In this document: in pieces, positions 1-64,000 of the stretch
Position numbering within the stretch: position 1 is the stretch's first letter
Layout of the letters: each line of letters begins with the position of its first letter
Assembly (NCBI GenBank): GCA_034406715.1
Contig: CP137871.1
Span: 248,001 to 312,000 of the forward strand
Direction: 5' to 3'
DNA from: Rhodotorula mucilaginosa
Lineage: Eukaryota; Basidiomycota; Microbotryomycetes; Sporidiobolales; Sporidiobolaceae
DNA length: 64,000 bases
Made by a program: the position numbers and the translations under genes
Notes under the pieces: generated by a model
The model's input: the letters and a program-made list of their open reading frames with translations, nothing else
Databases searched by the model: none
What the model was told of the DNA's origin: nothing

Positions 1-2130
1 TGTGCAGTCTGAGGCACAACACGGGCACCATCACTGACTGCCTGGGGATATTGACTCGAAGGCGCCGGATCGAAGGGACTCTGGGTCGTTTGCAGAGCGG
101 GATGGACATAGGAGGGGCTGCTCATGCTTGAGGTATACATACGCCCTGAATTGTCCACCTGCGTCATTGGGACTTGAGGCACTGCAGGAGAACCTGCGGC
201 AGTTGAAGGAGAAGTCATCAACTAGAGGTTGAAAGCAGAGGAAAACCGACAGGAGCTCACCATGGTACCCCCCGTGAGGATTGTGTAGCATAGGATCACC
301 AAAATTTGAGCGGGGAAAGCCTCCCAATTGTCCAGTCATGGCATCTGGTTCTCGCAAGAAAGAACCGTCATGATAGCCCAGAGGACGCCAATCTTCAGCT
401 GTAGTAGGTAGATAGTGCTCATTCAAAAGGAAAGGATCCTGTATGTAGTGTTGCAAAGATTCCCTCAGCTCAAGAGAGGCTGTGTACACAGGCAGACTGA
501 TGGAGGAGACAAGACTGACCAGAGCGAGAGCTTCATGGTCACCCACCGGCAGAGCCCCTCCCGGTTGCTGAGCAAACTGGTTGGTTGCTGTTGCTGGTGG
601 AAAGGGGACCAACTGGTTGCCTTGAGGGGGAAACGGCCTGAAAGAGTAGCTCGGCTGCAGGTGGTAGGGCAAGTCTGGATACTCAGGATTTCCATAGCCA
701 AGGGCAGGAGCACCTGCACTGAACGGGGCAAGAGTGCAGAGGTTTGGCTGATGCCAAGGGTGCAGGTACTGCTGACCACGTGAACTTGAAGCCACAGAGG
801 GGTCTGCCGGACCAGCAACCTGTTGGAATGCCTCAGCATCCTTGCCACTGAAGAACAAGAGCACGAAATCACTGCAAAGTGCTTGATCACAAACTGCCAC
901 ACACCTTCTCTAGCTGGTGGTGCTCTTTTTGTTGCTCCTTCTCCAAGAGCAACTGTGTTTCCAAGTCCGCCTATTACCTCCGTGACAAGGATTCCCGGAA
1001 GGCCGGTCCAGCAGTGAGTGATGATCCTGGTGACACCACAGCAGATTCAGCAGACTCACCACCTCCTTTTTGATGTGCTCTGGGGTCTCAGCAAGCTGCA
1101 CTGGCCGAGTCAGCCAGATGCAGTATCCTCTGAGAAAATGACCAAAGAAGACCTCCAATGATTTTGGCAGCTTGCCTGATACCCTCATGGATGCCACTCT
1201 GGTTTGCACAAGAGCAAGACACCTCACAAACGCGGTCGCAAAGCCTCCTGGCCCACATGTACCATGCCTCAGCTTTGCTGTACGCCATGTTGTTGTACTG
1301 CTCCACTGTCAGTAGCTTTTTGCAGGACTCCCTCCACAACAGGAGCTCATCCGCAAGTCCAGGTTGCGCCTCATTGATGAGGTCTTTGTTTGTTGCCAAG
1401 GTGAAGGTGCTGGAACCGCGGTTCTTGCCGCAGACACTCAGAGTTATGACAGTGATGAGCATGTTCCTCCAACTGGCATATTTTTTGCGTCCATCAGGCT
1501 TGACGGCAGTGGGTGGCAGAGGGACAAGCTTGGGGTCTGAGGCATCTATGATGGCCTGGGCAAATTTCACAGCTTCGTGCCCTTGTTCCGTCTGCTTTTG
1601 TCTTGGTTGCCAGCCCTGCATTGTAGGACCAGTAAGCCATACATAGTCCAGCGGAAGTTGGGTGTTCAGAACATACAAACTGTTCTGCGATGTTGCAAAA
1701 TGAATGTAATTTCTTTGCACAGATTGTGCTGGTCAGCGCTGCGTGCTCGTGAATTTAAACAAGGAAGAGATAGAATGACCCTTACAAGCACCCCCGCAGC
1801 CTCTTTTAGACGCCGCGAGGCCGAGACCTCGTTCTGCCGAAGAATCACTGCGACGGTGCCCTTCACGTCCGCAAGCTTTTGCTTGAAAGCGCTGCGATTC
1901 GCATCATACATTTCGCGGGATCCGGGCAGCATCATCTGGACAAACGCGGTGAAGGGCGCCGCCCACAGCCTGATTAGCGCTTTACCGCGGACGGAAAGCC
2001 TGTCATCTGGATCCGTCGGACTTCCAAGCAAGTCCATGAGCGAAGAAAGCGCCTCGGTCGTCGCAAACAGCTTCACTTGTGGCTTGGCTGCTCTACGCGC
2101 CTTTTTCGCGACGACCCGAGCGTCCGACAT
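1..2130 (-). CDS. Superfamily member A1 (unknown function, 3' end off window)
   Basis: I do not recognise this protein. The start is MSDARVV at 2130. Exon 1 (1786-2130, 115 codons) is predicted helical, with a basic start, an IRLWAAPFTAFV block and a RRLKEAAGVL end, then a GTAAGG donor. A 36-nt exon follows at 1677-1712 (KLHSFCNIAEQF). The next exon opens with GWQPRQKQ and contains KFAQAIIDASDPKLVPLP, matching A2 (NFARAIIGAEDLKSIRIP) and A4 (GIQFATDL). From about 900 down to 1 the gene encodes a Pro/Gln/Ser-rich tail; one frame is still open at base 1, so the closing Arg-rich box seen in the other copies should lie off the left edge. A1 is closest to A2: both lack the LWLT..VYPLG exon of A3-A5 and have this low-complexity tail. 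It is divergent from derlin across a 632-bp spacer. Splice sites between 1090 and 180 are not firmly placed. Confidence 0.6.
1677..1712 (-). other. 36-nt micro-exon of A1
   Basis: Twelve codons reading KLHSFCNIAEQF lie between a ...TGCAAAG acceptor and a GTATGT donor, in phase 0 on both sides. The same 12-codon exon sits at the same place in A2, A4, A5, B1, B2 and B3. Confidence 0.65.
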
Positions 2131-2762
2131 CTCGGTTGACTGGAGATGGTGGAGGGAGAACGGGAAGCGGGTCGGCGGCATGAGAGCAGCCGCTACACAG
2201 CGCCCAGCGCCCAGCCAAGTTCTTCGGTCTAGCCGCGGAGGTGCGAGCGCGAAAAGGGGTCTCGGTGGCGGTGCTCGTTGGCACTTTGGCGGGCAAGCGG
2301 AGCAGTCTGCATCCGAAGTAAACTGCGGAGCACGCACCAGCGTAGCAGAGTAAAGCATCAGGAGCAGGGCCAGCAATGATCGTTGTCGGTGATGATGAGA
2401 CCAGAGGCGTTGGGCGTGACGAGTGAGCAAGCGGCGAGGGTGGTTCGGGCGACAGTCAAGAGCGGAACACAGCTCTGGTACCGAATCCGATTCGCATATC
2501 GTGACAGCAGGATAGCGTGAGCACAAGAGGTCGACTTTGAAGCGGCACGCGGAAGAGCGCCGCGAGGAAGAGGATGACGCTCTCCGAGAGCCGTAGAGAC
2601 GCTTGGAACGACGGGTCAGAGACGTGGATCCGGACCAGGGGAATCTACTACTACGACTAAGCCGATCGCGGCTTGACGACTCGCTGTGCCCGACTGCTCT
2701 TTGTGCTCCTTTCTCCCGACTCGACCTTGACCTGAGGACGTTCGGCTCTCCCTCAACACTCG
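2131..2762. promoter_or_regulatory. Divergent spacer between A1 and derlin
   Basis: No convincing gene. It holds the A1 promoter box at 2232-2251; the remainder is presumably the derlin promoter and 5' leader. Confidence 0.5.
2232..2251 (-). promoter_or_regulatory. Superfamily promoter box of A1
   Basis: Read on the gene strand this is GCGCTCGCACCTCCGCGGCT, about 100 bp upstream of the A1 ATG. The same 20 bases occur upstream of A2 at 10657-10676. It joins the GCGCTCGCACC element to the left half (TCCGCGG) of the dyad; the right half is degenerate here (CTAGACCG in place of CTTGTCCG). Confidence 0.65.
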
Positions 2763-4389
2763 ATGGACGGGATCGATGTTCCGCCCGTGACCAAGGCCTA
2801 CTTGATGTGAGCCCTGTTCGCAATTCACCCCTCCTCAAACGCAAGTCCGGGAGCGCCGCTGACCCTCGCCGTTCGGTTCGGATGTCGCGCAGCGGGGCAG
2901 TGGGGATCAGCGTCGCCGTCGTGAGTCGCTCAAGCGCTCTAGCGCCGATGTGACTGGAGAACCTTTCAGAGTCGAGCTGACCTCGGAGTCGACGCCGCGC
3001 AGCAATGCAACTTTGTCACGCCGCTCCAGCTGTACTTTACCTGGCGGACCGCGATTGAAAACGGACAGGTGCGTTCGCTTCGCCTCAAGTGCACCGTTCT
3101 TCGCGTTTGCGGAGGATTCCTACCGTCACTCTTCCAAAGCACCCCAAAGCTGACGCTGCGCAAACCCCGACCGCAGATCTGGCGGTTGGCGACTTGCTTC
3201 CTGTACTGGGGACCCCTCTCGCTCGATTTCTTCTTCCACCTCTTCTTCTTGTGAGTCGGCCGCGTCACCCGAACGCGAAGCTGCATGCTGACGATTCGAA
3301 TGAGTGCGCGGGGGATTCTCTTGCAGCATGCGATATTCAAAAATGCTCGAGCAGTCGACCTTTCACGGACGAAGGGCAGATTACGTCTGGCTCCTGGTCG
3401 TGAGCTGTACCATGCTCCTTGTACGCCACATACACTCTGGCGCTTGTGGTCTTTTGCTCTTTCATGTTAAGCTGATCACGGGGGCCCTCTGCAGATTCTG
3501 AGTCCGCTCAGCCCTTCGCCTTTCCTTTCCTCTCCCCTCTCCTTTACCGTGAGTGTTCCTCTCCACCTCCCCGCATCGAACGCACCCAACAAGTCGCCCA
3601 AGCGTCTTTGCGCAAAAGCACCCGGACTATTCGCAGTGATCCCCGCTGACCTCTCTCTTTCTGTTTCTTCTTTGCCTTTTTCCCGGCCGGCCGCGCCCGC
3701 ACAGCTCGTCTACCTCTGGTCCCGCCTAAACCCCCTCGTCCGCCTCTCCCTCTTTGGCATAATCACCATCACAGCCCCCTATCTCCCTTATGCTCTCTGC
3801 CTCTTCTCGTGGGCACTCTCTTCCGGCGAGCGATTTGGTGGCGGCGGTGGTGGAGGAGGAGGAGGAGGGATTTCGGGTTGGGGGTTGGGAGTGGTCGTGA
3901 GTGACTTGCTGGGGATCGCGACAGGTCATTGGTGGTGCGTACTATCCCCCCACTTCTTTGGCCGCTCTCTGCTGGATCCGAGTTTCAATTGGTGCCGCTG
4001 CACCGGACACCGCCGAAAGCGGACGCGCAAAACAATGCTACAACTCCAGCATCATATTGACTTCTAATCTGAACCAGGTACTTCTGGACCGAGATCTGGA
4101 CGCGGGAACGGGCATCCGGCGGCCGGAACTGGCTTGAAACGCCGCGATTCCTGTGCGTTTTCTCTTCGCCACCGGAGTTCCTGATTCCGGGAACCACGCC
4201 CAATCGCGCGCAGCTTTCTGACTGTCTTGTCGAGTCTACAGTGTCAAGTTGCTGGACCCTCCGAGCCGACTCGAGGAACTCGAAGCGGCGGACGCGGCCC
4301 GCGCAGCTGTCGCGCGCCAACTCGAATTGGATCGGTTGCGCCATCACAACGCAGCAGCTACCGCGGCCGCTCCCGATAGGACGCGATGA
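2763..4389 (+). CDS. DER1: Derlin (Der1-like ER membrane protein)
   Basis: Derlins are rhomboid-fold membrane proteins that help move misfolded proteins out of the endoplasmic reticulum (ERAD). Eight exons join in frame: MDGIDVPPVTKAYLIGAVGI, then VQCNFVTPLQLYFTWRTAIE, IWRLATCFLYWGPLSLDFFF, MRYSKMLEQSTFHGRRADYV, LVYLWSRLNPLVRLSLFGII, then VVSDLLGIATGHWWYFWTEI and the WLETPRFLVKLLDPP end before a coiled, Ala-rich tail (stop 4387-4389). The WR motif, the Q-W-R-L-x-T-FL-Y-GP segment and the DLLGIA.GH segment are derlin hallmarks. An unusual run of about eleven glycines (near 3837-3870) lies in the loop before the last membrane segment. Introns are short with CTGAC-type branch sites. Der1 and Dfm1 types cannot be separated by eye; the tail has no obvious SHP box. 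Confidence 0.93.
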
Positions 4390-5165
4390 CTCTGGCGGCC
4401 AGTACCTGCAAAGATCATGCCATGATTGTCCACACCTGTACAAGGGCTCGAGGCGCCCTCTCTCCCCGCGGTTCTTCATCCGACTTACTGCGCAGGCAGC
4501 GAATTCGGGTGCCCTTTCAGACCAGCTTCTTTTCGCTTGTTCTCCTACTATACTCCTGAGTTTGGCAAGTGACTGTGCAGGCCGGCGAGTTCGAGTACAG
4601 TATGCCGGAGCCAGGCACGTGATTGAGCTGCCCGCTGATCATCCGTGGCCAACCGTTTGATCACTGCTTTTTAATATGCAGCGAGACCGCGACCCCTACT
4701 GGAAGTGGGAAGAGTGCACTCTACTGTCCATAGAGCTCGTCTATGCCTGGGGTTTCTCGCGCAGCAAAAGCGCAGCGCGTGCCGCGAGCGCACCCCACTT
4801 TTTGTGCGTCCCGCGCGTCGATCTTTTTTCTCGGACCGTTGCGTCGACGGGGTGATCGAAGAAAATTAAGCGCGCTCACTTCTGTGAATTCAAAGTGGTG
4901 CCTCGAGCAGCTCGCGTAGAGCAAGCCGCCGCCACGCACGCTTCCCAGCTGCTGTGCTGTACGCCCGCATGCGTGCAAGACGAGACCGCTGCCGGAGAAT
5001 AGCTTGAGTGCCCTTTCGAACACGCTCAACTCGCTTGGAGCCCATCTGCCGCAGCCGCAACTTCGCCCCCCCTTGGAAGAACTCTCGAAAGGAAGGGCGC
5101 TACTGTACTCGCATTCACCTCCGCCGTGCAGCTACAACAGAGGCTTGGGCCAGTCGGGCGCCGCC
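4390..5165. other. Intergenic, derlin to receptor
   Basis: No gene or structured RNA recognised. It probably holds the derlin 3' UTR and the receptor promoter. Confidence 0.4.
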
Positions 5166-7004
5166 ATGGCTCCCACGGGCAGCTCCTCCGACGACCGGTG
5201 GGTGCCGTTGGCCGACAAGCGAGCCGGAACGATCGCAGTCTGCACCGCGGCGTGCGTCTCGCTCGCGTTCATTCTCGCCTTTTCGAGCTGGGTCGCCTAT
5301 CTCCTCTACCGACACCATACGAGGGTCAAGGCGCAGCGCGTCGAGAGGGAGACGAGGGCGATCCCGTTTCTCGCGAGTTCGCATGGCATCCTCCTGGGAT
5401 CTTTGATCTTTGGGTGAGCACACGCGGTCGTTCTCTGTGAGCAGCGACTCAACACTGACCACAGGCATCTATCCAGCGACTTTGTCCAGGCGCTCGGGTT
5501 CTCGTTGAGCTGGGCGGTAAGTTCCGTCTTGCGCGAGTGGCGAGAAGCAAAAAGCTTGACCCCTTTTTACGCCGCGCAGTGGGTCGCCCGCGGCGAGATA
5601 CCGACCGCTGCGTATCCGACAAGGCTGTGCAAAACGCAGAGCATCCTCATCCAGATCGGCGACCTCGGGAGCGCCTTCTCGTCTCTCGTCATCTGCCTCA
5701 ACCTCCTCCTGATCCTCGTCTTCCGGATCACGCCCGCGACGCGGTGGCTCATGGTCACCCTCCTCATCGAATGGATCATCATCGGGATCCTTGCCCCGGT
5801 CGGACCAATCTCGCGCATCGGCAAGGAGGGCGTACCTTTCTGTGCGTGCTTGAGCCTCTCGTCACACGCAGCTCGCCTCTTGCTGACCTCGCGATCACGA
5901 CAGACGGACCTTCCGGCTCTTGGTGCTGGGTCAACAGCGCGTACCAACTCGAGCGACTGCTGGTCCACTACCTCTGGGTCTTTATCGTCGCCTTCTTCAA
6001 CCTCCTGTTCTATTCCATCATCGCCATCTATCTTCGTTACCATGACGGCGGGAGACTCGCTTCCGGTCCGCTCGCACAGACCGCCAATATCAGCCGCGTC
6101 ATGCTTATTTATCCAGTCGTCTATGTCGCCACGATGTGAGTTCTTTCGGACGTACGGCGCGCAGGCGGGAAAAACGTCGGGAGCTGACCGGTGAAGCGAC
6201 GCGCGCAGTCTGCCTCTTTCTATCTATCTCCTCGGCGCCGGCGCTGTCTTTACCCTGTCGGGCGCCGCCAATTGCATCATCTACGCCCTCACTCGCCGCC
6301 TCGTCTCGTTCGACGGAATCGGAACGGCCTTGCGGCGTGGCAGCTCCAGTGCAACTGCCGGCAGAGGTATGTCCAACGACGTAGCTGCCCGTCATCTCTC
6401 TGGAGCTAATACTGTTTCCCGTCCGAACTCGGCAGGGAACGAGAGCCCTTCCTTGTTCAGGCGCGGTTCCAGCGCCACCGTCGGCGGCGGGCCCTTGCCT
6501 CCTCATTCCCCCCAACCGCGCGCCAAGATCCGCTTCGAACGCGGTGCCTTTTCGCTCTTCTTCCGCCCGGACGGGACGCCTTACAGGCCGGAAGCGCCTC
6601 CGAGGAACAGCACGTTCGACGGCATCGTGGTCGAGGTCGAGACGGTCGCCAACGTGCAGGAACAGGATCAAGCGCCCGTGCCGTTTGCGATCCTCGCCCA
6701 GCGCGAGCACGCGCACGCGCACCAGCCTGATCCGCCGCGGAGACCCAGCAAGCCCGAAGTGCGGTGGGAAGACGAGACTCCTTCATCCGAGGATCGTCCG
6801 TTCGGGCGACTAGAACCCCGGGACTCGTTCGAGTCGCACGCCAAGCGGAGCTGCCGACTCGGACAAGCTCGAAATGTATCATCTCTAGACCGTCTATATA
6901 TTATTACTCTTTTTCGTCCACGACCCACCACGACGATCAATACATGTCCATACCCCTTGTTGTGTAGAATTGCCGTTATCGCAGCATCTCTCCCTTGCTG
7001 TTGA
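5166..7004 (+). CDS. Seven-helix receptor, Git3/cAMP-receptor-like
   Basis: Fungal Git3-type G-protein-coupled receptors sense carbon sources or amino acids at the plasma membrane and signal through G-alpha to cAMP. Spliced exons give seven hydrophobic helices: TIAVCTAACVSLAFILAFSS; HGILLGSLIFG plus FVQALGFSLSW; LGSAFSSLVICLNLLLILVF; WLMVTLLIEWIIIGILAPVG; LLVHYLWVFIVAFFNLLFYS; VMLIYPVVYVATILPLSIYL; and AVFTLSGAANCIIYALTRRL. The SWCWV motif in the loop before helix 5 is typical of this class. A cytosolic tail of about 210 residues follows, rich in Ser, Arg and Pro, suited to phosphorylation. An optional 69-nt intron (6367-6435) would keep frame. The last 50 or so codons look less protein-like, so the true stop may be earlier through an unseen 3' intron. 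The ligand cannot be told. Confidence 0.85.
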
Positions 7005-7050
7005 AAGTAAAAGATCTCTTTCTTCTCTTTTCGCTGCGGATCCTATGTAT

Positions 7051-9551
7051 CTACACCCAGCGCTTGTCTCCCAAAATCGCCTTTTCCTTCACCTCTTCCG
7101 TCGCCTCAGCGACTTTTTCCTTGCCGATCTGCGTCGCCTCTTTGATCTTTTGTTTGCCCGCTTCCGGGTCCGAAGTCGTCCCCGTCTGGACCTGCGCCGC
7201 CGCCGGATCCAACAGAGCCGCGATCGCCTTTTCGTCGAGGAGGACCGCCTCGGCCGGGACCGCGAGCGGGGTCTCGTCAATCTTGGGTTCCGGAGCCGTC
7301 CGGACAATCGTCGGAGTCGGCGCCGGGTTCAGAGGCGAGACGGATTTCTCTTCCGGCGACGACAACGGCGCCGCCGGCGCCGCCGGCGTGGGGATCGACT
7401 CGGCGACCGGTGCCGGGACAGGAGTCTCGACGGCGACCAACGGCGCTGCTACATCCTTCGGCGCGACGGCGACCGGCGCTTCGGCCGACTCGCTCGCGCT
7501 CGGCGCGTCCGTAGACTTGTCCTTGTCCGTCCGAGCGAGTTCCTTAAAGAGCGCTTCGAGTTCCTCCTTCGCCTCCGAGAGACCCTTCTCAAAGTCCTCT
7601 TTGCTTGGTTTGGCGGCGGACGAATCGACTGCGACCTCCGACGCGGGTGCAGGTGCAGGTGCGGGTGCGGGTGCAACCTTTTTCGGGCGACCAGAACCGA
7701 TCACGTCCTTCCACGCCTTGCCCTCCTTCTGCAACAACTCTGCGAGCTCGTCCTTGATCTTGCGGGGCAATCGGACACCGCCATAGACGAAGCCGGTATA
7801 GAGCTGCACAAGCGACGCGCCCGCCTTGGCATAGTCGAGCGCGTCCTGTCCGGACGAGATGCCGCCGCATCCGACGAGGGGGATCTTGCCGTCCGTTTGC
7901 TCGTACAAACCCGAGAGAGCACGGAGGGCGAGTTCTTTCACAGGCGGGCCGGACAGGCCACCCGTCTCTTGCAGGACGGTGGAAGTTCCCGCCGAGGCGG
8001 GACGCGAGATGGTCGTGTTGGAGACGATGACGCCGTCGACGCCCGAAGTCTTGGCCGCGTACGCAATGTCGGACAATTGCTCGTCGTCGAGGTCAGGGGC
8101 GACTTTGACGAGCACGGGCGGCTTGACCGACGTCGGGAGGAGGTTCCTCGCCTCGACGACCCCCTCCAACAACTCGGAGAGCATGCCCTTCCGCTGAAGG
8201 TTGCGCAAACCGGGCGTGTTGGGAGACGAGACGTTGACGACGAGGACGTCGGCGTACGGACCGAGGGCGGCGATCCCCTTGACAAAGTCGTCGATCGAGT
8301 CGGGGTCGCTGACCTTGTTCTTGCCGAGGTTGATCCCGAGCACCCTACCCGGCTTGAGCGACCGCGGCATCCCGACTGCATCAGCCGGGGCTGCCCCGGA
8401 CCCTTCCTTCGAAGCGAGGTACGCCTCGATCGGGTCAAACTCGGGCGAAACCGTCGGCGAGGACGGCGCTTGAGTCGGGAAGAGCGCGGGAGGGAGGAGA
8501 CTCGCATAGTCGGACACGAACTTGATGACGCGCTGTCGGAGGCGAGCGAGAGCGGCGGCGTGACCCTCCGAGTTGAACCCGTACCGGTTCACGACCGACT
8601 TGGAATCCTCGACGCGGAATACGCGCGGTTTCGGGTTGCCGGGCTTAGGCGAGGCGAGGCGGGCGTCAGCTTCGGGAGTGCACGGAGGAGGAAAAGGGGT
8701 GGTACTGCGACTCACTTGCGGCTCGGGCGTGATGCTGCCGACCTCGACGTAGCCGAATCCGAGGTTGAAGAGGCCGTCGATAGCCTCGGCGTGTTTGTCG
8801 AACCCAGCGGCGATCCCGATCGGGTTGTCGAATTTCTTGCCCCACAGCTGCGAAGACCAAAAGATCAGTATTTGAGATCAGAGAGCCAGGAAAAGGTGTA
8901 GTGCGCACCTCGAACGCGAGTCGCTCGTCGTCCTTGCCGCAGTCGACCGGACCGAGATTGCGCGACAAGATCTTGACGGCGATCTCGTGCGCGAGTTCGG
9001 GGTCGTCCTTGGTCAGAGCCATGAAAGCGGGCTGGATCATCCATCTGCTCGTGCAAAGAGCGAGTCAGCCTACCGCAACCGAGGAGAAACAGCAGGTGGT
9101 GGATGGGGACGCACCGGTGAATGCCGGCTCGCGAGTCGTACGCATAGACGAGCAAGGCGCCGGTTCCGAGGAAGAGGAGGGACGACATCAAGATAGATTT
9201 GAGCCGACTCGCGGCGCCCTTGCCTGCTGCTGCCGCGGCATGGTCAACGGCCGGAGCGGGTGGTGTCGTCGGTTTCGGAGCCTCGACTTGTGGCAGCTCG
9301 ACCTTGGGTGGCTCAGGAGCCTGAGCAGCTGGCGGCTTAGCTACGATTACTGGCTCTGCAGGCGCAGGCGCAGGCGCGGGCGGCAGCGGCTGAGTTGCAG
9401 TCGCACCACTCGGAGGCGGAAGCGGAGTCGTCTCCGGAGGCGGCAACGGCGTCGTCGCAGGCGGAGGCAAGGGCGGCTTGGTCGATTGCAGGCGAGCTGC
9501 GACGATGCGCCGCGAAGGCAGCGCCACCCGCTTGCTTGCTAACCGGAGCAT
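7051..9551 (-). CDS. DHODH: Dihydroorotate dehydrogenase, class 2 mitochondrial, C-terminally extended
   Basis: Oxidises dihydroorotate to orotate in pyrimidine synthesis, passing electrons to ubiquinone at the mitochondrial inner membrane. The N-terminus MLRLASKRVALPSRRIVAAR is a matrix-targeting type, followed by a Pro/Ala/Thr-rich linker and one membrane helix (LMSSLLFLGTGALLVYAY). Catalytic-domain segments follow: FDNPIGIAAGFDKHAEAIDG, the GFGYVEVGSITP motif, LGINLGKNK, NVSSPNTPGLRNLQ with the catalytic-region serine, VIVSNTTISRP and LVGCGGISSGQDAL. After the normal family end near LPRKIKDELAELL and GKAWKDVIG (about 7690) the frame stays open for about 210 residues: an Ala/Pro repeat, an acidic helical stretch, then KQKIKEATQIGKEKVAEATE and the stop at 7051. 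That tail is not part of the enzyme family. The gene is convergent with the receptor (46-bp gap). Confidence 0.93.
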
Positions 9552-10656
9552 CGTTGGAGTGAGCCAGCAAGGCGATGACGAGCAGTTGCCGAAACAGCTC
9601 TCCCTCGTAGATGTCTACCGCGCACCGCGAACGTTTCTTGACGCACACGGACTTGGTCTACTTCGGCTATGGAGCTGCTGCTACTGGATCAGCCAGTTCA
9701 CGCGCATAGTCCGCATCTCCGAAATCTTACGCCGGCTTTCTCGTCCGCCGCTCCGCTTCTCCCCCAAGTGTCACCGGAACGCCGCCACTGCTATGTTCTA
9801 CCCAGCCGTTTGCATCGGATTGGCGGCGCTGCACTGCTCGGCGGGCCCAGCCTATGACCCGTTCGTTCGTGCAAATGCTTTTCCCGCCACTTACTTGCCT
9901 GCCCGAAGCCGCGGCGCCAAACTATCTCGCGCACAAAGGGAACCGCATGCTTGCCTGCCTATGGCTCTGACTGAACAAGGCTAGCGGTATCTTGTGCTTG
10001 GAGAACAACCCTTTGCGGACCCGGATTGCGATTAGCTGGCTTCGACAGCGAAGCGATCGAGTTCTACCCTCTCCCTCTTCCGCCTCTTCCTCCTCCTGTT
10101 CGCAATGCTAACCCCGAAGTCAGTGCCATTTCTCTCCACAGTGCTCCGGTAGGGCGAGTCCTTGCACGACGACGATTCGTGAGCTCGCCGTGCCGTTCTC
10201 CCTCGTGCGGGACGCGAGGGCGTGGTGCCTGCCACCCTTCAGACAACGACTGAAAGTCTCTATGCTCAAACAATTTCCGCCAAGGTCTTGCCAATGAGCT
10301 ACTACGCCCCCATGTCCAAGCTGTTCGGAACCGAGTCAACCTCGAACGATGCTTTGCTTGTGGACACAAGACTCAGTTGACCGTTGAGGGCCAAGACGCA
10401 GCGATGGACTGGAGCGTCAACGCCGGAGAGGTGCTGGCAGTGCTGGCAGTGCTGGCGTAGACTGACAAAGCCACGCCCTTCTTGGGACCGGCCTCCTTCG
10501 CTCCCGAGCTTGAGAGCTTATCTGTCAGCCTCTGTCAGCTCGGACCCGGCTAACCTGACTGGCCGCTGCGCATACCCCGCATGTTTTATAAATAGTTTTG
10601 ACACGTGACGGTAGAGCCCGCTTTCGAAGAAATCTGATGTGTCAGCGTCAGCGACC
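9552..10656. other. Intergenic, DHODH to A2
   Basis: No gene recognised in about 1.1 kb. A 9-bp GTGCTGGCA-like unit repeats three times near 10431-10457. The 3' end of this gap runs into the A2 promoter box. Confidence 0.4.
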
Positions 10657-10682
10657 GCGCTCGCACCTCCGCGGCTTGTCCG
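10657..10682 (+). promoter_or_regulatory. Superfamily promoter boxes of A2
   Basis: GCGCTCGCACC (10657-10667) runs directly into TCCGCGGCTTGTCCG (10668-10682), ending 83 bp before the A2 ATG. It is the clearest example of both elements side by side. Confidence 0.75.
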
Positions 10683-10765
10683 ATGTTCGCTCGCAACCCT
10701 CTAGGTCGCGTCCTTCCTATCCTCTCATCTCCCTGACCTTTTACCCTGTTCTCCTCTAAGCTCAG

Positions 10766-12985
10766 ATGCCAAAACGTCCTGCAGCTGGTTCAGGGCCCAG
10801 GCCCACGGGAGTCTCGAAACGGGACCCCCCTCAGCGTCGGAAGCGCCAAAGTTCATCTCAACCTGAGGACGCGGGACCAAACATTCCATTCAGCTCCATT
10901 GTCAGAACGCTAGTTGCACTGGTCGGCGAGTCGCTTGAACGCGGAAAAGACGACCCTCTGGCGGATCTGGGGGAGGCAATGGTCCAACTGTGGGCTGGGC
11001 CTTTTGCTCGATTGGTGGGCCGCGTCAGCACTGGCAATCACTCATACGCTAGGAGCCGTGGCCTTTTCAGAGACAAGTTGAATGAGCTCCGCGACGCGAT
11101 CGTGGCTATCTGCCATGAACGGCAAGAGCCGTCGAGGCGCTTGAAAAGGTTTGTCAGCAAGCTAGTAAGTCTCCTTTTTGCCTCTGCTTCTGTGGAAGCA
11201 GTTGATGAATCAGATCCTTTGCAGCAAGAGTTCTTGTTCACAAAGCTGTCCAAAGACTTGGTAATGTTATGCAGCAGAGCTCCTTCGGCTGACCTGGCGA
11301 AAAGCTGACCGCTGGCAGAGAATTGACACAGCACTGGGTCACAATTGCGGGCACCTACGCAACAGAGGCAAGGACGGCAGACAACTTTGCCAGGGCAATA
11401 ATTGGAGCTGAAGATCTTAAGAGCATCCGCATCCCAGCAACTGATGATCTATTCAGCTGGGGTCTCATATTGTTCAAGGTTTGGAAGGATAAGCTCACCA
11501 AACTGACCAAGGAAGCCGTCTTGGACACAACACACACTGCTACCCAAATATCCCTGGAGGAGCGGAGTGAGGGTATAAGTACGCAAAGAACAGAAGCAGA
11601 GGAAGAACAATGCCTGAAAAGATGGAGACTCTGGCTCAAACGAGAAGTCTCAAGGGAGGAATATGAGGGTCGCACCCAGCAGGGTTGGCAGGGGTGGCTT
11701 GAACGGCTTTACCTCTGTGTCCAACAAACAAACATCTACTGGGAAGGGCACCAGGATGCAGCACGAGGAAGAAAGGAAGCTGTTGAGCTCATTGTGGGCC
11801 ATTTTCTTTCTTTCCACAGCGCGTGCAGGCACTTGACTAACTCTGCAAGATCTCTTCAGCTCAGATACCAGAACAAGGAGCAGATTGTCAGTGAGGTGGT
11901 AAGTGTGGTGCTGGCATTGCAGCCTCATGCGAGAGGTTCCTGCACTGACTGTTGATTTTGCATTCACGCAACAGGAAGCTTTGCAAAGACGCATTGACAG
12001 ATGCAAGGTAGGTTGCCTGTTGGCCTTACAACAGTTGACTGACTGGACCAGACTGATTGGTGCTAACAAGCAATGATGCAAAGGCGCGGGCGCACGCTGC
12101 TCACCCAACAAGTCCACATGATCCTGTGACAACATCAGGAGCACCTTTCCAGGCTATCCCTCCACCACATGTTCATCCACTTGGTGGAGACGAGCCGTTT
12201 AACCCGGCGGACCCTTTCGCTTTTGTATGTCTGACTTCTCTTACAAGCACTCGCTCTTACTTTTCTGTTCTGACTGTGAGGCATTCCTGATGCATCGAGT
12301 ACTAATGCCCCATGCGGAATTTCCTGTTTTTCCATTCCTGCAGGGTTCCCCTGGTTCTTTCTTTCCCCATGATCCACATGCAACCAATTCTTCCGAAGAC
12401 TCCCACATGTCTACCCCCAACTACCATGGTGCGCTTCCATTTTTACCACCTCCTTCATGCCTCACTAATGACAGCAGCCTCCTGCTTGCCAGCTGGTTTT
12501 GTTCGACAGCCCCAAGGTCACGGCGGGGGGGCTCTGCTCCTTGGAGGTGACCACTTGCAATCATCTGGTGGCAATCCCTACATCCCAGACAATAACCAGT
12601 ACTTTCCTGTTCAACACTCAGGTGCGCTCAAATTCCTGGTGGATTCTCCTCCCCAAGTGCAGTTGCTCACAGGGTCTGTGTCTGCTCCATAGCGGGATTT
12701 AGCGGACTTTCTCAAGCTTGTCAGCTTCCCATGTATCCCATGGAGGGAACAATTGCAGGCAACCAGGACACATTCCCCTTTTTGCACAACAGAGCGCATT
12801 CAGCAGCAGCCAATCAAGCCTTCAATCAACAGGGACCAATGGCGACATGGGACCCCAGGACCGGATACGGGGATCCGCACTCAGTGGGTCACGGACCACC
12901 CATTGCGCGCCGGATTGCTCGCAAAGTCTATGGCATTCAAGATCCAGAGGCGTGGACCCGCAGGGCTGGCTTGTCACTGTTGTAG
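10766..12985 (+). CDS. Superfamily member A2 (unknown function)
   Basis: Not recognised as any known family. Exon 1 (10766-11164, 133 codons) starts with a basic Pro/Arg/Lys-rich stretch that could be a nuclear signal, then VQLWAGPFARLVGRV and RRLKRFVSKL, matching A1. The 36-nt exon at 11225-11260 reads QEFLFTKLSKDL. Exon 3 starts HWVTIAG after a GACACAG acceptor and contains NFARAIIGAEDLKSIRIP and a long helical, charged stretch to about 11900. A 33-nt exon (EALQRRIDRCK, 11973-12005) and Pro/His/Gln-rich exons follow. The last exon ends PIARRIARKVYGIQDPEAW plus nine residues (stop 12983-12985), the A-type closing box. Internal 3' splice sites between 12000 and 12700 are approximate. Promoter boxes lie at 10657-10682. 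Confidence 0.7.
11225..11260 (+). other. 36-nt micro-exon of A2
   Basis: QEFLFTKLSKDL, between a TTTGCAG acceptor and a GTAATG donor, phase 0 on both sides. Confidence 0.7.
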
Positions 12986-15182
12986 ACCCAGGATGTGCCA
13001 CTTTTTCATAGCAGAGTGTGTCTTTGTACATTGAAATGTGTTCTTCTTGATGTGCAAATATTGGTCCCACACAGTAGCATCAATTGGTGCACTTTTGGCA
13101 AGCGTATCAGTAAATGGAAATTCAGAACCGTTGTTTCACGGGTTCCTGCCCGCGCCCTCATGTTCAGCAGGAGTCTTGTCTACGATGAGCAAGAAGCAGT
13201 ACAGTACCAAGTCAATACCTCCTGATCCAGATACATTGGTTTGACAGTCATTCCGGGGCTGAGGAGAAACACTGTCATTGTTCGGAGGTGGGTCCCCAGC
13301 AAGCGGTGTGTGCGCCGAGGGTTGAGCAAAACAGAGCGAGAGGGTCAAACGGTGGTATTTGGCAGTGTGTTGGCGCTCATAAGTTAGCTCGGAAAGATGG
13401 ACGTAGCGCCGGTGGCGGAGAGGCGGACTGCGTCACGATTCGCGAGACCGTTCCTGTCGGCAGCAAGGCGCTGCCAGCACCCAATGGGCGGTAGAGCAAG
13501 TCAGCATCTGTTACTGAGCACATTGAGCGTTGGAAAGCCCGGCCACACATTCAGCAGCGCGGCCTGCCCGCAACAGAGGAGGAAACAAGCAAAAAGAAGA
13601 CAGAAAAAAATGCAAGCAGCGAGCGCTGCGGCGCGCCGGGCCCGCGGCGCAACTGAGATGATCGGAAGCAGGGCATGTCGCGCGTCGTGTAGCGAGCCAC
13701 GATCCGCACGACTAGCGCACGCGTTCAGATCGATGCGAAGCAGCAAGATGGAGCCGCGCGAGCGCAATCGAGGTTATCGCACCCAGAAATGTTGCCGAGC
13801 ACGTCGTCGGTCCTGTCAGAAGCGAGCTCTTGAGGATCGGCAGTATGGGAGCTCGACGTCGAAATCTGCTGAATGCGTGTGCGCGGTGATCAGAGCGTGC
13901 GGCACAGTGTCGAGCTAGTCGAGGGCGAGGAGAGCCGCGGAAGCAGCCGCGTCTAAGCTGGGGACGAGCTCGCCGCTTCGAAGATGACACGCGCGTCTCG
14001 CGCCTCGACTCCTCTTCTTCTTCTTCTTCACCTCACGCTCAATCTGCTCCCGTGCGCACTGCACCAGCCGCGCATGGGATTCCTGAACGGGCGCAGACCG
14101 ACCCGACGACTTAGAAGTTTGAGAAGCTAGATATTAGGAGCTCTCGCCCGTATATCTCTAGGCGAGAGTGGTTCGTCGCCGTACATTCCACTCCCCTCCA
14201 TCCCTCCTTCATCCTCACCGCCCGATATACGCCCTCGCCTGTTGCTACTGCCATCGCCGCCCATCGAGCAGGTCGCCGCACAAGGAGGAGCGCTGGGAGG
14301 ATGGCGACTCGCTCGGCGGTCGGTGGTGGTGGTGGTAGCAGCGGGTGCGCGGTCGCGTCTCTTTGTGCAAATTGTTGTCCCAACATTTCCTGGCCAACGA
14401 TGAGAGAGTTCGAAGGGAGCTGACCCGATCTCGCTCTGTATGCCTGCCGAGAGTCCTGCTCGCCGCTCGAGTGTTTCGTGCACGCCAGGAGCGAGGGAGC
14501 GTCGCCGCGCGCGAACGGCCGCGAGCCTACGCAAACGGTGAGCGAGTCAGCTATAGCTGCGTCCACCGCGACCGCCTCGATCTAGCCTCGAAGCAGTACG
14601 ACCGCAGCGGGCGGGCAAACGTCGAGTGTCCAGAGCGACGGCGAAAGCGACTTTAAACGCCCCGCCGGCGTATCCTGTCGGCTGGCAATCCGGAGCCAAG
14701 CAGCCAGTGCTTAGGAACGCGCTAACAGCACAGCCGGGGGCGAGGAAAGGAGGCGAGCCAAAGGAGGCTCGAACTCGTCGAAGAGTCGGCGGCAAATCCG
14801 ACGGACAACCCGGCGGACTTCGGGATTTGAGCGATCCGGCGCGGTCATAGTATCAAAGGAGGTCATCCTTGCCTACTTACCCTTTCTCGCCAGCTCTAGA
14901 GGATGCGAGACAAGCCGACGAGGCCAACTTTTGACTTTTCGGTCGACGCGACTGCTTTTCCTCTCTCTTGCTCGCCTGTTCCCGCCATTACACTGCGCGG
15001 AGCAGCCTGCAGACCAGCGCAGTCGGTCAACTGAACTCGCACAAGCCACGCCTGCCGCACCCGCGCTCGTCCCGACCCGCTCGCACGCCACAGGAGCAGC
15101 CAAGCTTCCGCCGCTTCATCCAACACTTCCGCTCCCAAAGGTCGCCCTCCCTCGCTCTCGGCAAGCACGCGAGACACTCGAC
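12986..15182. other. 2.2-kb gap without recognised gene
   Basis: Six frames give only short or compositionally biased ORFs with no match to a family I know and no clean intron chain. The last part must hold the CENP-A promoter and leader. I see no tRNA or repeat array in it. Confidence 0.4.
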
Positions 15183-15910
15183 ATGGCTCGTCAGAAGCTG
15201 GTCAACCCGCAGCACAAGACGGCGATCAAGCGCCCGGGAGGGAAAAGGCCCGTCAAAGTCCCCAAACAGCCCAACATGACGGGTGCGTAACCGGAACTCG
15301 GCCAGCGTCGGCTTCAGGGCATCTTTCGAGCAGTTCACTGACTCTACGTATTTGGTACGCCGCACACAGCCTCGGGCAAGGTTGTGAGTCGCCTCTCCCG
15401 GATGATCGCAGTCGGAGCAAGCACGAGAATCTCGTCCAACTCAACCTCGTTGTCCGCCCGCAGAGGAAACCCCACCGTTACCGCCCAGGCACCGTCGCGC
15501 TTCGCGAGATACGTCGCTACCAGAAGACGACCGAGCTCCTCATCCGCAAAGCGCCGTTCCAGCGCCTCTGTCGCGATATTGCCCACGGGCTCGGAGAAAA
15601 GGGCTTTCGCTGGCAGGGCTCGGCACTCCAGGCGCTGCAGGAAGCAGCTGAACACTAGTGCGATCACGCTCTGACCTCGCTTCGCCATCGGGGACGAGCA
15701 GGCTGATCAATACGAGACCGTTTGACGCAGCCTCGTCGACCTTTTCGCCGACTGCAACCTTTGCGCGATTCACGCCAAACGCATCACCATCCAGCCCAAA
15801 GGTGCGCGTTCCCCTCTGCTTCTCTTGTGACCTGTCCTTGCCCAAGCGACTGACTTGCCTGGCGAGCAGACATGACGCTCGCGCGTCGCCTTCGCGGCGA
15901 CCTCAGGTAG
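15183..15910 (+). CDS. CSE4: Centromeric histone H3 variant CENP-A
   Basis: CENP-A replaces histone H3 in centromeric nucleosomes and founds the kinetochore. Five exons give 139 residues. The tail [20 protein letters not shown] keeps only a faint H3 pattern; the fold follows: [77 protein letters not shown] and a [13 protein letters not shown] end. Features diagnostic of CENP-A rather than H3 are the divergent tail, a loop 1 one residue longer than in H3, and tryptophan in FRWQ where H3 has FQ (human CENP-A has FNWQ). Exon 2 is only 14 nt (15370-15383), between GTGCGT and GTGAGT introns. It converges with B1 across 394 bp. Confidence 0.95.
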
Positions 15911-16304
15911 TCACGCCAATGCCGACATAACGCCCCGACTTCGGCTTTCTTTTCCGCTTTCTCACCCTCCCGCTTGTCCTTCCTTGCCACAGGACCTCGC
16001 GCGTCATCCAGTCTGTACCCCATTCTGCTTTTGTGTGTGCTCTCCTCGTTGTTGTTCTCCCTACCTGCCCGTAAATCACTCGTTCCATGTCGAGACTCCG
16101 CTTCCGATCCACGTGTAGCGTGGAACGCACCATTTCCCCGACTCACTAGCAGCATCAAGCGAATCAGGCGCGAGATAAACGAGTCCAGAAAGAGCTTTGC
16201 ATGGAGGGGAAAGGGGGCTACGAGACAGCGAAGAGAATCACAAACGAGCTCGGAAAGATTGGACAATCGGAAGTGGTCATCTTTGGCACATGAGTGTACA
16301 GAGT
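15911..16304. other. Convergent spacer, CENP-A to B1
   Basis: Nothing recognised. Probably the two 3' UTRs. Confidence 0.4.
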
Positions 16305-17893
16305 CTATGCACTACCCCACCGAGCTTGCCAAGAGCTCGGAGTGATTCCATATCGCCGCTGCGCCCGAAGTCCGATACGAGCGTGTGCAAGGGACCGGAG
16401 CCGACGCATGGGATCATTGGGAAGGAGGACGTCGAACGGATTCACATACCCCGACTCTTCCGTGCTCTGTGGGTATTGGTTTCCACTTGATACAGGTGAG
16501 TGCACCTCTGGTGTTGAGGTGTGAACCGGAGGCATTGGCGTTGTAACAGCGAAGGGTGCAAGGATCGAAACCACTTGACTCGCAGATAGTAAAGGGGTTT
16601 GCTCTGGGGTCACCAGCTGCCGGTACCAGCGTGCCTTCAGCCAGGCTGGCCGGGAGGATGTCTGAGCATCATGCTCAGCATTGTAGCTGCCAAAGTCGAA
16701 GGCAGGATTTGCTCCGAGCTGTTGTTGACGTTTCGAGTCAGTCTCATCGATTAGGAAAAAATCAAGAGGGCACGGATAGTGCACGGCCAACAAAAAACAC
16801 CGCACAGGTTGTTGGATGATGAACATAGGGGTCCACATGGTCTGCAGAGTGAACAGCCATCAGCGCCGGACAGATAATCTGCCTGGGAAAGGCATTCCAA
16901 CTCACGTTGATGTCCAGCAAAGCTCTTGCCGGATCTTGCGAAGCGTAGCATCCCTGGATGGCGAGGTGGATGTGTCTGAAGGTCCCGGCTAAGCTTGATA
17001 GCTCCACATCTGAAAGATAGTCAGAGAGCGGTTCTGCTTCGCGCTTTAGCGCAGACGCCCATTCTTTCAGGTCCGTGCTCATGGCAGCTATCGCGGTGCC
17101 GGACTTGCGGATTGCTGTGAAAAGATCTCGACAAAGTTCACTTGATCGCCTTTTGGACTCGTCCTTGAGATAAAGTCGGTCTGAAAAGAAGGCATGGAGA
17201 GCATTCCAGAACGCAACCGCCTCCTCTTTGACCTTTTGCTCCGCACTTTGTGCAACTTCTGCCTCTCTGACTGTTTGCTCCTGACTTTGAGAGTCGACAG
17301 TAGGTGCAGTACCCGCTCTGTTGGGCACTACCCGGTGACCATGTTGACGAGCAACTTCGTGCTCCTGCAAAAAAGCAAAATCAGTCAGTAGGAAAACTGG
17401 GTTTCAGGCAGTGAACGATACAAACAATGTGGGCGAGCAAGATACTCATGTCAATCTTGAGCTGTAAAATAGAGGTAGCAGTCAACTGGTCCGCCAGAAT
17501 TGACCATACTCAGGCGTGAAAAAGAAAGAGTCTGCTTACCACTTGCTGCAAGACGTCAGTGCGCGGGATCCGGCCGTCATTCAGAGCGACCTCCAGACAC
17601 TGCCGTTTCTCCCCCAGCCAGCTCGTCAGTTGTTGCCTCATAGCAATTTTATGGCTCATGAGGTCTGCCTTTTTCCTGTTTCTGTTGAATTTGCTTGACT
17701 CGGCAAGAAAGGTTGCGTGCGCTGTGTCGTACCACTTGACCAACCTGACAGTTGTCTGGTCTGTGCTTTTGTGCGGATTATGCCATCGCTTTCCAAGGGC
17801 GAGCTCTGCGAGAGCTTGAAGAGGAGCCCTGACCTCGAAGTGCGTACTGGTCTGTTTCAGGTCGCTGAAATGGTGCTCGGCAACAAGAGGCAT
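16305..17893 (-). CDS. Superfamily member B1 (unknown function)
   Basis: Not recognised. Start MPLVAEHHFSD at 17893. Exon 1 holds RLVKWYDTAHATF, a charged helical stretch, LTSWLGEKRQCLEVAL and the IPRTDVLQQV end before GTAAGC. The 36-nt exon at 17426-17461 reads LKIDMSILLAHI. Exon 3 starts EHEVARQHG and carries KVKEEAVAFWNALHAFFSD, then ELSSLAGTFRHIHLAIQGCY, a helical stretch. The last exon has LGANPAFNFGSYN, RPAWLKARWYRQLVTPEQTP and ends IGLRAQRRYGITPSSWQARW. The same layout recurs in B2, B3 and B4. It is first in a head-to-tail array of three, with upstream boxes at 17973-18031. The long helices suggest an intracellular, non-secreted protein; no signal peptide, membrane helix or catalytic motif is visible. 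Confidence 0.7.
17426..17461 (-). other. 36-nt micro-exon of B1
   Basis: LKIDMSILLAHI between TTTTACAG and GTTTGT, phase 0 on both sides. Confidence 0.65.
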
Positions 17894-17972
17894 GACCCTG
17901 GTGCTGGGACTCTACCGGGAAGACGGGTGAGAGGATAGACAACGAGTGTGAGCACGCTAGGAGCGAGAAAGC

Positions 17973-18031
17973 GGTGCGTGCGCGGCTGAAGTCGAAGAGA
18001 AAAAAGGCCTCATTCCGCGGACAAGCCGCGG
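17973..18031 (-). promoter_or_regulatory. Superfamily promoter boxes of B1
   Basis: On the gene strand the full dyad CCGCGGCTTGTCCGCGGA is at 18014-18031, 120 bp before the ATG. A near copy of the second element, GCGCACGCACC, is at 17973-17983. Confidence 0.7.
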
Positions 18032-18253
18032 CTTTGCGGGGATGCGCGATATGCCTCGCCGCCCGAACCTCAAGAGAGGGCTCGTCCCTAGAGAAAGGAT
18101 TTGGGTGAGGGAAACAATGACAGATTCCGAATGAGCTTCGCAAGCGAGGACAAAAGGGGAAGAGAGAAAAAAAGAAGAAAAGAAAGAAGAAAGAAAAGAA
18201 ACATCTGCCCAGGAGCACGAATGCGGGCTTGGTTACAGGGGAAACAGTGTACT

Positions 18254-19780
18254 TCATGCCTCAGCTATGTCCCATCGAGCCTGCCACACCTCCGGTAAGA
18301 TCCTGTATCGCCGCTGCGCCCGGAGTCCGATCCGAGCGTGTCTGTTCGCAAGGGACTGGTACTGAGAGGGTGGGACGTTGCCAGCTTGGAGACCTGCTGC
18401 TGGCTGTTTCTTGTGTTCAGGTCTGTGTCTTTCCCTCAGCAATGCCACATGGGGTAGCCACTCCGGGATTGGCAGGAGGAAGGGCTTGCGTAGCTCAATC
18501 AGCTTCATGCCAGCCGCCTTATTGCCAGATCGCCCATCAGCCAGCAATTGCTGTGTCAATTTTGGCGTCACTAGCTGTCGATACCAGTTCTCCTCCAACC
18601 AAGCTGGATGAGTCCATGCCTTTGCATCATGATCATGCTCATGGTCGTATTTGGAGAAGTTGAACAACGGATTCGCTCCAAGCTGTTGCCCAGTCTCAAG
18701 GTCAGTCACTGTACAGTAAGAGCAACACACAGACAAGGGCAAAACAGGCCGAGATCATACAGCACGCTCAAAGATAAAATCAGTATTCCAGTATTCCTGT
18801 ACTATGCAAAGTTTTGCTGTGGCATCAGAACTTTGAGCATTTCCAAGTGAAGGATGTTTCTCAGCTTACCACTGTGAGTGACGCTCCAGTAACATCTCCA
18901 GACTCAAAAGTTTGTGCCAAAGTGGTTTGGAGTTTTTCAAGGACCCAGAGTAAGCTCTCCTGCTCGACCGAGTCAAGTTGTACCCACAGCCAAACAGCCT
19001 TGCGCTCAAGGGCAACACTCCAATCGTACATTGGCTGGTGCCAATTCTCTGGAAGCCCAGGCTGTTTGGTCAGAATAACTCTGTGGAGCTGATCAAGTAC
19101 TGTCGAAAGGCCTCGAAGCTGTTGCGGCCGGTGCTCCTGTGGAGGAGATTCATTGACCAGCTTGCGACGTTCCCACCAATGTCTCACGGTCTCGCCACCA
19201 AGGTTGCTTTGCTGTGCATGATTGCTGGCACCTGCTGCTTCATGTGGTGCATGTTGACTTGTGTGAGGAGCGGACTGTTACTTTGTTTTCCAGGTCAGCT
19301 GGGCCCACTTGTGCTTATTAGTAAAAGCTGGCAAACAAGATGATCCCACAGAGCCTTGATGTCAATCTCTGTCTGCAGATGTGTCCTATGATCAGACTGA
19401 CTTGAACCAAGGGTTCATTCGGAATCAACTGTGCAAAAATAAACTCACCACTTGCTGCAAGACATCAATCCTTGGAATATGCCCTGCCTCGTAAGCAGTC
19501 TCTAAGCAGGCCCTCTTGGTGAGGAGCCACGTGGTCATCTTGTCCTGTGCAGCTCCCTGCTCTTTCACATAGGTTGTTTCAACGTGTCGCCGAAGGACTG
19601 CCGTTGCCGTGTCATGCCAATGTCCCATTCGAACAATGATCCAGTCATCACTTTCCCGAGTCCTTGTACGCCACTCTGTGCTGGTCCCTGCTTTGCTAGT
19701 TCATTGAGTGCTTCAGAGAGCCGCGCTTTCGGGGTCTTCTTGTTTGAGGTGGCAACTTCAAGGGAAGTCTGAAGAGGCAT
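18254..19780 (-). CDS. Superfamily member B2 (unknown function)
   Basis: Start MPLQTSLEVATSNKKTPKAR at 19780. Exon 1 carries RLSEALNELAKQG, the charged TTWLLTKRACLETAYEAGHI and PRIDVLQQV before GTGAGT. The 36-nt exon at 19337-19372 is TEIDIKALWDHL. A later exon has RHWWERRKLVN, LHRVILTKQPGLPENWHQPM and a helical ESLLWVLEKLQTTLAQTFES. The final exon has LGANPLFNFSKYDHEHDHD, THPAWLEENWYRQLVTPKLT and ends ARIGLRAQRRYRILPEVWQA. Exon 1 is shorter at its start than in B1/B3, lacking the QWY block. It lies between B3 and B1 in the same orientation. Function unknown. Confidence 0.65.
19337..19372 (-). other. 36-nt micro-exon of B2
   Basis: TEIDIKALWDHL between TCTGCAG and GTTTGC, phase 0 on both sides. 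Confidence 0.6.
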
Positions 19781-19879
19781 GACCTGAAATCAAGTTTGAG
19801 CGGCGTGTCTTGGGCAAGACGGGTAAAAGAGGGAGTAAAGAAACGGAGGGGCGTGCAATTCGGGAGCGAACACCTCGAG

Positions 19880-19924
19880 TCCGCGGACAAGCCGAGACTT
19901 TTTCTCGAGCTCGGGGTGCGTGCA
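19880..19924 (-). promoter_or_regulatory. Superfamily promoter boxes of B2
   Basis: On the gene strand CGGCTTGTCCGCGGA lies at 19880-19894, about 100 bp before the ATG. A weaker relative of the second element (GTGCACGCACC) is at 19914-19924. The rest of the 655-bp B2-B3 spacer shows nothing I recognise. Confidence 0.6.
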
Positions 19925-20435
19925 CCCAAGCTGAGCGAGCGCGAAAATTGAGGCTTCTTCAGGCTTGGCGTTATACTCATCATCTTCAGGCATGTCCTTT
20001 GCAGCTGTTTAAACCTGCCAAGACACCTTTGTTCCTGTCAAAGACTATTGTCGGGTGTTGTGGTGAGGAATCCACTCATCTCGCCCGGCTCAATCTGCAG
20101 GCAGCCACAGCATAGAGAAAGTACCATATCAAAAGAAAGAAGTGAGGAGTGTGAGGCAACAAGGGAGTTCTCCTCATAGCAAATGTGAGTAATTGGAGCT
20201 CAAACACAAAGTTGCACTTGAGTAGGCATACAATAGATAATGTCCTCCTCATCTAAACCTCTTCCGAATCAATCCATCTTGGTGGTCTTACCTCACTTCC
20301 ATCCAGGACTACCCTCCCATAAGGAACAAGCCGCAAGAAGCACCACAAGCTTACGAGTGGGAAGCGGAAAGGAGAGAGTTCATGAGGGAATGGGAGCGTT
20401 TGCATGGTGCATGAAGATTGCTTCTTGCTGCCTGG

Positions 20436-21983
20436 CTACGCCCATCGAGCCTGCCACAACTCCGGCAAGATCCCGTATCGCCGCTGCGCCCGAAGTCCGA
20501 TATGAGTATGGGCAAGGGACTGGGGGCGACGTGTGGGATCAAGGAGGACCTCGAGCGGATTCACATACTCCGACTGTTCCGTGTGCTGTGGGAATTGGGC
20601 TCCACTTGATACAGATGAGTGCACCTCTGGCAATGGGGTGCGCCTTGTAAGCATTGCCGTCGCAACAGCGAAGGGTGCAAGGACTTGCGCCACTTGACTC
20701 TGGTCAGACAGTGAAGGTGTCTGCTCGGGGGTCACCAGCTGCCGGTACCACCGCGCTTCAAGCCAAGCTGGATGCGTCATTGCCCGGGCATGTGCATCGT
20801 TCTGGGTGTCATAGGCGGAAAAGTTGAACGCCGGATTTGCTCCGAGCTGTAATTCCATTCGAGTTCGTCAGCGAGGGGCAACAAGACGGAGGAAGATTGA
20901 GTGACGGGAGCATTGACCGCACACATCGTCGAAAGATGAACTTGATTGTCCAGAATTTCTGCAATGCGAGAGCAAATGGTCAGAACCACGGAAGACACCA
21001 GAAAGAGAAAGCAGTTCCTGACTGACAGCCACCCGCAAAGCTCCGGTGGCATCACGCGAGGAGCGGCACTTCTCCAACGCAAGGCAAAGGTGTTCCAAGG
21101 TCCAGACTAAGCTGGATAGTTCGGCCGGTCGAAGGTGCTCCAGAAAAAAATCTGCTTGTCCGGACAGCGAAGAAGCCCAATCGGACAGTTCCTTGTCTGC
21201 GCCTTGTATGGTGTCGACGACGGAACAGATCTTGGAACAGATCATGGCAATACTTGTCCGAGTCCTTTGGACCTCTTGTGGGCCTGAGGTAGTCAGGATT
21301 TGCCCGTCACAGCGTTCGCGCCAGAGTGCTGCCTCTACCTCCTTGTCTGGCTGCTCCGGAGTCTGTGTTGTTCCGGACGGAGTCACAGGCGCAGCATTGA
21401 CTCCGCTGGACAGCAGCTGTCCTGTGCCGGCGCCGTCGTGGCGATGATGAGCTTCTTGATATACCGACTCTTCCTGCCAGTGGCAAAGTCAGCGAGTAGC
21501 AGCCTCGAGAGCTCTTCTTCAAGCTGGCACCGACAATACGTGAGAGCAAAATGCTCATATCAATCTCCAACTGTAGCGCCATAGGACCACTCAACCGGTC
21601 AATCAAAACAGATTGGGCACCTGCGCGATTCATACTGAGCTTACCACTTGCTGCAACACATCGACGCGAGGGATTCGGCCCTCATGTAAAGCAATTTCCA
21701 GGCATTGCCGTTTCTCAACAAGCCACTCCTTCAGCCTTGTCCGCACAGCAGTATAATCAATCCCTGTCCCTGTGTAAGTATCTCTGTTCTTCCTACGAAT
21801 GGGTCCATACGCCCATTCGTACCATTGAACCAGAATTCGAGTGGTCGCGTCGGTGCTCTCGCTGCGGCGCTGCCATGCTTTCCCGCAGGCGAGCTGTGCG
21901 AGCGCTCCCAGCGGACCTCTCATGTCGAGAGTCCAACCTGTCGGTTGAGAATCGCTGAAATGGTACTCGTCAAGTAGAGGCAT
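20436..21983 (-). CDS. Superfamily member B3 (unknown function)
   Basis: Start MPLLDEYHFSDSQPTGW at 21983, closely matching B1. Exon 1 has RGPLGALAQLACGKAW, ILVQWYEWAYGPIR, RLKEWLVEKRQCLEIALHEG and RIPRVDVLQQV before GTAAGC. The 36-nt exon at 21535-21570 reads LEIDMSILLSRI. Exon 3 opens EESVYQEAHH and contains DKEVEAALWRERCDGQI, ADKELSDWASSLSGQADFFL and ELSSLVWTLEHLCLALEKCR. The last exon reads LGANPAFNFSAYDTQNDAHA, THPAWLEARWYRQLVTPEQT and ends IGLRAQRRYGILPELWQARW. The closing exon shares a 26-base identical stretch with B1, so this pair is recent or has undergone gene conversion. Function unknown. Confidence 0.7.
21535..21570 (-). other. 36-nt micro-exon of B3
   Basis: LEIDMSILLSRI between GCTACAG and GTCGGT, phase 0 on both sides. 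Confidence 0.65.
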
Positions 21984-22463
21984 TGCCGGGGCAGTATGAC
22001 CCTAGTGAAGGGAAAGAAGGGTGAGGTGCGGAGACAAGGAGCGCGAGCAGCGACGGCTTATGAGGCAAAAAAGCGGTGCGAGCGCGCGCGCGAGCGAACG
22101 TGCGCACGCATGCGTGGCAGGAAGCCGCGCTTTCCCTTGCTTTTGGAGTTTCACGCCGGATTAAGCGAGCGGTCGGCTCAGTCCGGGTCGAGAGAAGTTG
22201 ACCTCTCCACGGTCGAGATTGCTGGCGTAGATAAGCCCCGCTGTAAAATCTGTTTTCCTTTTTCAACCAAATCGAATAAAGAGCAGTGCATGCGCCACCG
22301 AGGAAAGTTTGCTTCAGGAGGGGGATAGGCCGAGCGACCCAAAGAGAGAATTTACAGCTGTTCGCATTTCAAAAAGCCGCAGCGAGGGTCAGTCACAGGT
22401 TTATGACCGGCGAGGATCGTACAGGGAAGTAAAGGATTGCCTCGGTGCACGCACCTTTGACCG
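21984..22463. promoter_or_regulatory. Spacer with B3 promoter box
   Basis: On the B3 strand GCGCTCGCACC lies at 22075-22085, 91 bp before the ATG. A degraded dyad half (GCGCGGCTT) lies near 22120-22130. The rest is without a recognised gene and also serves as the 3' flank of the aminotransferase. Confidence 0.5.
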
Positions 22464-24447
22464 TCAAGCAGACGCGCCCTGGACCGACTTGAGCGCGTCC
22501 TTGAGCGCCGCGAGGATCTTGTCGGCGTCGGCTGGCCGCTCGACAACAGAGACACCCATGTGACCGAACCTGTGCATCTCACGAGCTCGTCAGCAAGCAA
22601 ATCTCTTGAACAAGAACAAAGACGAGGCAAGAGAAGCGGAACAGTAACGTACCGAATGTACTTCGTCTGCCCGACGACGAGCACGCACAGCGACACAGGA
22701 AAAGCATTAGCACCCCCTTTTCTAAGCTCCTCTGAATACCTATGGGTGGCATGCGCGCACCTTGATGTCCTTGTGCAGTCCACCGGCGATGACGATGCCC
22801 CGCTCGGCGAGCGCGCCAATAAGCGCCGGAGGCGGGATCCCTTCGGGGACGTAGAGGGCCGTCATGCCGTTCGCAGCACCTTCTGCCGAAGTCGCGACGG
22901 TCTTGAAGCCGAGCTTGGCAGCCTGTACGGATTCACAGGAGTACGACTGGATGAGTCAGCAGAGAATTCGGCGAACGACTCCCTGGCAAAGCAGAAAATC
23001 GTCCAGTGTGCCGGCGTCCGTACCTCGTCGCGGAACTTTGCCGCCGCCTCGCGGTGCATCTTGAACCTGTCCTCGAGCGAGACCGGGCCATCGACAATGG
23101 TCTTGAGGGAAGCCTCGAGCGCGTAAATCAAGTTGACACTCGGCGTGGCAAAGTACGCCGGCGTGCCCTTTTCGTAGCTCTCCATGACGGGCAACCACCT
23201 CTTGTAGTTGGCAAAGTAAGCCGGGATCGGAGTCTTGCGCGCGTCGAGGACTTGGAGCGCCTTTTGCGAGAGCGCCGTGATCGAGACGCCCGGGGGGACC
23301 GAGATGCCCTTTTGCGAGGCGCCGACGACGACGTCGATTTGCCAGTCGTCCATGCGGATCTCTTCGGACGCGACGGCGCAGACACCGTCGAGGACGATGA
23401 GCGTGTCGGGCGAGACGCGGCGAACCGTCTCGGCGATGGCCTTGGCGTCGGAGAGGACGCCCGTCGCTGCGGGCAAGTGCTGGCGTTACTCGACAGACTC
23501 TCTATGGTGAATAGGGAAGAAAGACTTACAGGTGTCGACGTGAGTAAAAGTCAGGACCGAGTACTTTTCCTTCTTCAGCGCCGCCTCGACCTCGTCGAGC
23601 GAAGGCCGTCCGCCGACCGGAGCGCGAATCTGGTCGACCTTGGCACCGTAGGTCTCGAGGCAGTCGGCAAAGCTGCGCGATCCGGAAGGTTTTCATCAGT
23701 CCTCCTCAAACGCGAGTGCAGCCGAAGAATGAACGCTGGCGACGGAGCGGCTCGACGGCAGACGGCGACACGAGGACTCACGCATCTCCAAAATAGCCAG
23801 TGTTGAGGACGAGCGCCTTCTGACCAGCCTCGAGCACTGCTCGCCGTGGAAAGGTCAGCTCTTCGCTCCTCTGCGCCTCAATACGAAGGAAACGAAAGAA
23901 TCTGCTGACGCACAGTTGGCCGCGACGAGGTCCCATCCGAGGGTGCCGGAACCGGCAATGATGAACGGCTGGCCCTTCTCGGTGTAGAGGAGCTTGCGGA
24001 GGTAGCGGAGGCAGTCTCCAAAGACGGGAGCAAACGCCGGCGAGACGTGGCTCATCGACGGGTGGGCATTCTGTGAGAGGGCGGCGCGGTCCAACGCGGA
24101 AAGAGTTGCCCAGAGAGCGATGGTTTGTAGATCGGCCCAGCGTGTCCGGTAGTCCGTAGTATGCGAACGATGGAGCGCCGGCGTGTGCGATTTCGGAGAT
24201 TTCGGAGCGAAGGAGAGGCAAGAGTGGGGGAGGAGAAGAGTCAACACACACGCCTCGCTCCACGGCAGCGACGGAGGGCGATAAGGAGGGTACGTACGGC
24301 AAAGAGGACTTCATCGCTGACTTCGACCGGACCGGGCACCGACAGGAGCTTGTGCTCGGCTTGGACAAAGTGCGTGGTCGGCTGCGACGAGGAAGAGAAA
24401 GACATGCTGGAACTGCGCGCCAGGTTGTGCGTCAGCCTGGACAGCAC
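22464..24447 (-). CDS. AGX1: Alanine-glyoxylate / serine-pyruvate aminotransferase
   Basis: PLP enzyme that turns glyoxylate plus alanine into glycine and pyruvate. Exons give FVQAEHKLLSVPGPVEVSDE, AHPSMSHVSPAF, LRKLLYTEKGQPFIIAGSGT, QKALVLNTGYFGD, TLIVLDGVCAVASEEIRMDD and IDVVVGASQKGISVPPGVSI, where the lysine of SQKG is the expected PLP site, then YFATPSVNLIYALEASLKTI, GMTALYVPEGIPP and a RFGHMGVSVVERPADADKIL end. Two in-frame starts exist: 24447 (MLSRLTHNLARSSS, a basic, acid-free, presequence-like start) and 24405 (MSFSSSSQ). The C-terminal SA is not a classic peroxisomal signal. The longer start would suit mitochondrial import; which is used cannot be told. Confidence 0.92.
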
Positions 24448-24660
24448 CTGTGTATCCTTACTAGCCCCGCTGAACTTACGCCGAGTCTATGCAGAGCTAT
24501 GCAGCGAGGTGAGAAGAGCGAACTTGTCCCGCGGCGAAAGCGGAATTCGGCCTCCACTCGCGGCCACGCCGGACTTCCTCTCTATGGCTTGCGCGCAGGA
24601 AGTTTGATTACGAGAATGTCTATTACTGCAAGATTAAAGGGCCCATACTCGACCGCGCAT

Positions 24661-26978
24661 TCAGGCCTTGACATCCGGAGTACTCGAACCAGTAGCCGCC
24701 GCGCCGGTTGCCGACGGCCCGCCGCCAGCTGCAGCTGCCGTCGCATGCACCGACTTCTTGTCCTTTGCTCCAGCGGCAGCGGCGGCATGCTCCTTGTCCT
24801 TCTTGTGCTTCTTCTCCTTCCGCCGCGCGTTCGCCTCGGCGACCAACCGCTCGAGTTCGCGGCGCTCGTCGTCGCCTTCTTCGGGCTGGACGGCCTTCAA
24901 GATGGCGCCGATGAACAGGATGGCCTGCGAGGGGTTTAGGCGTCAGTGAAACCCGTAAGTAGAAAGGTGAGAAACATGTGATGGCGCACCTTGGCTCGGT
25001 TCATGAGCATCGCGTCAGTCACCGACGGCGATTCCTTCGAGAGGGCTGCATTCCCGACAGGGCGGATCAGCAAAAGGATCGGGGGGCATCACCGGCCTCT
25101 CGACACTCACCGAGGTCGACCACCTGCCGGAGCACCGCTCCCAACTCGAACTTGCTCCCCTTCCACGCGACGAGCAACAACGTCCCGCTCAACTCCTGCT
25201 CCAACTGCCTCATCTCTTCCTCGCCCAGATCTCCCCTCTCCTGCCGCTTCTCCATGTCGACCATCGCGCGCTGGACGTCCAACCCCGTCGAGAGGAAGGA
25301 CCACCCTTCTTTGAGGGTCGTGCCCTTTTCTTTCACGCGCGACCACCACCCGGGGAGGCCGAGCAGGTTCGCGGACGGCTTGCGGTGCAGGCGGATGTAG
25401 GTCGTCGCCCTGCACCCATGTATCTGTCAATAAAGGGTAGTCAAGTCTCTCCAGATTGAATACACACTTGGCCATGTAGACTTCACCGAGCAAGTGGCAC
25501 AGCTCTGCATTCGCGCAAACCGGTCATCGTCAGTTATAGTCATGGCGATGCCTGTAGCAGTAGGAGGCACGATACTCACCAACGCCAAAGCTCTCCATCG
25601 CCAGATCCCTCGCCTCGTCCCTCATCCGTTCCGCAAAGCGCTTCGTCTCAGGGTCGTCCTTATCGCCCGGCTTGCTCGCCTCAACAAACGGCCTCACGCG
25701 GTCCCTCAATTTCTGCGCGAGCGTCTCGACCCGCTGCCGTTTCTCCTCCCACGACTTCTTCTCCTCCTCGTACGCTTTCTGCTTCTGCTCGGCGGACAAC
25801 TTGGGAGGTTTCCCCGCGAGGTGCGATTTGGCGGTGCCGGATTCGTGTCCGTGACCGTGTGCGTGTCCGTGCGGGATCGATCCATGGGTGGACGAAGCAG
25901 CAGAAGCCGTCGCGCCCGATTCGGCACCGAGCGGCGCAGAAGCCGAAGCGGCCGGTGCGCTGGTCGCGCTCGCGGGCGTTCCGGTCGGCGAGACACCCGC
26001 CGCTGCCGCCGCTGCAGGGGTTGGCGTGGGCTCGACATGCGCCTCCGAGTGAAGCGCAGACTGTGCAGGGGTGCTCCTGCCCGAAGTGGGCTTCGAGCCT
26101 GCGTCGACCTGGGGGAAATCAGGAGAAAAGTCAGCGAAAGCCCGCTCGCTTCGGAAACGCGCCACCAGAGCGGGGGGACGCACCTTGCCCGCCTCGGCTT
26201 CCTCTTCCTCCTCCTCTGCTTGGGCCTACGAGAGTGCATTATCAGGTCAGCTGTTTCTCAACGGAGGCGCGAACGGAGAGGACTCACGAAAGCCTTCGAG
26301 ACTTCCTTTCCGAGCGAGATCTCGCCGATCCAGTCCTCGAACGCCTTGCCTCCAAACATCTGACTGAACAGTTGACTGTCGGCGATGACAATGAGAATAA
26401 GAAAGGTCAGCTTCATTTCCCTTCTCGCTGCCAAAAAATCTCGCTCGTCCCGTCCCGAGTTGCACTCACCCGGGATCGGGCATCACGTCCTCTCCGCCGG
26501 CTTCACCCATCGCGCTCTGCTTGCCATGCTTGTCGTACACGGCGCGCGAGTTCGAGTCGGACAGGATCCTGCAGAGGCTTACAAGTCAGCAACGATCCCA
26601 AGTCTTGGCTCTGAGGCGGGATCGCCCAAGGTGAGTGAGGAACGCACGTGTAGGCCTCACTGATCTCCTGAAACTTGGCCTGCGCATCCGGGTTCCCGAC
26701 ATTCTTGTCTGTGGGTAGTCACATTAGCCCTCGAGTCGGTATAGTAGTGTGGAAAGGGACGAACCGGGGTGCCATCTGAGCGACTGCTTGCGGTACGCCT
26801 TTTTCAGTTCTGCGTCGCTCGCGGCTGCGAGTACGCCCAAGAGTTGGTAGTACGACGGGTCCTTGACCTTCTCGCCGTCCCGATTGAGTCCGACGTCGTA
26901 CTCGGTCTCGGGAACGAGAGCAGCAGCAGCAGCGGGAGCCGACGAGGTGGCGGCCGTGGCAGCAGCGGGAGTCGCCAT
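24661..26978 (-). CDS. DnaJ chaperone with DnaJ-X domain (Caj1/Djp1 type)
   Basis: J-domain co-chaperone that stimulates Hsp70. An Ala-rich start MATPAAATAATSSAPAAAAA (26978) precedes the J domain: DPSYYQLLGVLAAASDAELK, KAYRKQSLRWHPDKN (HPD loop, split by an intron in the D codon) and AKFQEISEAYTILSDSNSRA. The X region follows: QMFGGKAFEDWIGEISLGKE, an Ala/Ser/His-rich linker, KQKAYEEEKKSWEEKRQRVE, RMRDEARDLAMESFGV, LCHLLGEVYMAKA and WKGSKFELGAVLRQVVDL. It ends in a Lys-rich, Ala-rich tail (KEKKHKKDKEHAAAA). An upstream in-frame ATG at 27026 would add 16 residues. About nine introns. Relatives act in protein import or ER-associated processes; no targeting signal is plain here. Confidence 0.9.
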
Positions 26979-27624
26979 GGTGCTAGGTGGGTTTGCAGGC
27001 AGTCTGGGCGCAGGCCGTACTTCCAAATGAGCTCCTCGAGAGTCTAGAGCGATGCGGATGAGCGAGAGCCTCGTTCGGGGCTCGTTCGTCCAACATTTGA
27101 CGATGACGCTCGAGCGGCTTTCCTCTCTTAAAGCTCGGGGCAGAATCTATCGCGGCCATATACTTCCAGGGAATCGCACGGCTCTGCTCGTCCAGCTCCG
27201 GTCTCCCGATCTGCTATGCTCCGACCGCCACCAATCAATCTCATCATCTCGCTGTCTCCTGCTTTGACCGCTTGCGCACATCACTCTTGTTGCCGAGGCT
27301 AAGTTTCAGCTTTGACTGGCTCTCGGAGACGTAACGCTACGCTTGCTCTCTCGTGACGAGCCAAGGGAGCTGCTGGTCGAGCCGAAGAGACAGCCGACGC
27401 AGGCCGCTCCTCCGCTTGTGTGTACGGTTGCAGATTTGACTGCCCCGTACGGTGCGGCAAACGGCATGGCAAAGAAGCTGCAGCTTGGACGTCTTCTGTA
27501 CGTGCTCGAGGCGGTACCACCCGTCCATCCGCGGCATGTCCGGTCGTTCCTCCCTAAACAACCCTCTCACCTGCTTGCTCTTAACTTCTACCTTGTGACA
27601 GAACTCTGCAGCACCCGAAACAAC
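26979..27624. other. Divergent spacer, DnaJ-X to A3
   Basis: Presumed promoters. Only a weak remnant of the superfamily dyad (CTCCGCTTGTG near 27408) is seen, so A3 is the one copy without convincing boxes. Confidence 0.4.
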
Positions 27625-29705
27625 ATGGAGCCCACAAAGGCAGACCACCAAGAACCAAAGCGGCTGACCATGCGCCAAGTCGTCGCCCAGCTAGTTCTCG
27701 TGGTACCCAAGCGATCGAGAAAACCGGGCATGGACGCCGACCCGCTCATTGAGAGGCTCAACACGGCCTTACTGAACTTGTGGTCGCGGCCATTCTACGT
27801 ATTCATCGAATCTCATCGTAGAACGCTTTCGTTCAAACGGGCATCCGCACGGTTTGAAGACGCGTTGCACCGGCTCTTGTCCAACTTTTTCAAGATCAGA
27901 TCCGCAGATATGACCTTGGGGGACAAGCTGCGGCAGCTTGCACAGCTCTTGGTACGTCTCCACCAGTCGGCTTTATTCCGTTTGCCACAGCAAACCTCAT
28001 TCAAACCTGATCTAGACCTCCTCGACAGAAAGAAACCAACTTCAAGTCCATGGCCGCACACCTTGCACGTCTCTATGTACACTTTATGACCAGACAAGGT
28101 GCTGATAGAGCTCTAACATAGAGCTGGCCGGCCGATGACGTTGCTTGCAGAGACGCTGAGAACGGCATCCGTTTCGCTGATCAGCTGTGCCAAGCCCCTG
28201 ATTTGAGCCAGATCAAGATACCATCCGGAGCATTACCGGAGAGGCCTTGTTACAAAACATGGCGTGATGATTTCCGTCTCCTGGCCTTGATCAGTGCATT
28301 GGGCCTCAAGTCCGGTAAAGATGTCATTGCTGATGAAGAGAAGAACGGTGCAGTTTTTGACCAAGCGAAACCTGGCCTGCACGAAGAGATGCGTGCATGG
28401 TATGACACAATGAGGCACAAACTTGCAGCGGAATACAACAGCCTCAGCCCGGATCAGGCCTGCATGTGGAGGCAGTGGAACAGGGACATGTGGAAAGCAG
28501 TGACCGCCGTTCGTCAAAAGGTGCCAGACTTGGATGACAATGATGACACCAGGTCAGAGGAACGACGCATTCTTGTTGCGGCAAACTTTGTGGTACGTTA
28601 CTCCTTGATCGCTTCTGGATCAAAAGTGCAAAAGCTGACCCACGGACTTCCAGCTTGCCCACGAGTTTGTCACAGCGGAACAGCCTCCAGCTGTCTGGTC
28701 TGAGGCGGCAAAGCATGCATGCTTGCGGGATGGTGCACTGAGTTTGGAAGACGTGGCAGAGCTGCAGGGAAATCACCCTACTCCGGCTTCGACTCAGGCT
28801 CCTACACCGGTAAAGATTCTCCATCTTTACTGCTTTCGCTTTTGTAGCTCACACTTTTTGAACATGCACAGTCAGTGCAGAGCCCTGAGGGGGTAACCTT
28901 GCCGCATGTGCAAGTAAAGAATCAAGCTCGGGTGTGCCTTGCACCTTGCAATTGACGGAGATGCCCTGCCACGAGTCAACTGCTGACCCTTCCCTACCTC
29001 AGGAGGATGTTCACAACATGCACGACGTTCTTGGCAGTTTGCAGCACCAGCTTTGGCTCACAGTCTTTATCTACCCACTTGGTGACAACCTTTACCCCGA
29101 GAAATCACTAGTGGAACGCAAACTCGACAGTGTCCAGTCCGGTCTTTACTCCAAGCTCCAGGATTGCTATTCCCGCTTCGCTTCCCACTTTCAGGATGCG
29201 GAGCGAGCCGGCACCCTCATAAATGAAGCGGCTTTCTGGCTGGGATGGATGCGAAGTCTGCGTCAACACCTCATCAGGATTCGGGAACGAACAACCAATA
29301 TTCCCAATGATCAAGCTTCCTTGGCAACATGGCGCACTCAATGCGCAGCAAATTTTCTTGTGAGGGTCCTCTCTATTTGCAGCCAGTCAGCTTGCTCAGC
29401 ACTGACTCAAATCTGTACAGCTTCGGAACCTTGGCAGCCGTGGGGCACTGGACAAGGCAGTGGCTGAGATTGTGAGTTGTTCCCTCATCTTTCAAACCTG
29501 CGCGCTTGCGCTTGCTGATACAGATCACGGCTGCCCCTAGTCCCAAAGAGTTCAGCAGAGGCAACACTCCGTGCACCAAGGCCTGCTTCAGTCACTTGGC
29601 AGTGAGCCGCGCATTGCCCGACGTATCGCGCGAAGGATCTACGGGTGTGATCCGGACAAATGGGCGGGAGAACGCACTTCAGACTTGCCTGGACAGAACC
29701 TCTGA
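27625..29705 (+). CDS. Superfamily member A3 (unknown function)
   Basis: Not recognised. Exon 1 from 27625 (MEPTKADHQEPKRLTMRQVV) has LLNLWSRPFYVFIESHRR and KLRQLAQLL, then GTACGT. The tiny exon at 28029 reads KETNFKSMAAHL. Exon 3 starts SWPADDVACRDAENGIRFAD and contains LSQIKIPSGALPERPCYKTW and AKPGLHEEMRAWYDTMRHKL. A short exon gives LAHEFVTAEQPPAVWSEAAK; the next has LQHQLWLTVFIYPLGD, SVQSGLYSKLQDCYSRFASH and AGTLINEAAFWLGWMRSLRQ. The last reads QSLGSEPRIARRIARRIYGC, then DPDKW and a stop at 29703-29705. It shares the TA..PPA.WS and LWLT..YPLG blocks with A4 and A5, so these three form subgroup A-II. Confidence 0.7.
28029..28064 (+). other. Micro-exon of A3, 36 nt or extended
   Basis: KETNFKSMAAHL aligns with A4 KKQNLGDIAAEL and A5 EENNLKVIARQL. 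Ending at 36 nt would need a GC donor (GCACGT); a GT donor lies 12 nt further (GTACAC at 28077) and also keeps phase 0. The acceptor is CGACAG. Confidence 0.5.
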
Positions 29706-29845
29706 AGCTTCCCGTGGATGAATTTTACTTGTTCTTAGTGTATGAAGCATGACACGGTACACTGCTGAGCTGTTTGTAGGCTGTTTGGCAGGTGATGTTG
29801 GCTGAGAAGGTCACCCCGAGGTTTCCTTTTTCCGCTTCCGACGCC

Positions 29846-29880
<35 letters not shown>

Positions 29881-30207
29881 CATGACGGTGCAGTAGAGGG
29901 AAGTCAGGACAGGCACTGTATCACGAGGAGATAAAGAAAATTCGAGGCAAATCTGTGACAATCGATCCGCGAGGTCCGAGGAGTTCAGTTCGAAGAAAGT
30001 CTGTCTCGCTCGTCTCGCTCATCCTTCTTCTTCTCTTGTTCCCAGTCATTTTTCACACTGTTCTTCAGGTAGATGACAACTGCCTTGTTTGTTCTTCCGA
30101 GCTGCCATTACTTCGAAGCAGTGCAAAACATTTGACTTTCGCAGCCACAGTGGCCGATAACTTTTTCTCCCTCTCTACAGGCTCGGCTTTGTTTCAGAGA
30201 GCCCCAT
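29706..30207. other. Intergenic with (TC)n run
   Basis: Holds a pure TC tract of 15 units at 29849-29878 and the presumed leader of the BTB gene. Nothing else recognised. Confidence 0.45.
29849..29878. repeat. (TC)15 microsatellite
   Basis: Uninterrupted TC dinucleotides about 330 bp upstream of the BTB gene ATG. Confidence 0.9.
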
Positions 30208-31066
30208 ATGAGTCACCAAATACCAGCAGCGCAGGGCATGGCTTCACAGTCGAGCGAGGCAGCGTCGACTGCCATCCCGAAGGGGTCAATCGTCCTCGCC
30301 ACCTCGGGCAACCAAAAAGTGCCTGTTGACCGCCTCCTCCTTGCCGCCAACTCGTCTGTCTTTCGCGATATGCTCGATTTGAGCCCCGACAATGGAGAGG
30401 AGTGTCCTGTGGCGGAAAAGCACGCCGACGTCTTGCTCTTCGTCAACGCTCTCAAGGGAGAGCCCGCCAAAGACGAGGCAACTTGGCTCGCCTTGTACCG
30501 GATGATGGACAAGTACGACGCCCCGATCATACGCCTCTCCCTCTTGGTCTTCACCTCGTGAGTCCTCAATGTCTCCAGCCACTTGAAAGCATACAGCTAA
30601 TGGGCCTTCACCTCTTTCAAAGAAACTCGCTTGAGAGTGACCCTCTTTTTGTCTACTGCTCAGCGGTTTCAATCTCCGACAAGGGCCTACAAGAAAAGGC
30701 CGCCAAGAAGTGTACAGATACAAATCTGAAACGCGAGGCACGGCAAATCTGGCATGCGATCCCGGAAGCGGAACGACTACGTCTGGTGCGCGAGAACTGC
30801 GGCTTGCGAAACCGAAGCACAAGGACTGACAACGGCCACATGCAGAGAGGGTACCAGCTTACCTACAGATACCAAAGCAATTATGTTAGCCTGGTCGGTG
30901 ATCCTCCCCGAACAACGCTTCCAAAACCATTTGCACTGATTCACGACATTGGTCCACGCAGTTTAACTTCTGAGGCTAGTTGCCACGGCTGCCAACTCGC
31001 CGTAGTGTTTTGCCTTTCGCTCCGCAGTGCCATGCTCAGGCTGTCGCCAAAAATTGTGTTGCATGA
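30208..31066 (+). CDS. BTB/POZ-fold protein, fungal type
   Basis: BTB domains mediate dimerisation or adaptor binding. Exon 1 (30208-30557) gives MSHQIPAAQGMASQSSEA, then GSIVLATSGNQKVPVDRLLL, AANSSVFRDMLDLS, HADVLLFVNALKGEPAKDEA and LYRMMDKYDAPIIRLSLLVF, the usual order of a BTB fold. Joining 30557 to 30638 (acceptor CTTGAGAG) keeps frame and gives DPLFVYCSAVSISDKGLQEK and REARQIWHAIPEAERLRL. An intron of 60 nt (30786-30845) with CTGAC follows. The 3' exons are uncertain: the frame can end at 31066 (via HAQAVAKNCVA) or at 31100. The exact role is unknown; fungi carry many such proteins. Confidence 0.65.
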
Positions 31067-31241
31067 AGATGCTGCGGCCGTGCGTAGACTGTCATCGTGA
31101 GGTCCCGAAAGACTCGCAAGCGATACAGTCGGTTGCGAGCTCTCCCAGGAGCAGGTTGGTCGTGCTCGTCTGCACTATTGTGCAAGCCTTCATGTTTCGG
31201 TCGGGAACCTTAAACTATATCGCATGTGCTTCGCAGTCCCA

Positions 31242-32344
31242 CTACTCGCTCGCTTCGCCCCGATGAGGAAGCGCTTCCTCGACAACCGCCCAGACGATCA
31301 GCCGGATTGCGCTCGTCAACTCCTCCGCCGAGTATGGTTGACCGACCCTGCAGTCAATGAGATGCCTTCGATGTCAGTGACTGTGTGATCAAGAGCGAAG
31401 CGACGCCACTTTGCAAGACTCGAGTGACCGACTCGTCTTGAAGAAGTGAGATACCGAAAGAGGAAGCGAAAGGGCAGGAGGAAAGCGAAAGAAGGGAAGC
31501 ACTTACGGAGGGACGTGGATGAATTGTACAGGGGTCGGGTTGGCCGGACTGAGGCGTCGGGCGGTGGCCATCGACGCGAAGAACGAGTATTCGCAGAGGT
31601 ACAATCCTGTCGACTCGGGTCGTTAGTTGAACCCAATTTTCCGCGCAACACGAACAGTCGAGAGCTGAGAACTCACCTGCATCTTCGGACGGGCTGATGA
31701 ACGCAACGCCCTGCGATTTGACCCAGCGGATCACCTTGTCCGCATCGAGGACGGTACGCAATTCTTCCGGCGCAGCCTCCCATTCCTCGCCGACAAACCC
31801 TCTCTTCGCGCCCTCGACTTCCACATCCTCGGACCTGGTGGACGGGGCGAGTATGCCTGCAGCATCGAGGCTGTTGTATCCGAATTTGCGGGCGCGTTGC
31901 TCGAGCCGGATGGCGGAATCGCCCGCCGAGACGCCGACGTGGATGACGAGATCCGGAGGCGGCTTCTCCTGATTCTGGTCTGGTCGTTGTAGTCGCGGTG
32001 CGAGGTGTTCCACAGCGGTGTACTCGACGGGGAGGAGCGAGGTCGAGAGGAGGATTGGACGGCGAGGGCTGCGGCGACGAGGAGCAGAAGCGGTCGGAGC
32101 GTGTCCGGAGAGCGGCGGAGGCGATTCCGTGAGGATTTGCCCATCCAAAGGTTCGACTGCGAGCCAGCTCGGGTTGTGTTTGATGTCCCTGAAGGGCTGC
32201 TCGCTACGAAAGTCAGCGCGATCGGAAGCGAGGTGGGGAAGAGGAGAGCAAGGGAGTCAAACGTCGCGTAGACGCACGCCAAAGCCAGTCAGGTGGACTC
32301 GGAATGGTCTATCCTGCGCGTCCCGACTGTCTATCGGCGCCATC
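31242..32344 (-). CDS. Pyroglutamyl-peptidase I (peptidase family C15)
   Basis: Cytosolic cysteine peptidase that removes an N-terminal pyroglutamate. Start MAPIDSRDAQDRPFRVHLTG at 32344, then QPFRDIKHNPSWLAVEPLDG, the expected TGFG..PF...NPS motif split by an intron. LVIHVGVSAGDSAIRLEQRA carries the family glutamate region, GYNSLDAAG follows, and SEDAGLYLCEYSFFASMATA contains the nucleophilic cysteine (LYLCEY); PVQFIHVPP contains the catalytic histidine. The end is YSAEELTSAIRLIVWAVVEE plus ten residues (stop 31242-31244). Insertions after the N-terminal motif (PLSGHAPTASAPRRRSPRR) and in RSEDVEVEGAKRGF make it longer than bacterial members. The start is fixed by the short first exon ahead of the TGFG motif. 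Confidence 0.9.
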
Positions 32345-32520
32345 CTTCAAAGTGAGTCTAGAATGAGAGAGAACTCGACTTCATCAGCCGACGTTGAGGG
32401 TTCGCCTCCGTCTCGCACCTTGTCAACCGTCGGACTTGCTCGGTTCACGCTAGAAAGACAAGAAGGGACTAGACAAGGCTAGAGTGCCGTTCTCCCATAG
32501 CGGAAACCCGCAGAGAGCGA

Positions 32521-35500
32521 TGCCCGCTCCGTTCTCGCTGTCGCCGCTCATCAGGCCCGACGCACTCGGTTCAGACGCCATCACAGCGTCTCTGCTCTAC
32601 AGTCAGTACTCTCGGGACTCTTGCGCGAGGACTAGAATGCGCTGACTCTGTCCCCGCAGCGGACCGCATCGTCCTCGGAACCGAAAAGGGCGCCCTCGTC
32701 ATCTTTGACCTCTCGAACCCTTCGTCTCGCACCTCCCGCGCGTCAGCACCACCGCCATCGGCCACCTTTGTCGCCCGGCATGATCGCTTCGTGCCGCACA
32801 AGATCGACCAACTCGCCGTCGTCAAAGAGTTGAACGCGCTCGTCTGCCTCGCCGGAGGAGACTTGACCCTCCATTCCCTGCCCGACTTGAACCTGCTCTC
32901 GTCGTTCGCGCCACAGACCAAAGGCGCCGGGTCCAACTTTGCGCTTCATACCGAGATCCGCCATGGCGTCGGAGTGGAGGGAGGAGTACCGACCATTCGG
33001 ACGACATTGGCTCTCGCTTGCAAGCGGAGGTTGATCTTGCTGTCGTGGGTCGACGGCACGACCTGGAACCCGCTCGTCGAAGTGGCGTTACCGCACCAAA
33101 TCCGGAGCATGGCCTTTGTCGACACTTCGGCGGCCGGACCCTCGGCAAGCACGGCAGCGGCGGCAGAACCGACCAAGATTGTCGCCGGCTTCTCGACCGG
33201 AGAATACGGCATCGTGACGCTCCCGACTCCCGACATCAAAGGCGCGATCAAACACCCCGTCCTCGGCGACTTGTTCTCGCTCCCGATCCCGCTCTCAGAA
33301 CGGAACGCTACCCCGACCGCCAGTGGTGCCGCGCCGTCATCGTCCGCAACCCGCGCCGCTGGACTCGCAACTGGACTCGGAGGCGGGTTGAGGAGTCTGG
33401 GCGGGGCACTCGGAGGTGCTTTGGCTCGCAAGCTGGACAAGAATGGCGTGGCCAAAGTTCCGAGGGTGCCGCGACGGCCTTTGTACCGGAGAGGGCCGGG
33501 CGGCGTTGAGAGCAAAGGCGAGGACGACGAAAATGTGGTCAAAAGGTGGCTATGGGGAGAGGAATGGGGCTGGACGGACGAGGCGAACTCTGGCGAAGTG
33601 CTCGTCGTGCGGGATAGTGAGTCTCTCCCTGCGAACGCCGTCTTCTCAATCCTCTCATACTCATCCTGCCTCGCCTACAGACCTGGTCGTGCCGCTACTT
33701 TCGAACGGCAAACAATGCCCTGCGTCCTCCCCTGCCTCCTCCAATCCGACCATCACTTGCCCCGCCGCGGTCGACGAAGCGCTCGTCTCCCCGCCGTATA
33801 TCATCTCGCTCGTCTCTCCGAGCCCCACCTCCCACGGATCGACAACTCCGGCTCCTTCGGACCGACCGCACTTCACCCTCGAGGTGCATACCCTGTCCGA
33901 TCTCGCGCCCGTCCAATCGCTCGCCGTCCCTCCCGAGTCGCCCTCGCCCCCCGCGTCGATCGCTGCGTCTTCTCTCGCAGCCCTACACGGTAGCTCTCCG
34001 GCGTCTCGCGGCCCGACGCATACGGCCAAGTTATTGACCCTCTCGAGCACGAGTCCGAAGCCGCCTTTACTGGTCCTGACGACCAAGTCGCCGCATTCCT
34101 CTGTCAGCGCGCCGGCCGGATTGGGCGGAGCCGGAGCTCCGGAGCAGACACTTTGGGCCGTGACCATGAAGAGCTGGCCGGATCAGATTGAAGAGCTGGG
34201 ACGCGAGGAAGGCAAGTGGGAGGAAGGGATCGAGTTGCTTCGAGGGTCGTTTGACGCGCTCAAGGATCCACTGCCGGTGAGCTCGCGATTCTCGGCCTTG
34301 CGGGACGACTGTCTCTCGTACTATGTCATGTCTACATCACTGACACAACCCCTTCTCCAACAATATCGCGATCTGACAGCCTCTGCTCTCGCGTCGCCTC
34401 GCGAACTTGCATTCTCTCCACCTCTTCCGCACCCACCGCTACGACCTCGCCGTTGACGCCTGGATCGCTCTCGACATCACTCCCGCCAAGATCGTCGCAC
34501 TCTATCCCGAAGCCGTCTCGGGCAAGCTGTTTCTCGAAGTCGAGGCGCAGGAGGAATTGTTTGGCGGCCGGACGAGGGACCAAGTCAAGGCCGCTGGAAC
34601 CGTTTCGGGGCAAGACTTTGAGCGCGAAGAGGATGGCACATCGGTCGAAGAGGATCGACCGGCGTCGCGGAGTGCGCACGCAGACGGGTCGCCGGCGCGA
34701 TCATCCCCCGCGACGAGTGCGATTCACCCCCCTACCTCCCTTTCCAGCAGTCCCGCCCGCGCTCCTCGACGTGGCTTCACTCCCGTCTCCGCTACGACCA
34801 CCATAAGCGGCGGTACGAACGCACCGAACGACGATCACAACGATGACGACGCGGCGTCGATCCGGACGGTGGCGAGTCGGTTCACGCTGAGCGGGAAACG
34901 GAGTTGGCTCCGGGACCGGGATCCGGCGGCTGCCCTCGAAGAGATTGCCGAACAGGCTGCTCGTGCGTGTTCCAACTCCTTATCTTTGAGAGTTTACGCC
35001 GACTGACACCGTTTGAGAGAGCACAGTGGACGAGGAGCGACGAGCCAAACGCGACGCCGAGAACCGCGCCCGCTCGATCGACGAACTGATCCGGTACCTG
35101 ACCGACCGCCGACAAAAATACTCCCAAGCGCTCGCCGCTCTCCCGAACGATACTCGACCCGCTCCGGCCCATGCGCGAGCGCCCGCCTCCCCCTCCGAGC
35201 TGTTCCACCTCCCGAACGAACCGTTGACGAAACTCGAGCCGGAGCAGTTGGCGCGCGTGGCGCAGGTCGTCGACACGGCGTTGTTTAGGACTTATCTCGC
35301 GACGAGGCCGGTCATGATTGGGCCGTTGTGTCGGATCGAGAATTGGTGCGAGGTCGAAGAGGTCGAGGAACTGTTGCTCGAAGCAAAGGTGCGGGCAGTT
35401 TCTTGATTTCCAACTTCCCCGTTTCTCTTTGTCGGAGTTCCCGAAACTACAGCCACTGATCACGATCCGGTCCTCGACAGAAATACCGCGAGCTGTTGGA

Positions 35501-37029
35501 TCTCTACAACGGCAAGAACATGCACGAGAAGGCAGTCGAACTCCTCAAGCGGTATGTGATCATCTCTCGAGGTCTGCGGTCATGAAATCTACGGCTGACG
35601 CGGAACACCTCACTTTCAGGATGAGCGCCGAAGAAGACGATCCGGAAGAAAAAGTCGGACCGACCGTGCGATACTTGCAGAAGCTCGGAGCGGAGCATCT
35701 CGCCGTGATCTTGGACGCTTCGCGCTGGGTCTTTGCGCAGGACACGGAAGCAGGCCTTGAGGTACGCCTCTCTTTCTCGACTTCAAGTCACAGGAAGCGT
35801 CTCGCTGATGGCTTGTCATGTGGTGCAGATCTTCACCGCTGACCTGGACGAAGTCGAATCGCTCCCGCGTCAAAGAGTGATGGCGCACCTCGAATCGGTC
35901 AGCAGAGACGTCTGCATCCGCTACCTCGAGCACGTCATCCACCAACTGGGCGAGCAAGGCGCCAAATTTCACGAGAAGCTCATCGACCTGTACTTGCAAG
36001 CTCTGCACGCCACCGCCGGGTCTTGTACGTGTCCTCTTTCCCGTCCCACTTCCCCGTGCATCGAACCACAGGGCTGATGACCCGGATTGTAGCGCGCCAC
36101 GAACAAGTCTACAAGAAACTCCTCGACTTGCTCGAATCGTCGACGTCGTACCGCGCAGATCGTATACTCGGCCGACTCCCGTCCGAAGACATGCACGAAG
36201 CGCGCGCGGTCCTCCTCGGTCGGTTGGGCCGACACGAAGGAGCGTTGCAGATCTATGTGTACCAGCTCGAGGACCATGCTACGGCGGAGCAGTGCGTCTT
36301 CCCTGCGTCTTTTGGCGAGAAGTTTTGAAGCAGAAACTCTGATGAACTGACCTCTCGGCGACAGGTACTGCAAGCGAGTGTACGACTCGGATCCGACTAT
36401 GCGGTCAACCATCTTCCACACCCTATTGCGGATCTACCTCCGCCCGCGCGCGGACCACCCCGTCCTGTTCGCTCCGGCCCTCTCGCTCCTCTCGACCCAC
36501 GCCGCCCGGATCGACGCCATCGAGGCGTTCGAACTCTTACCTCCGCTCGTCGCACTCGAGGACATCCAAGTCTATTTGACCAAGACGCTGAGACGGAGTG
36601 TGGAGAAGAGGAGGGAGGCAAAGATGGTGAGAGGGGTTGGGAAGAGTGCAGTGGATCAAGCCGAGGGGGAGGTGGTCGACCTCGAAGAACGGAGGGTCAA
36701 GATTACCGAAGGGAGACTGTGCGTGCCCACGGACCTTTCTTTGCTTGTCACTTTGCCTCTCGCAAAAGGGGAACGAGATCCAGGATGGCTCATTGAGATT
36801 GACCCCGACCACGCGCTCTCGTCGTGCTTGCAGTTGCCCGGTCTGCCACAAACGGATCGGGACCAGCGTGATCGCGATCCACAACCCTCGGTGCGTTGTC
36901 TCACTCTCTATCATATCCTGTGTCGAAGCTCTCGGTGGCTGACGAGGTATCGACGATTCCGTGAGTACGTACAGTGGCGAAGTCACGCACTACCAATGTC
37001 GGGAGCAGTTCCAGCCGGGACGCGGATAG
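32521..37029 (+). CDS. VPS39: Vps39/Vam6, HOPS tethering subunit
   Basis: HOPS tethers late endosomes and vacuoles before fusion; Vps39 binds the Rab Ypt7. Exon 1 (MPAPFSLSPLIRPDALGSDA) leads into a CNH propeller: RIVLGTEKGALVIFD, KIDQLAVVKELNALVCLAGG, LTLHSLPDLNLLSSF, TTLALACKRRLILLSWVDGT, EVALPHQIRSMAFVD, PTKIVAGFSTGEYGIVTLP and a TLWAVTMKSW segment. A helical repeat region follows: RTHRYDLAVDAWIALDITPA, CRIENWCEVEEVEELLLEAK, KYRELLDLYNGKNMHEKAVE, YLEHVIHQLGEQGAKFHEKL and LLGRLGRHEGALQIYVYQLE. It ends in the Vps39 zinc-binding region CPVCHKRIGTSVIAIHNP plus THYQCREQF. There are long low-complexity insertions in the propeller. About ten introns; stop 37027-37029. Confidence 0.93.
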
Positions 37030-37239
37030 ACTCGTCGCTGTAGACTTGTTACTTGGCAAGTCTCTACTCGAATACACATCGAGCGCTCTGTATGGGCACG
37101 GGATAAGTGAAGGATACGCGGTGCGCACAGGGGGAAATGCGAATCCGCGCACACTTTTTTTTTGAGCAAGACGTCGGAAGAGATCGCAGTCAGTCGCCCG
37201 CCTTGGTGCATAGCGCAGAGAGTCACGAGATCAGACAAG

Positions 37240-39366
<2,127 letters not shown>

Positions 39367-39908
39367 GCGCATCCCTCTCCCAGAAAAATCCCAAAAAAGA
39401 GCCCCGGCCACCGTCTCTGGCTCGCTCGCCCCCCTTCGACTTATCTCGGATCCGACCCTAGCATCTTTGCAACCACGGCTTCTCCCCCTTCTCTTGACGA
39501 AAACGCTCGCATTTCATTTCTCCAACTTCACCACTCAACTCGACTCAATGACCTTTCTTCCTTCGACTCGCGCTCCACAGCAGTGGTTCCGCCGCTTCAG
39601 TCGCAGAACTGCCTGCCGTGTCGCTTCCTTCCCTCCCCTCCCTTGGTGCACGGCGTGATAGATCTTCCGCTCCTCCCTTTCTTCTTTCTCTCCTCCTCGT
39701 TTTTTTTGTCGTTCCCTTCGCAGCACCCACCTACATATACAGCGCCCTCCAGAAGGCGCTTTGTAACTCTTTAGCTATCCATTATTGGTTTGACGTCTTT
39801 GAAAGCTGTCCCTGATAGTCTGTGCTATGTCTCGACAGAGTTGTTCGCCTCGGCTCATGATCAGCTGCTTCCCTCCCACTTACACCACTCACATCAACAC
39901 GACTCGAG

Positions 39909-41193
39909 ATGCAGGCCGATCGCATGGAAGTAGACGCTGGAGGTGCGCACTCTCTGCCCTGCCTTAGCCTCACGTAAGGCGTCTATCCACTGACCACGCT
40001 CCTCTCGCATCTCCCATCAATCCTCCTCGTGTGCCCAACCCGCCCGCCTACGGGATCCGCTGGACCGGTAGACGACTTTGTCAAGCGCAAGGGACGCGGA
40101 TTCGGCACCCAGACCGGTACGTACAGCTGCCCTCGTCCGGTAGCCGCCTGCCCTCCTCATCGTCGATGCGGAGGCGGTGCCCACACAAGCTGCGACTCTC
40201 GACGCTCCAGGGCGCCGTAGAGGAGCAGAAATCACTGACAGATTACAACACCGTGTACGCAGGCGATGAGACTCTGCAGGACAGCGGGTACGAGTCGCTT
40301 CCGGTTGGCGAGGAGTCGACGGCGGATCGGGCAGCGCGGTGTAAGTTTCTCGCGCGCACAAGGAGGCTGCTCTTTCTATGCGCGTGGCTGTAATTCTCGG
40401 AGAGGAGGACCCCCGTGGAAGAGCGCTTGCTGACTGGCTGCCTCCCTGAACGACCGCTGAACCCCTTCTCGCCTTTCGAACAACGGAACGCTCCTTTACC
40501 GGTGACCACTCGATTCCGCACCCGCCGCAACAGCCGTCGAGGGCTGGATCATCATCGTCACTAACGTGCACGAGGAGGCGAACGAGGACGACGTGATGGA
40601 CCGATTCTCGGATTACGGAAAGGTCAAGAACTTGCACTTGAACCTCGACCGCAAGACTGGTTTCGTCAAGGTCAGTGTTCCTTGCCTACACTTCTCTCGG
40701 CCCTCTTTATCCTGCTATATCAGCCCTCGAGCGCGACGCGCGCCGATGCCGGTTTGGACACATGCTAGCGCGTGGAAGGCTCGTTCGCCGCCACCACGCG
40801 GGAGCTCCATTCCCCGTCGCAGTTGGATGCCGGAACTGACATTCCCCTCCTTCGGTTTGCAGGGCTACGCACTGGTCGAGTACGAGACCAAGGAGGAAGC
40901 GCTCCGCGCCATCGCCGAAGCGCCGCAAGAACCGTTCCTTGAAAAAGTCCTCGCGTGCGACTTTGCGTTCGTTCAGCCTCCGCAAGAGTGCGTGCCCTTC
41001 CCGTATCCTTGCACCTTTCCTTGGCGATACGATCTCCTTGTCCTGCTTTGGACAATGACTGACAAGCTGGTCCCGTCTCCCCATCCACAGGGAGATCGCG
41101 GCCAAGTCGGCTGCCCGACCAGCAGCGACATCGAGCGGACGCGGACGGAGCGCCAGCCCGGCAAGGCGGCCTCTCGTCACCCGGATTGACTAA
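39909..41193 (+). CDS. RBM8A: Y14/RBM8A, exon-junction complex RNA-binding protein
   Basis: Y14 pairs with Mago in the exon-junction complex left on spliced mRNAs. Spliced exons give [44 protein letters not shown], then one [63 protein letters not shown] and [13 protein letters not shown]. The Arg/Ser tail reads [20 protein letters not shown] (stop TAA 41191-41193). The KGRGFG and Q-SGYESLP motifs ahead of the RRM are typical of Y14. The last intron ends CCACAG at about 41090. A degraded copy of its 3' end recurs at 44036-44117. Confidence 0.95.
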
Positions 41194-41434
41194 AAGAAGG
41201 AGACTCTTGTCGTTCTCTCATCCTTTTCTCCGCTCATCATCGCGTGCGGCCCGATTCTCTTCCTCGCCTTGTTGGCTATACCCCCCTCTCCTTGTCTTTT
41301 CATTCTCGCAATGGAGAGACTCTTGTACCTTGACTCGCATGGCCAGTGAGCAGACACGCAATGTCAGACTTGCAAGGGTGAAAGAAACTATCGAGAAGGG
41401 ATGGCAAAAAAGACAGCGAACGAGAGGGGCATGG
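41194..41434. other. Convergent spacer, Y14 to A4
   Basis: Short 3'-3' spacer (241 bp) mirrored by the 282-bp spacer between the Y14 fragment and A5. Confidence 0.5.
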
Positions 41435-43390
41435 CTACATCCGGCGGCGGCGCTCCCAGGCATGCGGGTCAAGTCCATACACCTTCCTTGCCATACGGTG
41501 AGGGATTCGTGCTTCACTGCCGAGCGACTGTGCAGGACCTTGGTGCAGGTACTGTTGACTCTGCCGATGTTGCCTACGCTGAGCCCGCTCCGCCTAGGAA
41601 CAGCGGAATTTTCAATAAACAGGTGGCAAAGCGCGACTTCAGAACAGCACAAAAGCACTCACAATCTCTTTCGCTATTGTGTCGCATCGTTTGTTGAGCT
41701 GTAAAAGTTATGGGTTAGTGTCGAGAATGTTGCCCTGCTGCCAAAACCAAATGGTAGACCTACAAGAAACTGGGCACATTGGAGAATGCACTGCTGTGCT
41801 GAGAGAGGGGTCCTGATGTTGTGGGTACTTGCTCCCGCCTTTAGCTCGACAATGCGTCCGCGTACAGTCTTCATCCAGGCGAGCCAGAAAGCTGCTTCCT
41901 TTGTGAAACTGCCAGCTTGGTCCCGTTCCTGGAAATGGGATGCAAAACAAAAGTAGTGCTGCTTGAGCTTTGAGTAGAGACCAGGCTCAACGCTGTCAAG
42001 TGCCGGCTTGAGCACCTGCGCATCAAAATCATCCTGCCTGCCTGCGGTGCCCTTGAGAGGGTACACAAGAAAGGTGAGCCAGAGTTGACGCTTCACATCA
42101 TCAAGCATCTTGTGTGGGCTAACGGCCATTTCCTGATGTAAGGGCAAGGCAGTGTGGTAAGTTTCTCCTGCATGCATCTCTTCCTTTTGACCTTGAGGAG
42201 ATCACAGGCAAGCTTTGCATGTCTGGCCACCTATGGAGAATATAGAGCTCACTTCAGTTTGTCCACTCTGCAACCATGCAACAGTTGCCACGTCCAAAGT
42301 TGCTAGCAAGCCCGTTGTGGCTGTTTCAGACCAGATGGCAGGAGGGTCTTCAGCTGTGTAAAACTGGTGTGCAATCTGTGGGAACGTGCAAATGAGCTGT
42401 CAAGCTAAGTAAGAGGGTTATACATATGGGGTGAAACTGACCAAGAACTCCGCAGCAATCTGCGTCTGCAGGTCAGGACGCCCAGTTGCCAAGCTTGTGC
42501 GGATGCGTGACACTGCATTCCACATCTCATGGGGCCACCACTTCCATGCCCATTGTTGCAGATCAGTGAGTGTCTGGTATGCATAGCAAGGGATGTTGTC
42601 CCTGAATGTGCGGTGCCATCTGAACACAGCTGCACCCAGCCCATCGCTGATTCTGTTCAGAGCGTCAATCTTGTGATCCTCGGCAACAGCCTGGCCATCT
42701 GGCTCAATTCCCAGTGTGCCCAGGAAAGCCAACTCATGAAGGTTGTGGCGCCACATCTCATGTGTGAAGCGCTCAGGGACTGCAGAGGGTGGGATAGCCA
42801 CCTGACTGCACTCAACAGACTTTTCAAGGTCTGTGGCAAATTGGATGCCAGCTTCAACAGCTTCAGTTGGAAGATGGACACTTTTCCATCCCTGCGTTTA
42901 CAAGTGGATCAGTACCTGTCAATACAGGACTTAGGACAGGCACACACAAGTTCGGCAGCAATGTCTCCAAGGTTCTGTTTCTTCTGCAAATGTACTTGAA
43001 TCAGAAATCTGTTCTGATACCGTTACATAGGTCTTTTGAGAAAGAAAGGGTATACCAGGAGCCACGCAAGCCTCTTTAGCTTGAATCCTGCCGTGGCTGT
43101 TGTGTCAGATCCGATATTATCGGCTTGCCACAATATCAGCTGCACAGCCAAGTCAAAATCTTGGTGAGTGTCCCTGAACCTTTGTGTCTTTTGAAAATAG
43201 GCCACAAAACTCAGGATAGGGTCTGCCCATGACTTTGTCAAAGCTGCAGCAAGGTAGCAACCAGAAACTGGTCCCCAGCGGGATGGAGCATCCCTGGGAC
43301 AGGCTTGACAGTGTCTTGCAGCCTTGTGACACCTGCAAGCAGGGCCATGCGCACAGCTGTGGTCTGGCGACTTCCGGCCCTGGCTGGCAT
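41435..43390 (-). CDS. Superfamily member A4 (possibly decayed)
   Basis: Not recognised. The start MPARAGSRQTTAVRMALLAG at 43390 aligns with A5 (MAPGARRWTAATRH) through the shared TVKPVPG, but the next block (YLAAALTKSWADPILSFVAY, then KLKRLAWLL) is in another frame with no plausible intron between. This points to one frame break or a sequence error. Downstream all is well kept: micro-exon at 42948-42983 (KKQNLGDIAAEL), GWKSVHLPTEAVEAGIQFAT, EMWRHNLHELAFLGTLG, IAHQFYTAEDPPAIWSE, DDVKRQLWLTFLVYPLKG, SVEPGLYSKLKQHYFCFASH, GSFTKEAAFWLAWM, and the end QSLGSEARIPHRMARKVYGL followed by DPHAW. The strong match to A3 and A5 argues for recent function. Promoter boxes lie at 43481-43515. Confidence 0.6.
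42948..42983 (-). other. 36-nt micro-exon of A4
   Basis: KKQNLGDIAAEL between TTTGCAG and GTGTGT, phase 0 on both sides; the next exon starts GW as in A1 and A5. Confidence 0.7.
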
Positions 43391-43480
43391 GTGTTCGCTG
43401 ACTGATGAGTGAACACTTGTTAAGGAGAAGCGGGTGGTGAAGCACATTGAGAGGCTAGTTGCGAGAGGTGGGAGCGCCTC

Positions 43481-43515
43481 CGGACAAGCCGCGGACTTGG
43501 AAGAGGTGCGAGCGC
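43481..43515 (-). promoter_or_regulatory. Superfamily promoter boxes of A4
   Basis: Gene strand: GCGCTCGCACCTC (43503-43515), then TCCGCGGCTTGTCCG (43481-43495), ending 90 bp before the ATG. A partial second dyad (CCGGCTTGTC) lies at 43521-43530. Confidence 0.75.
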
Positions 43516-43577
43516 GGGCTGACAAGCCGGGAAGCCGTGGCTGAAATCCGGAGCGCCGAAGGCAGTGTATAGCGGGA

Positions 43578-44035
43578 GCATGTCTGCAGATACAGCAGCC
43601 AAGGTGGCTGCCAGACTTGCAGCAGCCAGCAGAGGCCAACAACGCTGCTGGGCCGGCGCGGCTTCGCTCGCCAGCTTCGCCTCGCTCGAACTCGACTTCC
43701 GCTTCTAAGTCTCTTCCTCGCTCCTTTTCTTTCTAACGGAACTAACACTCGTTTTGATTGCAGACTCATACACTATATTGTGCCGGACTCAAAGTGACAG
43801 TCACGCCTCAAGACTCGGCGCACTTTCAGTGGATGTTGGTGGATTCTCTCGGTCGACTTGTTGTAGGTCCCTCGCTTCCTCTCTTGTACTTTAGCTCTCA
43901 CCACCCCTCGCTCATATCTCCTCAAAATCCTATATTTGAGTCACTTTTTATTGGCTCTGCCTTGTCTATGACTGGCTACGACTCGCTACGACCCGACCTG
44001 CGCAGAAGACCCTCTCTCGCATTGAGCTTGAGAGT
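43578..44035 (+). other. Possible small gene or remnant, unassigned
   Basis: ATG at about 43578 opens a 42-codon frame (MSADTAAKVAARLAAASRGQ...). A CTAAC branch and TTGATTGCAG acceptor then precede THTLYCAGLKVTVTPQDSAH, FQWMLVDSLGRLVV, and a CTGGC...CGCAG intron leads to KTLSRIELESDVPCKQHEAD, running into the Y14-like tail. The first join does not fit a good donor, so I cannot build a full protein. It may be a broken gene carried in or cut by the local duplication. Confidence 0.3.
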
Positions 44036-44117
44036 GATGTGCCCTGCAAGCAGCATGAAGCCGACACGGACAGAGCGCCAGCCCAGCAGGGTGCCTCTCG
44101 TGACCCGGATTGACTAA
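44036..44117 (+). pseudogene. Duplicated 3' end of Y14/RBM8A
   Basis: About 80 bp match the last exon of Y14 (41111-41193), including the final codons for PLVTRID and the TAA, plus the first bases after it. As in the original, a superfamily A gene ends just beyond on the opposite strand (A4 after 241 bp, A5 after 282 bp). No RRM is present, so the piece is a fragment copied along with an A gene. Confidence 0.75.
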
Positions 44118-44399
44118 AAGCAAAGGAGGCAGACCTTGTGTTGTCTCTCTCTCTCCTTCTCTCTCTGGATGCCGGCACAAGTTGGCAGCTTTTGCGTGCT
44201 CTCGACTAGCCCATACCCCGCTTCTTTGTAATTTCTGCCTCGCAATGGAGCCCATGCTTCTTGTACCCTTACTCTATTTTTTTCTCACTCTCCTTCACTG
44301 GTCAGGAGCCCAGGTGAAAAGCTTCCAGACCGACATTGCAGAAAGAGGCAGACCAAAGCGCGGAGGAGGGAAAGAGGTCCTTCAAAAGGGTTGTATGGC

Positions 44400-46490
44400 C
44401 TACAGGCGGTCATGCTCCCACTTGTGTGGATTCATCCTGTACACCTTCCGTGCAATGCGGTGAGAGATTCGTGGCTGGCTGCCAAATGACTGAGCTGATC
44501 CTCCCTGATGGCTGGAGGAGGAAGGTCCAGCCACTTGGCTCTCTTGCTGCGCATGTTGCCTCCGGATGCGGTCTCCCTATAATTTCAGCCATGTTTTGGG
44601 TTTGTGCGTGTGTCAGTGTTGTCAGCCAAATCCAAAAGCTGGCAGCCATGTAGATGCCAGAAATACCGCCGTACTATCTCCCTCGAAACCTTGTCAAGGT
44701 CAAGGTTATAAAGCTGCGTGCAGGCCAAGTCAGCATCTGTGACTGAGGTATTGCTGGAAAATGGTAGACTCACTAGAAGGCGCGCTACCTGGAGAGTTGG
44801 CCAAGACTCATGTTGACGAAATTCCGGAAGAAATTTCTTCTTGATTGCTGTCTGCAAGCTTTGCATCCATCCTGTCCAGTATTTTGCTGCTTCAATTGTG
44901 AGATTGCCAGCTTGCTCGGCAGCCTCCAGGTGGGATACAAAGTCAAGGTATCCCTGCTTGAGCTCCTCGTAGAGACCCCGCTTGAAGCTGTCGAGGGCGT
45001 CTTGCAGCTGTTTGGTGTCAAAGTGATGAACTTTGTCGCAGGTAGGCCCAAGAGGGTACACAAGACAGGTGAGCCAGAGGTTGCGCTTTAGAGTACTGAG
45101 CTTGCGATGCAGGCCAAATGTGTTTGCCTGCAGGAGAAGGTGAGCTGGACGTGAGCTGTGCAGCCTTGTAAATCAAATCATGAGACCAGTCTGCTGCGTG
45201 ACAAATTGGTCTGCCCCAGCATGGCCACATATTCTTATGTGCATTTGAAGTCCCAGAGAAAGAAGTGTATCAAGCTCACTGCAATGTTTCCTCTTTGTAA
45301 GTCCGTGAGCGCGTGATTAGGATCCCTGCCCATTGCAGTCAAGCAGACTTGTGTTGCTGCCTTTGACCAAACTGCTGGAGGTTGTTGAGCGGTGACAAAC
45401 TGGTGTGCGGACTATATGCAGCCTCATTTGGTAAGCCTCAAAGTTCAACACTGTATGAACAGGGAGTAAAAAGACTCACCACGAAAGAGGCGGCAACTCT
45501 GACTTGGTCGTGTCTTTCCGTACACCTGTGGATGCCTTTGACTACATTCTTTATGTCCTCTATCCCCTCTTTCCAAGCCCATTGTTGAAGGGGGCTCAGG
45601 TCTTGATATGTCTGAAGGCCGGTCAGGAAGCGAGAATGCCAGTCCTTCATCTTCTGTCCAAGTTCTTCGCCAAGGCAGATATCATTGAGATATCTGATCA
45701 CTTCAGCCTTGCTGGTGGTGCGCGGTGCTTCAGTGCTCAGTATGTTCTCAAAAGCCAGCTTCTTCAGGCCAATGCGCCAAGTTTGATGGGTGATTGGTTG
45801 CCAGAGTGCGTCATCTGGAATGGTGACAGTCTTCAGGTTGTGCGCACTCCTAAGCGTGCTGCTCCTAAGCGTGCTGGCAAACTCTGTGCCAGCTTGAATA
45901 GCTTCATCTGGAAAACTGTCACTGAACCATCCCTGTTGCCAGGGTCAAATTGAATAGGGTCAAATTGAATCAGTAAACTCTGCTTCCCCCGAAAACAGAT
46001 AACTGACCCGCACCAGCTGCCTGGCAATGACTTTGAGATTGTTTTCCTCCTGCAAACATGCTCCAGTCTGAGTCCAGCTCCCACTTTATGGAGACCAAGC
46101 AGGTTTTGTATGAGACATGGCAGTGACGGAAGAACACACCAGGAGCAAGGCAAAGCGCTGGAGCTTGTCAACTGCAGTCATATGCGTATTGAATTGGATG
46201 TCTTCACTTTGCCATACAATCAACTGCAGTTCAAGATCGAAGCAATTCCTGTGAGCAGGGCGCCACTGTTTCCCAGTCAGACTGGGTAAGAATTCAATGA
46301 TGGGTCTTTGCCACAGCTCCACTGCAACCGCGGCAAACTGTATAGCAAGCAGCTGTTCTTCGACTTGTCCTGAAGCCGCGTCTTGTCCCGGAACCGGCTT
46401 GACCACATCTCGTAGCTGTGTGACCGCCATGTGCAACAGGTGGGCAACGTGCCTTGTTGCCGCCGTCCATCTCCTGGCCCCGGGTGCCAT
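44400..46490 (-). CDS. Superfamily member A5 (unknown function)
   Basis: Not recognised. The start MAPGARRWTAATRHVAHLLH at 46490 is followed in exon 1 by VVKPVPGQDAASGQVEEQLL, VAVELWQRPIIEFLPSLTG and KLQRFALLL, then GTGTGT. The micro-exon at 46014-46049 reads EENNLKVIARQL; exon 3 opens GWFSDSFPDEAIQAGTEFAS. Later blocks: DLSPLQQWAWKEGIEDIKNV, RVAASFVV, AHQFVTAQQPPAVWSKAATQ, STLKRNLWLTCLVYPLGP, ALDSFKRGLYEELKQGYLDF, GNLTIEAAKYWTGWMQSLQT and the last exon AQSFGSQPRISHRIARKVYR plus MNPHKW (stop 44400-44402). Its frame looks open throughout, unlike A4. Head-to-tail with A4, promoter dyad at 46582-46596. Confidence 0.7.
46014..46049 (-). other. 36-nt micro-exon of A5
   Basis: EENNLKVIARQL between TTTGCAG and GTGCGG, phase 0 on both sides. 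Confidence 0.7.
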
Positions 46491-46581
46491 GTTTGTGAGA
46501 AGTTGGTGAAGCAAGGAGAAAGAGAAAGAGAGAGAGACAGCAGTCGCGAAGGAGGACCGGGGACAAGGCAAACACGGAGAG

Positions 46582-46596
46582 CGGACAAGCCGCGGA
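46582..46596 (-). promoter_or_regulatory. Superfamily promoter dyad of A5
   Basis: Gene strand TCCGCGGCTTGTCCG, ending 91 bp before the ATG, the same distance as in A4. No good copy of GCGCTCGCACC was seen next to it. Confidence 0.7.
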
Positions 46597-46641
46597 GCAT
46601 CTGCCAACTGCCGGTCTCGACTTGGCCTTGACAGTGACTGC

Positions 46642-46687
46642 GGCTGTGCTGCAGCTGTGGCTGTGCTGCAGCTGTGGCTGTGCTGCC
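46642..46687. repeat. 17-bp tandem repeat, 2.7 copies
   Basis: Unit GGCTGTGCTGCAGCTGT repeated twice and then in part; exact over the copies seen. Confidence 0.85.
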
Positions 46688-47120
46688 ACGTGGCGAGTCT
46701 TTGGCGTCCGTCGCGTGGTCGATCTCTTCGTTTCGGCGAACGTTCTCGGACTTGACTTGACCGCTCCCGTTCAGTCATATCTCGAGACCTGACACGACAG
46801 GACGCTGTGAGTGGACTTTGAGCCCCGTGTCCGGGCACAGCAAGAGCGGTCCCCGCCTCGGCAACGGTCCTCGCGGACCTTTCGCGCCAGAACGTCGATC
46901 TGGTTGATTCCTGGGCGACAAACCTGCGAGTGTACGAGACGGGTGCACGGGAGGCCCGCTCAGAAGCTTTGTACAGCTCGCCCAGGGTCAAACAGCACTG
47001 CTCTACGCTCCTACGAGATCTCTCCTCGCTGACGTTTCAACTTCTCCGCACGAACGGCAACCCGCGTCTCCCTCATATTGCTCCACCTCGAACAACCTTT
47101 CAAGTAAAAAAACAGACACG

Positions 47121-48969
47121 ATGCCGCAGACTGAGCCGACGTACGACTACAAGTACCTCAAGAAGCCCTTGACCGCCGGTGTCATCGGCTGCCCCTTCTC
47201 GTCAGTGACCTTTCCCGCGCCGCTTTCTCGCAGCCCCGGTGACTGACCCCGCAATGTCGACTTGCGACGTCGCAGGGGAGGACAGCCGCGCGCAGGCGTC
47301 GACGTGAGTCCCCTCCGACCGCGCACGACCGCTCAAAATCTTTGGAATCTGACCCAACCGTCTCGGCAACCGTCGGATAGACCGGCCCCCTGCAGCTGAT
47401 CGAGGCCGGCCTCGTCGGCGACATCGAGGATCTCGGCTGGAAGGTCGACTTTGTCGGCGCCGACAAGCTCGGCGAGTCGATCACGGCCGAGAATGGCGGG
47501 TCGGACCCGGACATTGGCAAGTTGAAGAAGCCGCGATTGGTGTCCAAGGTGAGGGGTGGAAAACCATCTCAGTCTGCGGTGTTAGATCCTCATGCCAGGG
47601 TTATGACAGTGCTGATGGAAAAGTGGTGCACCGCTCGCAGGTCAACCAGGAGGTGGCCGAGCGCGTTTACGCTCACGCGAGCAAGGGAGAGCTGACCGTC
47701 ACTCTCGGCGGCGACCACTCGCTCGTGCGTCGGCTCCTTTGATCGAGCTCCTTTGTCTTTCTCTCGCCTCTTTTTCTGACGCTGGTATGGGTCTACAGGC
47801 GATGGGAACCGTGACCGGCACGTTCAAGGCTCACCCGGACGCGGCTCTGATCTGGGTTGACGCGCACGCCGTGAGTCGGCCGACCAACTCCTTTCGCAGG
47901 GCTCGTTGTCACTATACGTTGCTCGCGGTGCTGACTTGGCGCACGCGATGGATCGCCGGGGGAATTTGGGCCCTTCACAGGACATCAACACGCCGCTCAC
48001 GACTCCCTCCGGCAACTTGCACGGTTGCCCCGTCTCGTTCCTGATGGGCTTGCCGGGCACGAGCAAGGAAGAGATCCCCGAGTTTGCGTGGATCGAACCG
48101 GTCTTGAAGTCGAACCGGTTGGTCTACATCGGATTGCGCGACATTGACGAGGGCGAGAGGAAGATCCTCAAGGAGAACAGTGCGCATTTCCTCCTCTTTA
48201 GGTGACGCTGTCCTCAGATACTGACGGGCCTTGTGCCATATAGACATCAAGTGCTTCACCATGCACCATGTCGACAAGTACGGGATCGGCAAGGTCGTCG
48301 AGATGGCGCTCGAATACGTCGGTCAGGACCGGCCGATCCACCTCTCTTTCGACGTCGGTGCGTCGGATTCGCTCCTTCTTCTTGCGTCGGATTCGCTCCT
48401 TCTTCTTTGCTCAGACTGGCGAGGAGGAGTCGCGTTGACGTAAATCGGGATGGTTCGCTCATGCAGACGCGCTTGACCCGACCGTTGCGCCGAGTACGGG
48501 AACTGCCGTGAGTTTGGCTTGCCTTTCTGATCCGGGTCCTGCTGGAACTTCTTTTTGCTGACCTGCGTGTCTGGATCTCATAGGTCCGAGGCGGTCTCTC
48601 GTTCCGCGAGGGTCACTACATCTGTGAAGGTGAGTTGACCGTCTTTGGTCTTGACGGCTCGCCAGGGTCGCGAGCGAAAGCACTCTCGCTCGGGGACTTT
48701 GTCTGCAGACCTTGTCTGACGCGACTTCAACAACTCACAGCCATCGCCGAGACTGGCCGCCTCGTCTCGCTCGACATCATGGTGCGTGCTCGTTCCTCAT
48801 GTTCAGCGCGTCAAACCCCCCCCCCCGCCCCCCCCCCCGCCGTTCTGACGCCTCGCGACTTGAACAGGAGATCAACCCTTCGATAGCTGCGATGGAGGGC
48901 GACGTCCAGCAGACTGTCGACATTGGCAGGTCGCTGGTCCGGTGCGCGCTCGGCGAGACGCTCCTCTGA
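47121..48969 (+). CDS. CAR1: Arginase
   Basis: Hydrolyses arginine to ornithine and urea with a two-manganese centre. Start MPQTEPTYDYKYLKKPLTAG, then a 28-nt exon that completes PFSGGQPRAGVD, the family's first motif. LTVTLGGDHSL (metal-binding histidine), AALIWVDAHADINTPLTTPS (metal aspartates and histidine, split by an intron), GNLHGCPVSFLMGLPG, FTMHHVDKYGIGKVVEMALE and LSFDVDALDPTVAPSTGTAV (last metal aspartates) follow, then GGLSFREGHYICEAIAETGR and ALGETLL at the stop 48967-48969. All catalytic residues seem present. Nine or so short introns; two contain simple repeats. Confidence 0.96.
48359..48406. repeat. 24-bp direct repeat at an arginase intron donor
   Basis: TGCGTCGGATTCGCTCCTTC plus TTCT occurs twice in tandem at the start of the intron before DALDP. 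It duplicates donor-side intron sequence; only the first copy keeps the coding join. Confidence 0.8.
48816..48838. repeat. Poly-C tract in an arginase intron
   Basis: Twenty-two C in 23 bases, with one G. It lies in the last intron. Confidence 0.9.
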
Positions 48970-49106
48970 GAGGAATGCGCCCGTTCCTGTCCCCGTGCTC
49001 GCTAGATCTCCTCCCTTCGAGACCCCACCAGAATTTGTCAAATATTCTCAATCTTCGTTTGATGCAATATACTATCGCAGTATGAATCCCTTCGAGTGGT
49101 TGGCGA

Positions 49107-49126
49107 AGAGAGAGAGAGAGAGAGAG
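49107..49126. repeat. (AG)10 run upstream of threonine aldolase
   Basis: Simple repeat about 100 bp before the aldolase ATG; spacer otherwise empty. Confidence 0.85.
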
Positions 49127-49223
49127 ACGCCACACGAGCTCGGCATGCGCGGAAGAGCTGCAGTTTTTTTTTTGGGCACACGAGTTGAGCGAGATCTAGG
49201 CCCCGTTGGATTGGGACAAGTGT

Positions 49224-51228
49224 ATGCTCTCGGGTTGTCGCTCTTCTGTACTCGTAACACGACTCCCGTCTGCTCGCTGCTCGTTCAACACGATCGCCAG
49301 TACTCTAGCGACTCGACGCGTCTCTGCATCGCTCACCTCAGCAACCGCACAAGCGACACCTCGACTCCGACTCTACGCCAGCGCAGCAGCCACTCGGACT
49401 CGCTCTAGACCGCCTCCAGCGAATAGCACTCAACAGCTCTACCCAGACAGAGTCTACGCATCGCCCGCTCCCGAAGCCACAACTCCGTCCGCCTCCGAGT
49501 TAGTCAAGATGGTCAAGCCGATCCAGGGCACTCAGTATGCGCTCGATGCTCAGTTCAAAAAGATCTCGAGGGACTTCCGCACGTGAGTCCGGGTGGCCCT
49601 ATACAAGGTCCGGTCTGCTCCCGCAGGAGACTGCGTTCGCTGACTCTGAAAAATGCGGTGCGGATGATCCATTCTCCCGAATCGAATGAACACTCCTACA
49701 GGGACACGATCACGATGCCGACCGACGAGATGTTTGATTTGATGCGCCATGCTTCGCGCGGTGACGACGTCTATGGCGAGGACCAGGCGACGAACGACTT
49801 GCAGGACAAGATCGCCAAGATGGCCGGAAAGGAAGCGGGCTTGTTCTGCGTCTCGGGCACCATGGTCAGTCTCCAAGAGCATCCGGTGCTACATAGTAAG
49901 CCTTGAGATCGAGCGCCGAAAGCTGATGACCTCCCTCCGGACCGGACTCGGCCGCGGCAGACCAACCAACTCGCGATCCGGACGCACCTGACCCAGCCGC
50001 CTCACTCGATCATCCTCGACGCGCGCTCGCACGTCCACTTGTACGAAGCCGGCGGTGTCGCCATGCACTCGCAGGCGTCGTCGCACGCCGTCCCGCCCAA
50101 GAACGGCCACCACCTGACCCTCGAGGAAGTGCTCGACAACTGCGTCTTTGGCGAGGACATTCACTCGGCCCCGACCAAGTTGGTCTCGCTCGAGAACACC
50201 CTCTCTGGCAGTACGTCCGCTTTGCTGCCGTTTCGACCTGATCCGGACTGGGCGTGAGCCGCTGACTGAAAACCTTCTCTGCCTGCAGTGGTCTTCCCGC
50301 AAGAGGAGATTATCCGCATCTCGGACTGCATGCGCGCGAACGGCATCATCATGCACTGCGACGGCGCCCGCATGTGGGAAGTCGCCGCCAAGACGGGCAT
50401 GAGCCTCGAGGAGCTCTGCCGCCCGTTCGACACCGTCTCGCTCTGCCTCTCGAAGGGCCTCGGCGCTCCCGTCGGTTCCGTCCTCGTCGGCCCGCGCAAG
50501 TTCATCGTGCGTTTGTCCCTCTGCCGTCTGTGCTCTGGTGTCGACGGGACGCTGACGCTCTCGCACGCCGTCACAGGAAAAAGTCAAGTGGTTCCGCAAG
50601 GCGTTCGGTGGCGGGATCCGGCAGTGCGGTTCCCTCTCGGTCTCGGCCAACTACTGCGTCGACAACCACTTCCCGAAGCTCAAGGCGACGCACGAGCTGA
50701 CGAGCTACCTCGCCAAGGCGCTTGCGGAACTCGGCGCGCAGCTCCTCCTCCCTGTCGGTGCGTTCGAACCGACCCGGAGCTGTTCATTCGCTCTCCACAG
50801 GCCTTTATGCTTCTGTGCTGACTTATGATTCATTGCTTCGATTGCGTTCACGTACAGAGACCAACATGCTCTGGCTGGACCCTTCCTCGCTCGGGTTCCC
50901 GATCACGACCCTCGCCGAACGGGCCAAGACGCGCGGCCTCACGCTCGGGTCGAATCGCGTCGTCGTGCACCACCAGATCACGCGCGAGGCGGTCGACGAC
51001 TTGATCCAGCTCGTCAGCGACATGAAGGACGAGTTCAAGGACGAGTCGAAGCGCGAGATTGACCAGGAGCAGAACTTGTTGTATGCCCAGGGCGTGTACC
51101 AGCGCCCGATCGAGCCGCCTATTGCGCGCTTGGGCACTTCGTACGGCAAGGTGCGCATCCCTCTCTTCGCCTCGACGAGCTCGATGTCCGCTTGGCTGAC
51201 CTTTTTACTCCGCCAACAGAACCAGTAG
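49224..51228 (+). CDS. GLY1: Low-specificity L-threonine aldolase with N-terminal presequence
   Basis: PLP enzyme that splits threonine into glycine and acetaldehyde. The conserved part reads FRTDTITMPTDEMFDLMRHA, DDVYGEDQATNDLQDKIAKM, LFCVSGTMTNQLAIRTHLTQ, ILDARSHVHLYEAGGVAMHS, VSLENTLSGMVFPQEEIIRI, MHCDGARMWEVAAKTGMSLE, FDTVSLCLSKGLGAPVGSVL (PLP lysine in SKG), WFRKAFGGGIRQCGSLSVSA and TLGSNRVVVHHQITREAVDD. Before it lie about 90 residues starting MLSGCRSSVLVTRLPSARCS at 49224, basic, Ser/Thr-rich and nearly free of acid, followed by a Pro-rich stretch. An in-frame ATG at 49509 (MVKPIQGTQYALDAQF) would give the usual cytosolic length. Stop 51226-51228. Confidence 0.94.
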
Positions 51229-52362
51229 ATGTCTTGCTCGCTTCTCTCGCTTGGACGGCGGCGGCCCCCTTTTCGATGTTACGCGCCCTTTTCATTAGAC
51301 TCTGAGTACTGCTCTACGCACATGACACCTATACGGCCTTATTCCATCATTTTAGCCACTCCTGTCATTAGATTTTCCACCCGGTCGCGCGCTGAGTCTC
51401 CTCTTTTTCGTAGACTCGTTTTGCGGTTTCCCCTCGCGCTGTACATCAGATCTCGCTTTCATCTCGTGCGACATTGCCTTGACTGTGTGCTTTACGCCTT
51501 CTGTCTCGAAGAAAGTATCATCACAACCGCCGCTTGAATCTCCAGCCCAACCTGTCATCGCTCTTCTCTCCTCAGGCGGCACTCCTCCTGCCGCCCCGCC
51601 CGATTGCCCAGCATACGTCGGCAGGCCTGAGAACGCAGCAGCATAGCTACATCGATCGCCCACGCCTTCTCGGTCTGCCGCTCTCGAGCTCATGAGATCA
51701 CGCGCCGCTTTTGCCGAGAAGTTGACCGACGCCCGCTCGAGCCTCTTCTTTGCCGCGCGCTCGCAGGAGCGACGATGAGGCTGTGCTGTCCAAAAATACG
51801 CTTGCCGTGGAGACGCGTGCGCTCTGTCGGGACGAGGCTTCTCAGCCTGTGTTGACGACGCTCCTCGGAGGAACGTCAAAATCTTCGCCCGCTCTTTCGC
51901 CAACACGCTCTCTCTCAGCAAGCGTTGCTCTACCTGTTTCCAGACTCAGAACGACAGAAAAGGACGGACGGACGAGCTTCACCCCAGGTTCATGGACAGG
52001 AGCTACGGACCCCCGCTTGTTCATGACCTCGGCGGGGACATTCCGCGGACGTCCCGAAGTGCGTTCGTTGGCTCCTTTCTCCTCCAGCCAACCAGATGGA
52101 GTCGTTCAGGTCGCCCCAGCCTTGGTCCGCCCACACACGAGTTCACCTAGGCCTCGCTCGCGTCCATCCGTCCGTCTCGCCTCTTTCCCTCCTTCCAGAC
52201 ACTTCATCCTCTTCCCACCCCCTAATCTCGCGGTCCCACCCGGCTTGCTTTCCGAACGTCTTTCCCTGGTGAGCTTGGTGTCAAGCCCTCTCGAGCCTGC
52301 CCGAAAGAGCTTGACGTACTGACACCCTGAGGCGACTTCAGGCTGCTACGGACGGTACACCG
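51229..52362. other. Intergenic, aldolase to transporter
   Basis: About 1.1 kb. A 189-codon minus-strand frame (51352-51921) has no family features and no introns, so I leave it out. Nothing else recognised. Confidence 0.4.
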
Positions 52363-55026
52363 ATGTCGACGAATCCCGCCCCGCACAATCCTCCAGGCGG
52401 CCAAGCCTCTTCCTTTGCTGCCATGAAGGAACAAGTCGCGCGCGAAAAACCCACCGGCAGCGACGAGAAGCGCGAACTCGCCGGCGACGACAGCTACGTC
52501 GACTCGAGCGCCGGCGCAAAGGAGACCCGCGCCAACGCGCTCGACAACCCCTTGACAGGCATTTCGCTCGACCGCCTCGAGGCGATGGGGCGCGCGTTCG
52601 CTCGCGAGAAGGGACTCGGAGAGTTCGAGCTCGAGTTCGCCAAGGGCGCTCAGGCCGCTCAGGACGCGACCGTTACCGACTTGCCCCTTCTCGACGAGGA
52701 AGACCGCGAGGTCATTCGTCGCGAAGTCACGCACAAGTGGAGTCATCCCAAGACTGTACGTTCCTTTCTATCGCGGAGTTTCGACTTGACTGTGCGGCGC
52801 AAGTCGAGACCTGACTTCGCCCCGTTCTTTTCTCCGCAGCTGTACTTTGTCGTCGTCGCTTGCAGTATGGCCGCCGCCACGCAAGGTATGGACGAGTCGG
52901 TCACGAACGGCGCCAACCTGTTCTGGGCGCCGCAGTTCGGTTTGATCACGGCGAAAGGCACTCCCGGTGCCTCGAAGAACCAATGGCTTCTCGGATTGAC
53001 GGCCGGGGCGCCGTACCTCTGCTGCGCCGTGCTCGGGTGCTGGCTCACCAGTCCCGTCAACAAGGTCATGGGTCGCCGCTACGCCATGGCCCTTGCGGCG
53101 GCGATCTCGTTCATCGGTTGCATCTGGTCCGCGTGCGTCAACAGCTGGCAACACTTGCTCGGAGCTCGTTTCTTCCTCGGCATCGGAGTCGGTCTCGGCT
53201 CCGCCACCGTCCCCGTCTTTGCCGCCGAAACCGCTCCGCCTCTCATCCGTGGCGCGCTCGTCATGCAGTACGTACTCTCCGCTTGAGCTTCTCCGTCATG
53301 TTACCGAAACTGATAGGTGCTTCGCCGCCCAGGTGGCAAGTCTGGACTGCCTTTGGCATCATGCTCGGAACAGTCAGCGGCCTCGCCTTCTACCACGTGC
53401 CCGACCCGGCGAGCGGCAACATCACCGGGTTGAACTGGCGCATCATGCTCGGCTCGGCCATCTTCCCCTCGATTTTCGTCATGGCATTTGCGCCCTTCCT
53501 GCCCGAGAGTGTAAGTGCTTCTTTCGTCTCCCGCTCTCGCTGATGTCACGAGCTGCCGAACTGACACGGAAGGTCTTTCCGGAACAGCCTCGTTGGCTCA
53601 TCGGCCGCGGGCGCTACGTCGACGCTTTCAATTCGCTCTGCCGTCTCCGCCACACCCGACTCCAGGCCGCCCGTGATCTCTTCTTCATCCACGTTCTCCT
53701 CGAGGAGGAAGCCGCCGTTGCGACGGGCAGGTCGCCCCTCGTCGAGCTCTTCGCTGTCGCCCGCAACCGCCGCGCGGCATTGGCCTCCGGCATTGTCATG
53801 TTCATGCAGCAGTTCTGCGGCATCAACGTTATCGCGTACTACAGCTCGACCATCTTCCGTGAGGCCGGCTTTAGCGAGATTTCGGCGCTCGGTGCCACTC
53901 TCGGTTTCGGCGCACTCAAGTGAGGAGCCCCTTTCTTAGCTCCCAACAAGCACAGGTCCGCTGACACCCTCGTTTCTTGCACACATCGCAGCTGGGTCTC
54001 GGCCGCTCCTGCTCTGTTCACGATCGACTCTTACGGTCGTCGCGTTCTCCTCCTTTGGGGCTTCCCGCTCATGGCCATTTTCCTCCTGCTCACCGGTGTT
54101 GCCTTCCTCATCCCGAAGGAGAGCACGGCGCACATCGCCGTCGTCGCACTCGGAATCTACCTGCACTGCATCGCGTACTCGCCGACCGAGGGTGAGGCGC
54201 TTTTTTTCCTCCTGGAGGACCGACCTTCTTTGGCTAACTCGTCCTTCTGTTCTTCCAGGACCGGTTCCCTTCACGTATTCCTCTGAGGGTGAGTCGAATT
54301 GTCGTCCCTTTTTACAACCTTGGCTGACCACTTCTCCCTTCCCTTTTTCCCCCTCCTTCTTTGCGACCACTTCTCCCTCCTCGTTCCCTTTCTTTCCCCG
54401 TCCTTCTTTACAACCTCTCTTGACCGCCTCTCTGCCTCCCTCTCCTTTGGGAGGGATCAGCTTTCCCCTTCTACATTCGAGACGTCGGCATGTCCTTCGC
54501 GACTGCGACCACTTGGTGCTTTAGTGCGTCCAGCTTTTTTCCGCTTTCGCCGTCTCTTCAGCTTTTAAAAGCTGACAAGCCTGTGCTTCCAGACTTCATC
54601 GTCGCGCTCACCTTCCCGCGTCTCCTTGACGCCTTTACGCCGACCGGCGCCTTCCTCTGGTACAGTGGTTGTGAGTCTGCCCTCTTCGGTATCTGTCTCC
54701 CGCGCCGCAGAAACTGACTCTTGCTGGGAAAAGGGTGCTGGATTGGCGCGGTGCTGGTCCTCTTCTTCGTCCCCGAGACTCGCAACCTCACGCTTGAGGA
54801 GCTCGACCAAGTCTTCTCCGTCCCGACGATGCGCCACGCCAAGTACCAGCTTTCGGGCACGCTGTGAGTTCCCCTCCGCGACGATCAGGTCTCCCGACCC
54901 CGCTGACCTTTCTCCTCACCTTTTCTCGTCTGCAGCTACGCCTTCCGCAAGTACATCCTCCGTCAGCACTTGCCTCCGCGCCAGCCTTTGTACCTCTGGG
55001 AGGACAAGATGGCTGTCCGCTACTAA
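52363..55026 (+). CDS. MFS sugar/polyol transporter (SP family)
   Basis: Proton-coupled sugar or polyol carrier of the plasma membrane. A hydrophilic N-terminal region of about 130 residues (MSTNPAPHNPPGGQASSFAA...) precedes helices: LYFVVVACSMAAATQGMDES, QWLLGLTAGAPYLCCAVLGC, NKVMGRRYAMALAAAISFIG (the GRR motif between helices 2 and 3), LGARFFLGIGVGLGSATVPV, AAETAPPLIRGALVM, PRWLIGRGRYVDAF (PESPRWL-like), IVMFMQQFCGINVIAYYSST, FTIDSYGRRVLLLWGFPLMA (D-x-x-GRR), YSPTEGPVPFTYSSEAFP, MSFATATTWCF and VPETRNLTLEELDQVFSVPT (PETK-like). It ends YAFRKYILRQHLPPRQPLYL. QQFCGINV replaces the hexose-carrier QQ.sGvN motif, so the substrate is open. About nine introns. Confidence 0.9.
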
Positions 55027-55716
55027 AGACTCCCAAACTGGCCCCTCTTCCCTCTCCTGTGCAGACGATCCTTGCTTCCCCGTCTCTCGTTCTTTCTTCC
55101 CCTTGCAATCATTTTGATAATCTTTTTCAAGTCTGCCCCGGCTCGCGCCTGGAAGCTAAGAACATCTGCTTGGCGTGAAACATCCTTTTGGATCCCTTGA
55201 AGCTGTTCTGCGAGAGCTTGTGCTGGTTCAGACTCCCCTCTCTCCATTGCCACTCATAGCTCAAGACTCTACCTGCGCTAACTGCCTTGTATGTGGCAGC
55301 CGAGCTGCTCTTGCTGTGTAAAGTCTGTGCCGATTCCATCGTCCGACGTGGGCATAGCCTTCTTACGGGCCAGCGTCTTGTCAGCCTGTCGAAGGTGTGC
55401 GCATATTCGCCTTCTGACCCGGTCGAGCGACTCTGTCCGCAGATTGTGCTCAAGGAGACGATTGTCCCTACGACGAGCACATCCCCCTGCGCAAGCCCTC
55501 CGTGGGTGCGAGCGCCGAGCCCTCTCCGCGCGGCTTGTCCGCGGACTCATGGTGGCTATCGCCGCATTTGGTTTGTCCGTGCGCAGTTTGTGTTCTTTCT
55601 TCTGCTCTCTCTCTTGCCAAAGTCTGCAGTGTACCGACAAGGCCTCGCCTTCTTTGATCCTGCAAGGGCGCATACCCTCCTTCGTCCTCTGGCTGAGCGA
55701 GCTGGATCGCCGAATC
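55027..55716. promoter_or_regulatory. Spacer with B4 promoter
   Basis: No gene recognised apart from possible upstream frames. It holds the B4 dyad and a GGTGCGAGCGC element at 55505-55515. Confidence 0.5.
55505..55545 (+). promoter_or_regulatory. Superfamily promoter boxes of B4
   Basis: GGTGCGAGCGC at 55505-55515 is the second element in reverse orientation. CGCGGCTTGTCCGCGGA at 55529-55545 is the dyad, 171 bp before the chosen ATG. An earlier ATG at 55549 would put it inside a leader peptide. Confidence 0.65.
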
Positions 55717-57051
55717 ATGGCTTCGCAGCGCCGAATTGATCCTGAGCACCCGAGCCGACTTGATTTTGCCGTACCGCTTGCACGTTTGGCGGAGGTAGCA
55801 GCGGGGTGGGCGTCCGGGTGGGCTTATCGCTCAAAGCACCTGTACGCATCCGACGCGGGTGTTTATCGTGCGATCCTTTGGCACACGTGGGCATCAGACC
55901 GCATCAATTGCTTTCTGCAGACGTACAAGGGTGCGGACCCAAGGCCTCGCGAACGTCTTCGCCTGCCGGTCTACCAATGGCTAGTGCAGAAATACGACAC
56001 CCTGAAAGAGGCCAAAGACACGCAGAATTTACTGCCTGTTGATGCCGCGGACCAGGTGGTGCGTCGGTGTAGAGCTTCAGCCTAGGCTTCGTAGGTTGGC
56101 ACTGACAGAACAGAGCCTACTGCAGACAGAAATCGATATTGACACAGTGATCAAACACCTGCAGCTGGTGCGTTTCTTCCGTAGAACGGTTGTGTTCAAG
56201 TCACTTCTTTGGCACTCAACTAACAGGGAAGCCTCGTATGGATTAGCTCCCAGGTCTTCCTGAGCTTCCGGATGCAGAAGGCAAGCGTACAGCTTACCAC
56301 AGCAAAATCACGGACGCATGGCGAACTCGACATATCCAACTCGACAATTTTCTGGCCGGCTGCAATAGGCTCTCCCGCAGGCCCAACACCACGAAGGCAT
56401 TCAAGAAATCTGTTGCCTTGCTCAGGAAGTCCAGCGCATCAAATGCCTGGCGTACTCGACTCTGCAATTTCGCGGAGTGGGTGCCTGCAGTTTTGTCTCG
56501 CGCCGAGAAAGACAGTCTTGAGATAATCCTCAGCCACTTCGTCAAAATAATGCACGACCTCAGCGTAGAGCGCCCCAAGAACATAGACACTAACGTCAAC
56601 CGAATCGAGGTAAGCGTGCTGTTCTTGCAGTTGCTCCTTCAAGCATAACAATTGACTCTGACTTACCTCGTGTTCTTCCTTTCCTCCCACAGAGATACTG
56701 GTCACTGGAATTCATTTTCCACCGCTTGGTATGTCAGATGTACACCTCCCTGCCAGAAAGGTGCTTACTCCGCTCCGAACCCAGATCGGAGTGAATCCAG
56801 ATTATGCCGAGAAATACTTCGGACCGAAGTGGCTCGATCCAAAGTGGTGCCGTCGACTCGTCATGCCGCCGCACACCAGTCTCGACGAGCAGCGCGATAG
56901 GGCACCTTTTCAGGAATTGCCAGGGCGCAAGGCGGTGCTACCCGAGGAAACCCCGGAACACACACTGGCCCAGCTCGGACTGCGCGCTCAGCGCCGTTAC
57001 GGGATTGCCGCGAGGGAATGGCGCCGTCGATGGGGCAAGGCAACGGTCTGA
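55717..57051 (+). CDS. Superfamily member B4 (unknown function)
   Basis: Not recognised. From 55717 exon 1 reads MASQRRIDPEHPSRLDFAVP, then LARLAEVAAGWASGWAYRSK, RAILWHTWASDRINCFLQTY, LRLPVYQWLVQKYDTLKEAK and LLPVDAADQV. The small exon (56126-56167) is 42 nt here, TEIDIDTVIKHLQL. Exon 3 has AYHSKITDAWRTRHIQLDNF, NAWRTRLCNFAEWVPAVLSR and EIILSHFVKIMHDLSVER. The last exon gives IGVNPDYAEKYFGPKWLDPK, WCRRLVMPPHTSLDEQRDRA and ends LGLRAQRRYGIAAREWRRRW plus GKATV (stop 57049-57051). It aligns over its length with B1-B3 but is the most diverged of the four, and sits alone 33 kb from them. It is convergent with MRE11 (108-bp gap). Confidence 0.65.
56126..56167 (+). other. 42-nt micro-exon of B4
   Basis: TEIDIDTVIKHLQL between CTGCAG and GTGCGT, phase 0. 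It matches B2 TEIDIKALWDHL plus two codons. Confidence 0.55.
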
Positions 57052-57159
57052 GCGGGACTGGAACCTGCGCTTTCCTACAGAGCAGAGTGCAGGAACATGC
57101 AATGCAAGTGGCGACGGTTACAATGGATACAAAGACCACATGCGAGCCTCCCGCCAAGA

Positions 57160-60100
57160 TCAGCGCCGTCTCCCGCGTGAACTCGGCTCGCTGTCGCCTG
57201 ACGATTCGTCCGTCTCGATCGTGATGCTCTCGGTCGCCTTTTTGGCGGCCGTGCGAGCAGGAGGTTTGCGAGCGGTCGAAGCCGAAGTTGCCTTCTTCGC
57301 AGGGGCCTTCTTGGCGGGGCTGCGAGACAACGGGCAGAGGGGAAGACCGTCAGCAAAGAGCAGGGCGAAATTGAAAGAGGCAAATTCTCGAAGCGACTCA
57401 CGCTTTCTTGCGCGGGGCGGGCTCGTCGCTCTCCTCTTCGCTCTCCGACTCGTTGAACTGCGGACGGGGGCGTGTGAGAGCAAGCTCCTGACCGGGCAGA
57501 GGCACTATAGAAGCAGGCAACGCACCAACTCTTGCGCCTTGCCCTTCCCCTTGCCTTTCGTCGTACTCTTGCTCGCCGCGGTAGTCCGCTTGGCGGCCGA
57601 AGCCTTCTTCTTCGTCGGAGCCGCCGCCGCCGAAGCCATCGACGCGTCGCTATCGTCGTCCATGCTATCCCGCGGACGAGACTTGCCCTTGCCGGCGACA
57701 CCGCGACCGCGAGACGGACCGGCCTCCTCTTCGGACTCGTCGCCCTGCTCGGTTTCGTCCTCCTCCTCCTCCTCCGCCACACGTCCTTTCCCCTTGCCCT
57801 GCAACAGGAAGGAAGTGAGCATGCGCACTAACATCTACCAACTAGAGGCAGTGGAAGACATACCTTTCCGCCGTACTTGGCTTCGGCCGCATCCTTGGCT
57901 GCGCGCATCTCGTTGCCGAGGTCGTCGTGTTCCGGCCCTTCCTTGCTCGGCTCGTAGCCCTTCTTCAGGATCTCGTTGCGCGTCTCTTTCAAGAGCTTCT
58001 TGACCCAGCTGTGCAAGTCGGCTCGGATCAGTGACCGTCACGGCAGTCGACTGAGAACGTCCGAGCAAACGCGACCGGGTGGACTCACTTGCCGACGGCG
58101 TCCTTGTCTCCCTTACCGACAAACTCGTCGACGGCGTTCTGAATCAAGCTCTCACTGAGCACGTTCAAGTTCTGCGCCTCGAGGTACTCATGCACGAGGC
58201 TCGTCACCGTCACCTTCTCCAAGCCGCTATTGTCGCCCGTCTCGGTCGCCTCGAGCAACGCCGCATCGAGGCTCTTCAAGTCGGGTTCGTTCATCGTCAC
58301 TTTCGCTTTCCGCGTCGCCGACTTGCGGTGGAACTGGACGACGTCGCGCGGGTTGGCGACCTTGTCGACGAAATCTTGTCCGAACCGTTGCGGATTGCCG
58401 ACCTCGAAGTAGCCGTTACCGTCCGGACCGCCCGAGTAGTCGACCTGCAACACGGATGGAGTAACTTCAGTAAGCGAGAGCCGAAGAGGAGGGCGAACGG
58501 GAGCGAAGGAGGGACTTGCCCGCAAGCGGATCAGCGGCAACAAGCGCTCCGAACCGTCTTCGTCCGGGTGCAGCTCGTCCCACTCCTGATTCGCACGCTC
58601 GATGAGCTCGTTGACCTGTCCGTAGCATCTACGGGTTAGCAGTGCAACGCAAGCAAGGGTGATCGCCATGCGAGCGGACACCCGCGCAATCAATAGAGCA
58701 ACGTAGGACGGACCTTGCTCTTCAAGTACTTGTTGACGGCGACTTTGCTCGTCAACTTTTTCCGATCGTCCGTCTGCTTGTCGTGGTACGGCGCGAGGGC
58801 AATGTCTTCGAAGATGAACGGCCGGACCGAGCGGAGTCGAATCGGCTCAAACTCGAACTCTTTGCCTTGGATCTTGATCAGCCCGACATGCCTGCGCGGT
58901 ATTGCGAGTCAGGTTAGTCAGTACGGGTAAGATAGTGTAGCTCCGGAGGCAGCCAGAAGAAACGCACTTGGGGATCGATTCGCCCTTGCTCAAGCTGGTC
59001 GCGATACTGCTACCCGGTTGCGAGATGTAGTACGGCCTACCCGCGACCGGGACGGGTTTCGCTTCCGAGATGCAGTCGTGCTCGTGTCCCCAGACGACTA
59101 GGTGCGCTTCCTCGCCGAACGCTTGCTCCGGGACCGAGTTGTTCGGGCCGTGCGGGACCCTGTGCGGTTCAGTATGAGCGAACGATCGCGATCAGCCGAC
59201 GCCGAACGGAAATGTCGAACCGTGCGACCTTTAACGATCTCAAAACACCGGAGCGCACCTGTTCTGGTGCACGAGGATGATGTTGAACCAGTCGTCCGGG
59301 TTCTCGGCGGGGCGGTACAAGTTGATCCTCCGGTTCGTCAACTCGAACACGAACCGGTCATCGCGAATGTTGCCCATCCCGTACAGCGCCAGCTTGGTCT
59401 CGCCCTTTTGGAGCAAGATCGGTTTCACCTTCAAGCCGTCTTCGAGCGCTTCTTCGTCGTTCGTGGACTGGCCGGGGAGTTCCATCCGGCCGAAATAGTT
59501 GATCAACCCGGACGCGGACAGGACGTCGAGCGCGCAGAGGGCGCCTTCCTGCAGTGGGCGAATGCTCGACCTGGATCAGTGAAAAGGTCTCCTTGGATCG
59601 TGGCAGAGAATGAACCCTCCGCACCGTGCCGACGCCCTGCGGGTCGTCGTGGTTCCCGTGAATCGAAAAGACGGGCAGCCCGACGTTGATGTTTTCGTCT
59701 TCGTAATTGACTCCCGGCCAGCTGTGAGCGCGCAGACACCTGCTATTATCAGCATAGGGTCTTCTTTTCCCCCAGAGCCGAATCGAGTTTGAGGTCGTAG
59801 GTTCGTGCGCGCGCACCTGGCATCTCTTGCGATTCCAACTCCGGCGTCTGAGATGAGTTCGAGGCTGATGGGCCGATCTCCGAGGCATCGTTCGCGCATG
59901 GCCGAGATGGTCTGGTACAGGCTGGTGCGGGACGGGCGGTTCTCGTGAAAGAGGTCGCCGGCGAGGAGGAGCATGTCGACCTGCCGGTGGGGGGGCCACA
60001 CGGTGAGCGAGCGGGTCGCACGACTCCCGACGAGACTGGAGCAGGCCTCACATCGTTGGCTACAGCGAGGTCGAGGATCTCTTTGAACGTGTTGATCGAG

Positions 60101-60189
60101 TCGCGTCCTCGAATCGGGTCCTTTTCGGCGTACCCGATGTGGTTGTCGGTCGCCAGCAGGATCTGCGGGGCGGGCGGCAGGCGGTTCAT
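57160..60189 (-). CDS. MRE11: MRE11 double-strand-break repair nuclease
   Basis: Nuclease of the Mre11-Rad50-Nbs1 complex that detects and trims DNA breaks. Start [20 protein letters not shown] at 60189 with phosphoesterase motif I (D-N-H), [17 protein letters not shown] (motif II), [14 protein letters not shown] (motif III), [23 protein letters not shown] and [11 protein letters not shown] (last metal histidines). The capping domain follows: [78 protein letters not shown] and [20 protein letters not shown]. The C-terminal third alternates acidic and Lys/Gly-rich stretches ([45 protein letters not shown]), ending SSRGRRR; this DNA-binding tail is usual. About eight introns. Confidence 0.96.
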
Positions 60190-60637
60190 GCCAGAATTTG
60201 AGCTCTATACGAGCCACGCCCTTCGCACCCACACGGGACTCGCCTTTATGCACGAGTCGGGTTCGACTTGTTGGGTCAAGCGGGGGACCGGACCGGCAAA
60301 CCCTCCCTCGGGCGGTCTGCGGGCGGGTGAGCGTGGTCAGTCTCTGCTCGTAGAATGTCGTACTCGCACTCACTCACTCTGGCGAGCTGCTCATGGCGCT
60401 GTGCGTCGGCGGTGACGCGTGTGCCGAGATGTCAACTTGAACTTGTCAATTCCGCTATTTCCTCATTTGTAATCTGATCTTATTCCCTGCAATACAAACT
60501 CGCATGTAAGCTGGCCTGCAAATTCTCCAGCAGGCGGCCGGCTCTATCTCGATCGCTCCTTTTTTTGTCCCCGCGCACGCGCTGCTCGTTATCGCTCGCT
60601 CGCTCGTCTTTGTCCTCGTCACTCGTCACTCGCGGCG
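60190..60637. promoter_or_regulatory. Divergent promoter, MRE11 and transporter
   Basis: 448 bp between opposing ATGs. No recognised box, and the superfamily dyad is absent. Confidence 0.5.
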
Positions 60638-63215
60638 ATGGCGACGCGGCGAATCCCCATCTCGAGCTCGTCGACCAACTCGAGGCGAGCTTCCCAACCT
60701 GCAGCAGATCCACCGACGAGGTACGCCTCGAGCCTCGACGCCGTCTTTTCGTTTCAACGCTCTGCCGCCTTTTTCCAGGACAATCTCCAGTCGGGCCCGT
60801 CGTTTGTCGACCGCGAACACTACCCGAGACCCTTTGACGACGATGACGAGGACGACGCTGCTCGGTACAGCGGTGGAGACGAGGACGAGACGAGCGAGTC
60901 AGTGGATCAAGATGAACGAGGGGGAGAGACTTGCGCTGCTTCTCCGCGCGATGCAGTCGCTGGAACGCAAGAGAGCGCTCTGGGAGGCAGCGGCGTGACG
61001 GGCTACGACAGCCAAGACAGCGACAGCGGACCTCCGTCCGGTCTCCTCGTCGATACCGCGACGACGAAGAGCGCAGGGCACGACGCCCTCCCGCCGAACG
61101 CAGTAGCGAGGTACTCCCGCGCTGGTCAGCAGCGACGACGCGCAGGCGAGGAGACAACCGCCGAAGCAGGAGAAGCGACCGAGCACTCTCCTCTGCTCGC
61201 TCGACCGCGCACCCGCTCCCGCTCGCGCCACAACCGCAACGGAGACATGTTCCAAATCGGAGGAGACACGACCACTTCGTCTGACTACCTCTCGACGAAA
61301 GCGGGAGACTCGTCCGGACTCTACAGCCACGGTCACGGCCACGCAGGCTCGCGAAGAGCGTCCGTCTTTTCGCGCGAGGTGTGGAAAGCCAAAATTGAGG
61401 CGCACCGCGGCGAGTCGACCTGGGGTCAGACCCTCTTCAACACGTGAGCAGTACACTCGTTCTCATTTCGCTTCAGGCTGCTGACGGAGCCCCTTCAACT
61501 TTCAGGGTCAACGTCTTGATCGGCGTCGGCTTGCTGGCGGACCCGCTCGCGTTTGCCGACGCAGGCTGGATCTTTGGCACCTTGATCCTCCTCTTCTGCG
61601 CCCTCGTCACCAACTGTAAGCTTCTCCTGCGGCTCGCCGAGGCAACTGCACCGATCCCTGGCTGACTTCCTCTCGGAAAACCCAGACACGGCCAAGATGC
61701 TCGCCGCCATGATGCGACAAGACCGTCACGCCTTGACCTATGCCGACGTCCTCATCTCGGCCTATGGCACTTGGAGTCGTCCCGTCATCCTGGCCTTGTT
61801 CGTGCTCGAACTCGCAACCTTCAGCGTCGCGACCGTCGAACTGTTTGCCGACTCGATGGCGAGCCTCTATCCGGCCATTGCGCCGTTTACATTCAAGCTC
61901 GTCTCTTTCTTGATGTGAGCGGACTTGCATTCCTTCGTTCTTTGCGCGTGCGAAACAAATCAAAACTTGCCCGTCAGTCGCTGATCAAAGCGGATGTGCT
62001 CGTGCGCTCACAGCCTCGTCCCGACCACGTTCCTCCCGCTCCGGATCCTCTCCCTCACCTCCCTCCTCGGAATCATGTCCTCGTTCGTCCTCCTCGCGGT
62101 GATCATCGCCGACGGGACCATCAAGCGCGACGCCCCGGGCAGTTTGTGGAACGTGATGCCGACCAGTATCGGCCCGCGCTGGCAGCGGTTCCCGCTCAGT
62201 TTCGGGTTGCTCATGAGCGGGGTGCGTCCAGACGCTGTTTCTGTATCGGAATATTGACTCAGACGGCATGCCAGCCTGAAGACTGATCCAAAGATCACGT
62301 GGGCTCGCACAGTTCTCCGGCCACGCCGTCGTCCCCTCTCTTTACCGCGACATGGCCCAACCAGCCACCTTCAACTCGATGATCGACGTCGCCTACATCT
62401 TCACCTTTGTGGTGACGATGCTCTTCGCCGCTCTTGGTTACCTGATGTTCGGGAACGGCGTCTCGAGCGAGATTACGCGGGATTTGGCAAAGACGCCGGG
62501 GTACCCGGTTGCGCTCAACAAGCTCGCAGTTTGGATGGTGGCGGTGAGTCAGCGCCGCGCTCTTCTTTGCTTGCCGGTACTCATGCGCTGCCGAATGCCG
62601 GCTTGATCCACTCGAAAAGCTCGCTGACTCGTAACTTGCGTGGCTTTGCAGATCAACCCGCTCGTCAAGTACGCCATCGCGAACAAGCCCCTCGTCCAGA
62701 CGTTCGAACACCTCGTCAGCAGCGTCTCGCACACGGCTCCTCCACCCTCGGACGAGTCCGAAAGCGCCGCCATCATGACGGCCTCTTCGATCCCGAACGT
62801 CCCTCCCCCTTCTCCCGCCGCAGCTCGTCGCGCCCGCATCCTGCGCTACGTTCTCTACCGCCCCTTGCTCACGTTCGCATGCGTCGCACTCGCGATCTTG
62901 ATCCCCGAGTTTGATCGCGTCCTCGCTTTCCTCGGCTCGGCGAGCGCGTTCGTCATTTGCGTGATTGGCCCCGTCGGAGCGTACCTCATCGTCGGGAGGA
63001 AGAGACCCTCGCTCCTTCTCCCCGAAGAGTACGAAGGTCCGAGAGGAGACGTTCCTCATAGGCGGCGAGCGAAAAAGGCCCCCGTGAATGGGGACGAGCT
63101 CGTCGTCGAAGGCAAGGAGCGCTTCTTGTGCTGGTTCTTGCTCGGCTTGTCAGCCATCATGGCGTCGATCGGCACGGTGTGGTCGTTCTTGCCGATCGAG
63201 ACGCCCCGCGCCTAA
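60638..63215 (+). CDS. Amino-acid transporter, AAAP family (vacuolar Avt type)
   Basis: AAAP/Avt proteins move neutral amino acids across the vacuole membrane. A long hydrophilic N-terminus of about 265 residues (MATRRIPISSSSTNSRRASQ..., with acidic DDDDEDD, TEHSPLLARP and SRRASVF, as in Avt1-type proteins) leads to STWGQTLFNTVNVLIGVGLL, the signature start. Helices follow: FADAGWIFGTLILLFCALVT, YADVLISAYGTWSRPVILAL, FVLELATFSVATVELFADSM, RILSLTSLLGIMSSFVLLAV, RFPLSFGLLMSGFSGHAVVP, VAYIFTFVVTMLFAALGYLM, INPLVKYAIANKPLV, YRPLLTFACVALAILIPEFD, LGSASAFVICVIGPVGAYLI and LCWFLLGLSAIMASIGTVWS. Introns are short; the stop is at 63213-63215. Confidence 0.92.
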
Positions 63216-63394
63216 CGCGAGGCGATCTGTTCTGTCGCCCTGCATGTAATCTTATCGCATCATCCGCAAGTTCTCTTGGAGCGACCCGGGAGAGAGAATG
63301 ACAGCGCTGCTTTCCTGTCCCACTTGTGCCAAATCTCCGTTCCCTTTCACACGAGATGCCTAGCCACCTCGCTGTTCAGGATCACGCACTTTGC

Positions 63395-63462
63395 GTTTCC
63401 ACCTAAACCGCGAAGAAGACAAGCACGAGTTTCCACCTGAACCGCGAAGAAGACGAGCGCGA
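63395..63462. repeat. 34-bp tandem repeat, two copies
   Basis: Unit starting GTTTCCACCTAAACCGCGAA repeated once with about three changes, downstream of the transporter. Confidence 0.85.
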
Positions 63463-63619
63463 GATTCCCGTGCATGCAGAGAGAAGTGCGTCATTAGATT
63501 GCGTCTATGAAAGGACAACATGAACTGGTCAAGTGGAACAACAGGGCAGGAGAGGTGGTGGGAAGATAAGAAGATACAGATCGGAAGGGGGCAAATATAC
63601 AAGAAGAGGGAGATGGATC

Positions 63620-64000
63620 AGGCCCGCTTGACGTGTGAGGCGATCCGCGATAGAGCGCACTAAGGAGAGGATGCTGTCAGTTCTTCCTGCAGCTCACTCG
63701 AAGCAGGAAAGGGACGAGGAGGCGACTGACCTTGAGCGACCGAGTGGAAGAAGAGGAGCGGACAGAGGAAGAGCAGGAGCCGGAGGAAGAATGGTCGCTG
63801 TCGGTCGCCTCCCTCGAGTCTCGTTCAGGAAGCGCAAGGGCGGGGTCGTGAACGATCCCGTGACGAGGGCAAACGTCGTGCTTGGTGTGATTCCGCGGGA
63901 AGGACTAAAAAGAACACGCGCCAGGTTCAGCTTTTAAACACGTTTGCCAGAAGACACGGCGAAAAGAGACTCACGAAGATCGAGTCGAGTTTCTCGTTTC
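63620..64000 (-). CDS. Possible 3' exons of a gene running off the right edge
   Basis: On the minus strand a GTGAGT...TTTTTAG intron (about 63911-63981) and a GTCAGT...CTGACAG intron (about 63670-63730) have the local intron style. An exon between them could read ITPSTTFALVTGSF, but the frame is not fixed and no family is recognised. From 63216 to 63620 only the 34-bp repeat is seen. Confidence 0.25.

Follow-up and report, generated by a model that had tools for sequence, protein, structure and literature searches.

The stretch of DNA analysed here, which we call the window, is 64,000 nucleotides long and corresponds to C8:248001-312000 in a Rhodotorula mucilaginosa genome of 20.35 Mb and 19 contigs. 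It holds nine family genes, of type I (A1 to A5) and type II (B1 to B4). The gene models are mechanically predicted ORFs, and the labels were reconstructed from those of an earlier note on this DNA. The predicted first exons, or the start codons alone for the two genes in which no candidate donor was found (A4 and B2), lie as follows.

1786..2130, minus strand: A1 exon 1, type I, ATG at 2130, candidate donor GTAAGG after codon 115
10766..11164, plus strand: A2 exon 1, type I, ATG at 10766, ends at a candidate donor
17540..17893, minus strand: B1 exon 1, type II, ATG at 17893, ends at a candidate donor
19780, minus strand: B2 start
21645..21983, minus strand: B3 exon 1, type II, ATG at 21983, ends at a candidate donor
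27625..27951, plus strand: A3 exon 1, type I, ATG at 27625, ends at a candidate donor
43390, minus strand: A4 start
46140..46490, minus strand: A5 exon 1, type I, ATG at 46490, ends at a candidate donor
55717..56058, plus strand: B4 exon 1, type II, ATG at 55717, ends at a candidate donor

All but one of these genes share a short promoter element. Its exact core, CGGCTTGTCCG, has six copies in the 64 kb, all of them in family promoters and oriented like the gene that follows: +10672 (A2), -18018 (B1), -19884 (B2), -43481 (A4), -46582 (A5) and +55531 (B4). The probability that all six cores would fall by chance on the right strand inside nine 400-nt promoters is about 5e-10. This exact scan agrees with the earlier note, which had placed the core upstream of these six genes and nowhere else in the window, and the distance of 90-91 nt to the ATG that it gave for A4 and A5 was measured as claimed. 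Counted from the start of the core, the ATG lies at 93 nt in A3, 94 in A2, 101 in A4, 102 in A5, 114 in B2, 135 in B1 and 186 in B4. The complete elements are the following.

2225..2239, minus strand: A1 element, of the TCCGCGG-N5-CCG form, spacer altered to CTAGA; sequence TCCGCGGCTAGACCG
10668..10682, plus strand: A2 element, TCCGCGGCTTGTCCG
18014..18031, minus strand: B1 element, the sole site of 94 with both outer triplets
19880..19894, minus strand: B2 element, CGGCTTGTCCGCGGA
27528..27542, plus strand: A3 element, TCCGCGGCATGTCCG, with an altered spacer
43481..43495, minus strand: A4 element, TCCGCGGCTTGTCCG
46582..46596, minus strand: A5 element, TCCGCGGCTTGTCCG
55531..55545, plus strand: B4 element, CGGCTTGTCCGCGGA

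The count of eight genes out of nine, which had been given for two boxes taken together, holds for the main element alone, with a different set: A3, which had been left out, carries TCCGCGGCATGTCCG, and B3 drops out, its promoter being alone among the nine in lacking the main element. Ordinary genes stand between the family members, namely those for a dihydroorotate dehydrogenase (7051-8715, minus strand), a CNH-domain protein (32791-33993, plus strand) and a sugar transporter (52363-53286, plus strand), and they are without any of the window's six cores. The best named matches of the dihydroorotate dehydrogenase ORF are from Rhodotorula dairenensis and R. pacifica, at 83%, and rank below unnamed proteins at 86-93%.

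A second box, GCGCTCGCACC, is found in several of the same promoters.

2240..2250, minus strand: A1 second box, GCGCTCGCACC, directly adjoining the A1 element
10657..10667, plus strand: A2 second box, GCGCTCGCACC
17973..17983, minus strand: B1 second box, one mismatch, between the element and the ATG
22075..22085, minus strand: B3 second box, GCGCTCGCACC
43505..43515, minus strand: A4 second box, GCGCTCGCACC
55505..55515, minus strand: B4 second box, GCGCTCGCACC, in the opposite orientation to B4

All the copies previously described could be recovered, the one at B1 with one mismatch; the loose form of the box is less specific, because copies with one mismatch are also found at 21895, 43467, 50023 and 59807. 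By itself, GCGCTCGCACC is weakly enriched genome-wide (75 copies vs 44). For nine of these 75, a core is no more than 60 nt away, vs 0.12 expected, and six of the nine are outside the window; the second box therefore looks like a true companion of the element. At A2, C8:246936, C8:78511 and C3:1436601 a distance of 15 nt separates box and core, and their order is the same in all four; at C2:1491913 it is reversed. Order and orientation are both variable. A partner factor acting at the second box is possible.

Form and orientation of the element

The element is about 15 bp long and is made of three CGG/CCG triplets: an inverted CGG-N5-CCG pair and one more triplet abutting it on one side. The resulting forms are TCCGCGG-N5-CCG (left) and CGG-N5-CCGCGGA (right), and exactly one extra triplet is present in 76 of the 94 distinct sites with flanks. 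The left CCG alone is found in 27 of them, the right CGG alone in 49, neither in 17 and both in just one, an exclusion with a Fisher p of 5e-11. The 19-base dyad that had been proposed as the unit has to be given up, as it is a merge of the two 15-base forms and, with at most one mismatch, fits B1 only.

Both forms come down to a single layout, TCCGCGG-N5-CCG, in which the spacer is read in either direction. This layout has 433 matches in the genome vs 85 for the reverse control, and the version with a 4-nt spacer has 104 vs 67; of the two spacings compared, that of 5 nt is preferred. The spacer itself is conserved in a way that marks direction. When oriented, it ends in GT in 67 matches out of the first 100 listed (of 433), for 12-13 expected (there are 68 counts for these 67 matches, one spacer having been scored both ways). 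Its consensus is [C/G][T/A]TGT, with CTTGT the commonest sequence, and when CTTGT is left out the GT ending is still found in 32 of 65 matches listed. In eight variant sites, 12 of 40 spacer positions differ vs 3 of 80 triplet positions, in a hand count on sites chosen for their likeness.

Of the sites, 71 have flanks of 500 nt on each side. In 50 of these, an ATG-initiated ORF of at least 90 aa begins at a distance of 70-215 nt to one side or the other, vs 38% of random positions; the remaining 21 have no such ORF at this distance. A global orientation bias was looked for in this set and rejected, with 30 sites forward vs 22 backward (p 0.33); the 10:0 orientation seen in a random sample is an artefact, because just about 250 nt upstream were covered for those 20 sites. 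Orientation is fixed only in the A/B genes (13:0). Outside these genes, left-form sites lean forward (11:2), and right-form sites count 9 forward and 16 backward (p 0.23).

A fixed orientation in the A/B genes and the closeness of the ATG are what one would expect if the element acted in RNA, as a hairpin of the 5' leader or as a protein-binding site. We regard this as scarcely credible, as a hairpin needs both CCGCGG arms, which occur together in a single site of the 94 and which leads us to reject the full hairpin, and as the orientation is opposite in other families.

The A/B family and its promoters across the genome

The core CGGCTTGTCCG has 259 exact copies in the genome, spread over 18 of the 19 contigs, vs 32 copies of the reversed pattern; it is therefore neither a product of chance nor private to the window. 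To relate these sites to the family, the statistics rest on protein searches, as loci L001-L040 were mostly chosen for having sites. The genome was searched with one family query per type, blind to the element and with E up to 1, which gave 17 matches for type II and 11 for type I; both queries had been found via the element, and they are excluded from the 26 exons scored.

An exact core lies within 400 nt upstream of 13 of these 26 family exons, 13 times in the orientation of the gene and never in the opposite one. The ceiling for other genes is 4%, reached by giving every one of the 259 sites to a different gene and assuming 6,500 genes, and the difference has a p of 4e-12. Outside the window the exact core is found in 10 of 20 family exons (p 1e-9). 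The enrichment upstream of the family that the earlier note had asked about is thus real and far above that of other genes. Seven of the 13 exons without an exact core (ten with promoters from the genome outside the window and three from the window) carry the 15-mer with at most two mismatches; among 3000 stretches drawn at random from the window, not one has such a copy. In one more of the 13, C8:222146, every triplet is intact. A recognisable element is absent in 5 of the 26: B3, C8:458705, C8:378879, C8:225371 and a doubtful match on C6 (E 0.5). A B-type member at C8:467446-467742 has one in-frame TGA and is perhaps a pseudogene; its element is also decayed (CGGCTTGTCCACGGC).

The sequence around the element has changed much more. 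When 15 family promoters are lined up at their cores, which are identical because the promoters were selected for them, the bins more than about 4 nt away show an identity of 0.24-0.35, close to that of chance, with the maximum in the bin 45-62 nt downstream of the core. The element has therefore outlived most of the sequence that surrounds it. This bears on the idea that it was merely inherited with the duplicated genes, without selection. The form does follow the subfamily: nine of ten scorable type I sites are of the left form, and all 11 scorable type II sites are of the right form (Fisher p 3e-5, hand count; two type II sites, B1 with both flanks and a copy on C2 with neither, were set aside), and the close pair A2 and C8:246936 is alike at 39 of 40 nt around the element. 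Mere inheritance is nevertheless very improbable in our judgement, since family members are only 17-50% identical to the first of the alignment, with promoters otherwise little alike, and since the element also precedes families without detectable homology.

Whether types I and II are themselves related is a question of their proteins. A C-terminal motif, R-x-x-x-R-[RK]-Y...W, is present in six of the nine window genes (A4, A5 and B1-B4); it is absent from A1-A3, from the family members examined outside the window and, with two stricter patterns, from the other loci, and the reversed control gave 0. Of 18 A/B-type genes, 16 have a candidate phase-0 donor (GT[AG]NG), with 109-133 codons before it. 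The predicted helices of exon 1 are at residues 10-29, 43-70, 78-99 and 106-117 in type I (mean pLDDT 74) and at 22-33, 46-68, 77-100 and 106-114 in type II (mean pLDDT 67), and these four-helix layouts agree, at low-to-moderate confidence. The motif, the exon-1 end and the predicted layouts favour an old A/B superfamily. Profile comparison of exon 1 between A and B gave no significant homology (hhalign probability 0.4% and 0.1%), exon 1 had no PDB match at E 0.001, and no Pfam domain exceeded the cut-off in 10 A/B ORFs.

Two family queries had one homolog each in 5.8 billion proteins, a search whose length and word filter may miss fast-evolving relatives. A family protein encoded just beyond the window matches an R. 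mucilaginosa hypothetical protein, with 94% identity over 89 residues. The public R. mucilaginosa protein C6P46_003086 begins at residue 224 of the family ORF L022:3352-4392, and its annotation may lack the 5' exons, or the gene may differ between strains.

Other orphan families and arrays

The element is not exclusive to the A/B family. Besides its 259 exact copies, a random draw of 20 among the 182 sites outside the examined stretches gave three clear A/B-type genes (L045, L049 and L051), the others being unassigned, and other orphan families carry it too; the element therefore marks a wider set, made of several orphan families, mostly in arrays, and of other genes. For the same reasons, the view that one regulator would be the private switch of the family is not supported.

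About seven further orphan families are preceded by the element, in addition to the A/B genes and other genes. Several of them read opposite to CTTGT, with TCCGCGG-ACAAG-CCG pointing to the gene and the ATG 76-191 nt away. With types I and II, this makes nine families, some with just 2-4 members and one locus (L034) put in family VIII by eye. Compared pairwise, the nine exon-1 families have no significant profile similarity, the best pair being VI-VIII at 2.5% and the others being below 1%.

Several of the arrays are very regular. At C12:76488-88798, six exact cores stand at an exact spacing of 2,462 nt; this is a tandem array of orphan genes with one element per unit, whose unit ORFs in L028 are 100% identical. 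At C4:516000-525999 (L016) and on to C4:530015, a unit of 4,692 nt is found three times as judged from site spacing, each unit with two oppositely oriented elements, and the ORFs are 100% identical between the two units compared. The clusters at C4:25500-35400 and C4:48000-57900 (L037 and L038) hold an orphan family whose proteins have W-x-[IV]-Y close to their N-terminus, and the 44 nt around their elements are 89-91% alike. An association with paralog arrays would also suit a silencer or chromatin-boundary site keeping tandem orphan arrays off, a role that we find very unlikely, as in the cases seen there is one promoter-proximal copy per gene and not per array, and as the element stands at single genes too.

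A more serious alternative is a general factor of promoter architecture, which would clear nucleosomes or act at the core promoter like the general regulatory factors of yeast, without any family-specific regulation. The sites are indeed on nearly every contig, and ORFs unrelated in sequence lie close to them; when 88 of the 512 ORFs of at least 150 aa around sites were scanned against Pfam, 14 families were found, each in one ORF, with no shared domain; and the position about 75-190 nt before an ATG would fit. We consider such a factor unlikely all the same: the sites could serve at most about 4% of the genes assumed, vs the 50% of the family that has an exact copy, and paralogous ORFs are found near different cores in 13 of the 20 loci examined that lie outside the window and hold at least two cores. 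These include C12:36-106k, C7:22-32k, C3:1055-1062k, C3:1470-1480k, C7:1103-1113k, C7:1183-1193k and C4:25-58k; no such ORFs were found in the other seven (L001, L002, L010, L013, L034, L035 and L040).

The putative regulator and its regulon

The enrichment of the element, its position, its spacing preference, its conservation in diverged promoters and its spread over several families are direct observations. The explanation that we prefer, and that we hold to be probable, is that of a promoter element of the zinc-cluster type, which would act on a regulon with many lineage-specific orphan genes, often in tandem. Zn2Cys6 (Gal4-type) proteins are the class known for recognising CGG/CCG triplets at a preferred spacing in fungal promoters, and their known sites mostly have two triplets. 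The present element resembles such sites in its paired CGG/CCG triplets, in its spacing preference and in triplets that are better kept than the spacer; in the 259 sites the CGG-N5-CCG is there by definition of the search, and the variants found through proteins keep most triplet positions. It differs from them in having three triplets and a conserved, direction-marking spacer (SWTGT).

From these features we infer that a protein binds the element, that it is a zinc-cluster factor and that the genes are co-expressed. A fungal Zn2Cys6 factor, or two related ones, would bind about 75-190 nt before the start codon and, once bound, would set the transcription of a regulon in which the A/B genes of the window are one family. 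One factor for both forms and two paralogous factors, one per form, have equal standing. Zn2Cys6 domains number at least 20 in the genome, and those listed all lie outside the cluster (C8:192-330k), so that a regulator encoded inside the cluster was rejected. More tentatively, a single switch might have captured much of the tandem orphan repertoire, with about nine fast-evolving families, among which no kinship is detectable, turned on together. The families would then have acquired or kept the three-triplet element, like antigen or effector repertoires under a master regulator.

The nearest described sequence is the pleiotropic drug response element of Pdr1/Pdr3, given in the accessible part of its source as TCCGCGGA and TCCGTGGA (PMC5539612). 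As far as that text goes, the right form, CGGCTTGTCCGCGGA, contains its TCCGCGGA exactly (PMC5539612), which is a likeness and not a claim of membership. Unlike the Pdr1/Pdr3 element in that text, the present one has a characteristic CGG 5 nt away, and its left form reads TCCGCGGC; TCCGCGGA occurs in the right form only, with the extra CGG at N5. No transporter-type domain was found in the 10 A/B ORFs or among the 14 Pfam families in 88 ORFs, which is a weak test, the ORFs being unspliced and taken from both sides of the sites. Closer to the organism, the available portions of two papers deal with promoter motifs of Rhodotorula DAO1 (PMC4624585) and with motifs mined from R. toruloides RNA-seq (PMC9853887), which are likewise promoter elements near the start codon, in the same genus or close kin. 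The DAO1 consensus sequences in the accessible text do not resemble the present element (PMC4624585), and the main text of the other paper, as available, contains none of the strings CCGCGG, TCCG and CGGA (PMC9853887).

Among the literature matches listed, no report of the element or of the families was found, which does not show absence from print; the string CGGCTTGTCCG is in one of the papers listed, on SIRT6 and TFAM, and the titles retrieved with element strings are off subject apart from yeast drug-response papers. A zinc-cluster-like regulon element is of a known kind; what seems to be new in this one is the form with three triplets and the occurrence at orphan arrays that are unrelated to one another.

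Orphan families are usually found by sequence and, once diverged, cannot be tied together. Here, the element is still readable after the proteins have become unrecognisable, and it links about nine such families, which suggests one control factor reaching several fast-changing gene families at once. It provides a handle for finding the regulator, the condition in which these genes work, and further members of the families.
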